Part shown: piece by piece, positions 1 through 64,000 of the stretch
Layout of the letters: every line of letters begins with the position of its first letter
Position numbering within the stretch: position 1 is the first letter of the stretch
NCBI GenBank assembly: GCA_010645155.1
Contig: CM021314.1
Location: forward strand, 5,400,240-5,464,239
DNA length: 64,000 nucleotides
Source of the DNA: Tigriopus japonicus
Lineage: Eukaryota > Arthropoda > Copepoda > Harpacticoida > Harpacticidae
Reading direction: 5' to 3'
Notes under the pieces: generated by a model
Seen by the model: only the letters and a program-made list of their open reading frames with translations
Databases searched by the model: none
What the model was told of the DNA's origin: nothing
Translations under genes and position numbers: made by a program

Positions 1-3000
1 GTACCCTGATATCGAGTTTCAAGATCCATTAGGAACATGATCAAGGTTGACAAATCTACATGCTTCTATCTACGCACGACATCACAGATTCAAGTCAACT
101 AGATCGGTTTCGAACCCGGTGTATCCGGGAACTTTTGGTAAGTTGTCGCGACTGGCATTGATCTAAATCTGTGATAGTTGAGGGACAGTGAGTTTGAAAT
201 TGTTTTTTGTTGTTCCAATTTCCTGTTTCCAATGAGAAAAAGGGGAGAGAAGAGTCAAACAACATAATCTGCCTCGAGGATGTCCCAAGTATGTCGGTGA
301 GTGCTGCATTGCCTCTTTCTCAAGACGATGTTGTTGTTACTCTATATCCTGTCTGTCTGGATAAGTCGACACAGAGAAAGAAAAACCGTCCAGTCAACGG
401 TTTCTCCTCCCAATAAGCCAGTCGAATGTACCGTGAATGTGTATTCCAATCGATGCGTCGAGCATCAAGTCAAAGTGACGGGTCAATCTAAATCAATGGG
501 TCCACGTTTGACAGGGAAAGCCTGAAATATTAGAATCCCGACATTTGAAGGACAATCTCTGAAGCGAGGATGCGCTTTTTCCTCTCACAATTCACCCCTC
601 AAAATTGAAGATGAGCGCGATTGAGAGAGAGAGCAAGACAGAGGCGAGGAAGAAGACAAAAAAACGAGGAATAACCAATGAGCACCTCATTCAGGACAAT
701 ACATATTTAAAATTTTGATGGGTCCATTCACAAAGGAGCAGAAAAAGAGCTTGGCTTTGACATGTGTTAATATTCGTAATGGAGTCGTTGGTGGTGGGGG
801 TCAAATATTGGTTCACGGATTGAGGTCCATTGCCCAACTGTTCCAAAGGTCAAATATGAACGCGTGGTTGCTAATAGATATAAACGCCATGTACCGTATC
901 CATGTCGTACCCCTGGCTTATCTGGATATGAAACGGGGAATGCCGCATGTTTTTGGCTCAAGACAGATAAACCACACGTTTCGACAATGGTCGTCCACAA
1001 ATGCCCCATGCAACATGGCATGTGTGGATTGGGTGGATTGGGAATGGGTTCGCATTTCAACACGGGGCGCTTCCTGTGATGAGAGCCAGCAAAGAAACGA
1101 GAGAAAAGCAATGCTCATAATTTGTGGTTACAGTTTTGCATTTTAGATTACATGATGTCTGCGGGAGAGTAAAAAGAACGAGATGCTGGCCATCTATCTC
1201 ATGACGATGATGATTGTTCGCCTTTTGCTTTGCTCGCCGGATCATGGACGATTAAGGCTGGTTGGTTGCTTTGCTTACCTTCTACATGGTTACATGCTTG
1301 CATGCATCGAATATGGGACGACCATTCGCATGTCTTTCAACCCTGGAATGGTCATCACCATCATCATGAACATTTTCTTCCCGTTCTTACGATTGTGTTG
1401 GTGGATGGTTGTCTTTGGCTCATCTGCATGCCAAGAAGTAAATTCGGCCAATACTTTCTTCGCTCGGAGCTCAATTTTACAGCTTGGGCCTCATAAGGCG
1501 TGTTGGTTCAACTCTTTTAGCTACTAAATGTTATTGCGTGAAGGTGCTTTTCAAGACGAACTTTGATTCAAAAGCATTTTATTGGAGTATGTTTATCCAT
1601 CATTATGTATGCATTCATGCTAAATGAGAGAGATCAGAGACAGCCTGTGGATGATAACTAATTGATGGTTTGTTCAGCGATCGCGTGTGCATTTCTCATC
1701 TTGTGAAATGGTTGTTGAACAATACCTTCTGGCTGTTCGCAGTTTCATGGTTTTCATCGCAATAATAATCATCAAAATGATACTACAAGCAGCAATGCCA
1801 AACATAACTTTGAGAGAACCCTCGACAAATCCATGCTCTATTTCATAAGATTCCTCAATAATCGAGTATACGTAGTAGAAGGGTCTACGTACGCATGTTG
1901 GAGGCGGCTTTTGAACAAAAGCCATCACCATTATCATCATCTTGGTCATTGATGTGTGTTTGGAAGGGGAGAAGCAATTTTCCCGTAAATGACGGGTTTC
2001 GCGAAATTGCCTTCAAACACCAATTTAACATCCATGGCCACCCTTGGAATAATGACTACACACGTGCATACAAAGATATACACATACACCTCCTAAGTTC
2101 TTCAATCAAGGCACTCTTTGCTATCAAACCAATAAGCAAAGGGTTTTTTCTTTCTCTCTCTCTTTCTCTCTCTGAAAATGTCTCAATGCACACGAATAAG
2201 AGAGCCGAACAAAGCCAGGAAGGATGCATAACTTTCCATTAGATTATTCAGAACTCACAGGGTGACCAATAGAGTACGAAACCCCATCGACTGATTCCTC
2301 TCCTTCAATCACCCTGTATCCACCCAAGATATGCATATGACTTATTCCACACCCATTTTCATGAGAAGAGTGCTTATCTGAAAATGGGTCTACAGAAGAT
2401 AGATTGAGCCAGTGAGCTTTGGTAAGTGAAAGAGAAAACCATTCTGTGATTCACGATTATCGCATGACGTCACACTTGTATAGAGACATTATTAGTGAGC
2501 CAGAACTAGCTGATGAATGTTGTAGTCATTGATTTCGTGGGGCTGATGTGGGTCAATGGCGAGCCTTATGGAGAGATCTCTTGTGTCTGATTGATCCCTC
2601 TTCTTGGTAGGCTTCGCCGGGTTTGCTAGCTCCAAATCACAAAGTTTTCTCAACAATTCAACGAGTTACGAGCAGAAAAGTCTTTAATTGCTCTCATTGC
2701 GAACTCTGCTCGCGTGCCGCCTCCCCAAACTAATTGCAATCAGACTAATTGGATTCAAAAGGAAAGAGAAAACGACTTGGGAAGAGATGAAGGAGAGTGT
2801 ACGTATGTACTCGCAACATTCTCGAGAATTTTGATCCATTGGATGGATGATGTTGAAGTTTTAAGGGGAGGCCAACAAGGCCATGTGGTTGGTTGTTGAT
2901 GTTCCTGACTGACTGACTGGTTGGAGTCTATTATGCGAGCCGACTTGCAATGTTTTCATTGAAAACATAAGCCAACATCTAACATGTTCATCAAACATTG

Positions 3001-3300
3001 GCAGCTTCAAGTGCGTTTGTACGTCATCCGGAGTAGAACATCATCATCGTCTTGGATGCTGAACAAGGATGAGAAGAAGGCAATTTCCTCCAACTTGATC
3101 ATCTCCCAACATTATCATGTGAGTGTGTGGGCAATTTTGGGTCACTCAAAAGCTCTTGATGTGCCTCCACTCCAAGTCACTCCTCTCAGCCAACACCACG
3201 CTACAACATAATAGTAGTCCGCAGTCCGCACCCACTCCTATCTTTTCATCCACCCGCCCAAACAGCTACGTATGCAGCTCTGATGGTGATGATCTTCTCT
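1..3300. other. No gene recognised
   Basis: Several ORFs of 60-143 codons exist on both strands but none has a recognisable domain, a supporting splice pattern or a good start context. The stretch holds scattered simple sequence, for example a CT-rich run near 2148-2172. I see no RNA gene or transposon here. Confidence 0.5.
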
Positions 3301-6221
3301 CCCAGATTCATTCAGCCTTGCGGGATTGGGTTGGCCTGACTTCTCTTGATTGTGTGTTCTCTTTGCTTATTTGTCGTAAACACCGTTAGTGGGCAGGGTT
3401 TACGACAACAAGCCTCTCGCTTTCGCCTCGCCTCTTTCTTTCTTTCTTTCGCCTTTGGTTGCTTGCTCGGCGGCCATTCATCCTTCCTCCGAAGCAACTC
3501 CCTCCACATCCAATACAGTACACAACAAGCAACACAACAAACAGCCGAGGAGGCACCGCAAGCAAAGCAAAGCAAAGCAAGTCGGTCTTGGCTTGGCTGA
3601 TGTTAACCCTGTCTTCTCCTCCTCCTCCTCTTTCTTCTTTCTTTCTCAGGCTTGTTGGTCTCTTTTGCTTTTCGTGGGTGAGAGAGAGAGAAGCATTTAT
3701 TCTCCACCAGAGAGGCCTCTCTTTCTCTGCCTCTTGTGTATCCCCTCAAAAGTGCTGGCTGCCTCAGTTTTTCCCCCATTTCTACCCATCGTTGAGGCCG
3801 AAGGAGCTCAGAGAACGAACGAACGAAAGAAAGAACGAATGACAGAACTACCCACTGTGGGTGGCAGGACAAGCAATATAGTACACAACATGATTGTGAT
3901 GGCCAAGATGCTGGCCAGGCCCTCTGGTCTTGGCCGTGGGCGAGAGCCAGGCTCTGGCTTGTTCACCAATGGCAATTTGGCCTTCCGAAAAGAAAGACCG
4001 AAACAAGGCCATGGCAGGGCCAAAAGCAAAAGCTTGCCCCGCCTTTCATCCGTCGTCCATTGGTGGCAAGCATGGCAAGCATGGCAAACTGCGTGTTGTG
4101 TTGGTTGCCTTGTGGCTCGGATGCCTCTCCAAACCCAAGCGGGTGGCATCACGAGCCTCTTCAGGCTCTTTTGAAGGGCTTTATACTTTATCTTTTAGTT
4201 TAGGACCCCCAGGGCCTCTCCTTAGAGTGAGTGAGTATCTAGGGACAACGCGACAAGGCCAATGGTTTGCAGCAAAACAAGCTTGGGACATCATGGACTT
4301 TGTGGGTCGAGGATGGTTGCTGGGCTTTCCCTTGGTTCGTCAGTTCCAATGAAGCGGTCGACGGTTGGTGTGGCCTCTTTTTTTCCAACTAGGCATTCTC
4401 TAAAGTTGCTTGCGTTACTCTTTGCCTTGTGTATCCTGATCTTTAGGGGCTCTTTTTTGCCTTTCCCGCCTGGCCTTCAAAGCTTGCTTCAAGCCTTGGA
4501 AATGATGGCCAGAGATGGAGTTGAGCACTAGGCTGAAATGGAATGGAATGGAACAGGGTTGGATGGAGGCTCCCATGCCCATGATGCTGTTTGCTTGGTG
4601 TTGGCCAACCGTCTTCACTACCTCCTCGCATTTTATGGGCATAGTCTGGCGATGGGCAGTCATCGTGGTGGTAGTAGCAGGAGTACTGTAGTAGTAGTAG
4701 TAGTAGTAGTAGTTCTCGGTAAGTCTTTGATCCAATGTTTCAGAGCCCGAACAAGGGCCTCCTGACGTTCTTGAGCGTCTCGTGTGTTTCCTCCCTTTTG
4801 AGCTGCCAGTTTAGATGGGCGGATGGTGAAGGTTCTTGCTCTTTCTTCTCCTTTTCCGTGGGCTCTTTCTTTCTTTCTATCTTTCTTTGCTTCGCTTCCG
4901 TTCCAGGCATCCTCGATCGAAGTGAGGTCATGTGATTGCCTGCCTCCATCTTCCTCGTTCTCTTTCACGCATTGTGTGTAGAAGTGGCCGTAAATGCCGT
5001 TTGCTTACAAGCTGGCTTGCTGTGTATCGTCGTCATCTACGGGTTGTGTGAGTGTGAGAGAGTTCTCTCCATTTCTTCCTGTTCTTCTTCTTCTTCTTTT
5101 TCTCCTGTTCTCGTTCGAGCCCTACGTCCAAACGTAGTAGTACTTCACTTGCAATGCCTCTTGTGCATGGATCGAGTGAGTGAGTCCACGTACGTCGTAT
5201 CCGAGGCTCTTCCTCGTTTGAATGCGCTTCCTTCCGAAGGCAAAGCCCTTTTTCTCTTGGCTTCGTCGATCGAGAAACCGAGCAAGTTTGAGAGGAGCAA
5301 AGGGGCTCACAACATCCTATCGAGGCTCGACGAGGATCAAGCTAAGCCAACGACCGACCGCGGGTGGCGTTGCCAAAGAGCAGGCAGAAAGCTTTCTAAA
5401 AGGCATTTGCCGGCATCATGCCCGTTTGCATCCTTTTTAGCGGAAGTAACGGAGATGACGGTCGCTTCTTTTTTGGTTTGTATGCTAGCAAGCAAGCAAG
5501 CAAGCAAGCAAGCAAGAAGCGTCTTGCATGCTTTGCTTGCCTCGTGGTGTACTACTCTACTTCTTCCGAGTGCCATCCAAAGCCGTGGAACAACGTGCTA
5601 TACACCACGGCAGTCGTCGTCTCGTGGGGTGGAATTGGTGATGGTGGTGGTGGGGATGTTGCTAGTAGTGGGGTCCTAGTCGTAAAAGGGTATTATGAGA
5701 GGCAACGAGGAGGCAAAAGGAGACGAAGAGGAGAAGAAGAAGAACAAGAGGAAGAAGAAGAAGAAGAGCCTGCTTTGCTTTACTTGTGTACCAGAATGTG
5801 TGTGTGAGTGGGTGAGTGTGTGTGAGTGAGTTAGGGTGGCGATACAAGAAGAAGCTCTTCTCGTCTATGGTGGTGCAGCAGCCTTTTGCTTGCTTTCTTG
5901 CCGCCTCTAAATAGGCTGGCATCTTTAATCTCCCTTCGGACTTGCTCCAAACGAGTTGAGCGGGAAACATCTCAATTGTTTGGCACACTCACTCGAGATC
6001 CAGGAGGAAGAAACACTTTTGACACTTCATGCAACATTGGGTGAAGAGGTTAAAAGCCCATCATCGCTATCATCATCCATCGTCACTTAGTTGTCTTTCT
6101 CTCTTTGTTCATTATTGTGTGCCTGGAACCAGGCGATCCCATTTCCAATCCTAGTGTCAGTGACAATCCACGATTGACGAGTGATTGACTCGAGCTCTGA
6201 TTGCCCATCATAATCACCACC
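3300..6221 (+). promoter_or_regulatory. Microsatellite- and CpG-rich region upstream of FoxP-A; probable promoter/5' UTR
   Basis: This stretch precedes the first recognised FoxP-A start codon. It is visibly richer in G+C and CpG than the AT-rich intergenic DNA later in the window, and is dense in short tandem repeats: a GTA/TAG run at about 4684-4715, an AAGC run at about 5487-5516, GAA runs at about 5733-5767, TTC runs near 5087-5100 and CT runs near 3430-3450 and 3619-3650. Open frames arise on both strands, the longest 261 codons at 3389-4174, but they look like by-products of the composition. I infer a promoter or non-coding 5' exon region; no TATA box or start site can be fixed. Confidence 0.4.
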
Positions 6222-6341
6222 ATGCTCGGCGGTGCCACCACAATGGGTCTGCCCAATGGCAAGCAGTTCCATCGTACCACGTCACCTTTAGATTTGGAAA
6301 CCTGGCGGGACACGTTTCTCAACGCCAATTCCGCTAAAACT
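6222..6341 (+). CDS. FoxP-A exon 1 (start codon)
   Basis: Forty codons starting [14 protein letters not shown] and ending NANSAKT, followed by the donor ACT|GTAAGTG in phase 0. The ATG sits in CACCACCATGC, a reasonable start context, with no other ATG in frame close upstream. No homology recognised. It is assigned to FoxP-A because its phase fits exon 2. Confidence 0.65.
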
Positions 6342-9300
6342 GTAAGTGAATCGCAAAAATTCCAAAGGGGTATTCGTTCGAGTCAGTCAATCCAATCGGC
6401 ATTTCACCATCGTTAGCCTTGTTATGGTAAACAAACTTGACACTCAGACAAGGTCTGGAAAGTGAAGGCATTCGGCCAAACATTGCTCAAGGATTCCAGA
6501 AAAATGAGAACACCCAACTAGTTCAGTGTAGCGTATCCTACACTTACTGCATTACCCACCGATCATCAGTTTAATCAAATCCGGAAGGAAGTAAAGCTAG
6601 GCAGGAAGGAAATGGGAGGAAGAACAGAAGGGGGCAGTATTGAAGGAGGACAAGGGTACGTAGCATACTCAGGCAAAGAGTTGCAAAGTCTATTGGATCT
6701 CAAATGGTGTAAACACCCACAGACACTCACCCAGCATGAGCCTCTTCACCCACTGGTGAGTGAAGGTGTTAAGTATTCTGCATTTTGCACACATACAAAT
6801 CCGCACAGACTTTTCCCTTCGGACTCCTTGACAAGATTTGGAGATGAAACCCCGACCAATCGGAACCAAAAAGCACAGAGTATGATTGAGCATATTTAAG
6901 GGTATTATTGACAGGCTCTAATGGACCAAAATGCCATAATTGCGTGCGGTTTTGTCATATTAGGAAGGAAAATCGAAGCCGCTTGCAAACCGAAATGGGA
7001 AATAATGTTCAAATTGACTTTACAAAGTGAGACAATTGAACACGTTGGGATCGTTGGGATTGGTGAAGTCCATTGAGTTTAGGAAGTCCCCGTGTGAGAG
7101 ATACCCCATATTTCAATTTCTGCCAGAGTTGCCAAGATAGTTTACATGAGGGCAAAGTTTATTGGCAAGTTACTTTTGATAACGTGCAGTTGCCACCTCG
7201 GAAAGAGGTGCATGCATTCCCCTTTCTCACTCGATATCAAAGCCAGGACGTTAATCACGACGCTAAAGACTTCAAGATTAAACAGATGATGGCCATCCAT
7301 TTCTCCAATTTCCCTCCTTCTAAACCTGTGTCTTTTCTTTCTGTCTCTTTCTCGATCGATCCCTGTTCTCAGGATGACTCCACATTAGATCCAATGGATG
7401 GATCCTCAGATCTGACCGGCTCCGGTGCCATCAACCTCACAGCCTCATCGCGGCCTCCATCCACGCCCACGGCAGCCTCGCAGAACGGCCTCGATCATGA
7501 CTCGTTGCCTGGAGGTCCAGATGATCAGGTGAGTCAGAAGATTGGTGGTTTTTACTTGATTTCCTGCATCAAAATGCTTCCAGAAGCATTTTTTGCGAGA
7601 CAGCTAAAATATCTGAGATTCTTTTTGGGGGCTCAGATTTGTTTTTTGTTTTGTTTTTGAATTCTTTTCGTCAAGTAATCAAGTAATTTCATGGAAGTAC
7701 TGCAACCAAAAGAGGTAAATTTAAGCTTTGTGAAGGTCAATTAAGTTCTACACTTGTGATTTGACACTAGTTTGTCAGGTTATGAAAAGATGACAAACAA
7801 CTTTTTCTGTTCGAACTGTCGATTAAATATCCAATAAGAACATTTTCTGCGAAATGAAGTGTTTCAACCGATCTAGTATGCTTCTTTCTCGCAAAGTCAC
7901 TGCTTCGTATTTAAATGTGAGTAAATTAAGCTGGATGAAGTTGCAATCATAATATCTTAGATACCAAGATTACTTTAAAAATGTACCTTCCAAAATTACC
8001 CAACTTTCCAGAAAAAAACATATCAATCTTGCCCGGTGTCTCCTCTCTATGTGTGTTTCTCCTATTGTGAAGCGTATTTCGTTCATCCGTGCTCTAAGCG
8101 CCTTTCGTACGAGTTGAAACAACTTCACTAACAAAGTCCAATTAAGATTTGCGAGTGCCAAGTTTTCCCGTCCAAGTTCTCCCCGTCGTTGGCAGGGATT
8201 TTTGTTAGTACACAATTGCGCCATTAAGGGTTTTTTGCTCGGACGACGAGCAATGCCAACATTGCCAAACCAACCAACCAACCAACCAACGACACCAAGC
8301 GAGCGAACGAACGAACTTTGGGGAGGGCTTTAATGAGAATGTGCCACTGAAACAAAGAGACAAGAAGTCCCTCATGGATTGACTTCTCTCTCTATCCCAT
8401 AGCCTGGACAGATGTACAGATGTTCATGACTTGTGCTGAGGAAGTTTCTTATTTTCCCGGTTCGTTGCGTAAATTGAAGCAATTAAAAGGTCTCAGTGCA
8501 CAGGAATAATTGCTGTTGGACAACAAAACTTTGCTACACAGACAGCGACCACCCTATGTTTAGATCATACCTCAGTATGTAGGAAAGGGGGGGGGGATTT
8601 ATTTTCCCGAGATGAATCTCTTCAGTTTCTCGGGGTGCTCTTCTTCTTCTTCCTTTGGTCTGATTGATGAATACCAAAATCTCCAAAGTCAGGGTTGCCA
8701 CTTTGGCTGATTCTCCGGAAGAGTTTGAATCGAGTGCGGGATTGATGAATGAGATGGCATTCCTGGATCAGGGTGGTGGGTGGTTGAAATGAACGGGAAA
8801 ATCGAAAGAAAAACAGAAAAAAAGTTTTCTCCCCTCTAGGAGATTTTTAACAAAGCGTGTCAATTTCCATTTGAGAGCTTGCCTGAGAAAAAGAGGACGG
8901 AAGAATCCGCTGTCTTTCTCCCCATCAGGTAGAAAGTGAGTGGCTGAGTGAGTTGGTAGTTCAGGAATTGAACCAAAACTATCTGGGATTCTTCTGGGTA
9001 CGACTTGGCAGGAATAGCTAAGTATCAAGTCCTTGTCAGTTGTGTGTATCTATCGAGCCATCCGAGAAAGAGTTGTTGAACTTGGCAACTTTATCTCCAA
9101 AGAGAAATATTTTTCCCTCTCCGTCTCGTCACCCTTGCCAATATTCATTTATTGGATGGCTTTGCTAACTTTATTAACACTCCAAATCATAAGACCTTCT
9201 TCCTTCTTCAATGGCAATACCACTCACTCATGATTGCTTGCGGGTCAATTTTATGTCCCCTTTAGTTTCGTTTGTGTTTGATCAGACCTGGTCTTATCAT

Positions 9301-12300
9301 CTTGATTTGTTGAGAACAGAAAAGTTAATGGGACAAAACAGAGCGATGTGCTGAGTCAGCGAACGTTCCAAAAACTGACCAATTTCCGCCTTGATCCATG
9401 TCCGCCAACATGGAACAACATAGGGAGGCGCACAGAGTTCCAACCGTAGTACAAATACCCCCTTCAATTGATGGTTTTTGATCAAATCATGAGGGTAAGA
9501 GATTTGTGTCCGGAAATATACAGGACTATTTTGACTAATGACCCTCCCGTTCCCGGATGAATGGATCCGGGAATCCAATATAAAATTCAAATTCGAATGT
9601 GGAAACGCACAATGCCAAACAACAAAGACCATCAACCGGGGACATACATACACACACATACTACATGTACATATCAATGTGGAAGGTACTAGTGTACGAG
9701 ATGACAGTGAATAAATCAAATCTCAGCACGGTTCACCAGGTTGTTCCAACACAAAAGGGATTCATCCAACTTTAACCGAGACCTTGCCAAATGTACTTTT
9801 TACCTCTTTCTTTCTCTCGCTCGATCTTCGGCGTCGCTCTTCTTTGTACCGTGTGAGATCGAACCTGCAACTTGCATAAAGAAACGGTCCATCGCAGATG
9901 AAAGCTGAAAAAAAGAACGAATTGGCTCGTTCCAGCATTTGTTTCTTTGCACTTGGAATTTGATGGCTATCCTAGTCCAAGTGTGCCAAAGAAGTCTTGG
10001 CCAGATACTGAATGCTGACCAAGGACCCGACTTGCACGAGCAATTCATGTGGCAAAAAGCTCCCTTGAGATGGGAATTACGTGCGATTGGCTTTGGAGTA
10101 ACCACATAAAGAAGCACTTGTCTTGTCAATGTCTGTCTGTCCCCCACAAACTTCACCAACCTAGTCAGTAGTAGTCGGTGGTACGGCGTACTCCCAGTCA
10201 ATTGATTGGAAGCTCCTCTATCCCTCGTGGTCTCATCAGCCACCAGTTTAGGGACCCATTCTCGAATATCGGTAAACTCCTTATCCTAAAAGGACCTTAA
10301 CGACTTCTGGCGGTCAAGGGAGATTTACTCACAAACTTTCCCGAACCCTGTATCCGAGTTGTTAGCGCCAAAAAGGGGGATGAAACGGACTAAAGAAGAG
10401 AGGAAAGGAAATGGAGACACAGACAATCTTCGGGACCAGTTTACAACTCGTAGTATTGATACCACGAGAGACCTGTCAATGGCATCAGAATCCTGATTCT
10501 TTTCTCGATCACCCTGAATTCGAAAGCGTGGCCTCGGGTTGAAAAATGATGTCTCCAAAGCGAGACAGCGTGAATTTGTAGCCATAATTGTTAAGTGATA
10601 TCATGCTCGTTCAAAGATGGGTTGGTTGGTGGGACTTGGTGATGGTTTGGCCATGCTCATTCGGTTCTGAATTTTTTATCGGAGGAGCTGAAGGGAGAAA
10701 GGAATCCATATCATAGGATGAGGAAAGAGAGGGGTGCGTGTGGAATAGAAATCTATTGATATTGGCATGTGAATGTGTACAACACAAATAGTGTCGATCT
10801 CCCCTCTTTCTCCTGTCTCTTTGACTCTTCTTATTGTGAATGAAACCAGAATTTTGTGCCTGCCAAATGCGTATGTACAACGTGATAGAAGCTGGGAGAG
10901 GTGATAATTCCAGGGTTTCCTACCCATTCGGAACAAAGCCTGGCTCAATTTAACATGGAATCTAGCGGCATATTGCCGAGGCCATAATCCAGTTCAAGAC
11001 AGACACTTGACTGTGTACTGTTCTAATGGTTGGTAGTTGGTACTGGTTGTAGTACTGCAAGCAAGTGGCAATCCTCCTCGATTGTGCCACTTGATGGCTC
11101 CACTTCCACACTTCTTCGTGCTCTTGGATGATGTTCTTCAATGCCAGAAATACGATGTGACTAAAAGATTGAGGGAGGGGAATGCCATTTCAAGAGCTCA
11201 AGGAAACTTCTCAATCGTTCCCTGTGCCTCTCTCTTTCTCCTTTTGGGTATTTGGATTTTTTTATATTTACTAACACCCGGCCAACGAAAGTGGCTCTCT
11301 TAACTTTCTTACATTGACGACTCTGAAAATTCATGGGAATCGAGACGATGCAAATTGGTGGCCAATTTGTAAGGACAAGTCAAGTATTTCGTAGGGTTTT
11401 TGTTCTGTGAAATTCATAGCTGGCCGGGTATCTGGTGGCACTTTTTTTCTTGCTCGACAAGATAGTTGAGACTTTTTTCTTGTTCTCAAGAGATCATTCC
11501 CGAAGATTGGAATGTAAGATGCCTCTAGATGTTTCTAGTTCATTGCTTATATGCATATGGATTGAAGCCTGAGGCAGTCAAAGTCATCAGGGTCGCCAGA
11601 TTCGCTCAAGACCACACAAGTCGTCACCCCCAATCCGATTAGAGTCAATCACTTTCTGGCAAACCTGAGAGAAACCACTACTACTCCAACTATCATGATC
11701 ATGATCTCATCCCACATCAGCATCAAGATCAGACCCCCTTTTTCCACGATGAGATGGTTCTTTCTCCTTCTTTAACTTGACTGGAATTGTACTCTTTTTA
11801 GTGGTTCAGCATCTCTCTCTCTCTCTCTCCAACCACTAGAATAGCAACATAGTGGAGCAGGCACTACTGTGTGTATGTATGTAGTGTACACTGCCACCAT
11901 GTGGGCTTGTTTCCTTCCACTTTCCTTCTGGTGTGTAATGCCATTACCATATTTTTCGCATAATCTCCTTCTGCTACTAAGTGAACCACCCACCTCCCCG
12001 TTCGTTCCTTGTTCATATGAGCTCACTCACAACATCATGCATATGGAACCCTGACAGACAGAACAGAGGGAACAAGGTGGTCCCTGTGGCATCCCACACT
12101 TGCCTCAACCCACTCGAGGAAATAAACGCAGGTTAACATCAAAATGAGTTAGAGTCAAGTTAAGAGTTGCTCCAGGTTGGTGTGGTCCATTTTTTGTTCC
12201 TCGTTCTCCATATTCAGTTCCCATGTTGCCTCTAAATATTTTGCCCTCTCAACGAGCCAAGAGGGTTGGAACAAGATATGTGGAACAAATGCAGATTGGG

Positions 12301-15300
12301 GGCAAATTCCACGCAATTGTGAAACTTGGCCCTTGAGGGCACCACGGAGAAAAAGAAAAAAAAAGAAATCTGAATATGGGAACAAGATTTTCGGGGCTGA
12401 GACTTGTATGATTTATTGTAATCCTTCTTTCATTCTACTCTCTCTCTTTCTGAGACTTTTTCCTAGAGGGTGAAAGAAAGGCAGGTTAATCCCCTCAGTC
12501 TGTTTATGAAGTGCTCTCCAGAAAGACTGTCCTCTTTTTAAAATCCCTCTCAAATCCATTCCCGATCAATTTGAACCAAAGAGCCATCATTTCCAACGAG
12601 GGTCCAAAAGTCAAGTGCTCAACAACCATTTGTCTCTTGGGTGCTACGAATTCACCCGAGTCGAATAAAGAAGGGAGATGGGTGAAATCCGGAGCTAGCG
12701 GAACACCCGAAAATCCCACTTTGAATTTTAAGGAGCATTTGGAAACAAATATTTTGTTGGGTTCGTCCCCTCTGGAAGAAGTGGAACCATATTGGCCATA
12801 TCCTCTTCGATCTGAACTTTCCAAGGGACGACGAAGACGAGGTGCACTTGGCATGTAAACGACTTTTTAAAGAGATCGCTTTCAAAAAAACTCGCTATTC
12901 ATGGCGTCATGGGGAGGTTGGTAGTGGTGGTGTTGGTGGTGGCTACTTACTGGTTGAACGACGTGTACTACATGTGTACACCACAATAGCAGTTACAATT
13001 TACAACCCCCCAGAGTCACCTGCTCTTAACTGCAGTTCGAGAGATAAGAAAAAAGTGTGTCGACATGGATCGAGATTTTGAATTGACATAAGCGACTTGG
13101 TCCAATTGGATGGAAGGGTGGTGATCTCTGACATGTAATGAGGTGTAACTTGATATCGAGCTCTTTAAACGCTAATCGACTGCAAACGAATTCAGGGTGT
13201 GGCCTTCAGGGAACCGGCCTTTTCGGGCTTTTTATGACTAGTTGTTACCGTTCAAACTTACAGTTTTATTTCCGTTTTTAAGAGTACAGGATAGGTTGAA
13301 TGAAGGATGTTATCGTTTGTGAATAAGCACAACACTACGTAGGCACTAGATTGAAGGTACTTATAACGAAGAATGAGGCTTGATTGGAGAAAAAAAATTT
13401 TGAGTCTCTAATATGAAGAGAGCCCCCAAGTCTATTGGTATTCCTTTCCTCAGCTCGTCCGGAAAGTTTTATTTTGGAAAAATCCTCTTGAACACATCTG
13501 TTGTTTGATCATTGGCACCTACTTCTACTACTACTACGTACATAGAAGCGTTGGCAGTAGCAGGAGTAGCACTAGTACGCTTTGTACTAGTAGACATGGA
13601 ACTCCTTGGAACGTCCCCGATCGGGATGGAAAAAGTTTTGACAATGGCAAGACAACTTTCCCAATTTACGTGTACCCTCTTGGGTTCAATGTGCCAATGT
13701 GCCACGCCATCCAACCAACCAACATCACAATTCATCGCCCATAATTTTTGAGCGGGAAGCAGGATAGAAAAAAAACAGCCCTTCCCAAGCTCACTTGATA
13801 TCCGGCCTCGACTACTGTTCCTCCCATACTATTTTGAAATTCCATCCTCGACGACAAGCTCAGAAAATAAATCTGACACTAAGCAAATATAAATCCCTTC
13901 TGATAAATCAGGTCCTCTCAAAATTCTACTTGATGTGGCATGAAATCAACTGGCTGGAGCCCTCACTCTCTCGCTCGAAATTGAGTCACTCCATCCAACA
14001 GTACATAATACACTCAAAGAAGGGGTTACGTAGAAAGAGAACAGCACAGAGACACTACAGACAGGGCACCGATGCAGCAAAAAAAGAGTGAAATATGGGC
14101 CTCAAAATGAATTGAAAGGTTCCGGAATCCGATGACTTACCTCCATGCTTAGTTATATTTTGGGGGAAGGAGAGGGAATTTATGCCGGGGATCGTCGTTT
14201 GCATCCAATATTGGATCACATACAACTTACTCCCAACAGATTGCATCGCATGCCAACCAAACCCCCCCTCGTTTATGTAGTCAGGTCGTCATAAGATGAA
14301 GTACCACTAGCAGAGCTAGCTCGTTATTGACTTGCCATGTCAATTTCAAAAAAAGCACAAGCTCGCATGATGACTCTCACTCCATCTCCATGTGTGTGTG
14401 TGTCTTAGAAAAGTCAGATTATCATCCAAAAACAACATTGATGCCGTCAACCCCTGACACGAACGGTCTCAAGACTCACACACAAATATTGTCCCGTTCA
14501 AGCGGAAGAAAGTTCATTTCGTCCATTTCCTTTTTGCAGGGAAAACATCGAGGACACAACGAAAAAGCCCGACGTCGATCGCCCAGTGGAGACGATCAGC
14601 GGGTAACTTGTGGTGTGGATGAGAATGAGGTTGGGAGTGGCAAGGCCACGCCCACTCCACCCCCTCCCTTATCATCGTTATTTCCTCCGGGATTGCAACA
14701 AATGCAACAACTACTCCAGTCCCAACTGGCTTCGATGGGTGGGTGTGCGGGACCGCCTAATGGGAGTTTTGGCCCTGCCCAATTGCAACAGTTCATGCAA
14801 CAACAGTCACTGCAGCATCAGGTAAGATTCTAGATTATTACCAGTAGATAGGAAGTTGTGTTAATGGCTCAATATACTAGGAAAGTAGCTGCATCGTTTC
14901 CTGGAAGACTTTAAGCATTGAGAAAGTTATTGAATCATTGACTCCAATTCCTCCCCATGATGATTCGTGCCATTTTGAGCCGTGCAATTCTCTCACTCAC
15001 TCACTCGCTGGCTCGAAAAGCCCCAACCACCCTACTTTTCAGTGAGTTGGAAGCGAGCGTGGCATGCAAGATTTCATATCAGTCAATTGGAAAAAAGTCT
15101 CGCATTAAGTCGATAAAATCTCACTTGAAGTGAGCGAACGTGTTGGACGAGTAAGCAAAGCACTGAAAAGGCTTCCAAGTTCTTCTTCTTGGATTGAGTC
15201 CCTCTCGTTTGTGGCAAAAGTACTACAATCAGACAACCTGACTGACTGACACGCAGACAGTCGTTGAGAGAGAAAGACAGAAAGATTCGAGAATGGAGTC

Positions 15301-18300
15301 GAGCGAGCGCTTTGAAGCTAAACAAAATCGTTCATGATGATTCGATTTGCATGTTAAAATGAGTTTGCTTTTGCAAGAATCCACGGGAATCATCGGCATC
15401 GGGAGATCTTGTATATTTTGGCATTACCGACACTAGATTGCATTGCCTCTGGAAAGGCACTGTCTAGGCTCGGGTTTTTTCTTCCTTCCATTTCTATAAA
15501 TGGGATATAGAAGGGATTGGTTAGACTTAAATTTTACGAACATTGGATGCTAAAACTCGGAACTACTTACATAACTACGGACTGCCTTATTTGTGAGAAC
15601 GAAAAGGTGATGATAGAAAAAGAATAAAAATGCCATTCTTATGGAGATTTCGCAAGTTTTGGCCACTGTCTTGCCAAGCAAGCCCAACACCTCATGGTTT
15701 CTCGGAAATTTCGCCTATTCTCCAATACCTTCTTTAACTAAAAGATGATTAGTTTCAGTTTGGGCGAATTTTTAGGTTCATTTTATAAGTCTGTTGCCCT
15801 ACCACTACAACTGCTCGTCAAAAATGATAATAAATGAAAATTAAGATTGTTCGCATTATAATACAATTCAGTGCAAACATGACCGCCCTCCATCCCTCAT
15901 TAAGAGGTTTGTTGCAAAGTTTTATTGAGTACACAAAAATAAGCAAATTACAGACTGGATTGGCATCAATCTTCTGGGTTTTCTGCTCACTCGCCACAAA
16001 CGCACCAGAAAACAAGAACGAGAAAAGAAAGAACGAAAGATGAGTCTGAATTTGATGCAATAGCTCTCTTGCCTCTTCAAGAGTTTTTGAACCCTCCACA
16101 AGAGCGAGCTCGTGAATCGTCTGCAAATTACATTTCTTGATTTCATGGCATAAACAGCCAATTTCTGCTTGAGCATAGAATCATAAGCCCATTGTACTAC
16201 ATGGAACCAAAGGCACAGAAGGAGAACGAAAGGGTGAAAAGAGCTATATTTACCGCTCTTCTCGAGACAAGACTTGAGAATTTGGCTCTTTAAATGCCAA
16301 GAGTTGCAGAAATGCAAATAGCTCGAGGGATGGATGGAAGAAAGAAAGAAGACGGAATGAGGGAGATATCAAAAAGGGATAGAGGGATCGCTCACGCGGA
16401 AGCTAAGGCAGAAATAACAATCGTCGACAATCTGAGTGAGCACTGAGCAATCTCCGGATATCCAGTATACACGTATGACTCTTCTCGTTTAGCAGCACAT
16501 GGCCGAAGCTGGGCGAAAACAGCTGGAACAATTGATGCATCAACTACAGGAACAACTTCAGATCAATCTCTTGCAACAGACCCACATGATGCAAACCACG
16601 GTGGATAAGGGTGGGAAACCGTCGGCCAACGCCTTACAGCAACTCCAAATGCAGCAACAACAACTCATTTCCCAACTTCAAATCGTTCAACAACGCATGC
16701 TCATGGTAAGATCGTTATCGGTTTGTTACCATTTTTCCAAGAGGGTGCTAACTGAATGTTCCATTTGTCCCAGATGCCCAGTTTTCAACATCAGAAGCAC
16801 AAAGACGCGGATTACGGAGATCGTGCTTGGTTGAAGGAGAATGGGTGCTCAATTAGACAGTCTTTTGGAGGCTCACACGCTTCCAATCAAGACAGTCCTA
16901 GTCCCAAGTTGTCATCGTCGAATAAGCCGGTTCAAGGTAAACAATCCAAGTTGTCCACCCCGTTCCATCTTCATCAACGAGCGATAATTTATGTAGGGGC
17001 TAAACCGGAAAAGGAAAACACCCCCCTAACTCCACCTCCATTGACTCCGAGGCGTGGTCTGGATGCCAATCTGGACAAGCACCCCTTGTACAGTCATGGC
17101 GTTTGCAAATGGACAGGTTGTGAGACCCATTGTGACGACGTGACGGCCTTTCTCAAACACATTGGCTCAGAACATGTCCTGGATGACAAGAGCACGGCCC
17201 AAGCTCGTGTTCAAATGCAAATCGTATCTCAATTGGAACTCCAGCTGCAGAAGGAACGTGAGCGATTACAAGCCATGATGGCTCATCTCCATTTGACGAA
17301 GGAGGCCGATTTGAAAAGTGGGAAATCGCTCAATGAGGAGGTCCGCAGCACATCCAAAAGTGGCGATCCCATGCGATCCAATAGCCCCATTCAAGGCAAC
17401 GATAGGCAAAAGGTAGCTAGAGGGCTAATCAGTGAGGAATGCAATGATTGGGGTACTTGAAAGATTCATTTTTTTTATTTCTTGGGAACACAGAGTGCCT
17501 CGCCACCCAAGCTTCCGAAACCTCCCTGCCCTTCAATGGGATTAGGTGCTTACGGTTTTCCCTCGCCCATGACGAGTTTGGCCAATAATCACATGGGCAT
17601 TCACCCCACTCCACTATCAGCTTTGACCGCGGCAGCCCGCAATCCCACCATGCCCGGACTTCAGCCCCCAATGTCTACCATGGGTGGACCCATAAGACGG
17701 CGATTGTCCGACAAAATCCATCTTCCTGTTCCAAATGGTGAGTGTTTATGACTTTAATCCCCTTGAGACTTTCTCCTCCTTCCTTTGACCCTTACTTACC
17801 CTCCGTGCTCCCCTTTTGCTTCCTTTAACTTGGACCATTTCAAATTCAATATCCCCTCGATTGAACATTGAATCTTGGATATTGAGAGCACCCGTCGACT
17901 TTTCAAAGGGGGCCATAAAACAAATGGACTCCAATTTCAAGAGTGAAAAGACCATTCTCTTCTGGCCCTGCAGTTCATTTACACCTTATTCATTTCCAGG
18001 ACTGCCCTACATGCTAGATCGAACAGGATTGGACATTGCCCAAGGTAAAAACTAAAGCGGTTCAATGCCACCTTAGATATTGTCGATAAAACTAGCGGGG
18101 AACTCGTTATTTACTTTCCAGAAATCTATCGCAATCGCGAATTCTATCGTACTCAAGATGTCAGACCCCCCTTTACATATGCCTCCCTCATCCGACAAGT
18201 GAGTACTGGTCCAGACTTCAATGAAGGGGTGGTTTTCCTGGTAATAATAACCCCGTACTGGAAATTGACTTTTGCTCTCCCTTTTGTCCCTTTAGGCGGT

Positions 18301-21300
18301 CATTGAGTCGCCCGATCGCCAATTAACTCTTCACGAAATTTACAATTGGTTCACCAACACTTTTGCATACTTCAGACGGAACGCAGCAAGCTGGAAGGTA
18401 CTTTGTTTTTTTCATTCAAAAAATCCATCTCCCTCTTAACTTTAATCTGCAAGTAGTTCTTAAGCTCGTTCCTTACTATTTACATCGAACGAACGAGGGC
18501 AGCATTGTTGCCAGAGGAAAATTCGAATAGCTATGATTTCTCAGAAGAATGCTCAAAAAAGGCACATACTTGAACTCGCCTGTTTCGGGGTGCACTCAAT
18601 GCACACATACAAAATTCTAGATCTCTTTTTTTACCATTGGACTTTGGCTTGGTGCAATGCAAGTCCTCAGATCATGCAAGATGGCAAACTACGTTCCTAC
18701 CGTCGTGGTAGTACCGAATCATGGACGGAAGATAGGCATCTACTATTTCTGGTATAGCTCCATACTCTATATTCGAAACCAACGACCGACCGACTGACTA
18801 AAGGATGATGGTTACTTGATGGGATGGTTGGATGGCTATTCATCTAATCTGGGTGCGTGATGCATCGAGGTATGCAAAAGTGGTTTTTTTCTTTCTTTTC
18901 TTCCTCCTCTGCTTAAACTTCAACTTCAACTCGTACCCCGTTTAAGTACATTTTTGCCTATTGTTCACGCCCAAGTCAATGAGTCTATTTTTTGCCCTCC
19001 CCTGCATATTTCAGGCAATCACTGTGTCTCCAACTAAGCAGCTCACTTTGAGTGAAATCTACAATTGGTTTCAATCCACTTTTGCACACTTCCGATCTAA
19101 CGCCTCAACGTGGAAGGTAACGGTACTACAGGGTGCGTCACATAAATCTGAAGGTCCTGACAATTAGGCTTGGATGTTGTTACCGTACTTAATACCTCTT
19201 CTAAGTTGTAGAAGTCGCAATCGAAAGTCGTTATCGACCACGAAAAGTCGATAATGCAGCTTAGAACCCTAACAATCGCAACTCCCAGGCTTAATTGCTC
19301 AAAAATGAAGATAAAAGAGAGCTGGTTTGAAATGTCCGCAAACATGGTATTGAACTCTTATGGTCTTGATATTTAAGTGCCGCATCCTGTAGGATGAAAA
19401 ATCATAAATAGTGTCCGTGCATGATTCGCCATCAACGAATCAGCATTTGTGTTAGGAAATAGCTCTGGGGATACCATAACATGTTCTATCCGACCCTGAT
19501 CTCAAACTTCCCTCTCAAAGCCTGTCTCTTCATCATCATTGGGATCAAATTGATCCCATATCCGGACTAGGCCAAGCTATTTACACTGAGCGCGTGGCAC
19601 TTTTCTCCGTCATTCCTTCCTTTTTCTCCCCTCTTTCCTTCCTTGCTCTTCCTGGTTCCTTCCCTCTGATGGTGGGCGAAAATGTTCCACAAATACTTAC
19701 TAAGGGTCTTCTTCCTTCTTATTGGTCGTCATCGTCTTGGTCTATTTAATCATATGAGTAAGCTACTACCTACATGCCTGTCCGCCAACTTTGCTTGAGG
19801 CACAATTAGTGTAGTTGCTCGATGTTGATGTTCATGTTTGTCCACGAGGTTCGTCAACCGTTCGGACTGACGAGGAGGTTTCACTATTTTTGGGCAACTG
19901 CCTCTTACCCTCTCGTTCGTTCATTTTGGGAAAGACGCTTCATCGATTTTTGAGCGCTTTTCTGAGGATCAACGGGATTCTGCCATCAGGTATGATCTAC
20001 CATTAAACAACCAGAACTTCAGAACCATGCTTCATGTGACAGTCCTTGACAATTTTTGATGCGGTATCCTATATGGAGCGAATGCCTGTTGCGAGACCAA
20101 GCCTGGCTTGATGTTGATGTTGAACTCCATATCAGTGAGACAAACTGGGAGTGCTGCTCGCATATCTTATGTACACGTATACGATTTTTACCATCCGTTC
20201 CCACGGGGCGGATGATTAGTCGGATTAGCATCCGAGATGTGCTCTCATAACTCGATCCTAGAAAACTTAAGGCCGTAGTGCTTGTCGCCTCCCGACTAAA
20301 CTTTACTTGGTTGATTTCATTTAGTTTTTTTTCATAATACTAGAACTATGTCTCGCGAGAACAAGCGATCCGATTTTTGTGCCGTCCGCTCTCCAATGTG
20401 TGCCTGTTGCTTATATTTCATGTAGAATGCGGTCCGTCACAATCTCTCTCTTCACAAATGTTTCATGCGAGTGGAAAATGTGAAGGGTGCAGTGTGGACA
20501 GTTGACGAAGTGGAATACCACCGGAGGCGGCCTCAAAGAGGTGCGGCCGCAGCCTCCAATCATGGGTAAGCCTTGCTTTGGGATGAGGCCGTGAGGTCAC
20601 TTGCGAACACTCATTCTGCGTTTGTGGTGTTTGGTTTGGACTTTAGAACACTAATAAGACCCTTGGTAATCTCTTTATCTCTTTGTCTTTTTCAAACCCA
20701 CTCATCTTGTACATACCTGAAACGAAGCTATGAAAGCTAAACTCTGTGAATGGAATTCTTTCCATATTCTTCTTTCTCTGTCTCACTCTCTTTGATCCAC
20801 AGGTTTCTTCTACACTTCCTATCACTTATTCCCATTTCAGGGTCTTTCCTAACATCCAACTTAGCACTTAAGGTTCCAACTTCAGGGGTTATTATGCCCA
20901 TGTGTCTATCTAGGAACGGGAATTTTCAATACTAACACCAGAGACAAGATCCATTTCAAGGTCATCGTGAAATTGGTCTTGTCCAATCATCACATTTAAC
21001 TCTAGCTAGCCTTCATGAACTCACTCCCGTATTGGCGAGTCTCCTCTTTGAATGCTTCTATCAATTTCTGAATTCATAATATTCCACACTTTCCGTACAT
21101 ACTACTCAATCCCTTTCTCACTCCCCGTTTTCCATGTGAATATTTCATTTAGGACCATATCCATGGGTAACCACTTGCCCGCCGATCGTACCATTGCTAA
21201 CCAGTTGATTTTCTTCTTCTTTCCCTCTCTCTCTCACTCACTCACTCACTCAATCAATCACTACTTCCACACTCACATGTTTCCCTTCAACCACTGACCA

Positions 21301-23310
21301 CCTTGATTGCTGCCTTCACGCAACCTCTCGACCCCCTTGCAATATGTGTACAGAATGCCATTCGAACGAATCTTTCGCTGCACAAGTGCTTCGTGAGATA
21401 TGAGGATGACTTTGGATCCTTTTGGATGGTGGATGATGCCGAGTTTATGAAGAGGCGACACCTCTCTCGGGGCCGCCCACGCAAGTACGAACCCGGTCCG
21501 ACGCCCCCGCCCAACTCCGCCTCCTCAGCAGCGGCCTCACCTGCCTCCAGCACTCCAATCCCCAAGGAGGGTGGTCTCAATACAAATACCACCTCTGAGG
21601 CTGGATCAGGGGGACAGGGAGGCCCGTCCTCAGCGGGAGGAGGTGGCGACCGGGCGGCTGGTGGGCGTTTTGGCCTTAGTAATGGCCCGCCTTCACAGTA
21701 AGGATGTACTAGATCGATGATCAGTGTGCTTTTAGATGAGCCACTAGCTTGCTATAGCGAGAGAGGCTTGAGATGTTGATTGTTGAACTTTTTTAAGGAG
21801 ATGTTTTTGATGATGAAAAAGAAACTCCTTTGTCCACAGAATAAAGAGTCAATCTAACGTCCGTCCACTGTAAATACTGAAAAACTTTCTTAGAAGCATG
21901 GATAGGAAAAATACATTTAGAATAGCAGTATTTCTTTTCATCCTTCCTATTTCTGCCTGTTTTACTATTTCATTTTTATTTGTACAAATCATTTTTGTGA
22001 TCTTGTCAATTGGTAGGTATTTTGTGTGGAGGCTATTTTGAAACCCAATCGATGTGTCGCTCGCTACTTTGCTTGCTTCTTGCATGCACGCTTGGGGTAA
22101 TGGACATTGATGCGGTTTTATGAGCCTCCAAATAGGATTAGGCTAATTTAGAAAATTGACCACAAGATCTAAATTTGAAATAATCTGACCACTTCAACGC
22201 TATTTTGAGGGGAGAGGGGGGGGTCAAACATACGCATTGAAGAGGCAGAGAGTGCTTTCTTTATTTTCTCCCCCATTTTCTTGAACAGCACAAGTGGCAA
22301 ACACAACAATTGCGGCTAAGGCTAATATTTTGGCTGAAAACAATTCCCCTCCGAAGGGAATCAACCACGAGTGGTTGGCGGCTAACACTTCATTCACGCA
22401 CCCCTTTCGGAAGCACCATTACACACTTGACTTGTTGATGTTACAACCATCAGCAAAAAATACTCACCAATCCAATCACGATGGCGTCCCCTCTCCTCTT
22501 TCGCAATGGGAAAAAGGAATATTCATTATGAATTTTTGTCTTTGTCATTCCTCATTAATTTTTTCTTCAGTTCCCCCTTCTGCCTCTGACTGGATCCAAT
22601 TTAAATTTTCCCCTTTTCTCTCTTCCTCACATTCGTATCCATGCAGAACGAAGAGCCCGGCACCTTTTCTTCCCAATCCTCATCTGTACAATGAGGCTCT
22701 GAATGCCAGTCTACAGACGGCCCTTGGATTTGGGCCTGGCGATGGGCCTGGCGCGGCCAATCTCTCATTCCTGAACCAGACTATGGCCTCAGCTCTACAC
22801 CAACAACGGGAACGCGAGGAGAAATCCCAATCGCATCTAAACAATAATAATAACAATAACCATGCTCTCAACGAAAGGTAAGCCTTACTCAACAAACTTG
22901 CGCTCGTTAGTTGTTAGATAAATGGTGCTTTATGTTGATTCCCTTGATGTAGGAACATGAATTTGGATTATGCCAAACACCTTCGCAACACCACCAACTT
23001 CCTGAACTCTTTGAGCGAGCGTCGATTGGACCGCGACTCGCCAGATTGTCGGAGTGTGACCGACCACGACGAAGTTATCAAGCCTGATATCGGCAAAACC
23101 ATGAACGGGGGGAACCCTGAAGACGAGGATATTGCTGAACACGATCAGAGCTCACCAGGGATGCGAAACAGCGATGACCCCATGGATTCTTCCATGAGTA
23201 CGGACTACAACGGAAACAGCGGCAATATCAAGATGGAAATGTCCAGTGGAGACAAGGTTCATCAGCAGCAAATGGACAAAGACATCAAACGGGAGAAATT
23301 TGAAAACTGA
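6222..23310 (+). CDS. FoxP-A: forkhead box P transcription factor, full-length, with alternative forkhead exons
   Basis: A sequence-specific nuclear transcription factor of the FoxP family. CDS: 6222-6341, 7373-7528, 14540-14821, 16493 or 16496-16705, 16774-17412, 17494-17737, 18000-18044, 18122-18198, then 18296-18397 or 19015-19116, then either 20426-20565 + 22647-22877 + 22953-23310 (867 aa) or 21354-21701 (740 aa). All joins keep phase. Domains in the long form: Q-rich region about residues 150-256; C2H2 finger about 359-390 ([20 protein letters not shown]); leucine zipper about 400-430 ([17 protein letters not shown]); IRRRLSDK linker; forkhead about 579-665 ([26 protein letters not shown]). 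The finger, zipper and forkhead closely match vertebrate FOXP1/2/4. The C-terminus holds SUMO-like IKME and IKRE motifs. The start is the first good ATG of the exon; upstream non-coding exons are possible. It lies convergent to FoxP-B. Family identity is certain; the N-terminal exons are less so. Confidence 0.93.
7373..7528 (+). CDS. FoxP-A exon 2
   Basis: Acceptor TGTTCTCAG|GATGAC and donor GATCAG|GTGAGTC, phase 0 at both ends. Encodes 52 residues rich in S, T, P and D ([12 protein letters not shown] to GGPDDQ), a typical disordered N-terminal segment. Confidence 0.75.
7529..14539 (+). other. FoxP-A intron 2 (7.0 kb)
   Basis: Non-coding as far as I can see. Holds a CCAA run at about 8263-8292, a G-run at 8588-8596, CT repeats at about 11811-11832 and assorted ORFs under 150 codons without domains. 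Its size suggests room for intronic enhancers or further alternative first exons, but none could be identified. Confidence 0.5.
14540..14821 (+). CDS. FoxP-A exon 3, start of Q-rich region
   Basis: Acceptor TTTTTGCAG|GGAAAA and donor CATCAG|GTAAGAT, phase 0. Encodes 94 residues: a basic start ([13 protein letters not shown]), a proline stretch, then glutamine-rich sequence with [12 protein letters not shown] and [14 protein letters not shown], as expected for the FoxP N-terminal glutamine-rich region. Confidence 0.88.
16493..16705 (+). CDS. FoxP-A exon 4, Q-rich coiled-coil region
   Basis: About 70 residues containing [19 protein letters not shown] and [20 protein letters not shown], comparable with the glutamine-rich segment ahead of the FoxP zinc finger. 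The acceptor is a tandem TTTAGCAG|CAC, so the exon can start at 16493 or 16496, adding or omitting one Gln. Donor ATG|GTAAGA. Confidence 0.88.
16774..17412 (+). CDS. FoxP-A exon 5: C2H2 zinc finger and leucine zipper
   Basis: Acceptor TTGTCCCAG|ATGCCC, donor CAAAAG|GTAGCT. Contains the FoxP zinc finger (VCKWTGCE then FLKHIGSEH, two Cys and two His in the expected places) directly followed by the [14 protein letters not shown] link and the leucine zipper used for dimerisation. A 60-nt GT-AG segment inside it (16937-16996) may be a micro-intron; it is a multiple of three and open, so either form keeps frame. Confidence 0.95.
17494..17737 (+). CDS. FoxP-A exon 6, linker to forkhead
   Basis: Acceptor GAACACAG|AGTGCC after an 81-nt intron; donor CCAAATG|GTGAGTG, leaving phase 1. 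Encodes a proline-rich linker ending in [11 protein letters not shown], which matches the conserved (V)GPIRRRYSDK segment just N-terminal to the forkhead in vertebrate FOXP proteins. Confidence 0.93.
18000..18044 (+). CDS. FoxP-A exon 7, 45-nt linker exon
   Basis: Small exon between CATTTCCAG and GTAAAAAC, phase 1 at both ends, encoding [14 protein letters not shown]. The DIAQ ending corresponds to the conserved ADIAQN just before the forkhead. At 45 nt it can be skipped without changing frame. Confidence 0.88.
18122..18198 (+). CDS. FoxP-A exon 8, forkhead N-terminal segment
   Basis: Encodes [12 protein letters not shown] then [14 protein letters not shown], the start of the forkhead domain and helix 1. 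Acceptor CTTTCCAG, donor CAA|GTGAGT, ending in phase 0. Confidence 0.96.
18296..18397 (+). CDS. FoxP-A exon 9a, forkhead helix 2 and hinge (canonical version)
   Basis: Exactly 34 codons, phase 0 both ends: [19 protein letters not shown] then [15 protein letters not shown]. This is the canonical FoxP helix 1-2 and hinge segment. It includes the alanine equivalent to human FOXP2 A539, which permits domain swapping. A second copy of the same length and phase lies 617 nt downstream. Confidence 0.96.
19015..19116 (+). CDS. FoxP-A exon 9b, duplicated alternative of exon 9a
   Basis: Acceptor TATTTCAG|GCA and donor TGGAAG|GTAACG; 34 codons in phase 0, the same as exon 9a. Encodes [19 protein letters not shown] then [15 protein letters not shown]. 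It keeps every structural landmark of helix 2 but changes the hinge (YFRRNAAS to HFRSNAST). Intact splice sites and reading frame argue for a functional, mutually exclusive exon rather than a relic; inclusion of both exons would also stay in frame. Confidence 0.9.
19129..19389. mobile_element. Short mariner/Tc1-like MITE in the intron after exon 9b
   Basis: Imperfect terminal inverted repeats: CAGGGTGCGTCACATAAAT at the left end and ATTTAAGTGCCGCATCCTG at the right, differing at about three positions, with a TA on each side (19127-19128 and 19390-19391) as expected for a TA target duplication. The 261-bp interior has no transposase. It begins 12 bp after the last base of exon 9b, so its insertion redefined the downstream part of this splice-donor region. 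Confidence 0.65.
19390..20425 (+). other. FoxP-A intron between exons 9b and 10a
   Basis: No coding exon or repeat recognised. The 60-70 codon ORFs here have no domain. Any sequences that enforce the choice between the duplicated exons would be expected in this intron and in 18398-19014, but I cannot point to a specific one. Confidence 0.45.
20426..20565 (+). CDS. FoxP-A exon 10a, forkhead recognition helix and wing (canonical version)
   Basis: Acceptor CATGTAG|AATGCG, donor CATGG|GTAAGC, ending in phase 2. Encodes [13 protein letters not shown], then [18 protein letters not shown] and HRRRPQRG, very close to vertebrate FOXP2, including the DNA-contacting Asn, Arg and His (N550, R553 and H554 in human FOXP2). 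It splices in phase to 22647, giving the long isoform. Confidence 0.96.
21354..21701 (+). CDS. FoxP-A exon 10b, alternative terminal forkhead exon
   Basis: Acceptor TGTGTACAG|AATGCC, phase 0; 115 codons then TAA. Encodes [13 protein letters not shown], then [18 protein letters not shown] and [15 protein letters not shown], the arthropod-type alternative end of the FoxP forkhead. The human H554 position is Thr here, and RGRPRKY resembles an AT-hook core. The tail is Pro/Ser/Gly-rich. An AATAAA at 21840-21845 could end this isoform. Confidence 0.94.
21840..21845 (+). terminator. Candidate poly(A) signal for the exon 10b isoform
   Basis: A perfect AATAAA 139 nt after the exon 10b stop codon, well before the next coding exon at 22647, consistent with exon 10b being a terminal exon. 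Confidence 0.55.
22647..22877 (+). CDS. FoxP-A exon 11, C-terminal region of long isoform
   Basis: Acceptor CATGCAG|AACGAA, donor AACGAAAG|GTAAGC, phase 2 at both ends. Encodes [17 protein letters not shown], matching the conserved GAALNASLQAALAE segment after the forkhead in vertebrate FOXP2, then a charged stretch and a run of seven Asn (22841-22861). Confidence 0.92.
22953..23310 (+). CDS. FoxP-A exon 12, C-terminus and stop
   Basis: Acceptor TTGATGTAG|GAACATG; ends with TGA at 23308-23310. Acidic, low-complexity tail with EDEDIAEHD and two SUMO-consensus-like sites (IKME, IKRE), as in the acidic FOXP C-terminus. Confidence 0.92.
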
Positions 23311-24653
23311 AAGTCCTTCAGAGTTCTGTTTGTGTGATGCATGACGATCAAATAGGATTTAGGAGCGCTTCACCGTTGATTTCTTGAGAATCAACTCGAA
23401 ACAAAACCAGTTTAGCATTGTCGCCCCCACAATGGGCCATCCATTGTGGTTAGTTTAACAAAATATATACACACGCGCACCTCGTTCATAGAGAATTTTA
23501 TGTATAAAGCTCAGAATACTAGTTCCAGTTAGTTGGATCAGTGGTGTTTTTCCACGCCCTGGCCATCGGTTATCCTTCAGCCAATCCTTCCCCGGCCCCA
23601 ATCTTTTGAATGAATTCAATTAGAGATTAAGACTTGCTATTCCCATGAATAGGATACATCATCCCCTACCCGCCTCTCAACTTTTATCGTGACATGGATG
23701 GGTGCCAATAATAAGGATAATAATAATACACACTCGCGCACACACACACTTGATGTCAGATGTTCACATCACCAACCATTCTCTTCTACTTCTTCCTTTT
23801 ATCTCTGCGTCTATCTCTCATTCTCAATCCCGAAACCATGATTAGCCCACTGTGAATGTTCCTCTTTAATCCTTCAGTGAAAAGACGAACCGTCACCTCT
23901 TATCTGACATTCTTCCCCTCTTTGGTAAACCCTTGCCGTGATCCAATAATCGAAACCATTTTGGGCTCATTGGATATTGATTCATAAATACCACGCTAGG
24001 ATGCTCTTGAAACTCGTGGCCCTTTAGATAGAGTTGAAGGCCAGGGCTTAGGAAAATCTAAACTCGTTATTTTATAGGTGTTGAATGGTAAATAATTCTA
24101 CCCCCCAACTCTCAGCCCCACCTGGAAATTGTCATGAATGTCATAAATGCCTATGTCATGTGTTCTACGAAATTCTGTTGAATAAATTAACAACGACAGC
24201 TTGTAGAAATACTTAGGTGAGTCTTGAACATCTATTACTTGGCGAGATTAAAATAGACATCATCACATTTGCCCAAGAACATTAACGTTCTCAAATAACG
24301 GTGAATGCGTCACAAGGACGAGTTGTCCGTCACGCTGATTCGGTTCGCTGCGTTGGTGCCAGTTGAAAATAACACTGAAGAACACGTGGAAACTAGTTAG
24401 AAACAGCATGATGGGAGGATCAGGAGCCAAAAAAAGACAAGAGGGTAAAAAGAAAGTTCTCATAAAATAGTATCGTACACACCAGGATATTGGGTAAGTT
24501 TGAACTTGTTTTCGAATCTCTCCACGAAGAGATCTCTTCTCTGCATTGATTAATTTCAATTTCTTGACAAAATGGCACCAGCTAAAAACACAACAGCAAA
24601 AACCACGAGGTTTGATATCAGACTGTCAGTCTACAAAGTGTGTGTGGTTAATT
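23311..24653. other. Convergent 3' region between FoxP-A and FoxP-B
   Basis: The stop codons of the two genes face each other 1,343 bp apart. An AATAAA on the plus strand at 24181-24186 could end the long FoxP-A transcript. I found no clear AATAAA for FoxP-B on the minus strand close to its stop. No other gene is seen. Confidence 0.55.
24181..24186 (+). terminator. Candidate poly(A) signal for long FoxP-A
   Basis: AATAAA about 870 nt downstream of the long-isoform stop codon. It is the only canonical plus-strand signal I noticed in the convergent region; assignment is by position. Confidence 0.4.
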
Positions 24654-25011
24654 TCATGGCTGGCCCTCTTCCATGACCGGGGACATTGGGCGGTTCTTAG
24701 AGAGATCTTCTGGGGTAGGTTCTCGGTCCTCTCCTCGTGGGCTTTCTGGTGGGGTGAAACTGTTGCTTCTCGAAGCCGTAGCCGCTTGACCGTCGTCCAT
24801 ACCATTCTCAATGCTTTCGGAATTCTCGTGGCTGAACTCTTCTTTTATGACCAGAAAATCGCTAGGATCGGATGGTCGGGGACTGGTGTTCGACTCTGAG
24901 AACCTCATCGAAGGGTGAGGACCGTGAGCGTGTCGAGCTTGCTCTAAAGCGTACATGTCATGAGATGAGGACGAAGGAGGGGACAGAGGCATGGGTGACC
25001 GCGATTGGGAC
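24654..25011 (-). CDS. FoxP-B last exon, C-terminus with CtBP-type motif
   Basis: Acceptor AATTTCAG|G; ends EEGQP then TGA at 24654-24656. Ser/Pro-rich, with the SUMO-like IKEE (in FLVIKEEF) and PEDLS at 24699-24713. PxDLS motifs recruit the CtBP corepressor in many transcription factors, and FOXP1/2 are known CtBP partners, so a repressor role is plausible. Confidence 0.88.
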
Positions 25012-28000
25012 CTGAAATTTGCAATAAAAAGGCTGTTTGAAGGAGCTTTTCCAAGCAGTGGTGATTCCAGAAACACCCACCTGTTGTTGTGATTTAGGTT
25101 ATGCACGAAATCTTCTACTCTCCTGGGAGATCTTGAGTGTAGGTGCTGTCCCATTGAATGGTGACCACGTGGAGAAGGCGATCGGGCAACCTCGAGACTA
25201 CTATTTATAGAGATACCCAGACCGTGAAGATAAGCTGCTTGTTGCTCGGCCAAAGTCAGACCTCCGAGGGGATAGTGATGGGACATGTCGGTCCCGTTGA
25301 AATGCATAGACGGACTAGAATTGAAGGGCGGACTCCGCGAAGCTGACGACGAGGATCTAAAATGAATTCAAGTTTGATATGAATGTCATATTGAATACAT
25401 TATGCTAAGCACAAGGTAAGAAATGGGATTGTGCCTCGCCTCTCCCCTTCCCCGGATTTTTTTATCTATGTTGCTTTGTTTCATAGCAATGACACACACA
25501 AAAGGGATGGTTCTCAAGGTTGTATTCAGAATGCATAAGTAGAGTCAAGGATCATTGGGTTTCATGAAAACTTACCCCACACTCGAGCCCGAGCCACCGT
25601 TGGCTCCTCTCTGGGGTCTTCGGCGATGGTATTCCAATTCATCAACGGTCCATACGGCTCCTTTCACATTCTCGACTCGCATGAAGCATTTGTGAAGCGA
25701 GAGATTGTGACGTACCGCGTTCTATTCAGAAGAAAAGTGAAGAGAAAAGGGCGCTTTAGAAATGGGAGCACGACACACACACGGATCTTTAATACGTAAC
25801 CCTGCATGTTGAGCTTCAGTATTACTCCTGATCAAACGAGACACGAGCTAACAATCCCTAATCATATCAATTCATTGAGATGGTAGATACCCATACCGAT
25901 ATCTGCCTAATCTCTGGATGGTGGGAAATGATATGAAGCTTACCTTCCATGTGGCAGCATTCCTTCGGAAATAAGCGAACGTATTCTGGAACCACGTGTA
26001 AATTTCGTTGAGGGTCAATTGTCTGTCCGGGGATTCAATGATACCCTAATCGAAATAAGAAGGAACTTGCAAAATTTCATTCATTTTCAAGCCATTACGT
26101 GGCAATACCTGTCTTATTAGCGCTGCGTAAGTAAAAGGAGGTCGCACATCATTGGTGCGATAGAATTCCCGATTTCGAGAGATTTCGTTTTCAATGTCCA
26201 GATTGCTTCCGGATCCGGATCTACCGTCCTGATTTCTCGGTCCTCGGGAACAGTACTCTTCCAAATGGTTTTGATGATAGGGCGAGTGTGTGATCTGGAG
26301 TTTGGGCAGAGCTTTCTCCATTTTGAGCTCTCCAGACCGGTGAGGCATGGTCAGACCATTCGAATTCAAACCCAAAAGGGGCCCTCGTCCCATGGGACCA
26401 GCATTCCCACCCAACCCTTGAAAGGGTAAGGCCAAGCTCTGAAGGGCGGATAAGCCATTGAATGACGTGTCCATTTGTCGATTGTCCTCGCCACCAATTA
26501 GTGGCTCGTGATGAGGTTTCAAGACGGGCTTCCGATCTTCGTCTTGTTCTCGGAAGTGTTTTCCGTTCTTTGTAGGGTGAAGATGCGTCATCATGGCGTT
26601 AAGCCGATCCTTTTCCTTCTTCAACTGAATTTCGAGCTGTGACACGATCTGGACCTGAACCCTTGTCTGGGCCGTCGATCTATCACTCAAGACATGATCC
26701 TTATCGATGTGCATCCTAAAAAAGACAAACGTACGTATGCTGGTATTGTTTTCTATGTCTTGAAGTTTCAAATTGAGTCAAGGTACTTACTTGAATTCTT
26801 TGAAGGACGGAAAAGGTGTTTCACAACCTGTCCAACGACATATCCCGTGACTATAAAGCGGGTGAGAACCCTGAGGTTCTCTTTTGATTTGATCACCAGT
26901 GAATACTTTGCCTTGGAACAAACCAGACGAGCCGTTTCTTTCCACGCCCTACAAGAATAATAACATTATTTAAAAAAAAACGAGTGTGAGGTACACGGAA
27001 TTTGGAAAAAAGCGTAATTTTTTTAAAGTAATGTCTGTGAGCCCCCAAGACCTTTGTGAACACGTACCATTGATTTGCCCCCATGAAGCTGTGTCATGAG
27101 ATCCTGTTGTTGCACTTGGAGATTCCTTAGTGATCCAGGGAGCTTCTCAGAGTTGGTCCCATTTATAAGATGTGCCTGTTGAAACAAGTTCATCTGGAGA
27201 AGATGTTCTAACTGCTTTCGCGTCTGATCCGCCGAAGTTTTGCTCTGAAACGTAATACCAACATTTTAACAACAGTTCTGGATTAGCACTGTTGTTGGAT
27301 CCAAGAAACGCTAAATCCGGCTCAGAGAACTTTCTTTATCCTATCCTGATTCTGGCTATGCCGATTTGTCCAAGATTAATTATTTTGTATCATTAGCTAA
27401 CCATATTGTTCGCCCATTGTTCTCAGTGGTCCAAACCTAGCCTCGTGAGCCTTCCACGTGTGGAAGTGGTGAATAGAAATGTTTCATTGGTTGTGTTGAA
27501 ATGAAAATGAAACAAACAAGGGGTAGTGTCAATAAACACCGATAAATTCTAAGGTTGTTTGTCGTTGTAAAGGACACAATGTGCCTTGTCCTTTTTTACT
27601 GTGCTTTGGCTGTCTTTGCGGCAATAATGACACCTTTATTGTTTCCTATGTTTGTTTTTATCAATCTATTGAACCGGATGACAAGAAACCGGGAAAACCT
27701 ATGGGGATCCCGGATGGAGGGACAATAAACATTATGAACTTTGACGGATTTCAACCGAATACCCCAAACATTACGGAACATCGGAATAATGTCAAAACGG
27801 ATCGGATTGTGTATGATTGAGCTTTAATATTGATGACCAATATCATGACGACAAGCGTCTATTATTTGCTTTGTTTTCTTCTCATTATTGTGCTCTTGCG
27901 CGTGTTGGTAGAAAATGGGACACTTGAATCGAGCTTAAGTGCATTTAAAGGGTTTCTCATTCTTTTAAACGATCCAATAACCTGAAGAGCGAGGTACCGT

Positions 28001-31000
28001 AGCACTCATCATAGAGATAAATATCAGTTAGTGTATATGTTCTTTTGTTTCTCTATGAACAATGATATGGTTCAACGGCAATTTGTTGTTTTCTTACCTC
28101 AAAATGCCGAACAAGATCATCGCCTTAGTCATTCATTTCCCAACCAGCCTCAGTCTTCACCAACATATTTTGTCATAGAAAAGCTTTTTGAATATGGAAT
28201 GTTCTTACTTAGAGCACATTTGGCTAAGCCGAAGAGGGGTAATGTTTTGGGTCATTTTGGGCTTAAATTGCGTCAAGAAAGGGGTTACTTCCGAACAGGC
28301 CCTGAAGTTTGTTACTATCGCACAACAATGTCGATCAACACCTTTTGAAACATATTTTTCTGCAATCTCCGTCAGCCCAAACTCACCTGAAAATTTTGGT
28401 TCTGAACCAAGTGTTGCAATTGTTGTGTGGACAGCCCTAATTGGGATTGTAGCAGGTTAAAATGTTCCATGGTTTCGTTCAACGATGAGGTTTGAGCTAA
28501 AAGGCTTGCGTCGCTCTTGACTTGGATCATCTGCTGAAGACACAATTTGGAAACAATGTTATTGGATTTGGAACAGTAGCACGACTAATAGCTTTCGAAT
28601 TGAAAGTCCTGGAACCTCCAATGATTGCCTCGCTAGTAGTGGGAACAATCAAGATCAACTTTCTGATCAGTTGTATGGATGCCTATCAATAATGGAGATG
28701 TCACAAACTTCAGGACACAAAAATATAATCGGTTCCCATGAAACCGTTTTCTAGAACGGAAAGGTCATTTGTACTACCCTCTTGTTTGAGTGGAGAGGCT
28801 AATTGAAATCGACTCTTCAAAAGAGAGCGACACAACAAATGTCAAATCTCTTTGTGTCTAATGGCTTTTTTATTTATTTGTCAACTGTGGCCTTGAGCGG
28901 AAACCTAGCTTAGGCAAATCTATAAATAATGGAACTTCGACAACGCGTCTCTCTTTCTTTTTCCTCTACCTTGTACTGTACTGTAGAGCCGTTCTCGAAC
29001 AAAGACAGCAGTTCCTCAAGGGGGGTCAAAGTGCTTCAGAGGGAACCGGGGAAAGTCGAGCTATTGATGACATGATGGAAGAAGAAGAAGAAGCCAGCTT
29101 TGATCCATCACTCTCACGGTTCATATTTGAGGACTTGACAAGCCGCGATCAATTGAATATTTCATGATTTATCCCGACATTGATTGAATCGTAACTGTCA
29201 TTCCCTCAACAACGCCAGACCGTCAGATCAAACTTTAAACCAAGTTCGTTTGGCTTTTTGCCTTTCGGCATCCTCGAAATCATCATCAACCATTCCAAAT
29301 GTCGAAAGCAAGCCGGAATAATAGTTTGGTGGGGCATAAAAAGAGAAGTGTTTCGGGATTACTTTGGAAGTTCTCCTCGCTTAAGTGGATGGATGCCAGA
29401 GTAGACACAATTTTGTCCTTTTTTACGAAGAAATAATTCCTTCCCTCCCCCCTATCAAAACTCCTCTTCCATCTTCCTCCGTCAATTCTGAGTGGAACAT
29501 CAACATTGCCAAGAAGTCGACCTAATTTCAGGGTCCCTATGGCTGATTCCGGTCCTTAAGATCCGCTTTTCGTTGCCCTGAATCGACACTGAATGTGGTC
29601 ACCCTGAATATAAAATTTGGCCGTTCCCAAAAACAGATACTGTTTTCCTTGGCGCTAATCTAAACAATGCAGGCCTCATATCTAAACAAAACGCATTCGT
29701 CAAGGGTTATATTTGGGCAAAGCCAACGTTGATGATGTGGACCGGGGAATTCAAAATTATGTCTGCACATTTGTTTACACGAAACCTTCGGTGCTTGAAA
29801 AGTGTTTACCGAATGCCGTTCACGCACAAACTGTGACTTGTAGGAAACACACTAAGCTTGAGAGTTTAAAAACGAAGCCTCCATGCCGTTTATTCTGTAT
29901 TTCAATGTTTGTCCCTCTTCTTTCTTTCTCCCTCCAAGCCACTATGAATATCCGGAATGAAAACCAAATAGAAATTGTTGACTTGTCAAATACAACTCAA
30001 CTTATCGGCGCCCACATGCTACTTCTGGGAAGGCAGCAGTAACAACAACAACAACAATAACAACCAACACCACCGAGAAATCGACAAGAACAATAGGTCT
30101 CTTGAAAAACACACATCCAAACGCTAAACTAGAATAGTTAAACTTCAGTTAATAGTTAAACTTCAAGAGGCCTTTTGGATTAATCTCCAAAATTGGTGTG
30201 GGAGCATTGGTTTGGTGTTGACAAGTAAGCTCTAAATGACCCCAATTGAACTTCCGACCATGTTCATCATCAACCGAATTCCAAATTAGACCTTGTCAAC
30301 CAATGTCAATCTCGTTCCTAATACAAGAACTGATTTGATGGCTTTTTCATGTTTAGTATTTCCCTGGACACTTTCCCCACTTCCGTTCACTTGATCAACA
30401 ACACTATCTACCCCGTCTACCTTCAATGTTAGTTAGCGAAGAGCCCAGGAACAATGAATGCCAAGTGGTGTTTGCAATCTTGTTTATCATCTTGGCCCTA
30501 AAACTTGGTGGCTTATGCAATGAACCGAAGACCAGCTTCAACGCAAGAAGAATCATGCCTCCTGGTTAGTTGCTCAGGTATGAAAATAACAAAATTCTCC
30601 TCTTACTTGTTGTTTATCTCTGTTTTGTATTGACAGAGCGGACCTTTGGCCGATTTCCTCGGAATCCATGGTTGGTGTGGGTGCCATTGGAGTTGCTGCT
30701 GCTGATACGGATGCTGCCGCACCTCCGATCAATCTAGGAGTTACTCCCGCTCCTCCTCCTGAATTTGTTGTTGTTGTTTTTTCATCTGATGAACTTATTA
30801 TTGAAGAGGACGAGGACGACGAGCTGGAGGATGTTGTTGTTGTTGTTGTCGTTGGGTTTGCTTCTGCGTTGTTGACTTGCATAGTATCCTCAATTAGGAC
30901 TTGTTTGTTGTTGAACTTGTTATTGTTATTGTTGTTGTGGTGATGGTGGTGGGGGCGATGGTGGTTGTGATTATTGTTATTGTGCCGTTTAGCCTTGATG

Positions 31001-34000
31001 TTCTCAGGCTCTTCAGGGATGCCATTGGACATGATGACTCCTTCGTCCTGAAATCGTAAGAGAGACCACAATGTGAAGTAATTCAATTATACAATCCCAA
31101 TGCTTCTGCGATCAGCCTGCTCCTTAAAAAACGTGGGTGTGTGCGGTTCCATTTCTAGTTTAAATTACGACCAATCATATCTGATATCAAATCGATAAGA
31201 CCGACTTAGGCTCGGTCGGAAAATCTGGAGAATTAACTGATTGCCGTTTTGTTTCTCGCGCTATCCACCAAATTTGAAGCATGATCAATGAATTAGGAGC
31301 ATAAGTGCTTCTTGTTAGAGCGTTTAAGTTCCCCAATTCCCAAATTTTGTGCCTGACAAATGAAAAGCTCAATTGTTTTTTTTTGCAATGTATCCTGCTC
31401 ACCTGTCCGTTCGAATCTTGCAGAGTCCTCGTCATTGTCACAATTTCTTTCTAGCACCCGATTCGAACCTCAAACATTAGATTAGCACATGGCACTCCTT
31501 CTCAAACTAACCCGACTAATCCCACTGAACTCGGAAACTAAACTGAGTCCGTCTTCAATAAGCCCACTTTGTTATTGTGGTGAACACGATCGTTGCCGTT
31601 GCTGCTATTATTATTGTTATTGTTGTTTTGTTATTTTCGAGCGAGACCAGAGCACCACAGCGAACCACAATCTTAGGCACAACAAGGAACGAACGACTTC
31701 CACTACTATATTCTGTCGATGTTGACTAGCTGTGGGTCTCGTCGCTCTTTGCTCAAGCAATCGCACAACAACAAGAATATTATACGACTGAAGCAAGCCG
31801 AGCAATTCGTCGCTAATACGAGAGACACTCAGAGGTTGACGTGTTTTGGCAGGCAGCCGGCACTTTGTTTACTTCATTCCCGGACGAAGCCAGCAAGAGT
31901 AAACAACATTGGTGCCACTGGGGGAAAAACCGACGCAGGCTTTGCAAACAACCGAGGTACTAATACTAAGGGGTATGAAGGTAGGGATGACAGTCGAGAT
32001 ATTTGTTATAAGACTTGGCAAGAGAAAGAAAGGGTTAGCTAGTCCGTGGGCTTGTCGAGAATTTTTGCCAGTGGTCTTTGTGTGTCCCTGTCAGATTGTG
32101 TTGTAGAAATAAACGCTTATCCACATGCATGATTGTCGAGTAGTGAACGACCGAGCTCTCGATTTGTTCGTTGATTGCTGACAGGAATGAGTACGGTGTT
32201 TCCCACGGAAGAAGGGGTCGATCGTTCACTACACGAAGCAATTCCCTTTGAGGCGACTGTTTATTCTGTTTATTCTACCGTTTTCAACTCTTCGGCTTTT
32301 TTTGCCCTCACGCTCTCTCTCTCTCTTTCGACCCAAGTTTATTTCAATATTGCAAGCTTTTTGCTAGTTACAAACGGTCCAACCTGAACACATTTGGTTA
32401 CGAAGGGAAGGGGTAAATTTATCCCATGAAGAATAATAGTGTCATGTCATCAAACCAATGCCACAATAATAGACCAGGTTACGATATTTTTCGGCGATAT
32501 CTGTGTTTGTTGGGAACATCCTGTTCGAGACGTAATTTTGCAAGTCATTCACGTAGTGCTCGAACTCGTTCGATTAATATGTTATGTGCCAGAACACTCC
32601 ACTGACATCTTGTGGGTTAAATGCAGGAAGTGTAAACTGAGAGAAAGTGCACCTTTTTATGACGTCACTTCAGACGATTGGGTTCTCATTATCGATGAAT
32701 AATGTTTTATTGTAGTATGAAATGTAGTTGAAGGAGTGTCAAATTTTGAACAAGAGGAGAAACAATTTACCATCTATTTCAAATGGTTCACCACCCAGAG
32801 AACCAACAAAATTACCAATTGGGGACTTCTATGCGAACCATAATGTTGAAAGATTTCGCTTCCACAAGTGGGTGCCGAAAATGGTCGTTATTGACTTTTC
32901 AAGCGAGTGTATGTATGTGAGAGAGAGAGGTTGTGAAATCCATATTTGTTTCATTCAATTTATTTTACTTGGTGTGTTTGAAGTGCTGAGCAAATAGTGC
33001 AACACAGTCGTTAACTTTTGCAATTTCCTCGGTCCGCCCTCAGTTCTGTGTGCTCATGCAGTGGTCGTGTTTATTCAATCAAACTCCATAGGGTTTACCA
33101 ATACCGTAAAGTGTTCGCCATTTCTAAACAGTTTGTGAAAGAATCAAATTTCGTTTTTTTGCTTTTATAAGAACAACAATAGAATGATTGCTAAAAATAA
33201 TCTTTTGGAGAGGGAGCAAGTACAACTCCTTGCAATACACCCAACGGCGCGAAAATATTTAGCAAAACTTGGCTCGCAAAATGTTTATGGTATTCCTGGA
33301 TTTGTTTTTTTTTGCAATGATCTCGAATGGTTGGCAACAACTTTTTTCTCAGTGATGCCAATCTGATGAAATCATGAATCATATGGTCGTTGTAAAAACA
33401 TTGCATGGAGGCCTTATCATGTGTTTGTATGGCATTTGTTTCGTTCGTTACTCCCCAAGGTATAACAAAGTTCCTATGTACTTTAATATTTAAAAGTAAC
33501 GACAGGAACTTTATTCTTGGCATCCCTGTCGACACCAACAAACAGGTTATTGCTCCATGACCAAGACAACAATGATCATTATTTATTTTTCTGTAAATGC
33601 AATGTCTGCAGACGGTGCTCGCCATGCCCTTTTTGATATCGTTCATTTCATTCAGGTATGCTCTTGCTCCAAATCACAAGGAATAGAAGAAAATGACCAT
33701 TTCAGAAAATATAACACAACAACAAGCCAACTGACGCTTCACATATCTATTAAACCATATTCATCAAGTACTACTTATTCGAGATTAATGGTTGGGTTAA
33801 GATACATTTTAAAGCATTTCCAACTGATTGTCACCGATCTATTCGTAATGGGTGGTTAGTGGCTTGACATCATCAATTGGCTTTTGAAAGAAGGGTTCAA
33901 ACATATCACAGGAGGAGGCAGAGGATAGAAAAGTGTTTGTTGCGAGATGTCGTTGCGATTTTGACGGGGTGCAAATGATTAGCAGGTTTCCTGAAATATC

Positions 34001-37000
34001 ATCGATGCGATCGGTCGATGCAACCAGTCAGATCATTAATTTAAGGTAGGGCTAAAGGATGCATAGGTGCTCAAACCGAAAGCGGTTCCATATTTTGCAC
34101 GTCTCAAACAAAGCGTCCAAATAGATGGATGATTTTCTTTTATTGGTTGATGGTGTAGCTTTGGAATTCATGGCTCGTAAAATTCGCCCATTAAAATGTT
34201 ACAAAACACTCATATGGGATTCATATTTGATTGAATGTTGTTGAAAAGGTTTAAATCCGTTAAGACAAAAATAAAATTGTTTTTGTTGAAACCAAGTTTT
34301 TTTTGCTTCAGCTAAATTGCCGATAAAAACATGAGACGGCTTTAAATAACAAAAATACTATTCAAGGGGAATCTTAAGTCTTACATTTATAGCGCAGGTT
34401 TCCCGCCGTAAAATCTTCAAACTCAATTGGCACAGCCCAAATTACTAGAAGACCATTAAAAATGAAACCACCCAGAACTTAAAGTTGCCGCATGACAACC
34501 TCAAAGAATGCTTCCACATTTCAAGAATGCCATTTGCAACAACAGATCATTTCAGCTTTTATTGCTTTTTTTTAACAATGAGTGCGGGCAAAATGTATTT
34601 TGAAGTGAGTTTCTTTGTTTCAAATGAATTATTCTTTCTATTTAACGAAGGACCAAAATGTTTCAATGTTGACGACGTCAGAAGATTCTTCATGCAAGCT
34701 TATCTTCGAAAAATAACAAATTTATCATTTCCGATTTTGACATCTCTTTAAAATCGGCCCTTTCAAAGTCTAGAAGGGATCACAAATTGACAAATTGAAT
34801 CATAATCTTTTTTCGTTTGAATTTTACGACTTGTTATCACACTGAATTTATGTCATGGCCATTGTTGAGCGAACAAGATTGCTGATAAAGCTGTATATTT
34901 AGCATGCACCCTGCTTATTTATTTACTCAATTTTAATAAATTCATTCAAATCCGTATGATTGTCCAAGTCAATCGTGGACATTGACTTTAGTGAATTTAC
35001 GTTTTTAATGAATCCTAATCTTTAAGATTATGTCGAGTCCAAGTGTCTGAGATACATTTCTCGATCTACGATAGAAGGTGAGCTTATGTGTGCATCAGGT
35101 AATATGGCGGGAGTATAGTAAAACGAAGTACAAATAACCATGCTCATGGCCACATACGTTGTACTTTTTTACCGCAGAGAGGGCATCTTATGTAGTGAGG
35201 CTATACTTAAGGATGGTTATTTCTACTTTGTTTTTCTATGCTCCCATCACAGTGCATGATGATGCACACAACAACTCAACTTCATGCGAAGAAAAAATGT
35301 TCGTCCAAAGTCTGGCCAACTCTTTTTTCACATCAAATGCGAGGCAAGCAATTAATGTAAACAAATTCAGAGGTATCTTTAGTTGGTGCAATTTGAATAA
35401 TGAGTGAAACATCTGCACTACTCAAGACGGTCAAAACATAATACAGGGTGTCCAATAAGTTGTTGTTAGATATCAATTCGAGTTATGTTTTTTTGTAAAG
35501 GAATATCCAAAAATTAAGAGAAGTAGAGAAGCTTGAGGGACAGTTATTCCTTAGCGTTGATTTTTTTTATGGTTTGAAACTAGTTTTGAATAAAACTAGT
35601 CGCCGTTCAACTCGGAAACAAAGCAATCTTATTTTTTAAAAATATATTTTGAAAACATTCGCCAATACATTTGGGCTTATTCGCCCTTTCATAAAAAAAC
35701 AAAAACTTAAAAAAGATCATTTCTTTAAGTCATATGATGCCTTGCAAAGAAACTTGTCATATTTTAAATAATCTTCGAAGACATTTTGTTGGGACGAGGT
35801 TTGCCAAGAATAAACTTGAACGGAAGTTGTGCAAACGTAAATCAAATAAATTATGTGCTACTAGCTTTGGGATGCGCTTTGCTTCATCAATCCAAAACAT
35901 AGCTGGGAAAGGTTGACAGACGGTGGTCTAATAAGAACTTCAAAACTTCATTTCCAAACTTCTCATTTCCATACAAGTTTTAAGGATACTTGTTCTTTAC
36001 GTCACATCAAGATACAACCTACGTTTGGTTGATGCCACATAAAATGTAATCCTTTTAAGAATTTTTGAAAATCCATTTGCTAGGGATTTATAACGCATTA
36101 TACCAAACTAACTGACAAGGGAGGAGACGTGGCGTCGTGGTTAGCGCAGTTTCCTATAGTGAAAGAGGTCCCAGGTTCGATTCTCCTCCCCGACCTTTCT
36201 CGAGGAAACTTTTAGACGCTAATTCACACCCACAGACGGAGAACCATTCTGATACCGGACATGAGATTGCCTATCGGAACTACTTTAGACGATGTGATGG
36301 CTGGCTTCGCTGGCCGGGCGAGGCTCAACCCTCCGACCCTAGCACCAATACCCCCCCCCCAAAAAAAAAAAAAAATCAAGAATACTAAGAGATAGTTAGG
36401 CTTTCCTCTTGATCCTCGTTGGCAAGATAAGTAAGAGAGCAAAGACTAAAGTACAAACTCAGTATCGCAACTAAACCTTCAAAAAAGTATCAACTCTAAT
36501 CATCGAAATGGCCCGTGGCACAATCAAATCGCTCATAAGTCAAGAGTTGTTCCCATTTTCTCGTTGGGAACTTCGTAAAACGATGACTTGGATCACTTAC
36601 TGAAGTGTTGCTTCCCATGGAATGGAGGTCATGAGTTTCGAAGGTTCTGAACAATGGTTTATGATTGTTTTGTTGTGGTAGAACTGGATGATCTAGGTGA
36701 CGATTGTGATGGTGGTGGTTCAAGGGATTAGATCGATCTGGTCCGTAGGGTGGTTGGGGCATGGAGCCTAGATAATCGGCATTCCCATTGGTCATTTCTC
36801 GGTGCCGTTCCAACATGGATCGAAGTTCACCAAAAGCACTCTTGGTTAGTAAAGTTCCGATCATGACCGGGATCAATGTTGATGACTGCTTAGACAAGCT
36901 CTTCACGACTTTCTAAACCTCAAAATATGGTTGTGACGGATTTATTTAGTCTGACCGTGTGTGCGCTAGTATTTCATGAGGTGGACAAGTTTAAAGCGCG

Positions 37001-37203
37001 GATCCGAGGGTGAATAACAAGTAGTAAATGACACTCGATGTGCGGTTTAAAGCCTCTTGTGGCGAGCAAGTTGACGTTCTCGGCCTAGGGAATCGAATCG
37101 GGGGATCGAGATTAGCCACAAAACGCTCTTGCTACCTTTTGTTCTAGTCTTAGTTTACGACGATTTAGCTTACTAACTCTGATCGAGCTTTGTTATCCGC
37201 CAT
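24654..37203 (-). CDS. FoxP-B: second forkhead box P paralog, full-length, canonical forkhead only
   Basis: Minus-strand FoxP transcription factor. CDS in transcript order: 37203-37174, 36912-36601, 31047-30607, 28530-28387, 27244-27068, 26948-26791, 26715-26109, 26045-25944, 25721-25576, 25356-25081, 25011-24654; phases all fit, giving 916 aa. Domains: low-complexity His/Asn/Thr/Ser segment about residues 124-220; Q-rich segments about 262-368; C2H2 finger about 397-433 ([22 protein letters not shown]); zipper ([17 protein letters not shown]); forkhead about 611-700 ([43 protein letters not shown]). The last exon has PEDLS, a CtBP-type PxDLS motif, and a SUMO-like VIKEE. Compared with FoxP-A it has lost the introns in the linker and gained one inside the finger, but shares forkhead intron positions and phases. 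No duplicated forkhead exon was found. The 5' exons (above 31047) are inferred from phase only; alternative starts exist at 31435 and 42379. Confidence 0.9.
25081..25356 (-). CDS. FoxP-B exon after the forkhead
   Basis: Acceptor CATTTTAG|ATCCTC and donor AACAACAG|GTGGGTG, phase 2 at both ends. Encodes Ser-rich sequence, then [23 protein letters not shown]. The 69-nt intron that follows (25012-25080) is a multiple of three and open, so its retention would add 23 residues. Confidence 0.85.
25576..25721 (-). CDS. FoxP-B forkhead recognition helix and wing (canonical version)
   Basis: Acceptor CTGAATAG|AACGCG, donor GTGGG|GTAAGT, ending in phase 2, the same as FoxP-A exon 10a. Encodes [13 protein letters not shown] and [18 protein letters not shown] with HRRRPQRG. 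Confidence 0.96.
25944..26045 (-). CDS. FoxP-B forkhead helix 2 and hinge
   Basis: Thirty-four codons, phase 0, the counterpart of FoxP-A exon 9a: [19 protein letters not shown] then [15 protein letters not shown]. Donor AAG|GTAAGC. Only one copy is present in FoxP-B. Confidence 0.96.
26109..26715 (-). CDS. FoxP-B exon with second half of zinc finger, zipper, linker and forkhead start
   Basis: Acceptor TTTTTTAG|GATGCAC splits the zinc finger (FKE-F-K then MHIDKDH). It then encodes [18 protein letters not shown] and the rest of the zipper, a long linker, and [26 protein letters not shown]. The donor is the weak CAG|GTATTG. It combines what FoxP-A spreads over four exons. Confidence 0.94.
26791..26948 (-). 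CDS. FoxP-B exon with first half of zinc finger
   Basis: Acceptor TTCTTGTAG|GGCGTG, donor TTCAA|GTAAGT, ending in phase 2. Encodes [15 protein letters not shown] with the two zinc-binding cysteines. This exon is absent from simple ORF lists because it is short. Confidence 0.93.
27068..27244 (-). CDS. FoxP-B Q-rich/coiled-coil exon
   Basis: Fifty-nine codons in phase 0 between CGTTTCAG|AGCAAA and TCAATG|GTACGT. Encodes [18 protein letters not shown] and [18 protein letters not shown], comparable with FoxP-A exon 4. Confidence 0.88.
28387..28530 (-). CDS. FoxP-B Q-rich exon
   Basis: Forty-eight codons in phase 0: starts [11 protein letters not shown], contains [20 protein letters not shown]. 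Donor TTTCAG|GTGAGT. The acceptor is a tandem TTCAGCAG|ATG, so one extra Gln codon (to 28533) is possible. Counterpart of FoxP-A exon 3. Confidence 0.85.
28531..30606 (-). other. FoxP-B intron (2.1 kb)
   Basis: No coding exon or mobile element recognised. Contains a CAA repeat at about 30041-30060 and a plus-strand 109-codon ORF without domain, which I take to be chance. Confidence 0.5.
30607..31047 (-). CDS. FoxP-B low-complexity exon
   Basis: Acceptor CGATTTCAG|GACGAA, donor CAACAA|GTAAGA, 147 codons in phase 0. Starts [16 protein letters not shown], then runs of His and Asn (about 30889-30990), Thr (about 30833-30855), Ser (about 30800-30832), Gly/Ala and Pro. The runs are coded by near-pure trinucleotide repeats, so length polymorphism is likely. 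Confidence 0.85.
31403..31435 (-). CDS. FoxP-B candidate proximal alternative first exon
   Basis: Eleven codons, ATG to [11 protein letters not shown], followed by CAG|GTGAGC in phase 0, so it can splice directly to 31047. This would give a FoxP-B protein lacking the 36.6-37.2 kb N-terminus and imply a promoter near 31.5-31.9 kb. Support is the start, donor and phase only. Confidence 0.5.
31436..36118 (-). other. FoxP-B large 5' intron / possible internal promoter
   Basis: AT-rich and gene-poor. 31.5-32.0 kb is somewhat richer in CpG, in line with an internal promoter for the exon at 31403-31435. A sequence ATACAGGGTGTCCAATAAG near 35442-35460 resembles a mariner terminal repeat but no partner end was found. 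No other feature is supported. Confidence 0.45.
36119..36375 (+). repeat. tRNA-derived SINE
   Basis: The 5' part (36119-36190) has a 7-bp acceptor-like stem (GGGAGGA with TCCTCCC), an A box (TGGCGTCGTGGTTAGCGCA), an anticodon-like hairpin (TTTC/GAAA, 7-nt loop) and a B box (GGTTCGATTC). About 160 bp of unrelated sequence follow, then a C-run and an A-run at 36351-36375. A tRNA-like head with internal pol III promoter, a body and an A tail is the standard SINE structure. It lies antisense in an intron of FoxP-B. Confidence 0.75.
36601..36912 (-). CDS. FoxP-B upstream coding exon
   Basis: Acceptor GAGGTTTAG|AAAGTC and donor ACTTCA|GTAAGTG, 104 codons in phase 0. Starts [19 protein letters not shown], a helical amphipathic-looking segment, then a His/Asn/Pro-rich stretch ending MGSNTS. 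No homology recognised. It fits in phase between the exon at 37174-37203 (or 42260-42379) and 31047. Confidence 0.65.
37174..37203 (-). CDS. FoxP-B candidate first exon (distal)
   Basis: ATG in a strong context (ACCATGGCG), ten codons [10 protein letters not shown], then the donor TTA|GTAAGC in phase 0, which joins the acceptor at 36912. A CpG-containing stretch surrounds it, as expected of a promoter-proximal exon. Confidence 0.55.
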
Positions 37204-37810
37204 GGTAAGAACGAGGAAAGGAGACTTGTTGCATTATTTACGCGCGCAGTTTCATTGAAAGCTCTCGCTCTGCAACAATGAGCAGAGGGGAGCAACTCAC
37301 TCACTCGGTTTGGAACGGAACAGATTTCTCTTGCGCTTTAATAATGGCAACACTGCCATCGACTGAAAATGGACTTAAATTTGTCAATCATGTCAACCTC
37401 ATTTCGGAACATTGGGGACATTTTCTTCCGTAACGATGTCGTTTCTTTGGCAAATTGAAAATAGGAAAGGTTTGCGGATAATTACGTAATGGAACAATAA
37501 AGGGTATGGATGGTTACCAAGTTATCAGGGAAAGCGATCTTGAAAGGAAGGGGAAGGTAAAACACAAACTGTATTTAAAAAATTGCGGCCTTAAACTTAT
37601 CATTGTTTAACTATGTGATCCGATTATCCCTGTTAGAAATGTGCCGATAAAAACAAAATGCAAGCTTTAATAACCCTTCCAAAAAGGTACTAAAGTACAA
37701 AGATAAGCGATTCAATGAAATCTAAGCTAATCTTTATTTTCATTAATCGTCAAGAATTTCAGGGTTGTTTGTCAGGTGGAATCAAGTGACATGAAAGCCC
37801 TCAACAAATA

Positions 37811-38251
37811 AGCTAGACCAAGGTCGGCAACCACTTTTGGGTCAAGGCCTACAAATTTGGTTATATGTTTTCAGGGGGCCCACCAAATAGACGTTGGTTG
37901 GCTCAGGGGCCCACAAAATAACGATTAAAGAGCTTTGGGCCCACGAGTACAGCACTATTGATGTCTCACGGGTCCACTATTTTGGACTTTCCCCACAGCT
38001 CCTGGGCCCACCAAAGACCACCCTTGGGCCCACCAAAGACCAACCTTGGGCCCACCAAAGACCACCCTTGGGCCCACCAAAGACCACCCTTGGGCCCACC
38101 AAAGACCACCCTTGGGCCCACCAAAGACCAACTTTGGGCCCACCAAAGACCACCCTTGGGCCCACCAAAGACCACCCTTGGGCCCACCAAAGACCACCCT
38201 TGGGCCAACATGTGGGCCGCAGTCCACCGGTTGCCGATCCCTGAGCTAGAC
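37811..38251. mobile_element. Non-autonomous hAT element with 8-bp target duplication
   Basis: The element proper (37819-38243) starts CAAGGTCGGCAACC and ends GGTTGCCGATCCCTG, inverted copies of each other, and is flanked by AGCTAGAC on both sides (37811-37818 and 38244-38251). An 8-bp duplication and a CAG-G-TCGGCAACC terminus are hallmarks of hAT transposons. There is no transposase. A diverged relative in the opposite orientation lies at 58002-58253. Confidence 0.85.
38003..38206. repeat. 22-bp minisatellite inside the hAT element, about nine copies
   Basis: Units of the form TGGGCCCACCAAAGACCACCCT repeat about nine times with few changes. The related element at 58 kb has a single copy, so the array grew inside this copy. 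Because 22 is not a multiple of three, open frames appear in several frames on both strands; these are artefacts. Confidence 0.9.
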
Positions 38252-41200
38252 TATTGAATATGAATGGAATGGTAATCTTCAATCAAAAGCAGTCGATTTT
38301 TCAATCGATTGTTCCATTATCCAGAAGGCCCTCAAATTCTGGTTCTTAAGTACGCTCCCCAAGTCCAATGGCATAAAATTGAGCCTCATTCACAAAGTCA
38401 ATGTGCACGTTTTTATTCTAATGTTCACTTTCATCCCAAACTCAAAACAAAACTTTGCTTCGAAAGGCTTCAAAGTGAATCTCGTTGTTTGCTTGTGTTG
38501 GATCCCTTGAGAACTTTTGTTTTAACAAACGATATCATTTTTTGTGGGAACCCATGTGGTCATTAAAAAGCCTAGGAACACAATTCAAAGTTCCACGTTA
38601 ATGACTCTCTCCTTAGTGCTTTGTGGAACCTAGTCATTAGTTCAACAACTATCCCCTATGTCTTCCATGTGGGTAAGTGGAACTACAGGGTCTGGTAAGC
38701 CCTTCCAGAACTTAGGAATAACGATGACGACAGGTAATAATGTTTGCAATGAAATTGATGCATATGGATCATTGTGCATTCTGTAATGGACCTTGTAAAA
38801 CCTTATGATCAGTGGTTACCAAATGATTGCCGGCCGTACTCATTTGTGGCTAATGAAATATGCCCACGTCTAATTAGACAACGGAAAAGACCATAAAACA
38901 ATCTTCCTTAATTCTTAAAAGTCGCAACTCTTTTAAGTCTTTGTGGCTCTCTCTATCTGTTCAATGTTTTCAAAAATATTTTCCAAGCCTTACCAGGAAC
39001 GTGAGAGTTGGAACTTTTCACTCTTCACTACACACTAGATGCCAGGAAATCAATCACACAATGGAAGAAGGCAATAGGTAAATGTCCAATTCTTTAACCA
39101 AAATTGTCATGACACCACCAATTCAACTTCTGGCTCGTTGTACTGTAAGATAGGAACTAGAAACTGTTTTTGGGAGTCTGACTAGCATTCTATATACGAG
39201 TGAGTGTTGTTGGCGGAGTTCGCCTCGTTTTTCCCCTTGTTTACTCTTTCTGGAAGTATAAACAAGTCCGTCAGCTCGAAAAGACACAGTGTGACCGTCT
39301 GGGAAAGGGAACCAAGCCATGGCCATCCTGTGCCTTTCACCGGCTGCAATAACAACAAAACATCAACAACAGTGGGTTTGAGAGTGTTTTAGAGCAACAC
39401 CGACCGACTTGCCAACCTTCTAACTTCCAAGTTCTTCTTTGTAGCCCCCAACATCCAACTTTGAGAGAGAGGATGCTTATCAATAGCAAAAATATACGCT
39501 CAGGTTTGATAAGAACTAAAAAACAAACACTCCTAGGCCGGGGTTCACGAGCATCCGGTTTGTTTGGTGCAACTCAGTAAAGTATTTGTCAATTTCTCCA
39601 TTGCATTGGTCGTGGCTTGGCCTTTCACCAAGGTGAGCCCACCAGGCACAGCACCACGCTCTTTCGGGACCAACGAACAACGTTGAAGATTCAGGAAGGC
39701 CGCCGAATGCAGCACTGGCCCTTTTCACCCAACAAACAACGGCCATGTAGACGACGGCGGCGACGACGACGTTGCCGGCCTCGTATCTTGTAAACAAAGA
39801 CCAGGAGGCCATCAGGCAGTCGCTGCGAGGCCGATGATGGCGTTGGAGCCTCCAGCAGATTATACTTATGGCCTCACTCAGGAAACAAACAAAACAACTC
39901 TTGGAGTAAACAACTCGGATGAGAGGGAACGAGACCGAGGAAGAAGAAAACGAACTAACGTCGAGTCCATCCACAGTTTTGTACCCTCGACTTGGGCATG
40001 GGAATACAGAAAGCCTTCTTCCAGTCGATTGGTACACTGCTTGGAAGTATTGACTTGCAATATTGGACTTCAGCAAATTGCGTTAATTTGACTGCGAAGA
40101 GACGGAGTGCAGTGTAATTCGAGGGTTACGTATTACACTCTGTGCAGTTCATTGCTTATAGACTCTCTCAGTTAAAGACGTGGAGTGCATGCTACTTTTA
40201 TGCATAGCTTACATTTGTTTGGCGATTTTTTTGATTCATTGTGTAACTCTTTATTCAAACTTATGGAGCTTTGTTCTTACAGAAGACCAAAATTGCTTGA
40301 GTTTGTCACAATAGTGTTTTAAAATCGAATGTCCTTAGTGCTTCCCTCTCTTTTCCCTTTTTCCCTCTTACAATTTTGTAGAGGGTGACTGATTTTAAAG
40401 TTGAATTTGCCATTTTACATCTATAATAACTTTAAAAAAGAGGAAAAATCATTATGTCCTAAAAAGCTGAAACTAAGTCATACAATAATTGACAATTTCC
40501 AGTTAGACTGCTGCTAATTTCAAAATCACTAGGGATGTATGAGAGACATTCAAATTAAGAAAAGTAAAGGGCTGTTTTTAGAAATTTCTTTACATCCGCA
40601 CTCCAAAAAATGCAAAGAGTGCCGATTGAGGTCGCTTTTTGCTAGACTCTATAGTGAAAGATAGTGCTTTTTCTTTTGCTCCAGACTTGCCTAATTTCTA
40701 TTGACAAGTTCGTGTTAACATGATTTTATCCTCTTGATTGATTACAAACACAGACAAGGAGAGTTCTCCTCAAGAACACTGCCATTAAATGTATTTGTCA
40801 AAATAACATAACAGGTTAAGGGAATGGAAGGGAACTGTTTCCGAGGCAAAGGAAATTGAAACTTTCAATTACATTATAACTTTTTGAGTGCAACTAAAAT
40901 CGCTTGAGGTTGTACTTCATCCCACATAAGTTCAAGTAAATAATACTCGAAATGAGCGCGATGACCTTTAGGATTGCAAGTACGTTGGAATCAAACGATG
41001 AAAAATAGCAAAACTATATTTGAAAACTTTCAAACCCAAGGTCGTTGTCATCGATAACCATTGACATAGTCTTTAACAGAATAAGTCAGAAATGCACTTT
41101 CCTACATTTCACTGTCCCTTCCGAAGAATTATTCCTCCTCATATTTAGTGAAGATTTCTTGTTTGTTTGTTTAAAATACGCCGTTTTGCCTCAAGGTCTT

Positions 41201-42259
41201 GAAATACCTTTTCAAGCTCCCAAGTTTTTAAGCAATATTGCTTATTGACTTCCTTTATAAACTCAAAGTGGCAAATGCAGGTCAAACATGCCTCTTTTTG
41301 CATTGCTTTGAAATCTATTGACTTTGAGTACAAACTGAATTGAATCGAATGAATATTTTACTATTATTAGCAAGTCTACGTTGGGCAAAGCGATGTTTTG
41401 TAAGAAGATCAAGGTTCTATTATGTAAATTGGAAATTGTAACTGAGTGATCAATAAGTAAAAACAGTTCTTGAAGTCTCGTTTTAGGTAATCAATGAATT
41501 TGCCGTGGGCAAGGTGACATTTTGACTATGATGTGCATGCAGCTTGGGCATGAAATGGCAACAAAAACATGAGCTTTCTAACCGGATATTATTTGGCATT
41601 TGTTGTTAATAGTCCGTGCAAAAAAAAATCTGCAGACTGTGACAAAAATAACAGAAATGAAATCAGAACATATGAAAATGAAAGAAAGATATTTCTTGTG
41701 ATATTCTAAATTTTAGGAATCATGACAAGTGTTTGACCTTTATGGAACGTACAGCTTCGCTAAAGTTTTTTTCCTAGAGGCAAATTCTAAGTGAATATGA
41801 TTAGCTTACATAAACGGGGAACAAAAATCACTTGAAAGATAGATACGGTTATCTTCTCGATCCTAAATCGTATTAACGAATCAAGGAGCTATTATTTACT
41901 TTTGGCTTTAGAGCATGAAGTTTATTCTCCATTAGTTGGAGAAGATGCTAGTGTATAGTATCTTCAAGTAAGTGTTTCAGCCAAGCGTTGATACCTTAAA
42001 AAAACTTTTTAGATATGTGTCTTATGAGGTTGTTGGATATCTCTCATATTTATTAGTAATTATTAGGAAAATATGGCTAAACGAAAAAGGATCCCAATAA
42101 CGTTGCTCCAAATAACAAAATACGCAATAAAGTCATCGTACACTTACATCAATCCCACCGAAAATCATTTCCTACTACAGGGCAATTAATACCTTTTGGG
42201 ACATCAATAATCGCATCTGTTTGTCAAGGTGGGACAAACATTAGGTAAAATCCACGTAC
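38252..42259. other. Intergenic or far 5' region of FoxP-B
   Basis: Mostly AT-rich. The part at about 39.2-40.1 kb is noticeably richer in G+C and CpG (for example the CGACGGCGGCGACGACG stretch near 39753-39770) and might be a promoter, but no exon is supported. A 186-codon minus-strand ORF there has no domain and repetitive composition. Confidence 0.4.
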
Positions 42260-42379
42260 CTGATACGGAAACATTGGCCTTGGGTATTGCCGTTCCAAAT
42301 ACTGATCTTCAACGCCTGGAAGCAGTTCCATGTAGTATCTCACATTGGACATGAATCCCTTCTGTATGTCCTCGTCCAT
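42260..42379 (-). CDS. Candidate far-distal first coding exon, probably of FoxP-B
   Basis: Forty codons from an ATG in a good context (CAAAATGGA): MDEDIQKGFMSNVRYY, then a PGVEDQYLERQYPRP segment and FPYQ, followed by CAG|GTACGTGG in phase 0. An in-frame stop lies a little upstream. Composition is protein-like and the phase fits 36912 or 31047, so I infer a third FoxP-B start. It could belong to an unrecognised gene; a second in-frame ATG at 42388 would add three residues. Confidence 0.5.
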
Positions 42380-42388
42380 TTTGCACAT

Positions 42389-45300
42389 GAATACCACTTA
42401 TCTTGTTTCCTTCCTCTCGCGTGTTTGTCGAATATGTTTATATTTATGGATTGTTTACGTCTCAGGTTTCATGAGAAGCCTCTCTTGTTTCAAAACCCTT
42501 CACTGTAGAGCGAGACAAGCCTGCAACGGAACTAAAGAACACCTTCATGAGTCGAGAGGAATCTTCATTTCGCTTTATGACTATTCTATTTTGACCTTTC
42601 GAACGAGTTTTTCTGGCTTTTATGAATCCTGACCGAATCAAACAAAGCTTACTCCCGTACTTTCTCTTGCCACCTGTTTCCAAAGGGTTTTTATTCTCTT
42701 AGTGTTGTTCAAACGTTAAGCTTAACCTCGTCCCTGGAACCACACCTTTAAGATTAGCAACCGAAAGCGACCCTAGCGCCCTCTTTTTTGGTGAGTCCAT
42801 AAAATTGTCCTGTGGCAACGCTTAGGTATGCTCCCTGTAGCCGAAAGTTTTATTGTGTTCTGTTGTACAAAAGGCACATGTGTCTTAATGATTTAGGCTC
42901 TTCTCGTTCCTAGTTATTTTTTTAGTCGAATAGGATCCGAAATGGCTAGTGATGAAGAAGTAAACATGATGGGTACCACAGACATCTAAAGATTAATGTT
43001 TCAATCCCATTGAAAGACTTTGGCCCTTATTGGGAGGTAGTTAAACATAGAGTTCTAGTTAAAAACACATGCAACGACTTGAACAATGAACATGTGGTTC
43101 AGACTTCATTTAGTATGAAAACACAGACACTTAAAGAGGCCTGAATGCAAGTGATGAACATTTTTTATCTGACCAACAGACCAACCCTAAAACACAGCTG
43201 ATCATTTCAAAAAAACTTTCTCTGATACACCCTTATACTTGGTCTTTTTTATGGGTTTCCGGTTTTTGTCTTCCAATTGATCAGGACTTTGGCTGAAAAG
43301 GTTAACGACAAAAAGGATAACTTCAAACTAGTGGTGGAGATCAGTTTTTGCGTGCACCCTTTTTTTCTATAAAGACAATTAAATTTATGGCTCATACTTC
43401 TCTTACATTCCAATACTGTCAGAAATTGCATAATTTTAATAAAACAATCAAGAAGCACTGACCTTCATGCTTCTTGGACCAAACCAACAATCAAATTTTA
43501 TCAATGAGCACCTTAAGATAGCTGTCAAGATTAGAACAACGTGGCTATTAATGAAACGGAAAAATGAAGTACATTGTTGATACCTGTGGTTAAGCACCGT
43601 TAAAACCAGGGCCAGAATTTACTTTGATGATAACTCCGAAAGTGATGGCTAAAATTAAAGTAGTGCTGGAGCGAAAACATCTGGAGCAAAAAGTTAATCG
43701 AAATCGAAAGCACCTAAACTGAAAATCGAAAGTACCGAAAGTATTTAACCTAGTTTCAATATTTTTCGAGTATGGGATTGAGGATGAAAATTAAGAACTT
43801 TAGAAAGTCGCAAGTATTGTTGTCGCAGGGTTCTTGTTAACAACATTAAAAATCCATTTTTCCTCTTGAACTTCCCTCTTTTTAGTGCTTATCTGCTTTT
43901 CACTTTCTTTAGGGTTGATTGAATCTGAAAGTCTGAACATAATTTCGACTTTTGGTTCATCACTTTATAAAGCAGAATTGAAGAAATAGAAAGCAAATGG
44001 TTAGTCTAAAATGGTCTCCCAACACAATAGAAAGCAAATCTAATTGCCAAGATCACTTGCAAGTTTATCAATGAAGTATTGCAACATCATTTTCTAGACT
44101 GAAGGTTCAGACAAAGATGCTTTCGAATGCACTATCTGTGTTCGTCGAACTTTTTGTTCATTTTTATGAACATGTATGTCACAAGTGTCCAAGCATAAGT
44201 GTATGTAAAGAGAGCATTTGCTTACTCCTTCACTACTTAAGAGCTATTCCCAATGAATGACCATTGCAAGTGAAGATTGTTCAAGTCTTGCTTTGAAAGT
44301 CCAATTGATTTTTCAAGATTTCATGTACTTGAAAATATTTCACCATTCAGGAGATCAGTTATCCAACTGATTCATGAAAGCAGGTTCAGCTTTTGCGACG
44401 TACAAATGTTTTGTCAATTCGGCGAATTTCAAACATTGTGATTGTTGCCGTAAACTATAATGCGTACATATTGGAAAGGGACGAGATTACTTCAATCAAC
44501 ACTGCATGCAGCTAATTGAATAAAATATCGATCTTTCCCTCTGAACCTAACCACGTGCTCGTTTGTCAGGACTTTGGAATGAATTATGTGACGTTGGGAA
44601 TTCAATTTTTGTCAAGTCACCTTGGTACACTTGTATCAAACGAGAAAATGTTTAAAGTTCATCTATATACCCCTTACTCTACCACCCCATTAGCCAACCT
44701 AACCGCACAGCATAGCAAACTAAATTTTGAGGAAAAAGAAAGTGGTCACCCTTAGGAACTTGCTCACGTGGATGTTCTCGGTTCAAGTCCTCCATCGAAA
44801 ACTTACTCATGTGGATGTTGTTGAATGTCTCCCGGAGAGGCACTGAATTTCGCACGATGTACTTGTTTGTTGTGACAAAGCAAGCAAACTGAGCCAATAA
44901 CCTCACACATAAATTGCAACTATTCGCACATGTGTCGAACGGCAGCGACGAGAGTTTATTATTCGTGAGCATGAATCCATAAAGCCCCTTAGGAGGACCA
45001 AGTGCATCACCAGTTGAAGTGATGGAAGATGTCACAAAGTTGGCTCAGTTGGCCCGGCAAATGCGCTTTTCACATCTCGAATGCAATTCTCCATCCACCT
45101 GTTGAGGCTCAGCCTTCAAGGTTCAGCTCAGTTTTTCTCAAACGGTTTTATTCAGGATTGTTCAAAAAAGCCGAACTAGCATTGTCTTAATTTTGCCAGG
45201 ATGCAGGCGAAACGAATGATAAGAGGTGATATTCTTAAGCACTTGTACACTTGTTTCTTGCCGTGTTGCATAGATTTGCCCCGGCCAGAATGTTTTTTGC

Positions 45301-48300
45301 GAATCCCACCTGAATTAACAACACAACTTCTAGGCACAAATGGTAATGTAACTTTAAAAATCGGGACGAGAGTGAGAGCGCAAATATGGAGTGAATATTT
45401 TTCCTTCACATCTACACCAAGCACCTGCTTCGACTAACTTCGCCAAAAGATAGACATGTTTTTCTTTACCCAATCCCATCTCCAGTGTCGCCACAAAGCA
45501 ACTGCCTCCTTCTTTTTGTGCTTAAACGATACGCAGGCGATTTGTACTTGGCTTTGGCCGCGCCGGCCTAAAATAACTGCCTGATTTCTGCAGAATGGCA
45601 ACGCTGGGTTGCATCCTCGAGTAGACAAACCAACCACGTTCGCAAAAATTGCAATAACTTCGGTTTAATACAATGGAGCGACAAACATCCAGAAATGCAC
45701 CCGGCGTCTTGGCCCCTACTTCAAGCCAAAACACATTCACCTACTCACGTACCTTGAGAGAACCATCCACAAAGTCAATCTACTTCAGAGCACGCCCGTG
45801 ATGGTTTGGTTTCAGTTACCGGGAGGCGGACACAGTCAGCACTTTTCCCGAAAGGAACTGGCACAGGGAATGGACTGGCAGATCTTGTTTATTTGCAAAG
45901 TTTCAGGCCGTATCTTGAATGGCCACTGTTCGAAACACTCGTTGATAATGTTTTGAGTAAGAATAACGGCCAAGAGTTCAGAGGTTCAAGTGCCGTCAAT
46001 GTGCATGCTTCCGATCCAGCGGATTCGGGATGTATCTCGTACTCTTTGTTTGCGGAATGTTGCACTAGATAATTTAGGCTTTTTTTAGGCCGCTAATGCT
46101 TGCAGATAGTGATATGAACTGAATTGCTTTCAATCTAAATCGGGGTTGTGTTGTTATCTCTTTGAATCGTGCTTGATCGGTTTATCGTGTTGTATTCAGT
46201 TGGTAACAGTCATGCCAAAATGGATTTCTCTCAGTGCGAATGCATTTATTCTGTGATTGTGCAAAATGAAGGGTCGAGATTTAAGAGCGGCTCATCACGA
46301 GATATTTACCTGTCCAAACTGGTCTTGATATTGTGAACATGGCGAACACCGAATTGGCCTGCCTCGAGTTTGTTTCGAGTTGAAGTACTCTTGCTGGAAT
46401 ATTTGTTATAAACAAATCTCTCTTCCTCTATTGCAACTCGATTCTGATACTCAAGCATCCGAAGCCAGTCGGGCTTTGAAAATAGAAATGATTCAAGACT
46501 ACAAGATGAATGAGTTAGGATTCATGAAATGGTTGAGGAGTGTAAAAAAACTTTATCAAATCCCAAACAGCTGTTGCCAAACCTCTCAGTATGCAGATGT
46601 AAAAGCTCACCTATGTAGATGTACATAGAGTATGCTTTTCAAGCATGAGACATTTGTTAGTATTTGGAAATAATCAACATTTGATGTCCACGTGGTGTGT
46701 GAGCTTTGATTGTTGTTGACGTACTTTGATCTAATACTAAGTTATGAAGCTGATGCAATCTGATAAATATTTACTAGATTACCAGGCAACATACTTTTCA
46801 AATGTCGTCAGATGATTCAACTGCTTGGAAGTTCAACATGTATTAACTCGTTCCCAAACGGACCCATTTACTCTTGTAGTTTTTGCTTATCAGTAGTTCA
46901 ATGAATACATGTATTGTCCCAAACACTCAGTTTCATAATAGTTTTGAACAAAGATTCATTTTTAAGGCTTTTATTATATTTGCAGACAATTGTGCCAAGT
47001 TTGGCAGAAGCTTGACTAATACTGTAGAAAGTAATCGAAAACGCTACATACGTACGCTCTGTATAGCATTTTGACTAATTCCAAAAAGTTTTCAATTTTA
47101 ATTCAGATAACAAGTTACGTTTATGGCGATTTTAAACAAGTTTTGATTAGTGTCTATCACACTTCATTAGAATCAAAATCATAAACTTAAGAAAGAAAAC
47201 AGCGTTATCTCATTTTTTTTCACTCATCAAACAATGGAAGGCTCCAAACTAACCTCATTTGTTTGAAGCACAAGTTACTTGAGGTGTATTTAGAACTCTT
47301 TAAACGCACACCCTTCGACAGTTTAACAACATTTTTTGGACTCGCCTTTTTTATGATATACTCGTTCTTGGACAATTTCAGCATTGACAGATCAATTGTG
47401 TGATTTTCATTTCAAAGTTACTCACGCTGTCATGTAAGAGGCGTTGACACCCACTAAAAATGACAAGTTTTTAGTCTCTGACCGTTTCTAAGCCACTTCA
47501 GAAATTGGTTGTGCTTTTAATGTAACATTTTCATTTTTGAGTCGCAAGAACACATCGAATCTTTAAATTGACGGTCAAACTAATAAACACGTTTTTGCCG
47601 TGACAATGGTTTTGAAGTTAAACCACACAATTTACTAAAAACGAATAGATCAAAACCCCTCATCACCTATTTGATTTTGAGTTGCTTTCTCTTGAAGAGA
47701 ATGTTGAAAGCTTTCATTTAAGGAAAATAATATTATATTTTCTTCAACTTGAGTTGTTGTTTTGTTATTGATTCGATGGTGTCTTCAGCTTAAATTCGCC
47801 ATATTCAGGGTTGTTTGAAAAGAAAAAAAAATGAAATAAAGTGCATTTGAACAACGAAACAAGTTTTTCTTCACCTGATGGATACCATTCTACGTATTCT
47901 ACTTGATGGTTTTAATGGGAGTTGGCATTAAAATGTTTTGTAGGTCAACCATTTGAGCTTGTGGTTCAAGTGTGGCAGAGTTGAAATTGAACTTATCTTT
48001 AAGGAAGAATATGTTCCGCTTTCTCTGAGTTTCTGGGGAATGCTCAAGTGGTTCATTTACAGTTTCGAGTCAAGAGAAGTTTAGGCGGAAAAAAGTTCGA
48101 AGTAATTGATTATTCTCTTGAGTCCAAAAAAGGGTGGTTTTGGTTAATTTCTCCCCTTGAGCTCTTTGAATTAAAGTCAACCAAGTGGAAAACTGATCAA
48201 AAAAGCCTCAGAGACCCGCAGACTTTTTTCTTCATCTTTCCTTGTCGAGAGGCAAGAGAAGAAGATTTCTACCCGAATTTATGAGGTTTATTTCTTCTTT

Positions 48301-50159
48301 AAAGGTGCTCTTGGTTCCACCAATCTTTTTTTACTTGGCATTCATCCTTTTTGATTAAATTATGCCAATTTCATAAATTTATTGTGATGCTTGATGAGGC
48401 CATTTGTATCCTGGTTCCATCGTCTTCGTTTCCCCAAGATCCGAAAAGAAAGTTTACAAATGACTGGGAATGAGCCATCTTGCCACCATAACACTCATAC
48501 ATGACTTCAGTCACAACCTTTCCTGAAGCTTTTATCTCTTGAAGAGTAGACTTTCCAAATTTCAAAAAACAGAACAAGTCCCAAATTAGCTTATCCCTGC
48601 CAATTCTGCCTGGACGTCTTACCAACCTGAACACAGGCCCGAAATCAGCTGTTGCTTAGTTTGGTCAGATGTTCAGTGTGACCAAATCTGGACTTTGTGC
48701 CATAGCTCGCTTATAGATTGGCAATCGGTTGGTATCTCCCGCAATATTGGAAGTTTCCATTTTAGGGAACAAGCTCGAGCCATTGCCAGCATCTGCAGCT
48801 TTCTCATAGATCTTCCATAAAGAATTATTGCCTTCAGGGGTGAGCCACGTGAACGAAAGAAAGGAGGAAGATGAGACACAGAAAGAGGTGACTCCTCGCT
48901 AGATCTCCGTTGAATTCAATTTTGATTACCAATGCTCATCGGCGTTCTATTCAAAAGTGAGATGTTTCATCTCCAAACAAGGCCATTTCACCCTTGGATT
49001 GTCAAAGTTGTGCAAACATGCCATGCCTTCGCTATTCAACCACCCCTTTTTCTCATAATTTCCGTTACAATAAAGATTATGAAAATGCCAAAGCACCCTC
49101 TGAACCCTTTTTGTTTGAACCAAAATCCTAGTCAAGAACTAAATTTTACAAATATAATGTTCTATTTTGTAATTGTTTTAAAAGTAGTCATCTCGGCAAT
49201 CATTCCTCTGTTTTTCCCATACATATGTTGCAGACCAAAGGTGACAATCATGATTATATGTGATTGATTGTCTGCTCAAAAACCATATGAGTTCATTTCT
49301 CTCCCTAGGATTGCTCCTCGAAAAAAAGACCTCTGCATCAGACCCGACAAAAAACGGGATCCCAAGCTTGTGAAGCGAGATTGCAAAAAAGAGCTGCTAC
49401 GTAACTAACAATCGCTGTCCGAAGAATACCCGTTGAGAGGGCTCGACAATGGTTTAACGAGGTTTTAACCACTGAGGAATATCATTGCTCGATCCGCATT
49501 TTTTGCCCTTGTTTGTTGCGCTATTGTGACTGTGTCACAGCCCCAAAGGACAATTAGTCATGCTCATTAAAAACTAGAATATAGTCAAATTGGACGATTA
49601 GTCTTTGAATCATGAAGTGTTTGTTTAAACTCTTGAAATACAATGCATAAAAGCTCCGAAAAATATGGGATGAATATGTTATGATATAATTTCGAATGGA
49701 TGCACTGAATGAATGCGAGATTTGTGTCAAGCTAATTTTTCTTAAAATACCCTTTAAAAAACAGACTTTAACTTCATGGAATGATGGGCAATTTGAAATC
49801 AAAACTGATTGACCGAGTTAAATTGTTTTTTATTAATATTATCTGGAAATCCCTTCAAAAACAGAGCGTATGGGATGAAGAGTCAAATAATGAATTCGAA
49901 AAATAAAAATATTGCAATTTCGTGGTATTTTGGGCAAAAAAAATTTTCCTTGTAGTTGTCTTCTTTTGGTTTTGGAAGGTTTAAAAATAAACCAAAATTC
50001 TAGAAACATGTACTTACAAGTGCATGAGAGTGTAAAACCAAACAAAGAACCATATTAAACATGTCATTATGTAAACGTGTATTCGTTTCATTCAACTTCA
50101 TTCATTCATAAGAGAGTCATCCTTTTCTTGCAATTTTATCCAAATTGGAAGGCTATCAT
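42389..50159. other. Gene-poor AT-rich interval between FoxP-B and FoxP-C
   Basis: I find no recognisable domain, RNA gene or complete transposon. A minus-strand ORF at 44679-45035 (118 codons) and a GC-richer patch at about 45.45-46.05 kb, containing AAG|GTACGTGAG on the minus strand near 45750, could be untranslated exons of FoxP-B, but nothing firm supports this. Confidence 0.4.
49829..49834 (-). terminator. Candidate poly(A) signal for FoxP-C
   Basis: AATAAA on the minus strand (TTTATT on plus) about 330 nt beyond the FoxP-C stop codon. Confidence 0.4.
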
Positions 50160-50318
50160 TTAATGCCCTTTTACTAAAGGATTGTATTTCCTCGGTCTCC
50201 CCCGAGAAAAATGTCGCCTCTTTATGAATTCGTCATCATCCACCGTCCAAAACGAGCCAAAGTCATCTTCAAACCTTAGAAAGCATTTATGGAGGGACAA
50301 ATTGATGCGAATTGCATT
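50160..50318 (-). CDS. FoxP-C terminal forkhead exon (alternative type)
   Basis: Acceptor GGTTTCAG|AATGCA, phase 0, 52 codons then TAA. Orthologous in type to FoxP-A exon 10b: [45 protein letters not shown]. Confidence 0.95.
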
Positions 50319-53300
50319 CTGAAACCACAAAGAGAATATGAGTGATACTTAATTTAATGGAAAATCAACCATAAGCATTTTTTAAGGCAATACAGTCAAA
50401 ATGAGTGAAAGAGTCGAGGAAAAATGGGCATCAATTAATTGAGCCAGAAATAAGTTTCCTTTCAAGATTCATTGAATTGGAATGTTTAAATGACAAAAAT
50501 ATATACCGGTATTTACCATCTCTCTTTGCTTTAACAATAAATATTCATTTTTTTGTGTGTATTGCAATTCGTCAACTTCATGGTTGAGAATCTTGAATTT
50601 CTTACTTCAATCTCAATCGTTCTCTCTCGAAGAAATATTTGATGGCCAATTTAACAAGAAACGTATTCAATGGAAGAATTTTTCGTTTGCTTAGCAAAGC
50701 TCTACCAATAATCTCAGAAATACAAAACTGGTTTTCGGTTTGAAATGGGTCAGTCTGCCTTTAATATGGTCAACTACTATTCTCTGAACTTCCTGTCTAA
50801 TGTCGAAATATTTTCATCTTGTCTTTTAATCTTGGTTCCGGCTCCGTTAACTAATAAGATCATTCCCGTTTAAGCATGTTCTTTCTCATAAGTCAAACTA
50901 GTTGTAATATCCATCCTTCTTCAGGATCAAATGCCGCTATAACATCCGGGATTAAACGCTCAATAATAAGGTTTAAACCACCACATTGGGGATTAAGGTA
51001 GATCAAGACCATTTTGGATAGACTTTCCAGATCTTTTTACTTACATATAAGACATCACTTAATTTTCTAGAACATTTTACGACATATATTTGAACACGCA
51101 ACTATCAGGTCTGAACAAAGTGTACTAGAAACCATATCAAAAACCTTTAAAGAAGTGAAAATCACGGTCAATACTGACAAATTTGATTGGACTTACTTTC
51201 CACGTGGCAGCGTTTCGACGGAAATATGCAAAGTTCCCTTGGAACCAGTTGTAAATGTCGTTGAGACTCAGCTTCCGATCCTTAGCATCCAAAATGGCCT
51301 GTCGAATTAAGGTGGCATAGGTGTAAGGTGGACGAACTTCTGATCGGCGGTAATATTCGCGATCCACTTGAAAATCTGTAATTAAATCCCGTATGTTTAT
51401 ATTCTCACCTTCAGAGAATGTTACTATATATGTGTAATTTGATTTATAATGAATTGCAATCTATGGATGAGAAACATCTTAAAACATAAGGGGACAGATG
51501 GCTTTCTCTGATTTTGTCTTCGAGCTCAAGTCTTATATTATGGCCTTCGTGTAGTAAATGATCGTGTGCCAATCAATTACTTATGGCTGTACTTTATGAG
51601 GATATTCCTTTTTCTTTTTTGACATGATATAATATTTTATTGTGCCATTTGAAAATGTTGAATTTGTACGAACTTGTAACGACAGTACTTGTACTTCGTT
51701 GTGATTCGTTCCTTTTTTCTGAAAAATAACTTAACGTAATTCTATTACAACTGAACCATGCTGTAAATGTGACAAAAAACGTTCATTTCACTTTAACTTT
51801 TAAGCCCATTTTTTATCATTTCCAAAGTTAAAAGGTGACCTTTTGGAGAAAAAGATACAAAATGGCAACTACATCATCATGGCAGAGGAACAAAAAAATC
51901 TTTGCATGAACAATTAGGAGCTTATTAAATAAAAAAGGGATTAAAAAGGATCTAGTATTAATGAAACACCCAATCGAAGAGGTTGAGCTCCAATCACCTT
52001 ATTGGAGATGAGCAATTTGGAACAATGTCCAAGCTCTTGACTTGTGAGAGACCACGTGATTTAACAAATTTTTCAAGGATTTAGCCACGATGATGGTTTC
52101 AATAGAGGGGAAAGCTTGGTTTTAACCAATTCAACAACTTTTGCCATGGTAGATGATCTCAAGCTTGTTACTAAGAAGTACATACATGTACCTGTCTCAA
52201 GCTTTGCTATTTCCGTTTGAAATTTTGCACAAGAACAATCGAAGTTAAAATCTTGGTCGACATTCTCATTAGGATGATCAGTAGGAATCAAAAGCAGAAA
52301 AAACATGACCAAAAATCACGACCAGCCGTCAGTTTATTAAAGGCAGAAATGTAAAAATGGTGCGATTGCCGTCTCTATTGTTTCAAAAATGTTCTACGAA
52401 CGACCACATGAATGGGGACCATTAAAAGGATATGTTCGTAATATTTTTGCACAATTACATGTCTTGTCTCTGGACACCCAGATGCATTTTCAGTGAAAGT
52501 TGTCTACGGGCTTTGTCTACATAAAAGGTCAACAAGCACTCAATTCACAATCCTTTTTTAAGCGTGTTCCAATGTCTTTTACTTTGTAGTACATAGAAAT
52601 GGATCGAAGCAATAATCGGTTTCGATTTCGGTTAAGTGCCATTTCGGTCAATCACCTGTTCAGCAATTATTAGGGTTAAATTGAGCAGCTATAATGATCA
52701 ATTGATCATTTTCCTCTTGAAAAAAATTACTTCAAAATCTTTGATGATTAGTACTGGTTTTTTATCAATTAATGTACTGTTTGTTTCTATATTCTTCACA
52801 AACGCTGTCATTTTTGTAAACTTATAGATATTATTTAAAACACAAGTAAGTTTTGAAGTCTGTAAATGAAATCATCACAATAAGTGAACAAAGTAAGTGA
52901 AATAGCGACTAAGAGTCGAATAATTACCTTGAATATCCTCACACGGACTTCGTGATCTTGATTCATGATTGGAATTTGGAATAGGACTCTTGGAAGAACA
53001 TTCGGCAAGTGGAAACTCTCTTACCTTTATTTGAAAAGTGAAAAAAGTAAGTACTTTCTAACGTAATAAGCACTCAAACATCATGTTTCCAAGAACATGT
53101 GTTTAACATTTACATTTATTTGCGTCTGCATGTTCCGCAAAGGCGAGAGCATCGCTTGAAGCTCTTGTCGTTCCTGCACCAATCGCAATTCCAATTGGGT
53201 TATGCTATGAATTTGAAGCTTGATTCTTAACAGATCATTCTGAATAATCTTGTCCAGTTCCAGGCTCTTACACGTAACCTAGAGGAATGGAACAGATTTT

Positions 53301-53713
53301 AGATGAGATCTCTTAATTCATCCGTCATTTAGTTTGATCAAATGCATGCCTTGGGAATCGGTTTCCGAGATATGGACACATCGGGGATCGAGAATGGGAT
53401 CACCGAGGTCCCAATCTCAAAAGTTCTTGCTGGCCTCGTTTCCGAGTATTGTTTGACGACATTGGGAAGAATAGCGGCGTCTCCGTCGATTGAGCTCGTC
53501 TGGAAATGTGAGAATAAATGAAACGAGGGTAGAAATTTATGGAAGTTGAGGAAACAATCCGCTAATCAGGTGAAACGTGGACCCTGCTGTCGACTCATAA
53601 TGAGTGCTGAAAAGAACCATTTCAAAGGAAAAGTTTCGGGAAATCTGTTTTTCTTGTCTTATGCGCCGTATCAACCAACCCACCCTTTTCCACTGAACTT
53701 TAAGTTGTCCCAT
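50160..53713 (-). CDS. FoxP-C: short third FoxP paralog without a visible zinc finger
   Basis: Minus-strand CDS in transcript order: 53713-53684 (tentative start), 53499-53350, 53278-53114, 53024-52928, 51375-51197, 50318-50160; phases fit, giving about 259 aa. Residues about 70-105 are a leucine zipper ([20 protein letters not shown], then QAML) clearly matching the FoxP zipper. The expected HPLYxHGxCKW finger is not encoded ahead of it. The forkhead runs from about 158 to 250: [13 protein letters not shown] and the helix 2/hinge [12 protein letters not shown] are in one exon, then [28 protein letters not shown] and RGRPRKY. It is thus fixed to the arthropod alternative version and stops 7 residues after RGRPRKY. 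The DNA-contacting His is Ile. It could act as a DNA-binding partner or a dominant modulator through the zipper; function is inference. The N-terminus is uncertain. Confidence 0.85.
50319..51196 (-). other. FoxP-C last intron
   Basis: I looked for a canonical [16 protein letters not shown] exon here and saw none, so FoxP-C appears to have only one version of the last forkhead segment. Confidence 0.6.
51197..51375 (-). CDS. FoxP-C fused forkhead exon (helices 1-2 and hinge)
   Basis: Acceptor AATTACAG|ATTTTC in phase 1 and donor TGGAAA|GTAAGT in phase 0. Encodes [45 protein letters not shown] and [15 protein letters not shown]. In FoxP-A and FoxP-B an intron separates LIRQ from the next segment; here it is absent. 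Confidence 0.95.
51376..52927 (-). other. FoxP-C intron (1.55 kb)
   Basis: AT-rich, no coding exon or repeat recognised. Confidence 0.5.
52928..53024 (-). CDS. FoxP-C linker exon
   Basis: Acceptor AAATAAAG|GTAAGA (the exon itself begins with a donor-like string) and donor ATTCAAG|GTAATT in phase 1. Encodes [16 protein letters not shown] and [14 protein letters not shown]; the DIQ ending parallels DIAQ before the forkhead in FoxP-A. Confidence 0.75.
53114..53278 (-). CDS. FoxP-C leucine zipper exon
   Basis: Fifty-five codons in phase 0 between CCTCTAG|GTTACG and [29 protein letters not shown] aligns with [17 protein letters not shown] of FoxP-A. Confidence 0.9.
53350..53499 (-). CDS. FoxP-C upstream exon with GC donor
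   Basis: Acceptor ACATTTCCAG|ACGAGC, fifty codons in phase 0 ([15 protein letters not shown] to KPIPK), ending AAG|GCATGC. No GT donor in phase is available before the stop nine bases on, so a GC-AG intron is the best reading. This is where the zinc finger would be expected, and it has no Cys or His pair. Confidence 0.6.
53684..53713 (-). CDS. FoxP-C tentative first exon
   Basis: ATG in ACCATGGGA, ten codons [10 protein letters not shown], then AGG|GTGGGT in phase 0, which fits the acceptor at 53499. Only start context, donor and phase support it; a more distant start is possible. Confidence 0.35.
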
Positions 53714-54329
53714 GGTATTCACAGAGGTGATGAAGCATCAGATGGGATTCTTCAAAATAAGCATGAAAATTGTTAAATCAAGTTTTGTATATCTCTTTTA
53801 CATGCCCTTGTGGTTTGCTCTTATGACTTTTTGTTAAGGCAAGCATTAAGACTTCATTTCATGGAGCAGTAAACGATGACTCTTCAACACTTGTTTATGA
53901 AATATGAGGATTGACTGACAACGCTATTGCATTTGTTCAATAATCAAGAGCAATGAGGTCAAAATAAGGGGTTTTGACAAGAACAACCATCGCAAGGCAA
54001 GTTGATGGATGCAAAACCCTTTGCAATTTAAATCTATTTTATTTGACATTTGTTCCGTTCATAACGACGAACAGAGAATCCCATCGTTTCTCAAGTTACT
54101 ATTCATCATTATGAAGTTCAGCTTGACATAAAACGGACACTTATGGGATAAACAACCCGTGTTTTTTTAACTTTAATCATTGCCCGTTCTGTTCTTGATT
54201 CCTTAAAAAAACGTATAATTTCAAAATACTCGTATTAAAGATAATAAAATATCTAGTTCAATTTCAAATCCATGCTCCCCTCGAGAGAGAAAAGCGGATC
54301 GAGAAAAGTTGTCAAGCGTTGCCTATGGT

Positions 54330-54670
54330 ATATGAATGAATGATACCCTGGATACTTTTTTTGGGACCCGCACGTTGTGGTAAGGCTCCCTTTTTTTACC
54401 ACGTTGTCAATATTCAAAAGGGTGTGAAGAGCCAGATCTCTTCAGTACTTCAGAATTGGGAGAGCCACAAAGAAAGAATAAAAGAGAGGCAGTAAGGTAG
54501 GCAGGCATCCAAACTTTTTTATTCCCTCTCTTCCCCAAAAACAGAGATTCCAAGGGAAGGGGTTGTTGCAGTTTTTGTGGCCATTTTCAAAATTTCAAAA
54601 CTGATCTCATCTTGACATCAGAATTGTCAAGTCATTCTAGTAACGTGGATGTACCGAACAAGCTAATCTG
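54330..54670. repeat. Dispersed/duplicated sequence, copy 1
   Basis: Shares extended similarity with two blocks further on: 57526-57690 (both contain GTTGTCAATATTCAAAAGGG) and 58326-58505 (both contain GTCATTCTAGTAAC). The order and direction are the same, so this is an intact copy and the other is split by about 640 bp of other sequence. Confidence 0.7.
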
Positions 54671-55049
54671 GAACGAAAAAGAATGAGAAGGAACCTTCTT
54701 CCACAAGTCGGGGGGCAGATTTCCAGCAAACAAAACACGCCTTTAAGGCCCAAAAATGTCAAATAAGCACGTCCAAAATGACACATAAAATGGCAAATGA
54801 ATAGGAAATGCCAAATAAGCAAATAAATGACCGCGTACCCAAAAGAGGACCGTGTACTCAAGAGGACCATCTAGTACAGGGCTGATACTTCTAATTGTCG
54901 CCGTATCATCAACATCACAAAAACTAGTATATCTCGGTCCTAAAACACTTAATTTTTAAAATTGAAAACCTGACATCCAAGGTTTATGGTTTTGAACAGA
55001 ATTCATTCAGCCTCATTGCCCTCAGCCTCCACGATGGCCTTTAAATAAA

Positions 55050-55685
55050 TGGTCATTAAACCACATAGTGGGAACTTTTACCCTTGCCTCGTTTATCTTG
55101 TTGCCCTTCTCGTTGATTGCACTGATTTGGTAGGTCTTCGTGTTGTGGGCTCTTATGTTCGTCCTTTCTTTCAACACGTCCAAGAAAGACTAATCCATTG
55201 GACTTCAATCTGGACAGCTAGGTGGCCATGTATCCTTGGAGGTGAAGTCGTGGCTGTTCATCTTGAGCCACAGGAGAGACTTTTGGAGACATGACAGGGT
55301 TCATTGCCTTTTTGCCATACCCAGGGGACCAGGGTTTAGTTACCAGTTGTCTCCTTGGTGATAGGTTTAAACACGTCCTTAATTAAATGCCCGTGCTGAC
55401 CCTGAGCCGTGTTTCGGTGATGTGTGGAGGAATGATATGGTCTTCACCTAATGTCACTCTATATACCATCTTTGAACCAGGGTCTTTTACTCCTCTAACC
55501 TCTTCCTGGTCCTTTGAATGAATCAGATGTACGATCCAAGCGTGTTGGCAATGTCTCTCTTGGTTATTTTGGCCTTTGAATTCACAAGGGCCATGACAAC
55601 GGCGCAACGTCGTTGCTCCTCATGGAATTCAACCATCTCTAGTTGGTGGTATGAGGAATTCATCGTGGATTTGCGACTACTGTAT
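55050..55685 (-). pseudogene. Decayed mariner-family transposase
   Basis: Read on the minus strand in shifting frames, the 5' part resembles a transposase helix-turn-helix region (MVEFHEEQRRCAVVMALV, then KRDIANTLG), interrupted by stops. The 3' part has WPPSCPDLKSN, a variant of the WPPSSPDLNP motif around the third catalytic Asp, and then NIRAHNT and AINEK as in mariner C-termini. Much of the catalytic core between them is missing. This is a broken relic with frameshifts and an internal deletion. Confidence 0.7.
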
Positions 55686-56557
55686 GTTTAATAATTGATT
55701 TAAGACTCAGTCAAGATCAAGCATGAATTAAAAAATCATTTCATCATGGTTGTTTTCACGATTCTGTGCACCGACAATTAGAAGTAGCCGCCCTGTTTAT
55801 CGAAACAAAATGGCAAGTAGACACGAAAAATTGCCAATATTATGGCAAAACTGATCATTAAATGGAAAGAGACGAAATTCACAAAAATGAATATTTCACT
55901 GACACTGATATTATGTGATTATTTATTGATTTACTGGTTTATTGGTTGGAGCCACTCAAACACGGTTGTGTATCATGAGTTTAGGTTAAAATTAAAGTAA
56001 AAGTAAATTTAAAGAATTTAAAGTAAAAGTTAATTTAGAGAATTAAATGACGTATCTCAAATTACGGTTTTTTGATTTTTTGGGTTAAAATGTCTTTTAT
56101 TTTTTGCCCCAAAATACAACTTTTGCACCTGACCTACTATTGACCTATTCTGACCTACAAAACGGTAGGCCAAATTTAGATTTGAGCGTTTTTAGTACAT
56201 AGCACAAGAAAAAGTGAAAAACATCTATTCAATAACACGTCTTGATTCGGGAACTGTAAACGTTGTAGAAATTATTGAAAATTGTAATGTTACATGAAAG
56301 CCAAAGAGGTTTCTACACTATTTTACATTATGCTGCACCGACACACTACCATTATTATGCTACACCGAATCTGAACAGGAAGAGATTTTTGATTCTACAG
56401 TCTTATCACTCTACTTTTTTCATTCTTTTCCCAGCCCCGAACCAATACTGGACACTTCTTTGAGAACCGGGGGAGGGGTACATTGCTCGTCGCTCGACAA
56501 AATTAAGGTCCACCATTGCTTTGTATTTTAACTAAATTTGGTTCGGTACCCGTCATC
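55686..56557. other. AT-rich spacer upstream of the four-exon gene
   Basis: Contains an imperfect AAAGTAAAAGTAAATTTA-type tandem repeat at about 55987-56045. No promoter motif could be fixed for the gene that follows. Confidence 0.45.
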
Positions 56558-57366
56558 ATGTGGTGGCAAGTATTTGCCAATATGGCCGTGGAAGGTGATG
56601 TAGCGAAGATCACGTGGATCAAGGGTGTGGGCATCTTGGGGAATGCGGCACCAGCCATCGCAGGTCTGTTCTTGAAAATGGCTGGTCGAGATTCTGTTTG
56701 GAGAGTCGATGCAACCAACAATAAAAGACGACTCATATTCATCAAGGAGACGGATGGTAGTGTCAATATCTCTATTCCAACCAACCGAGAGGGAAAGTAA
56801 GTCTTGATCCAGTCAATCTCACGTCGGTAGCACAATGCTGGGGGCTAATTTCAACGATAGAAATTGTCTGATAAATTGTTCATTGCAGAAGCATCGAAGA
56901 TCTCCTGGAATCGTGGAAAGGGCAAATTGGGGCAAAGGCCGGAACGCTCAAGGAGAATCGGGACTTCCGGTTAGACCTCCAGAGTCACACGAGTGGTGAA
57001 CTCTTTGTTAACTTGCAGGTAATAAAGTCGGTGATGCTGACATTTAGCCGATCGAACTAATGTTAACATGGAACCATTAATGCAGATTCAGAAGAACCAG
57101 AGTAGGAGCGGATCAAAGGGTAAAAACACGGGAGGCGGGAGTAGTAATACCTCCTCCACGACGATGGCACAGATTTTCATTCCAACCAAAGTAATGGATC
57201 AAGTGACAAGGGTAAGGTTACAATTCGCAAAAGTAATGAAAAAAGCTAAATGATATCTTGAAGCCATGTTGCTAAATCTTGGTTGTCTCCACAGGATGAC
57301 ATTATTGCCGCATTTAAAGTGAGCATGAAGGAAAAGAAGGCCGTCGCTCTGATGCCTAAAGTGTAA
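56558..57366 (+). CDS. Unrecognised four-exon protein, 188 aa
   Basis: Exons 56558-56796, 56889-57018, 57086-57211 and 57295-57366 join in phase through GT-AG introns of 92, 67 and 83 nt (donors AAA|GTAAGT, CAG|GTAATA, AGG|GTAAGG) and end in TAA. The protein starts MWWQVFANMAVEGD, has a moderately hydrophobic segment (about residues 24-40, GVGILGNAAPAIAGLFL), then WRVDATNNKRRLIFI, a basic Ser/Gly linker (about 125-145) and a Lys-rich end. I do not recognise the family, and no signal peptide or catalytic motif is evident. Reading frame, intron size and phase make it a convincing gene. It lies between the arms of the direct repeat and is on the opposite strand to FoxP-C. The start could be further upstream if an extra exon exists. 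Confidence 0.75.
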
Positions 57367-57525
57367 TAGACGAACGACAGTGGTCATGTCTGGCAAATGT
57401 AACATCAACCTTCCATTTTAACCTTAGATTTTCGTGGAAAATGGAAAATTTCGACATTTAGCCAAGGATCTCTCTTGTAAAAAATTGAACTGCTTTGTCA
57501 ACCTTTTTGTTATATTGTTACCGGT

Positions 57526-57690
57526 TCTATACGAATGAATAGTTTAATAGAATGACCTGGATAGTTTTTTGGGGACCACTTGTTGTAGTATGGCCCCTTT
57601 TTTTAGCGCGTTGTCAATATTCAAAAGGGTGAAAAAAGCAAAATCTCTACTTTTAAGAGAGAGAGAGGGACAAAAGAGTTACGTCCACTA
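57526..57690. repeat. Duplicated sequence, copy 2 left block
   Basis: Diverged copy of the first half of the 54.3 kb repeat, sharing the ACCTGGATA, GGGACC and TTGTCAATATTCAAAAGGG parts in the same orientation. Confidence 0.65.
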
Positions 57691-57993
57691 ATTCAAATAG
57701 TTTGGGTATATCAAACTATTGTATATCCTTACGAATGCTGCATACAGACGGTAGGTGGTAAGGGAACTGCTTAATAGTGACCACTATTTGGGGTGTAGTC
57801 TCAAGGAATTTCACATTTTATCTACCGACAATTGTATATGCACTGTGTGTCGTGAACAACTTCCCCGTTTTCATCTTTTATATATTTTTTATGACCATCC
57901 TGATGAATGAGATATCGCAAAATAAACAAGCAATAACAACGTATATCAGCTGCCTTTCAAGCGCAGCTTATGTTAAGGGACTCCAGCACGGCG

Positions 57994-58261
57994 ATTTAGA
58001 CCAGAGGTAGGCAACCAGTGGGCCGCGGCCCACATGTGGGCCCAACGGTGGTCTTTGGTGGGCGCAGGAGCTATGGGGAAAGTCCAAAATAGCGGACCCG
58101 CGAGACATCCATAGTACTGTACTCGTGGGCCCAAAGCTCTTTGATCGTTAAATTGTGGGCCCCTGAACCTACTACCAACGTCTGTTTGGTGGGCCCCTGA
58201 CAACTTGTAATCAAATTTGTGGGCCTGCACCCAAAAGTGGTTACCGACCTCTGATGTAGAC
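57994..58261. mobile_element. Second non-autonomous hAT element, opposite orientation
   Basis: The element proper (58002-58253) begins CAGAGGTAGGCAACC and ends GGTTACCGACCTCTG, flanked by ATTTAGAC and ATGTAGAC, an 8-bp duplication with one mismatch. The interior matches the 37.8 kb element in reverse complement (ACTCGTGGGCCCAAAGCTCTTTG region) but has only one minisatellite unit. Confidence 0.85.
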
Positions 58262-58325
58262 TATACTTTGGTATTCTCTAGCCATTTGAATTAGTGCACG
58301 TAACACCCGAGCTAAAAACGATAAA

Positions 58326-58505
58326 ACCAGGCAGGAAGGCAGGCATTCAAACTTTTTTCCTTCTATTCACAAAAACAGAAATTTCAAGCGGAGTGGTTGT
58401 AGTTTTTGTTGCAATTTTCAAAATGGCAAAACTGATCACATCTTGACACCCGAATTTCCAAGTCATTCTAGTAACATAGATGTAGCGAAAAAGCGGAGCC
58501 TTTTT
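58326..58505. repeat. Duplicated sequence, copy 2 right block
   Basis: Diverged copy of the second half of the 54.3 kb repeat (shared GGCAGGCAT, CAAACTTTTTT, CAAGTCATTCTAGTAAC). Sequence between the two blocks, including the hAT element, is absent from copy 1. Confidence 0.65.
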
Positions 58506-61500
58506 CCATGAGAGTTCACTTGGGTCGAATATGTCTTCAGAGTGAAATACTAAATGTAGGTTCTTGAGAGTTTGTCGCGGATCATTACCTTCCTGACTTG
58601 CCTTCGTCAAATGAGTCCTCAAGCTTTCTTCGCAAAGAGGGCAACCTTTGAAAGACTTTTCGAGGACCCTTTACAATGATAGGAATGTGTCAAGTTTTAG
58701 ACGGTTTGGTTCCATTTTCAAAAGAGCCTTGACTAAATCTTCACAGACATTTTTGAGCAGTGTATCAACCGGATGAAGTTTGGAAGGAACCGAAAATGAA
58801 AAGAACATATCTGATACTTGAAGAATTCTTCCTCGATAGTTTATGCAAATTAAAACTAAAAGCGAAGCCTGCGAACCGATATGCATAAAAGCTGAGGGAA
58901 AGCTCCATTTTATGTGGCAACTTGGTTTCAGTGTGACTAGTCACGACTCTCCAGAAAAAGCGCCTTTTCCAGATCAAATTGGCAACCCTGAACCAAAGGT
59001 CACAATGACGCCATTTATCGGACAATCTGGCGCTGAAAAACTCGTTAACCCGAACTAGTCACCGAAAGTAAGTCCAAACGACATGGTCACTCTGGTTCCT
59101 TTTGATTGTCATTGAAGGCAGTTGAGCTTGGAATTAAATGATTTGATGCACAATGATGATGAGCACGGGAGATTATTCCTTCAACTCCGTCTGCCCTCAA
59201 GCAAAACCATCTCCTCTGTACTACCCATGATGGCTCGTCCGTGTGCTCTTTCTCGTCCTCTTCCAAAAGAGCTTGAAAGTCGTATGCACTTATTTTTGCA
59301 TGGCCGACTTTTGCCTTTTATGCCAATGAGGAAGAAATTTACAGCAGCACCCAAACCTCCATCCACGAAAGAGCCAACCGACCATCAATAAAAGACGACG
59401 ACGACAACGACGATGTGCTTGTGAGTGAGTAAGTTGGAATCCGACAAAGCCAATATTATTTTGTTCCTTCTTTCGGGTGGTTGGAACGTGCGGATGGAAC
59501 AAGCCCTTTGCATTATCTAAAAGCCCATTTGCATGAAGCCAAGATCTAATCCGCTTTCCATCCATCCATCCACAGTTCTACATAGTACATAGGGATCTTT
59601 CTTCAAAGTGTCCAACCACCGTCTGTCTGTCTCTCTGTCCATTATCAAATCCGTCAATTTATGCCCAATCCTTGAAAGGAACTGGCTCGTCTTAAAACCA
59701 CCCTATTGGTGTATTCTCTTTGGTGGCTGCAAAAGGGCTCTCTGGCTATTTTTGCCACTTTGTATTTGTTCAAAGTGTGTGCCAGTGCTCTTGGGATTCT
59801 TCTGGCCACTCCAGAAACAAGGCGATTCCATTCATGTTAGATTTGGCTTATTCCAACTTCTCTCTTTTTTATCGTGAGCCAGTTATTGTTTTAGGGTCCA
59901 TCACTGGACACACTTTGACTGGGCTTTATGCATATCGGCCGAGGAGTAAAGTGAGTGGACTTGCATGCAAATTTACACGAAAGTTCTTATCTCGCACTCT
60001 CATTGCACTACTTCCCAACATGGACTTCTTAATTCCTGGACAGAGCCCTTGTTTGGAACTCATCAATCCTTTTCGGAACCTTGTTCCATTTTTACTTTCG
60101 GAGAATTTCTCGAAGTTTTAAACGTACATAGTGTTTGGTTCATGGTAAATTCAAAAGTGTAGTAGTCCATGATGGATTGGAAAGAAGGGTGCGTATTAGG
60201 CAGATAAACTCTGGTGGTGGACAAGGGGTTTGTCTCGATTCATGAATGTTGTCATCGTCCAAGTGTGGAATCCTGCAAATCGAGTTGGATTGGATTGGAC
60301 ATTCGAGTCCACTAACTTTGTTTATTGAGTCCTCAACTTTGCTGTCTGACTTTTTGAGGGAGAGAAATAAAGGGGGAGAAACGAGGGATGCTCTCGATCT
60401 TTGGCCATTTCACCATTGCCCATGATGATGAAGAAGAAGAAGAACAACGGACGAACGAGTGAGTGGAACACCTCTTTACTTGGACACTCGAAATTGTTCG
60501 GAAACACCGGCTCAAATGGAACACTTTGGGGGAGCTACCGTGCCTCATAAATTGTGACGGTATCGAGACGTCAAAAACTGGACCAAAATGGAACAATCAA
60601 TTGAGCAATAACGTTCAAATCCTCACGAGAGCAAGCCCAAGAATGGCTTACTCACATGTCTGGCAAGCACTTTGTATGACTGCCATACAGAAGTAAGGAG
60701 ATGGAGAGAGTGGCTTGCAAATCTAGGGATGATACGAGCAAAACCCACTCTGATCTCTATCCCAATATTCAAATCAAGATGTCCCAGGGATGTGTCACAT
60801 ACATATGATGATGATACGGCGAGAATGCGTATCTCCAAATGGCAGAGCATCAATTTTTATTTTCTTCACCCCTCTTTTCGTCTTTCGACTGGCACAACCA
60901 GCATCCGCTTCTCTTTTCGTCAAGATCGAGCTTCGATCTAAGGAGTGCGCTTTTAGTTTTAGTGAAAACCGTTAAAAAACGTTGAATTCGATGAAATTTC
61001 TCAAAAGTACTGTTGCGTTGTTGGCTTTCTTTTCCGGATTATGTACATCTTTAGAAAAGCTATTCTCATTGTTGAAGAAATATTTGTCGGTTTGTGACTT
61101 TGTTTTGTCGTTTAAATATAAACACGTGTTTTGTGTGCGTCAAAGTAAAGGCCAAGCATATTTTTTCTACGTTTTTATGGTGCTGATCCTGCAGCCGTTA
61201 AAAGTTGAATCAGTATTTGTTAAAAACATCGAAACAGGCCAGGAAAACGCTTGAAGTTAATGCCTCTTAAGAAATAAAACGCTTAATGTAAATGCCTCTA
61301 AATATCTAGGGTCCCTATTCCAAAAACTGTTTTAAGACTGACGTCAACTGACATTATTGTATTGAGCACACATGAACAAAAAAACACCTAAGAGTGAAGG
61401 TAAAAAAAAAACAAGAGCTAATTACTATAAACTAAGAAGAACTTAAGCAGCAAATGACAAAATCGTTTCCTCAATAACAAATGAGATTTTTAAAATCAAT

Positions 61501-62304
61501 TTTTAGCACCGCACTGTTCTATCCGTCTCTTCGAATGCTTTTTTTCGTTCAAAAAAGGGGAACACAAGAGGAAAAATCAAATACTCGGAGGCAAACTCCT
61601 TTTTTCTGGTCTCTCTTTTTTCCCTCGCTTGTCTCGATCCCATGTCCCACAAAAGCTGGACCACCGAAGAGAAATGAGGGACTATTTCCCACTTCTTTTT
61701 TGTAACAGGAACTGTCCAATTTCCGTGATATGCATCGATTGCCATTTTTCACCAGCTTTAGCGCGATAGTGCTGCTCACCGTCACATTGGTCAAGAGACC
61801 CACGACACATCTCGGGTCTTTACTACAAACTCGTAAGATATTGGAAACCATTGGGTCCTCAAAATAGAAGTGGAAACAATGAGCACCGTCCAACCAACTT
61901 TTGGGGGTTAGTTGATATGACGGACCTGGGTCATTTTGAGGTTTGGGTGGGATAACCGAGAGAGGTACGAGAGGATCGGGGAAATTGGCCATTTACATTC
62001 AAGTCAGCTCATTCGTGTAATGATCGTTAATAGTAAACCCGTTATTGGCGTCTTGTGTGAGATAAAAAGAGCAGAAGCGGAACCTCATACTGATTTCCCC
62101 CTCATAAATATTCCCTTTAGCCATTAAAGGGGTTTTTCTAAGTTTTTCCTGGCGTCCCTTCTTTCGTTTGGGTTCAATTGGAACTTTTCCGAGAGTGAAG
62201 GAAAAAGAGCGTTAACCCATTTTGGAAGTCTATTTAGCGATGGTAGTCAATGAGATTTGCGATTTACAAAATAACTCGATTAGAGTCCAGAGGTCCTTCC
62301 TTAC
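58506..62304. other. No gene recognised
   Basis: ORFs up to 147 codons are present but none has a recognisable domain. The minus-strand ORF at 61549-61992 has protein-like composition near its start (ATG at 61992, MANFPDPLVPLSVIPP) but no supporting homology, and a stop codon immediately precedes the ATG. Short GAC/GAA repeats occur near 59390-59415 and 60425-60445. Confidence 0.4.
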
Positions 62305-62404
62305 CTGATTTGGAAACCGATGGAGAGCTGGATCCAAGTGGTCCATGATGGTGAAGGTCTTGGGAGCGATTGCAACTTGGAACCACGATTTCAAGTGAAA
62401 CCAT
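62305..62404 (-). CDS. Orphan candidate first coding exon
   Basis: ATG in AACAACATGGTT, 33 codons starting MVSLEIVVPSCNRSQ and running through a His/Gly/Ser-rich stretch to SVSKS, then TCAG|GTAAGG in phase 1. No matching downstream exon was found in the window. It could start a separate minus-strand gene or be a distant 5' exon of FoxP-C via an unseen intermediate exon. Confidence 0.35.
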
Positions 62405-64000
62405 GTTGTTTTTAAGTAAACAACTTGTCAATGAAAGATGGCAAATCCAATAGTGTCTTCGATTTCTCCAGGCCCGATCCCATTCGACCCCAGTTGTTGT
62501 TCTAGGCATTGTTTTGACCAAGATTTTTCCAATAAAACAAGCCAAGACAACACCTCTAAAACGATCAAAACACTCGAGTACAAGTGTACATTTTCTTTGC
62601 ATGTAAAAAGTGCCGAGTTCAATTGCTGACACCCACAAAAAGTAGCCTTCGAATACTTTATTGATGAATGAAGAGTTATTTTCCAAGGGGATTCGAGTTT
62701 TTACACGCGTATGTTGTGGAAGGTCTGTATCTGTATATTGAAGCTTGAAATGGACAACACGAATTGGTGGCTGTATTCCTATCATGGATTCCAATATCCT
62801 TGGAACTGTTCCACCCCACTCTCAATATTTCTTCAATCGGTGGTTGTAAACAAAATGTCCGTTTTCTTGAAATCGTCCCAAAAAACACGCTCTCTCCGGA
62901 TGTATGAACTAAGCCAGACTTGATCAAGATGTTCAAAGGCAATTTGTTTTGTTGCCAAACAACTTTGGGGCGTGCTACTTTCCAATAGACATTGGAAGGC
63001 TAATATATTTGATGACAATGTTCTGGCAACGTGCCAACGGGCTATAAATCCAAGTACAGTGAATCAATGGGCTGCTCTCTTCCCTTTCCAAGCCTTGTTT
63101 CCTCTCAGCTCGTTGAATGTGTACCAAGTGGGTCTAAAATCGTATACAAAGCCAGCCCTGGCCCATCATCTCGAGAGTTGGAATCCCCGATGAAATCCCA
63201 TAATGACAAGTCGTTGTGCTCCCGTCAAAACCTTGTTCCATTCATGTGGAACAAAGGGCACCGCTCACAACGGGTTTGGGGTGGATGATGCTCAATCAGG
63301 TGAAAGAGGTCATCATCAGTCGACTACAAACAGGAAAGTTGTTCCTTTTCAGTCTGGTATTGGATTCAAACCCGATTCAATCTCTGTCAAGGGCCCTTAG
63401 TTGCATAAATGGCCGCCTCAACTTCGAGACCTTATTGGATATTTTACGTACTGTACGTTGAATCGAACGGGAAATCGGGAACGTTTGGTCAGCACGAGAT
63501 TATTTCTTTGTCCGTTCGTATTTAGTGCCCCAATCCAATCGATTTGCAGTACAAGATGAATCCAGGACAGTCAACATATCAGCAAAAAAGAGGGGAAGAA
63601 TGGGTTCAACTTGACCACTACAACCACCCATTGATCCAAGGAAGAAAGTGGTCCAGTTGGTCTCCCCCTGGCGAGACGGATCTCTGGATCGGGACAATTT
63701 ATGAAGAGACAACAAAGCAGTTTTGGCCATCGCTCCACAATCTGATCCGAGATCGCCATAAACATGGATTGGATTGGACGTGAGCTCGAGGGCACTTTCA
63801 ACCCATTGCACAACAGTAGGATATGCTTCATTTGGATATTGTGAGATTAGAGTTTGAGGAAGACGCTTGTTTGTCTGGATTAGGCGAGGATTGAAAAAGA
63901 CCTCATGTGTTCCAAAATTCCGATCGTGTTCTCTGTTATTTAGACATGTGAGGGAGGAAGCTGTTGATGGTAATTAGTTTCAAACTTGGGACCAGAGAGA
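62405..64000. other. No gene recognised at the window end
   Basis: Overlapping ORFs of about 80-100 codons on both strands near 63.5-63.8 kb have no domain. A partial gene running off the window cannot be excluded. Confidence 0.4.

What the first reader, a model, noticed from the sequence alone, without database searches (positions are those of the whole stretch)
18296..50318. Alternative forkhead versions of FoxP-A are split between FoxP-B and FoxP-C
FoxP-A can encode either the canonical third segment (NAVRHN...VENVKGAVW) or the arthropod alternative (NAIRTN...EDDFGSFW...RGRPRKY). FoxP-B has only the first, FoxP-C only the second. This is what subfunctionalisation by loss of alternative exons after duplication would produce, with splice isoforms turned into separate genes.
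Basis: partly seen in the sequence, partly recalled or inferred. Interest (0 to 1): 0.9.

Follow-up and report, generated by a model that had tools for sequence, protein, structure and literature searches.

The report
Copepod FoxP genes split splice forms
In a small marine crustacean, a developmental control gene (FoxP) exists as four neighbouring copies; one copy can still make both of two ancient alternative versions of its DNA-binding part, two copies carry only the standard version and one carries only the alternative version, so a splicing choice has in part been turned into separate genes.

Summary
FoxP-A carries both third forkhead exons, 3a (20426-20565) and 3b (21354-21697); FoxP-B has only 3a, FoxP-C only 3b. 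Genome-wide searches find three 3a and two 3b exons, and no relic of a missing exon was found. The species is a Tigriopus copepod; T. californicus has orthologues of all four genes, C included (163/183 residues, forkhead 89/92). The a/b exon pair occurs in single insect, shrimp and vertebrate genes, so it predates the duplications and the absences are losses. Gene order D(+) A(+) B(-) C(-) and the tree (A+D 89/93; B+C not rejected) suggest two sister pairs, not proven. Splice forms turned into paralogues are a known kind; a FoxP gene with only the alternative exon appears to be a new variant. No expression or DNA-binding data were available.

The parts
6222..23310 (+). FoxP-A, the two-form gene. 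N-terminal exons (from about 6222) located by match to database protein P0245; their borders were not checked
16774..17412 (+). FoxP-A exon(s) with zinc finger and leucine zipper; P0245 implies a short intron inside this stretch that my model read through
18122..18198 (+). FoxP-A forkhead exon 1
   Evidence: AG/GT borders
18296..18397 (+). FoxP-A forkhead exon 2a, 102 bp, phase 0 at both ends
19015..19116 (+). FoxP-A forkhead exon 2b, 102 bp, phase 0 at both ends; alternative to 2a; 34/34 residues identical in T. californicus P0006
20426..20565 (+). FoxP-A exon 3a, canonical (NAVRHN...ENVKGAVW)
21354..21697 (+). FoxP-A exon 3b, alternative (NAIRTN...EDDFGSFW...RGRPRKY); donor gtaagg at 21698, in-frame TAA at 21699-21701 if unspliced
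22647..23310 (+). FoxP-A shared C-terminal exons (22647-22877, 22953-23310)
24654..36864 (-). FoxP-B, canonical-only gene; first coding exon 36864-36601 located by match to P0240; not all exons between 36601 and 27244 were modelled
26109..26948 (-). FoxP-B zinc finger (26948-26791 and 26715-), leucine zipper and forkhead exon 1 (to 26109); intron splits the zinc finger
25944..26045 (-). FoxP-B forkhead exon 2
25576..25721 (-). FoxP-B exon 3a; no 3b found in the next intron (25575-25357) or elsewhere in the 154 kb scanned except in A and C
52928..53278 (-). FoxP-C leucine-zipper exon (53278-53114) and linker exon (53024-52928); zinc-finger half not recognisable; exons further 5' not found
51197..51375 (-). 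FoxP-C forkhead exons 1 and 2 fused; the intron kept in A, B and D is gone
50160..50318 (-). FoxP-C exon 3b, then stop; no 3a in the 878-bp intron before it

Best explanation
A single FoxP gene that could splice either of two third forkhead exons (3a canonical, 3b alternative) was multiplied locally in the copepod lineage into a cluster D(+) A(+) B(-) C(-). A kept both exons and has a second choice (2a/2b). B and D each lost 3b and make only canonical forkheads. C lost 3a (also its zinc finger and one intron) and makes only the alternative forkhead. Shown: exon content, open frames, splice sites, protein-level conservation in T. californicus, and existence of both exons in single genes of outgroups. 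Inferred: that absence means loss; that the pairs are A/D and B/C. Inferred from FOXP1-ES: C binds a different DNA motif from B and D and, by its leucine zipper, may pair with its paralogues, so an alternative-form activity could be set by C's own promoter rather than by splicing alone.
For: Exon inventory in 154 kb and genome-wide: 3a in A, B, D; 3b in A, C. 27 of 27 modelled acceptors are AG and 24 of 24 donors GT, borders having been chosen with that in mind. T. californicus orthologues: A 633/659 (P0246), B 549/605, D 512/536, C 163/183; forkhead 92/92 in A, B and D, 89/92 in C. Between paralogues most codon changes are silent: A3a-B3a 19 silent and 1 replacement in 39 codons; A3b-C3b 20 and 8 in 46. 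Both exons in one protein in 17 of 357 retrieved. Tree: A+D 89/93, D 94/94, C with P0133 and P0177 95/93. FOXP1-ES prefers CGATACAA, FOXP1 GTAAACAA (passage of PMC11701043).
Against: The tree rests on 182 columns; B+C, A+C, A+B and C+D are all unrejected (AU p 0.454, 0.178, 0.235, 0.094). The B rows form one group in 0% and the A rows in 28% of 200 bootstrap trees, and Tigriopus B does not join the other B-like rows in the free tree. 11 of the 21 rows I treat as copepod are unnamed sequences. Intron losses conflict: A and C share an intron before exon 1 that B and D lack, while of the genes with a zinc finger only B has an intron inside it. C-type 3b has W-T where 130 of 142 retrieved 3b exons have W-M; the other W-T exons are 5 vertebrate and 5 unnamed ones, which could mean C is older than A's 3b. 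No RNA or binding data for C.
Confidence: 0.75

Rival explanations
1. FoxP-C is not a copepod duplicate but an older, free-standing FoxP lineage with only the alternative exon, kept in copepods and a few unidentified animals and lost elsewhere.
For: Unnamed sequences P0133, P0177 and P0218 have exon 2 followed directly by 3b and group with C (95/93 with P0133 and P0177; with P0218 added 89/78, one group in 99% of 200 bootstrap trees). P0133 also lacks the exon 1/2 intron. W-T instead of W-M is found in 12 of 142 retrieved 3b exons: 5 vertebrate, 2 entries of T. californicus C, and 5 unnamed with exon 2 next to 3b.
Against: C lies in the same cluster as A, B and D. Holding all 21 presumed copepod rows in one clade is not rejected (AU p 0.525; 0.161, which had one row wrong). 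The unnamed sequences may themselves be copepods, or may have a 3a downstream that I cannot see. T could be a reversal.
Confidence: 0.13
2. B, D and C were born as incomplete copies and never carried the missing exon.
For: No relic of any missing exon was found.
Against: 3a lies between exon 2 and 3b, so C needs an internal loss, and in A 3b lies between 3a and the C-terminal exons, a layout B shares without 3b. Third codon positions are far diverged, so old relics would have faded.
Confidence: 0.1
3. FoxP-C is a decaying fragment without function.
For: No zinc finger, FOXP-CC below cut-off (19.1 against 28.9 bits), very short C-terminus, recognition-helix Thr replaced by Ile in this species.
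Against: Open in two species, 163/183 residues conserved including the leucine-zipper exon, forkhead 89/92; AG/GT borders; annotated as a gene in T. californicus (P0121, P0122).
Confidence: 0.05
4. The copies are haplotypes or an assembly error.
For: None found.
Against: Third-position differences of 19 to 29 of 39 codons between 3a exons, opposite orientations, and T. californicus entries for all four that share a contig length of 15,806,032.
Confidence: 0.01

Closest known systems
Arthropod FoxP with two forkhead isoforms (Drosophila FoxP-I1/I2)
   Same: One gene, an alternative exon for the last forkhead segment giving a partly distinct forkhead domain (PMC6372147 passages)
   Different: There one gene does both; here four genes, three of them single-form, and in A both alternatives can join the same C-terminal exons (T. 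californicus models)
Vertebrate FOXP1 / FOXP1-ES (exon 18 / 18b)
   Same: Same a/b pair by sequence (vertebrate proteins P0050, P0124 and P0134 hold both exons; the sources do not name them FOXP1); the b form changes DNA preference (PMC11701043 passages)
   Different: I know of no vertebrate FOXP gene with only the b exon; that FOXP2-4 keep only the a exon is recalled from Santos et al. 2011, whose text was not held
Function-sharing after duplication: zebrafish duplicates, mitf in fish, SKI7/HBS1 in fungi
   Same: Paralogues each keep one product of an alternatively spliced ancestor (PMC5306129 passages, with mitf seen as a cited title; PMC3597508 abstract and outline)
   Different: There the alternatives are divided; here a third gene, A, still encodes both

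Membership tests
FoxP transcription factors (FoxP-A, B, D) | FOXP-CC zinc finger/coiled coil and forkhead above Pfam cut-offs | tested here: met
   FOXP-CC 110.7, 100.9 and 98.2 bits (cut-off 28.9); forkhead 85.4, 94.8 and 96.2 (cut-off 27)
FoxP transcription factors (FoxP-C) | FoxP-type forkhead | tested here: met
   forkhead 86.9 bits; A3b-C3b 38 of 46 residues identical
FoxP transcription factors (FoxP-C) | Complete FOXP-CC domain | tested here: not met
   19.1 bits, cut-off 28.9, only profile positions 39-66 of 69 (zipper half). C is a FoxP-derived gene, not a complete FoxP
Subfunctionalisation by loss of alternative exons | Ancestral gene had both exons | tested here: met
   both exons in one protein in 17 of 357 retrieved, from insects, shrimp, vertebrates and one unnamed source
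Subfunctionalisation by loss of alternative exons | Duplicates keep complementary exons | tested here: met
   B 3a only, C 3b only
Subfunctionalisation by loss of alternative exons | No remaining gene performs both | tested here: not met
   A encodes both; three exon combinations in database entries
Subfunctionalisation by loss of alternative exons | Partitioned expression or function | not testable with these tools
   no RNA-seq or assays available
Subfunctionalisation by loss of alternative exons | B and C are sister duplicates | tested here: inconclusive
   B+C AU p 0.454, not shown and not rejected

The most novel reading that the evidence does not exclude
FoxP-C belongs to an ancient stand-alone class of FoxP genes that encode only the alternative, FOXP1-ES-like forkhead; the class is wider than Tigriopus (P0133, P0177, P0218) and has been overlooked because one FoxP gene per invertebrate was expected. 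In copepods it sits beside canonical-only genes and one two-form gene, so the a/b decision is made both by promoter and by splicing.
Probability: 0.15. Interest if true: 0.7.

Novelty: new variant of a known kind. Interest (0 to 1): 0.55.

Why it matters
The a/b choice in FoxP switches DNA-binding preference in vertebrate stem cells (FOXP1-ES), and the fly isoforms have different effects when overexpressed, but in the systems I know the two forms share one gene, so their duties are hard to separate. A culturable copepod with one gene for the b form alone, two for the a form alone and one for both offers a natural dissection: each form could be removed without touching splicing. It is also a clear case of an alternative-splicing choice partly converted into gene copies by exon loss.

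Tried and rejected
Looked for degraded 3b in B and D and degraded 3a in C with tblastn at loose settings and with profile HMMs in six frames against one shuffled control: nothing. Considered that C's exon 2 descends from A's 2b: identity is lower (19/34) than to 2a (21/34) or to B's exon 2 (23/34); not supported, though the differences are small. Tried to place C precisely: trees. One search used a misplaced leucine-zipper block and still had it wrong for Lepeophtheirus; one search supersedes both. Other AU results, for the record: B+C 0.192, A+C 0.0709, all presumed copepods 0.161, all presumed copepods without P0133 and P0177 0.137. One search printed part of its table and then failed on a key error; one search failed on a grouping error and was rerun. 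Considered an AT hook in RGRPRKY: 12.3 bits, cut-off 17.4, inconclusive. Considered conserved synteny with Drosophila (alpha-Tub and hyd beside FoxP): a tubulin gene was found; hyd could not be searched.

Literature: (10 of 10 searches). Listings seen: 9 of 9, 15 of 40, 20 of 130, 15 of 185, 12 of 19, 5 of 5, 4 of 4. In those I saw no paper on copepod FoxP duplication or on a 3b-only FoxP gene; subscription papers are mostly not held. Of PMC8918179 (survey of 32 panarthropods, one copepod) I saw section 6 and passages; its per-species counts are in a figure I could not see, so FoxP duplicates in Eurytemora may already be counted there.

Full report
What is there. The window is C11:5400240-5464239 of a 194.85-Mb eukaryote assembly. 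FoxP-A's product matches T. californicus FoxP proteins at 96% (633/659, P0246) and an unnamed public protein (P0245, which reads across the spliced 2a-3a exons) at 659/662, so the organism is a Tigriopus copepod other than T. californicus, probably T. japonicus (the species guess is inference; 'Tj' in my scripts is a label). With flanking DNA fetched on both sides a fourth, FoxP-D, appears 45 kb upstream of the window start on the same strand as A. Order and strand: D(+), A(+), B(-), C(-), within about 100 kb. In the models, 27 of 27 acceptors are AG and 24 of 24 donors GT; the borders were picked with that in mind.

Exon content. Forkhead exons: A has 1, 2a, 2b, 3a, 3b; B has 1, 2, 3a; C has fused 1+2 and 3b; D has 1, 2, 3a. 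Profile scans of 154 kb in six frames find 3a at 98.1 (A), 97.5 (B) and 94.7 bits (D) and 3b at 120.3 (A) and 111.9 bits (C). The only further matches above 6 bits are 3a/3b cross-matches and overlapping sub-matches on D's 3a exon; after these the best are 3.6 and 5.8 bits, and one shuffled copy reaches 2.1 (profiles from 69 distinct 3a and 16 distinct 3b peptides). Genome-wide, a 3b query and a 3a query each find five places, the same five exons of this cluster: A and C as b-type, A, B and D as a-type. FOXP-CC is found in A, B and D only.

Second alternative pair. A has two versions of exon 2, both 102 bp and phase 0 at both ends, so 2a/2b and 3a/3b can combine in frame. T. californicus entries show 2a-3b (P0001, isoform X7), 2b-3b (P0006, isoform X2) and 2a-3a (P0246); 2b-3a was not seen. 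These are database gene models, not reads. Exon 2b is identical in 34 of 34 residues between the two species, so it is not a decaying copy. Of 357 retrieved proteins only P0006 carries a 2b-like sequence by pattern; Eurytemora P0138 has two exon-2-like stretches of another kind. Exon 3b of A is followed by a donor at 21698 and in T. californicus joins the same C-terminal exons as 3a, so here 3a and 3b look like mutually exclusive internal exons.

The alternative exon is old. By pattern 17 of 357 retrieved proteins hold both 3a and 3b: 12 arthropod ones from the first search (insects and the shrimp Halocaridina), P0050 from the same search, and P0124, P0134, P0229 and P0237 from the second; P0050, P0124, P0134 and P0237 are vertebrate by their source names, P0229 is unnamed. 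These are mostly gene models that run both exons together, but they show both exons in one gene. Of the retrieved exons, 142 of 142 3b have Thr (20 distinct peptides) and 214 of 214 3a have His (68 distinct peptides) at the same recognition-helix position. The equivalent His of FOXN1 contacts DNA bases (PMC7062188 passages; the equivalence is by the N-x-x-R-H pattern, my reading), and FOXP1-ES, the vertebrate b form, prefers CGATACAA over GTAAACAA (PMC11701043 passages). The C gene of the window has Ile there; T. californicus C still has Thr.

Are B, C and D real genes? T. californicus has orthologues: B 549/605 (P0240), D 512/536 (P0241, TCAL_01203), C 163/183 (P0121, TCAL_01207, partial) and 138/154 (P0122), A 633/659 (P0246, TCALIF_01205); the forkhead is 92/92 in A, B and D and 89/92 in C. 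Between paralogues silent changes dominate: A3a-B3a 19 silent and 1 replacement of 39 codons, A3b-C3b 20 and 8 of 46. The duplicates are old and conserved at the protein level. C is reduced: its FOXP-CC match covers only the zipper half, below cut-off, and it ends after [14 protein letters not shown].

Age and order. D-type proteins occur in Lepeophtheirus salmonis (P0242) and in unnamed sequences (P0243, P0244, P0247 and others), recognisable by RGNPNLDP before the forkhead. B-like single-form proteins occur in Eurytemora (P0138) and unnamed sequences. In the best tree (31 rows, 182 columns; 21 rows presumed copepod, 11 of them unnamed) D is 94/94, A+D 89/93, C with P0133 and P0177 95/93. The A rows are one group in 28% and the B rows in 0% of 200 bootstrap trees; Tigriopus B does not join the other B-like rows in the free tree, though holding the five together gives a higher likelihood (AU p 0.578). 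B+C is not rejected (p 0.454); nor are A+C (0.178), A+B (0.235) or C+D (0.094). All presumed copepod rows as one clade fit as well as the free tree (p 0.525). Orientation agrees with the pairs A/D and B/C, but introns give mixed signals. My reading: local duplications of a two-form gene early in copepods; 3b lost in D and B, 3a lost in C, A keeping both. If B and C are sisters, those two alone are a textbook complementary split; that step is not shown.

Why not simply subfunctionalisation. The duplication-degeneration-complementation idea asks that no copy do both jobs. A can. What is seen is a two-form gene plus single-form specialists. The general phenomenon is known: examples in fish (PMC5306129 passages) and SKI7/HBS1 in fungi (PMC3597508 abstract and outline). 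For FoxP itself, Santos et al. 2011 (text not held; title seen in reference lists; content recalled) described alternative forkhead exons dating to early Bilateria and vertebrate paralogues that kept one of them. New here, as far as my searches show, are a FoxP gene with only the b exon, the four-gene copepod cluster and the 2a/2b pair.

An open puzzle. Unnamed P0133, P0177, P0196, P0218 and P0219 also have exon 2 followed directly by 3b through a short read-through intron; whether they have a 3a further on is unknown. P0133 also lacks the exon 1/2 intron, like C. Of 142 retrieved 3b exons 130 have W-M and 12 W-T: 5 vertebrate, the two T. californicus C entries and these five. Either C-type genes are widespread in copepods, or a 3b-only class is older than copepods. 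P0196 falls next to a gastropod in one tree (84/82), so not all need be one clade. This could not be settled without named genomes.

Mechanism, marked. Shown: exon content, conservation, and absence of the zinc finger and of one intron in C. Inferred: the forkhead of C reads a b-type motif; its zipper ([29 protein letters not shown] in both species) lets it pair with A, B or D; and C thereby supplies b-type activity under its own promoter, perhaps as a competitor, since it lacks the zinc finger and the long C-terminus. Not tested: expression, binding, dimerisation.

Noticed in passing
C11:5353889-5355769, window coordinates -46350 to -44470 (L011): A fourth FoxP gene (FoxP-D, canonical-only) outside the window, with orthologues in T. 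californicus (P0241) and Lepeophtheirus salmonis (P0242). It extends beyond these modelled exons on both sides.
   Followed up: yes
19015-19116: Second alternative forkhead exon (2b) in FoxP-A, identical in 34 of 34 residues to T. californicus P0006, joined there to 3b.
   Followed up: yes
C11:5345434-5346081, about 8 kb upstream of the first modelled FoxP-D exon: A tubulin gene (alpha-tubulin by its start sequence, from recall) sits beside FoxP-D; Drosophila FoxP is flanked by alpha-Tub and hyd (passage of PMC6372147), so the linkage may be ancient. The hyd side could not be searched.
   Followed up: partly
50306-50304 (minus strand): The recognition helix of this species' FoxP-C reads NAIRIN: Ile where 142 of 142 retrieved 3b exons, including T. 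californicus FoxP-C, have Thr.
   Followed up: partly
P0138 (Eurytemora carolleeae): A B-like FoxP protein with two exon-2-like stretches in tandem, perhaps another alternative exon 2 or a mis-annotation.
   Followed up: no
P0121, P0122, P0133, P0177, P0196, P0218, P0219: Outside vertebrates, the 3b exons with W-T instead of W-M are these seven entries (two of one gene); in the six that show the junction as read-through, exon 2 is followed by 3b without 3a, and P0122 is a spliced FoxP-C model.
   Followed up: partly
16490-16498: Tandem acceptor (tagcag) before the glutamine-rich exon of FoxP-A; P0245 lacks and P0246 has the extra Gln.
   Followed up: no
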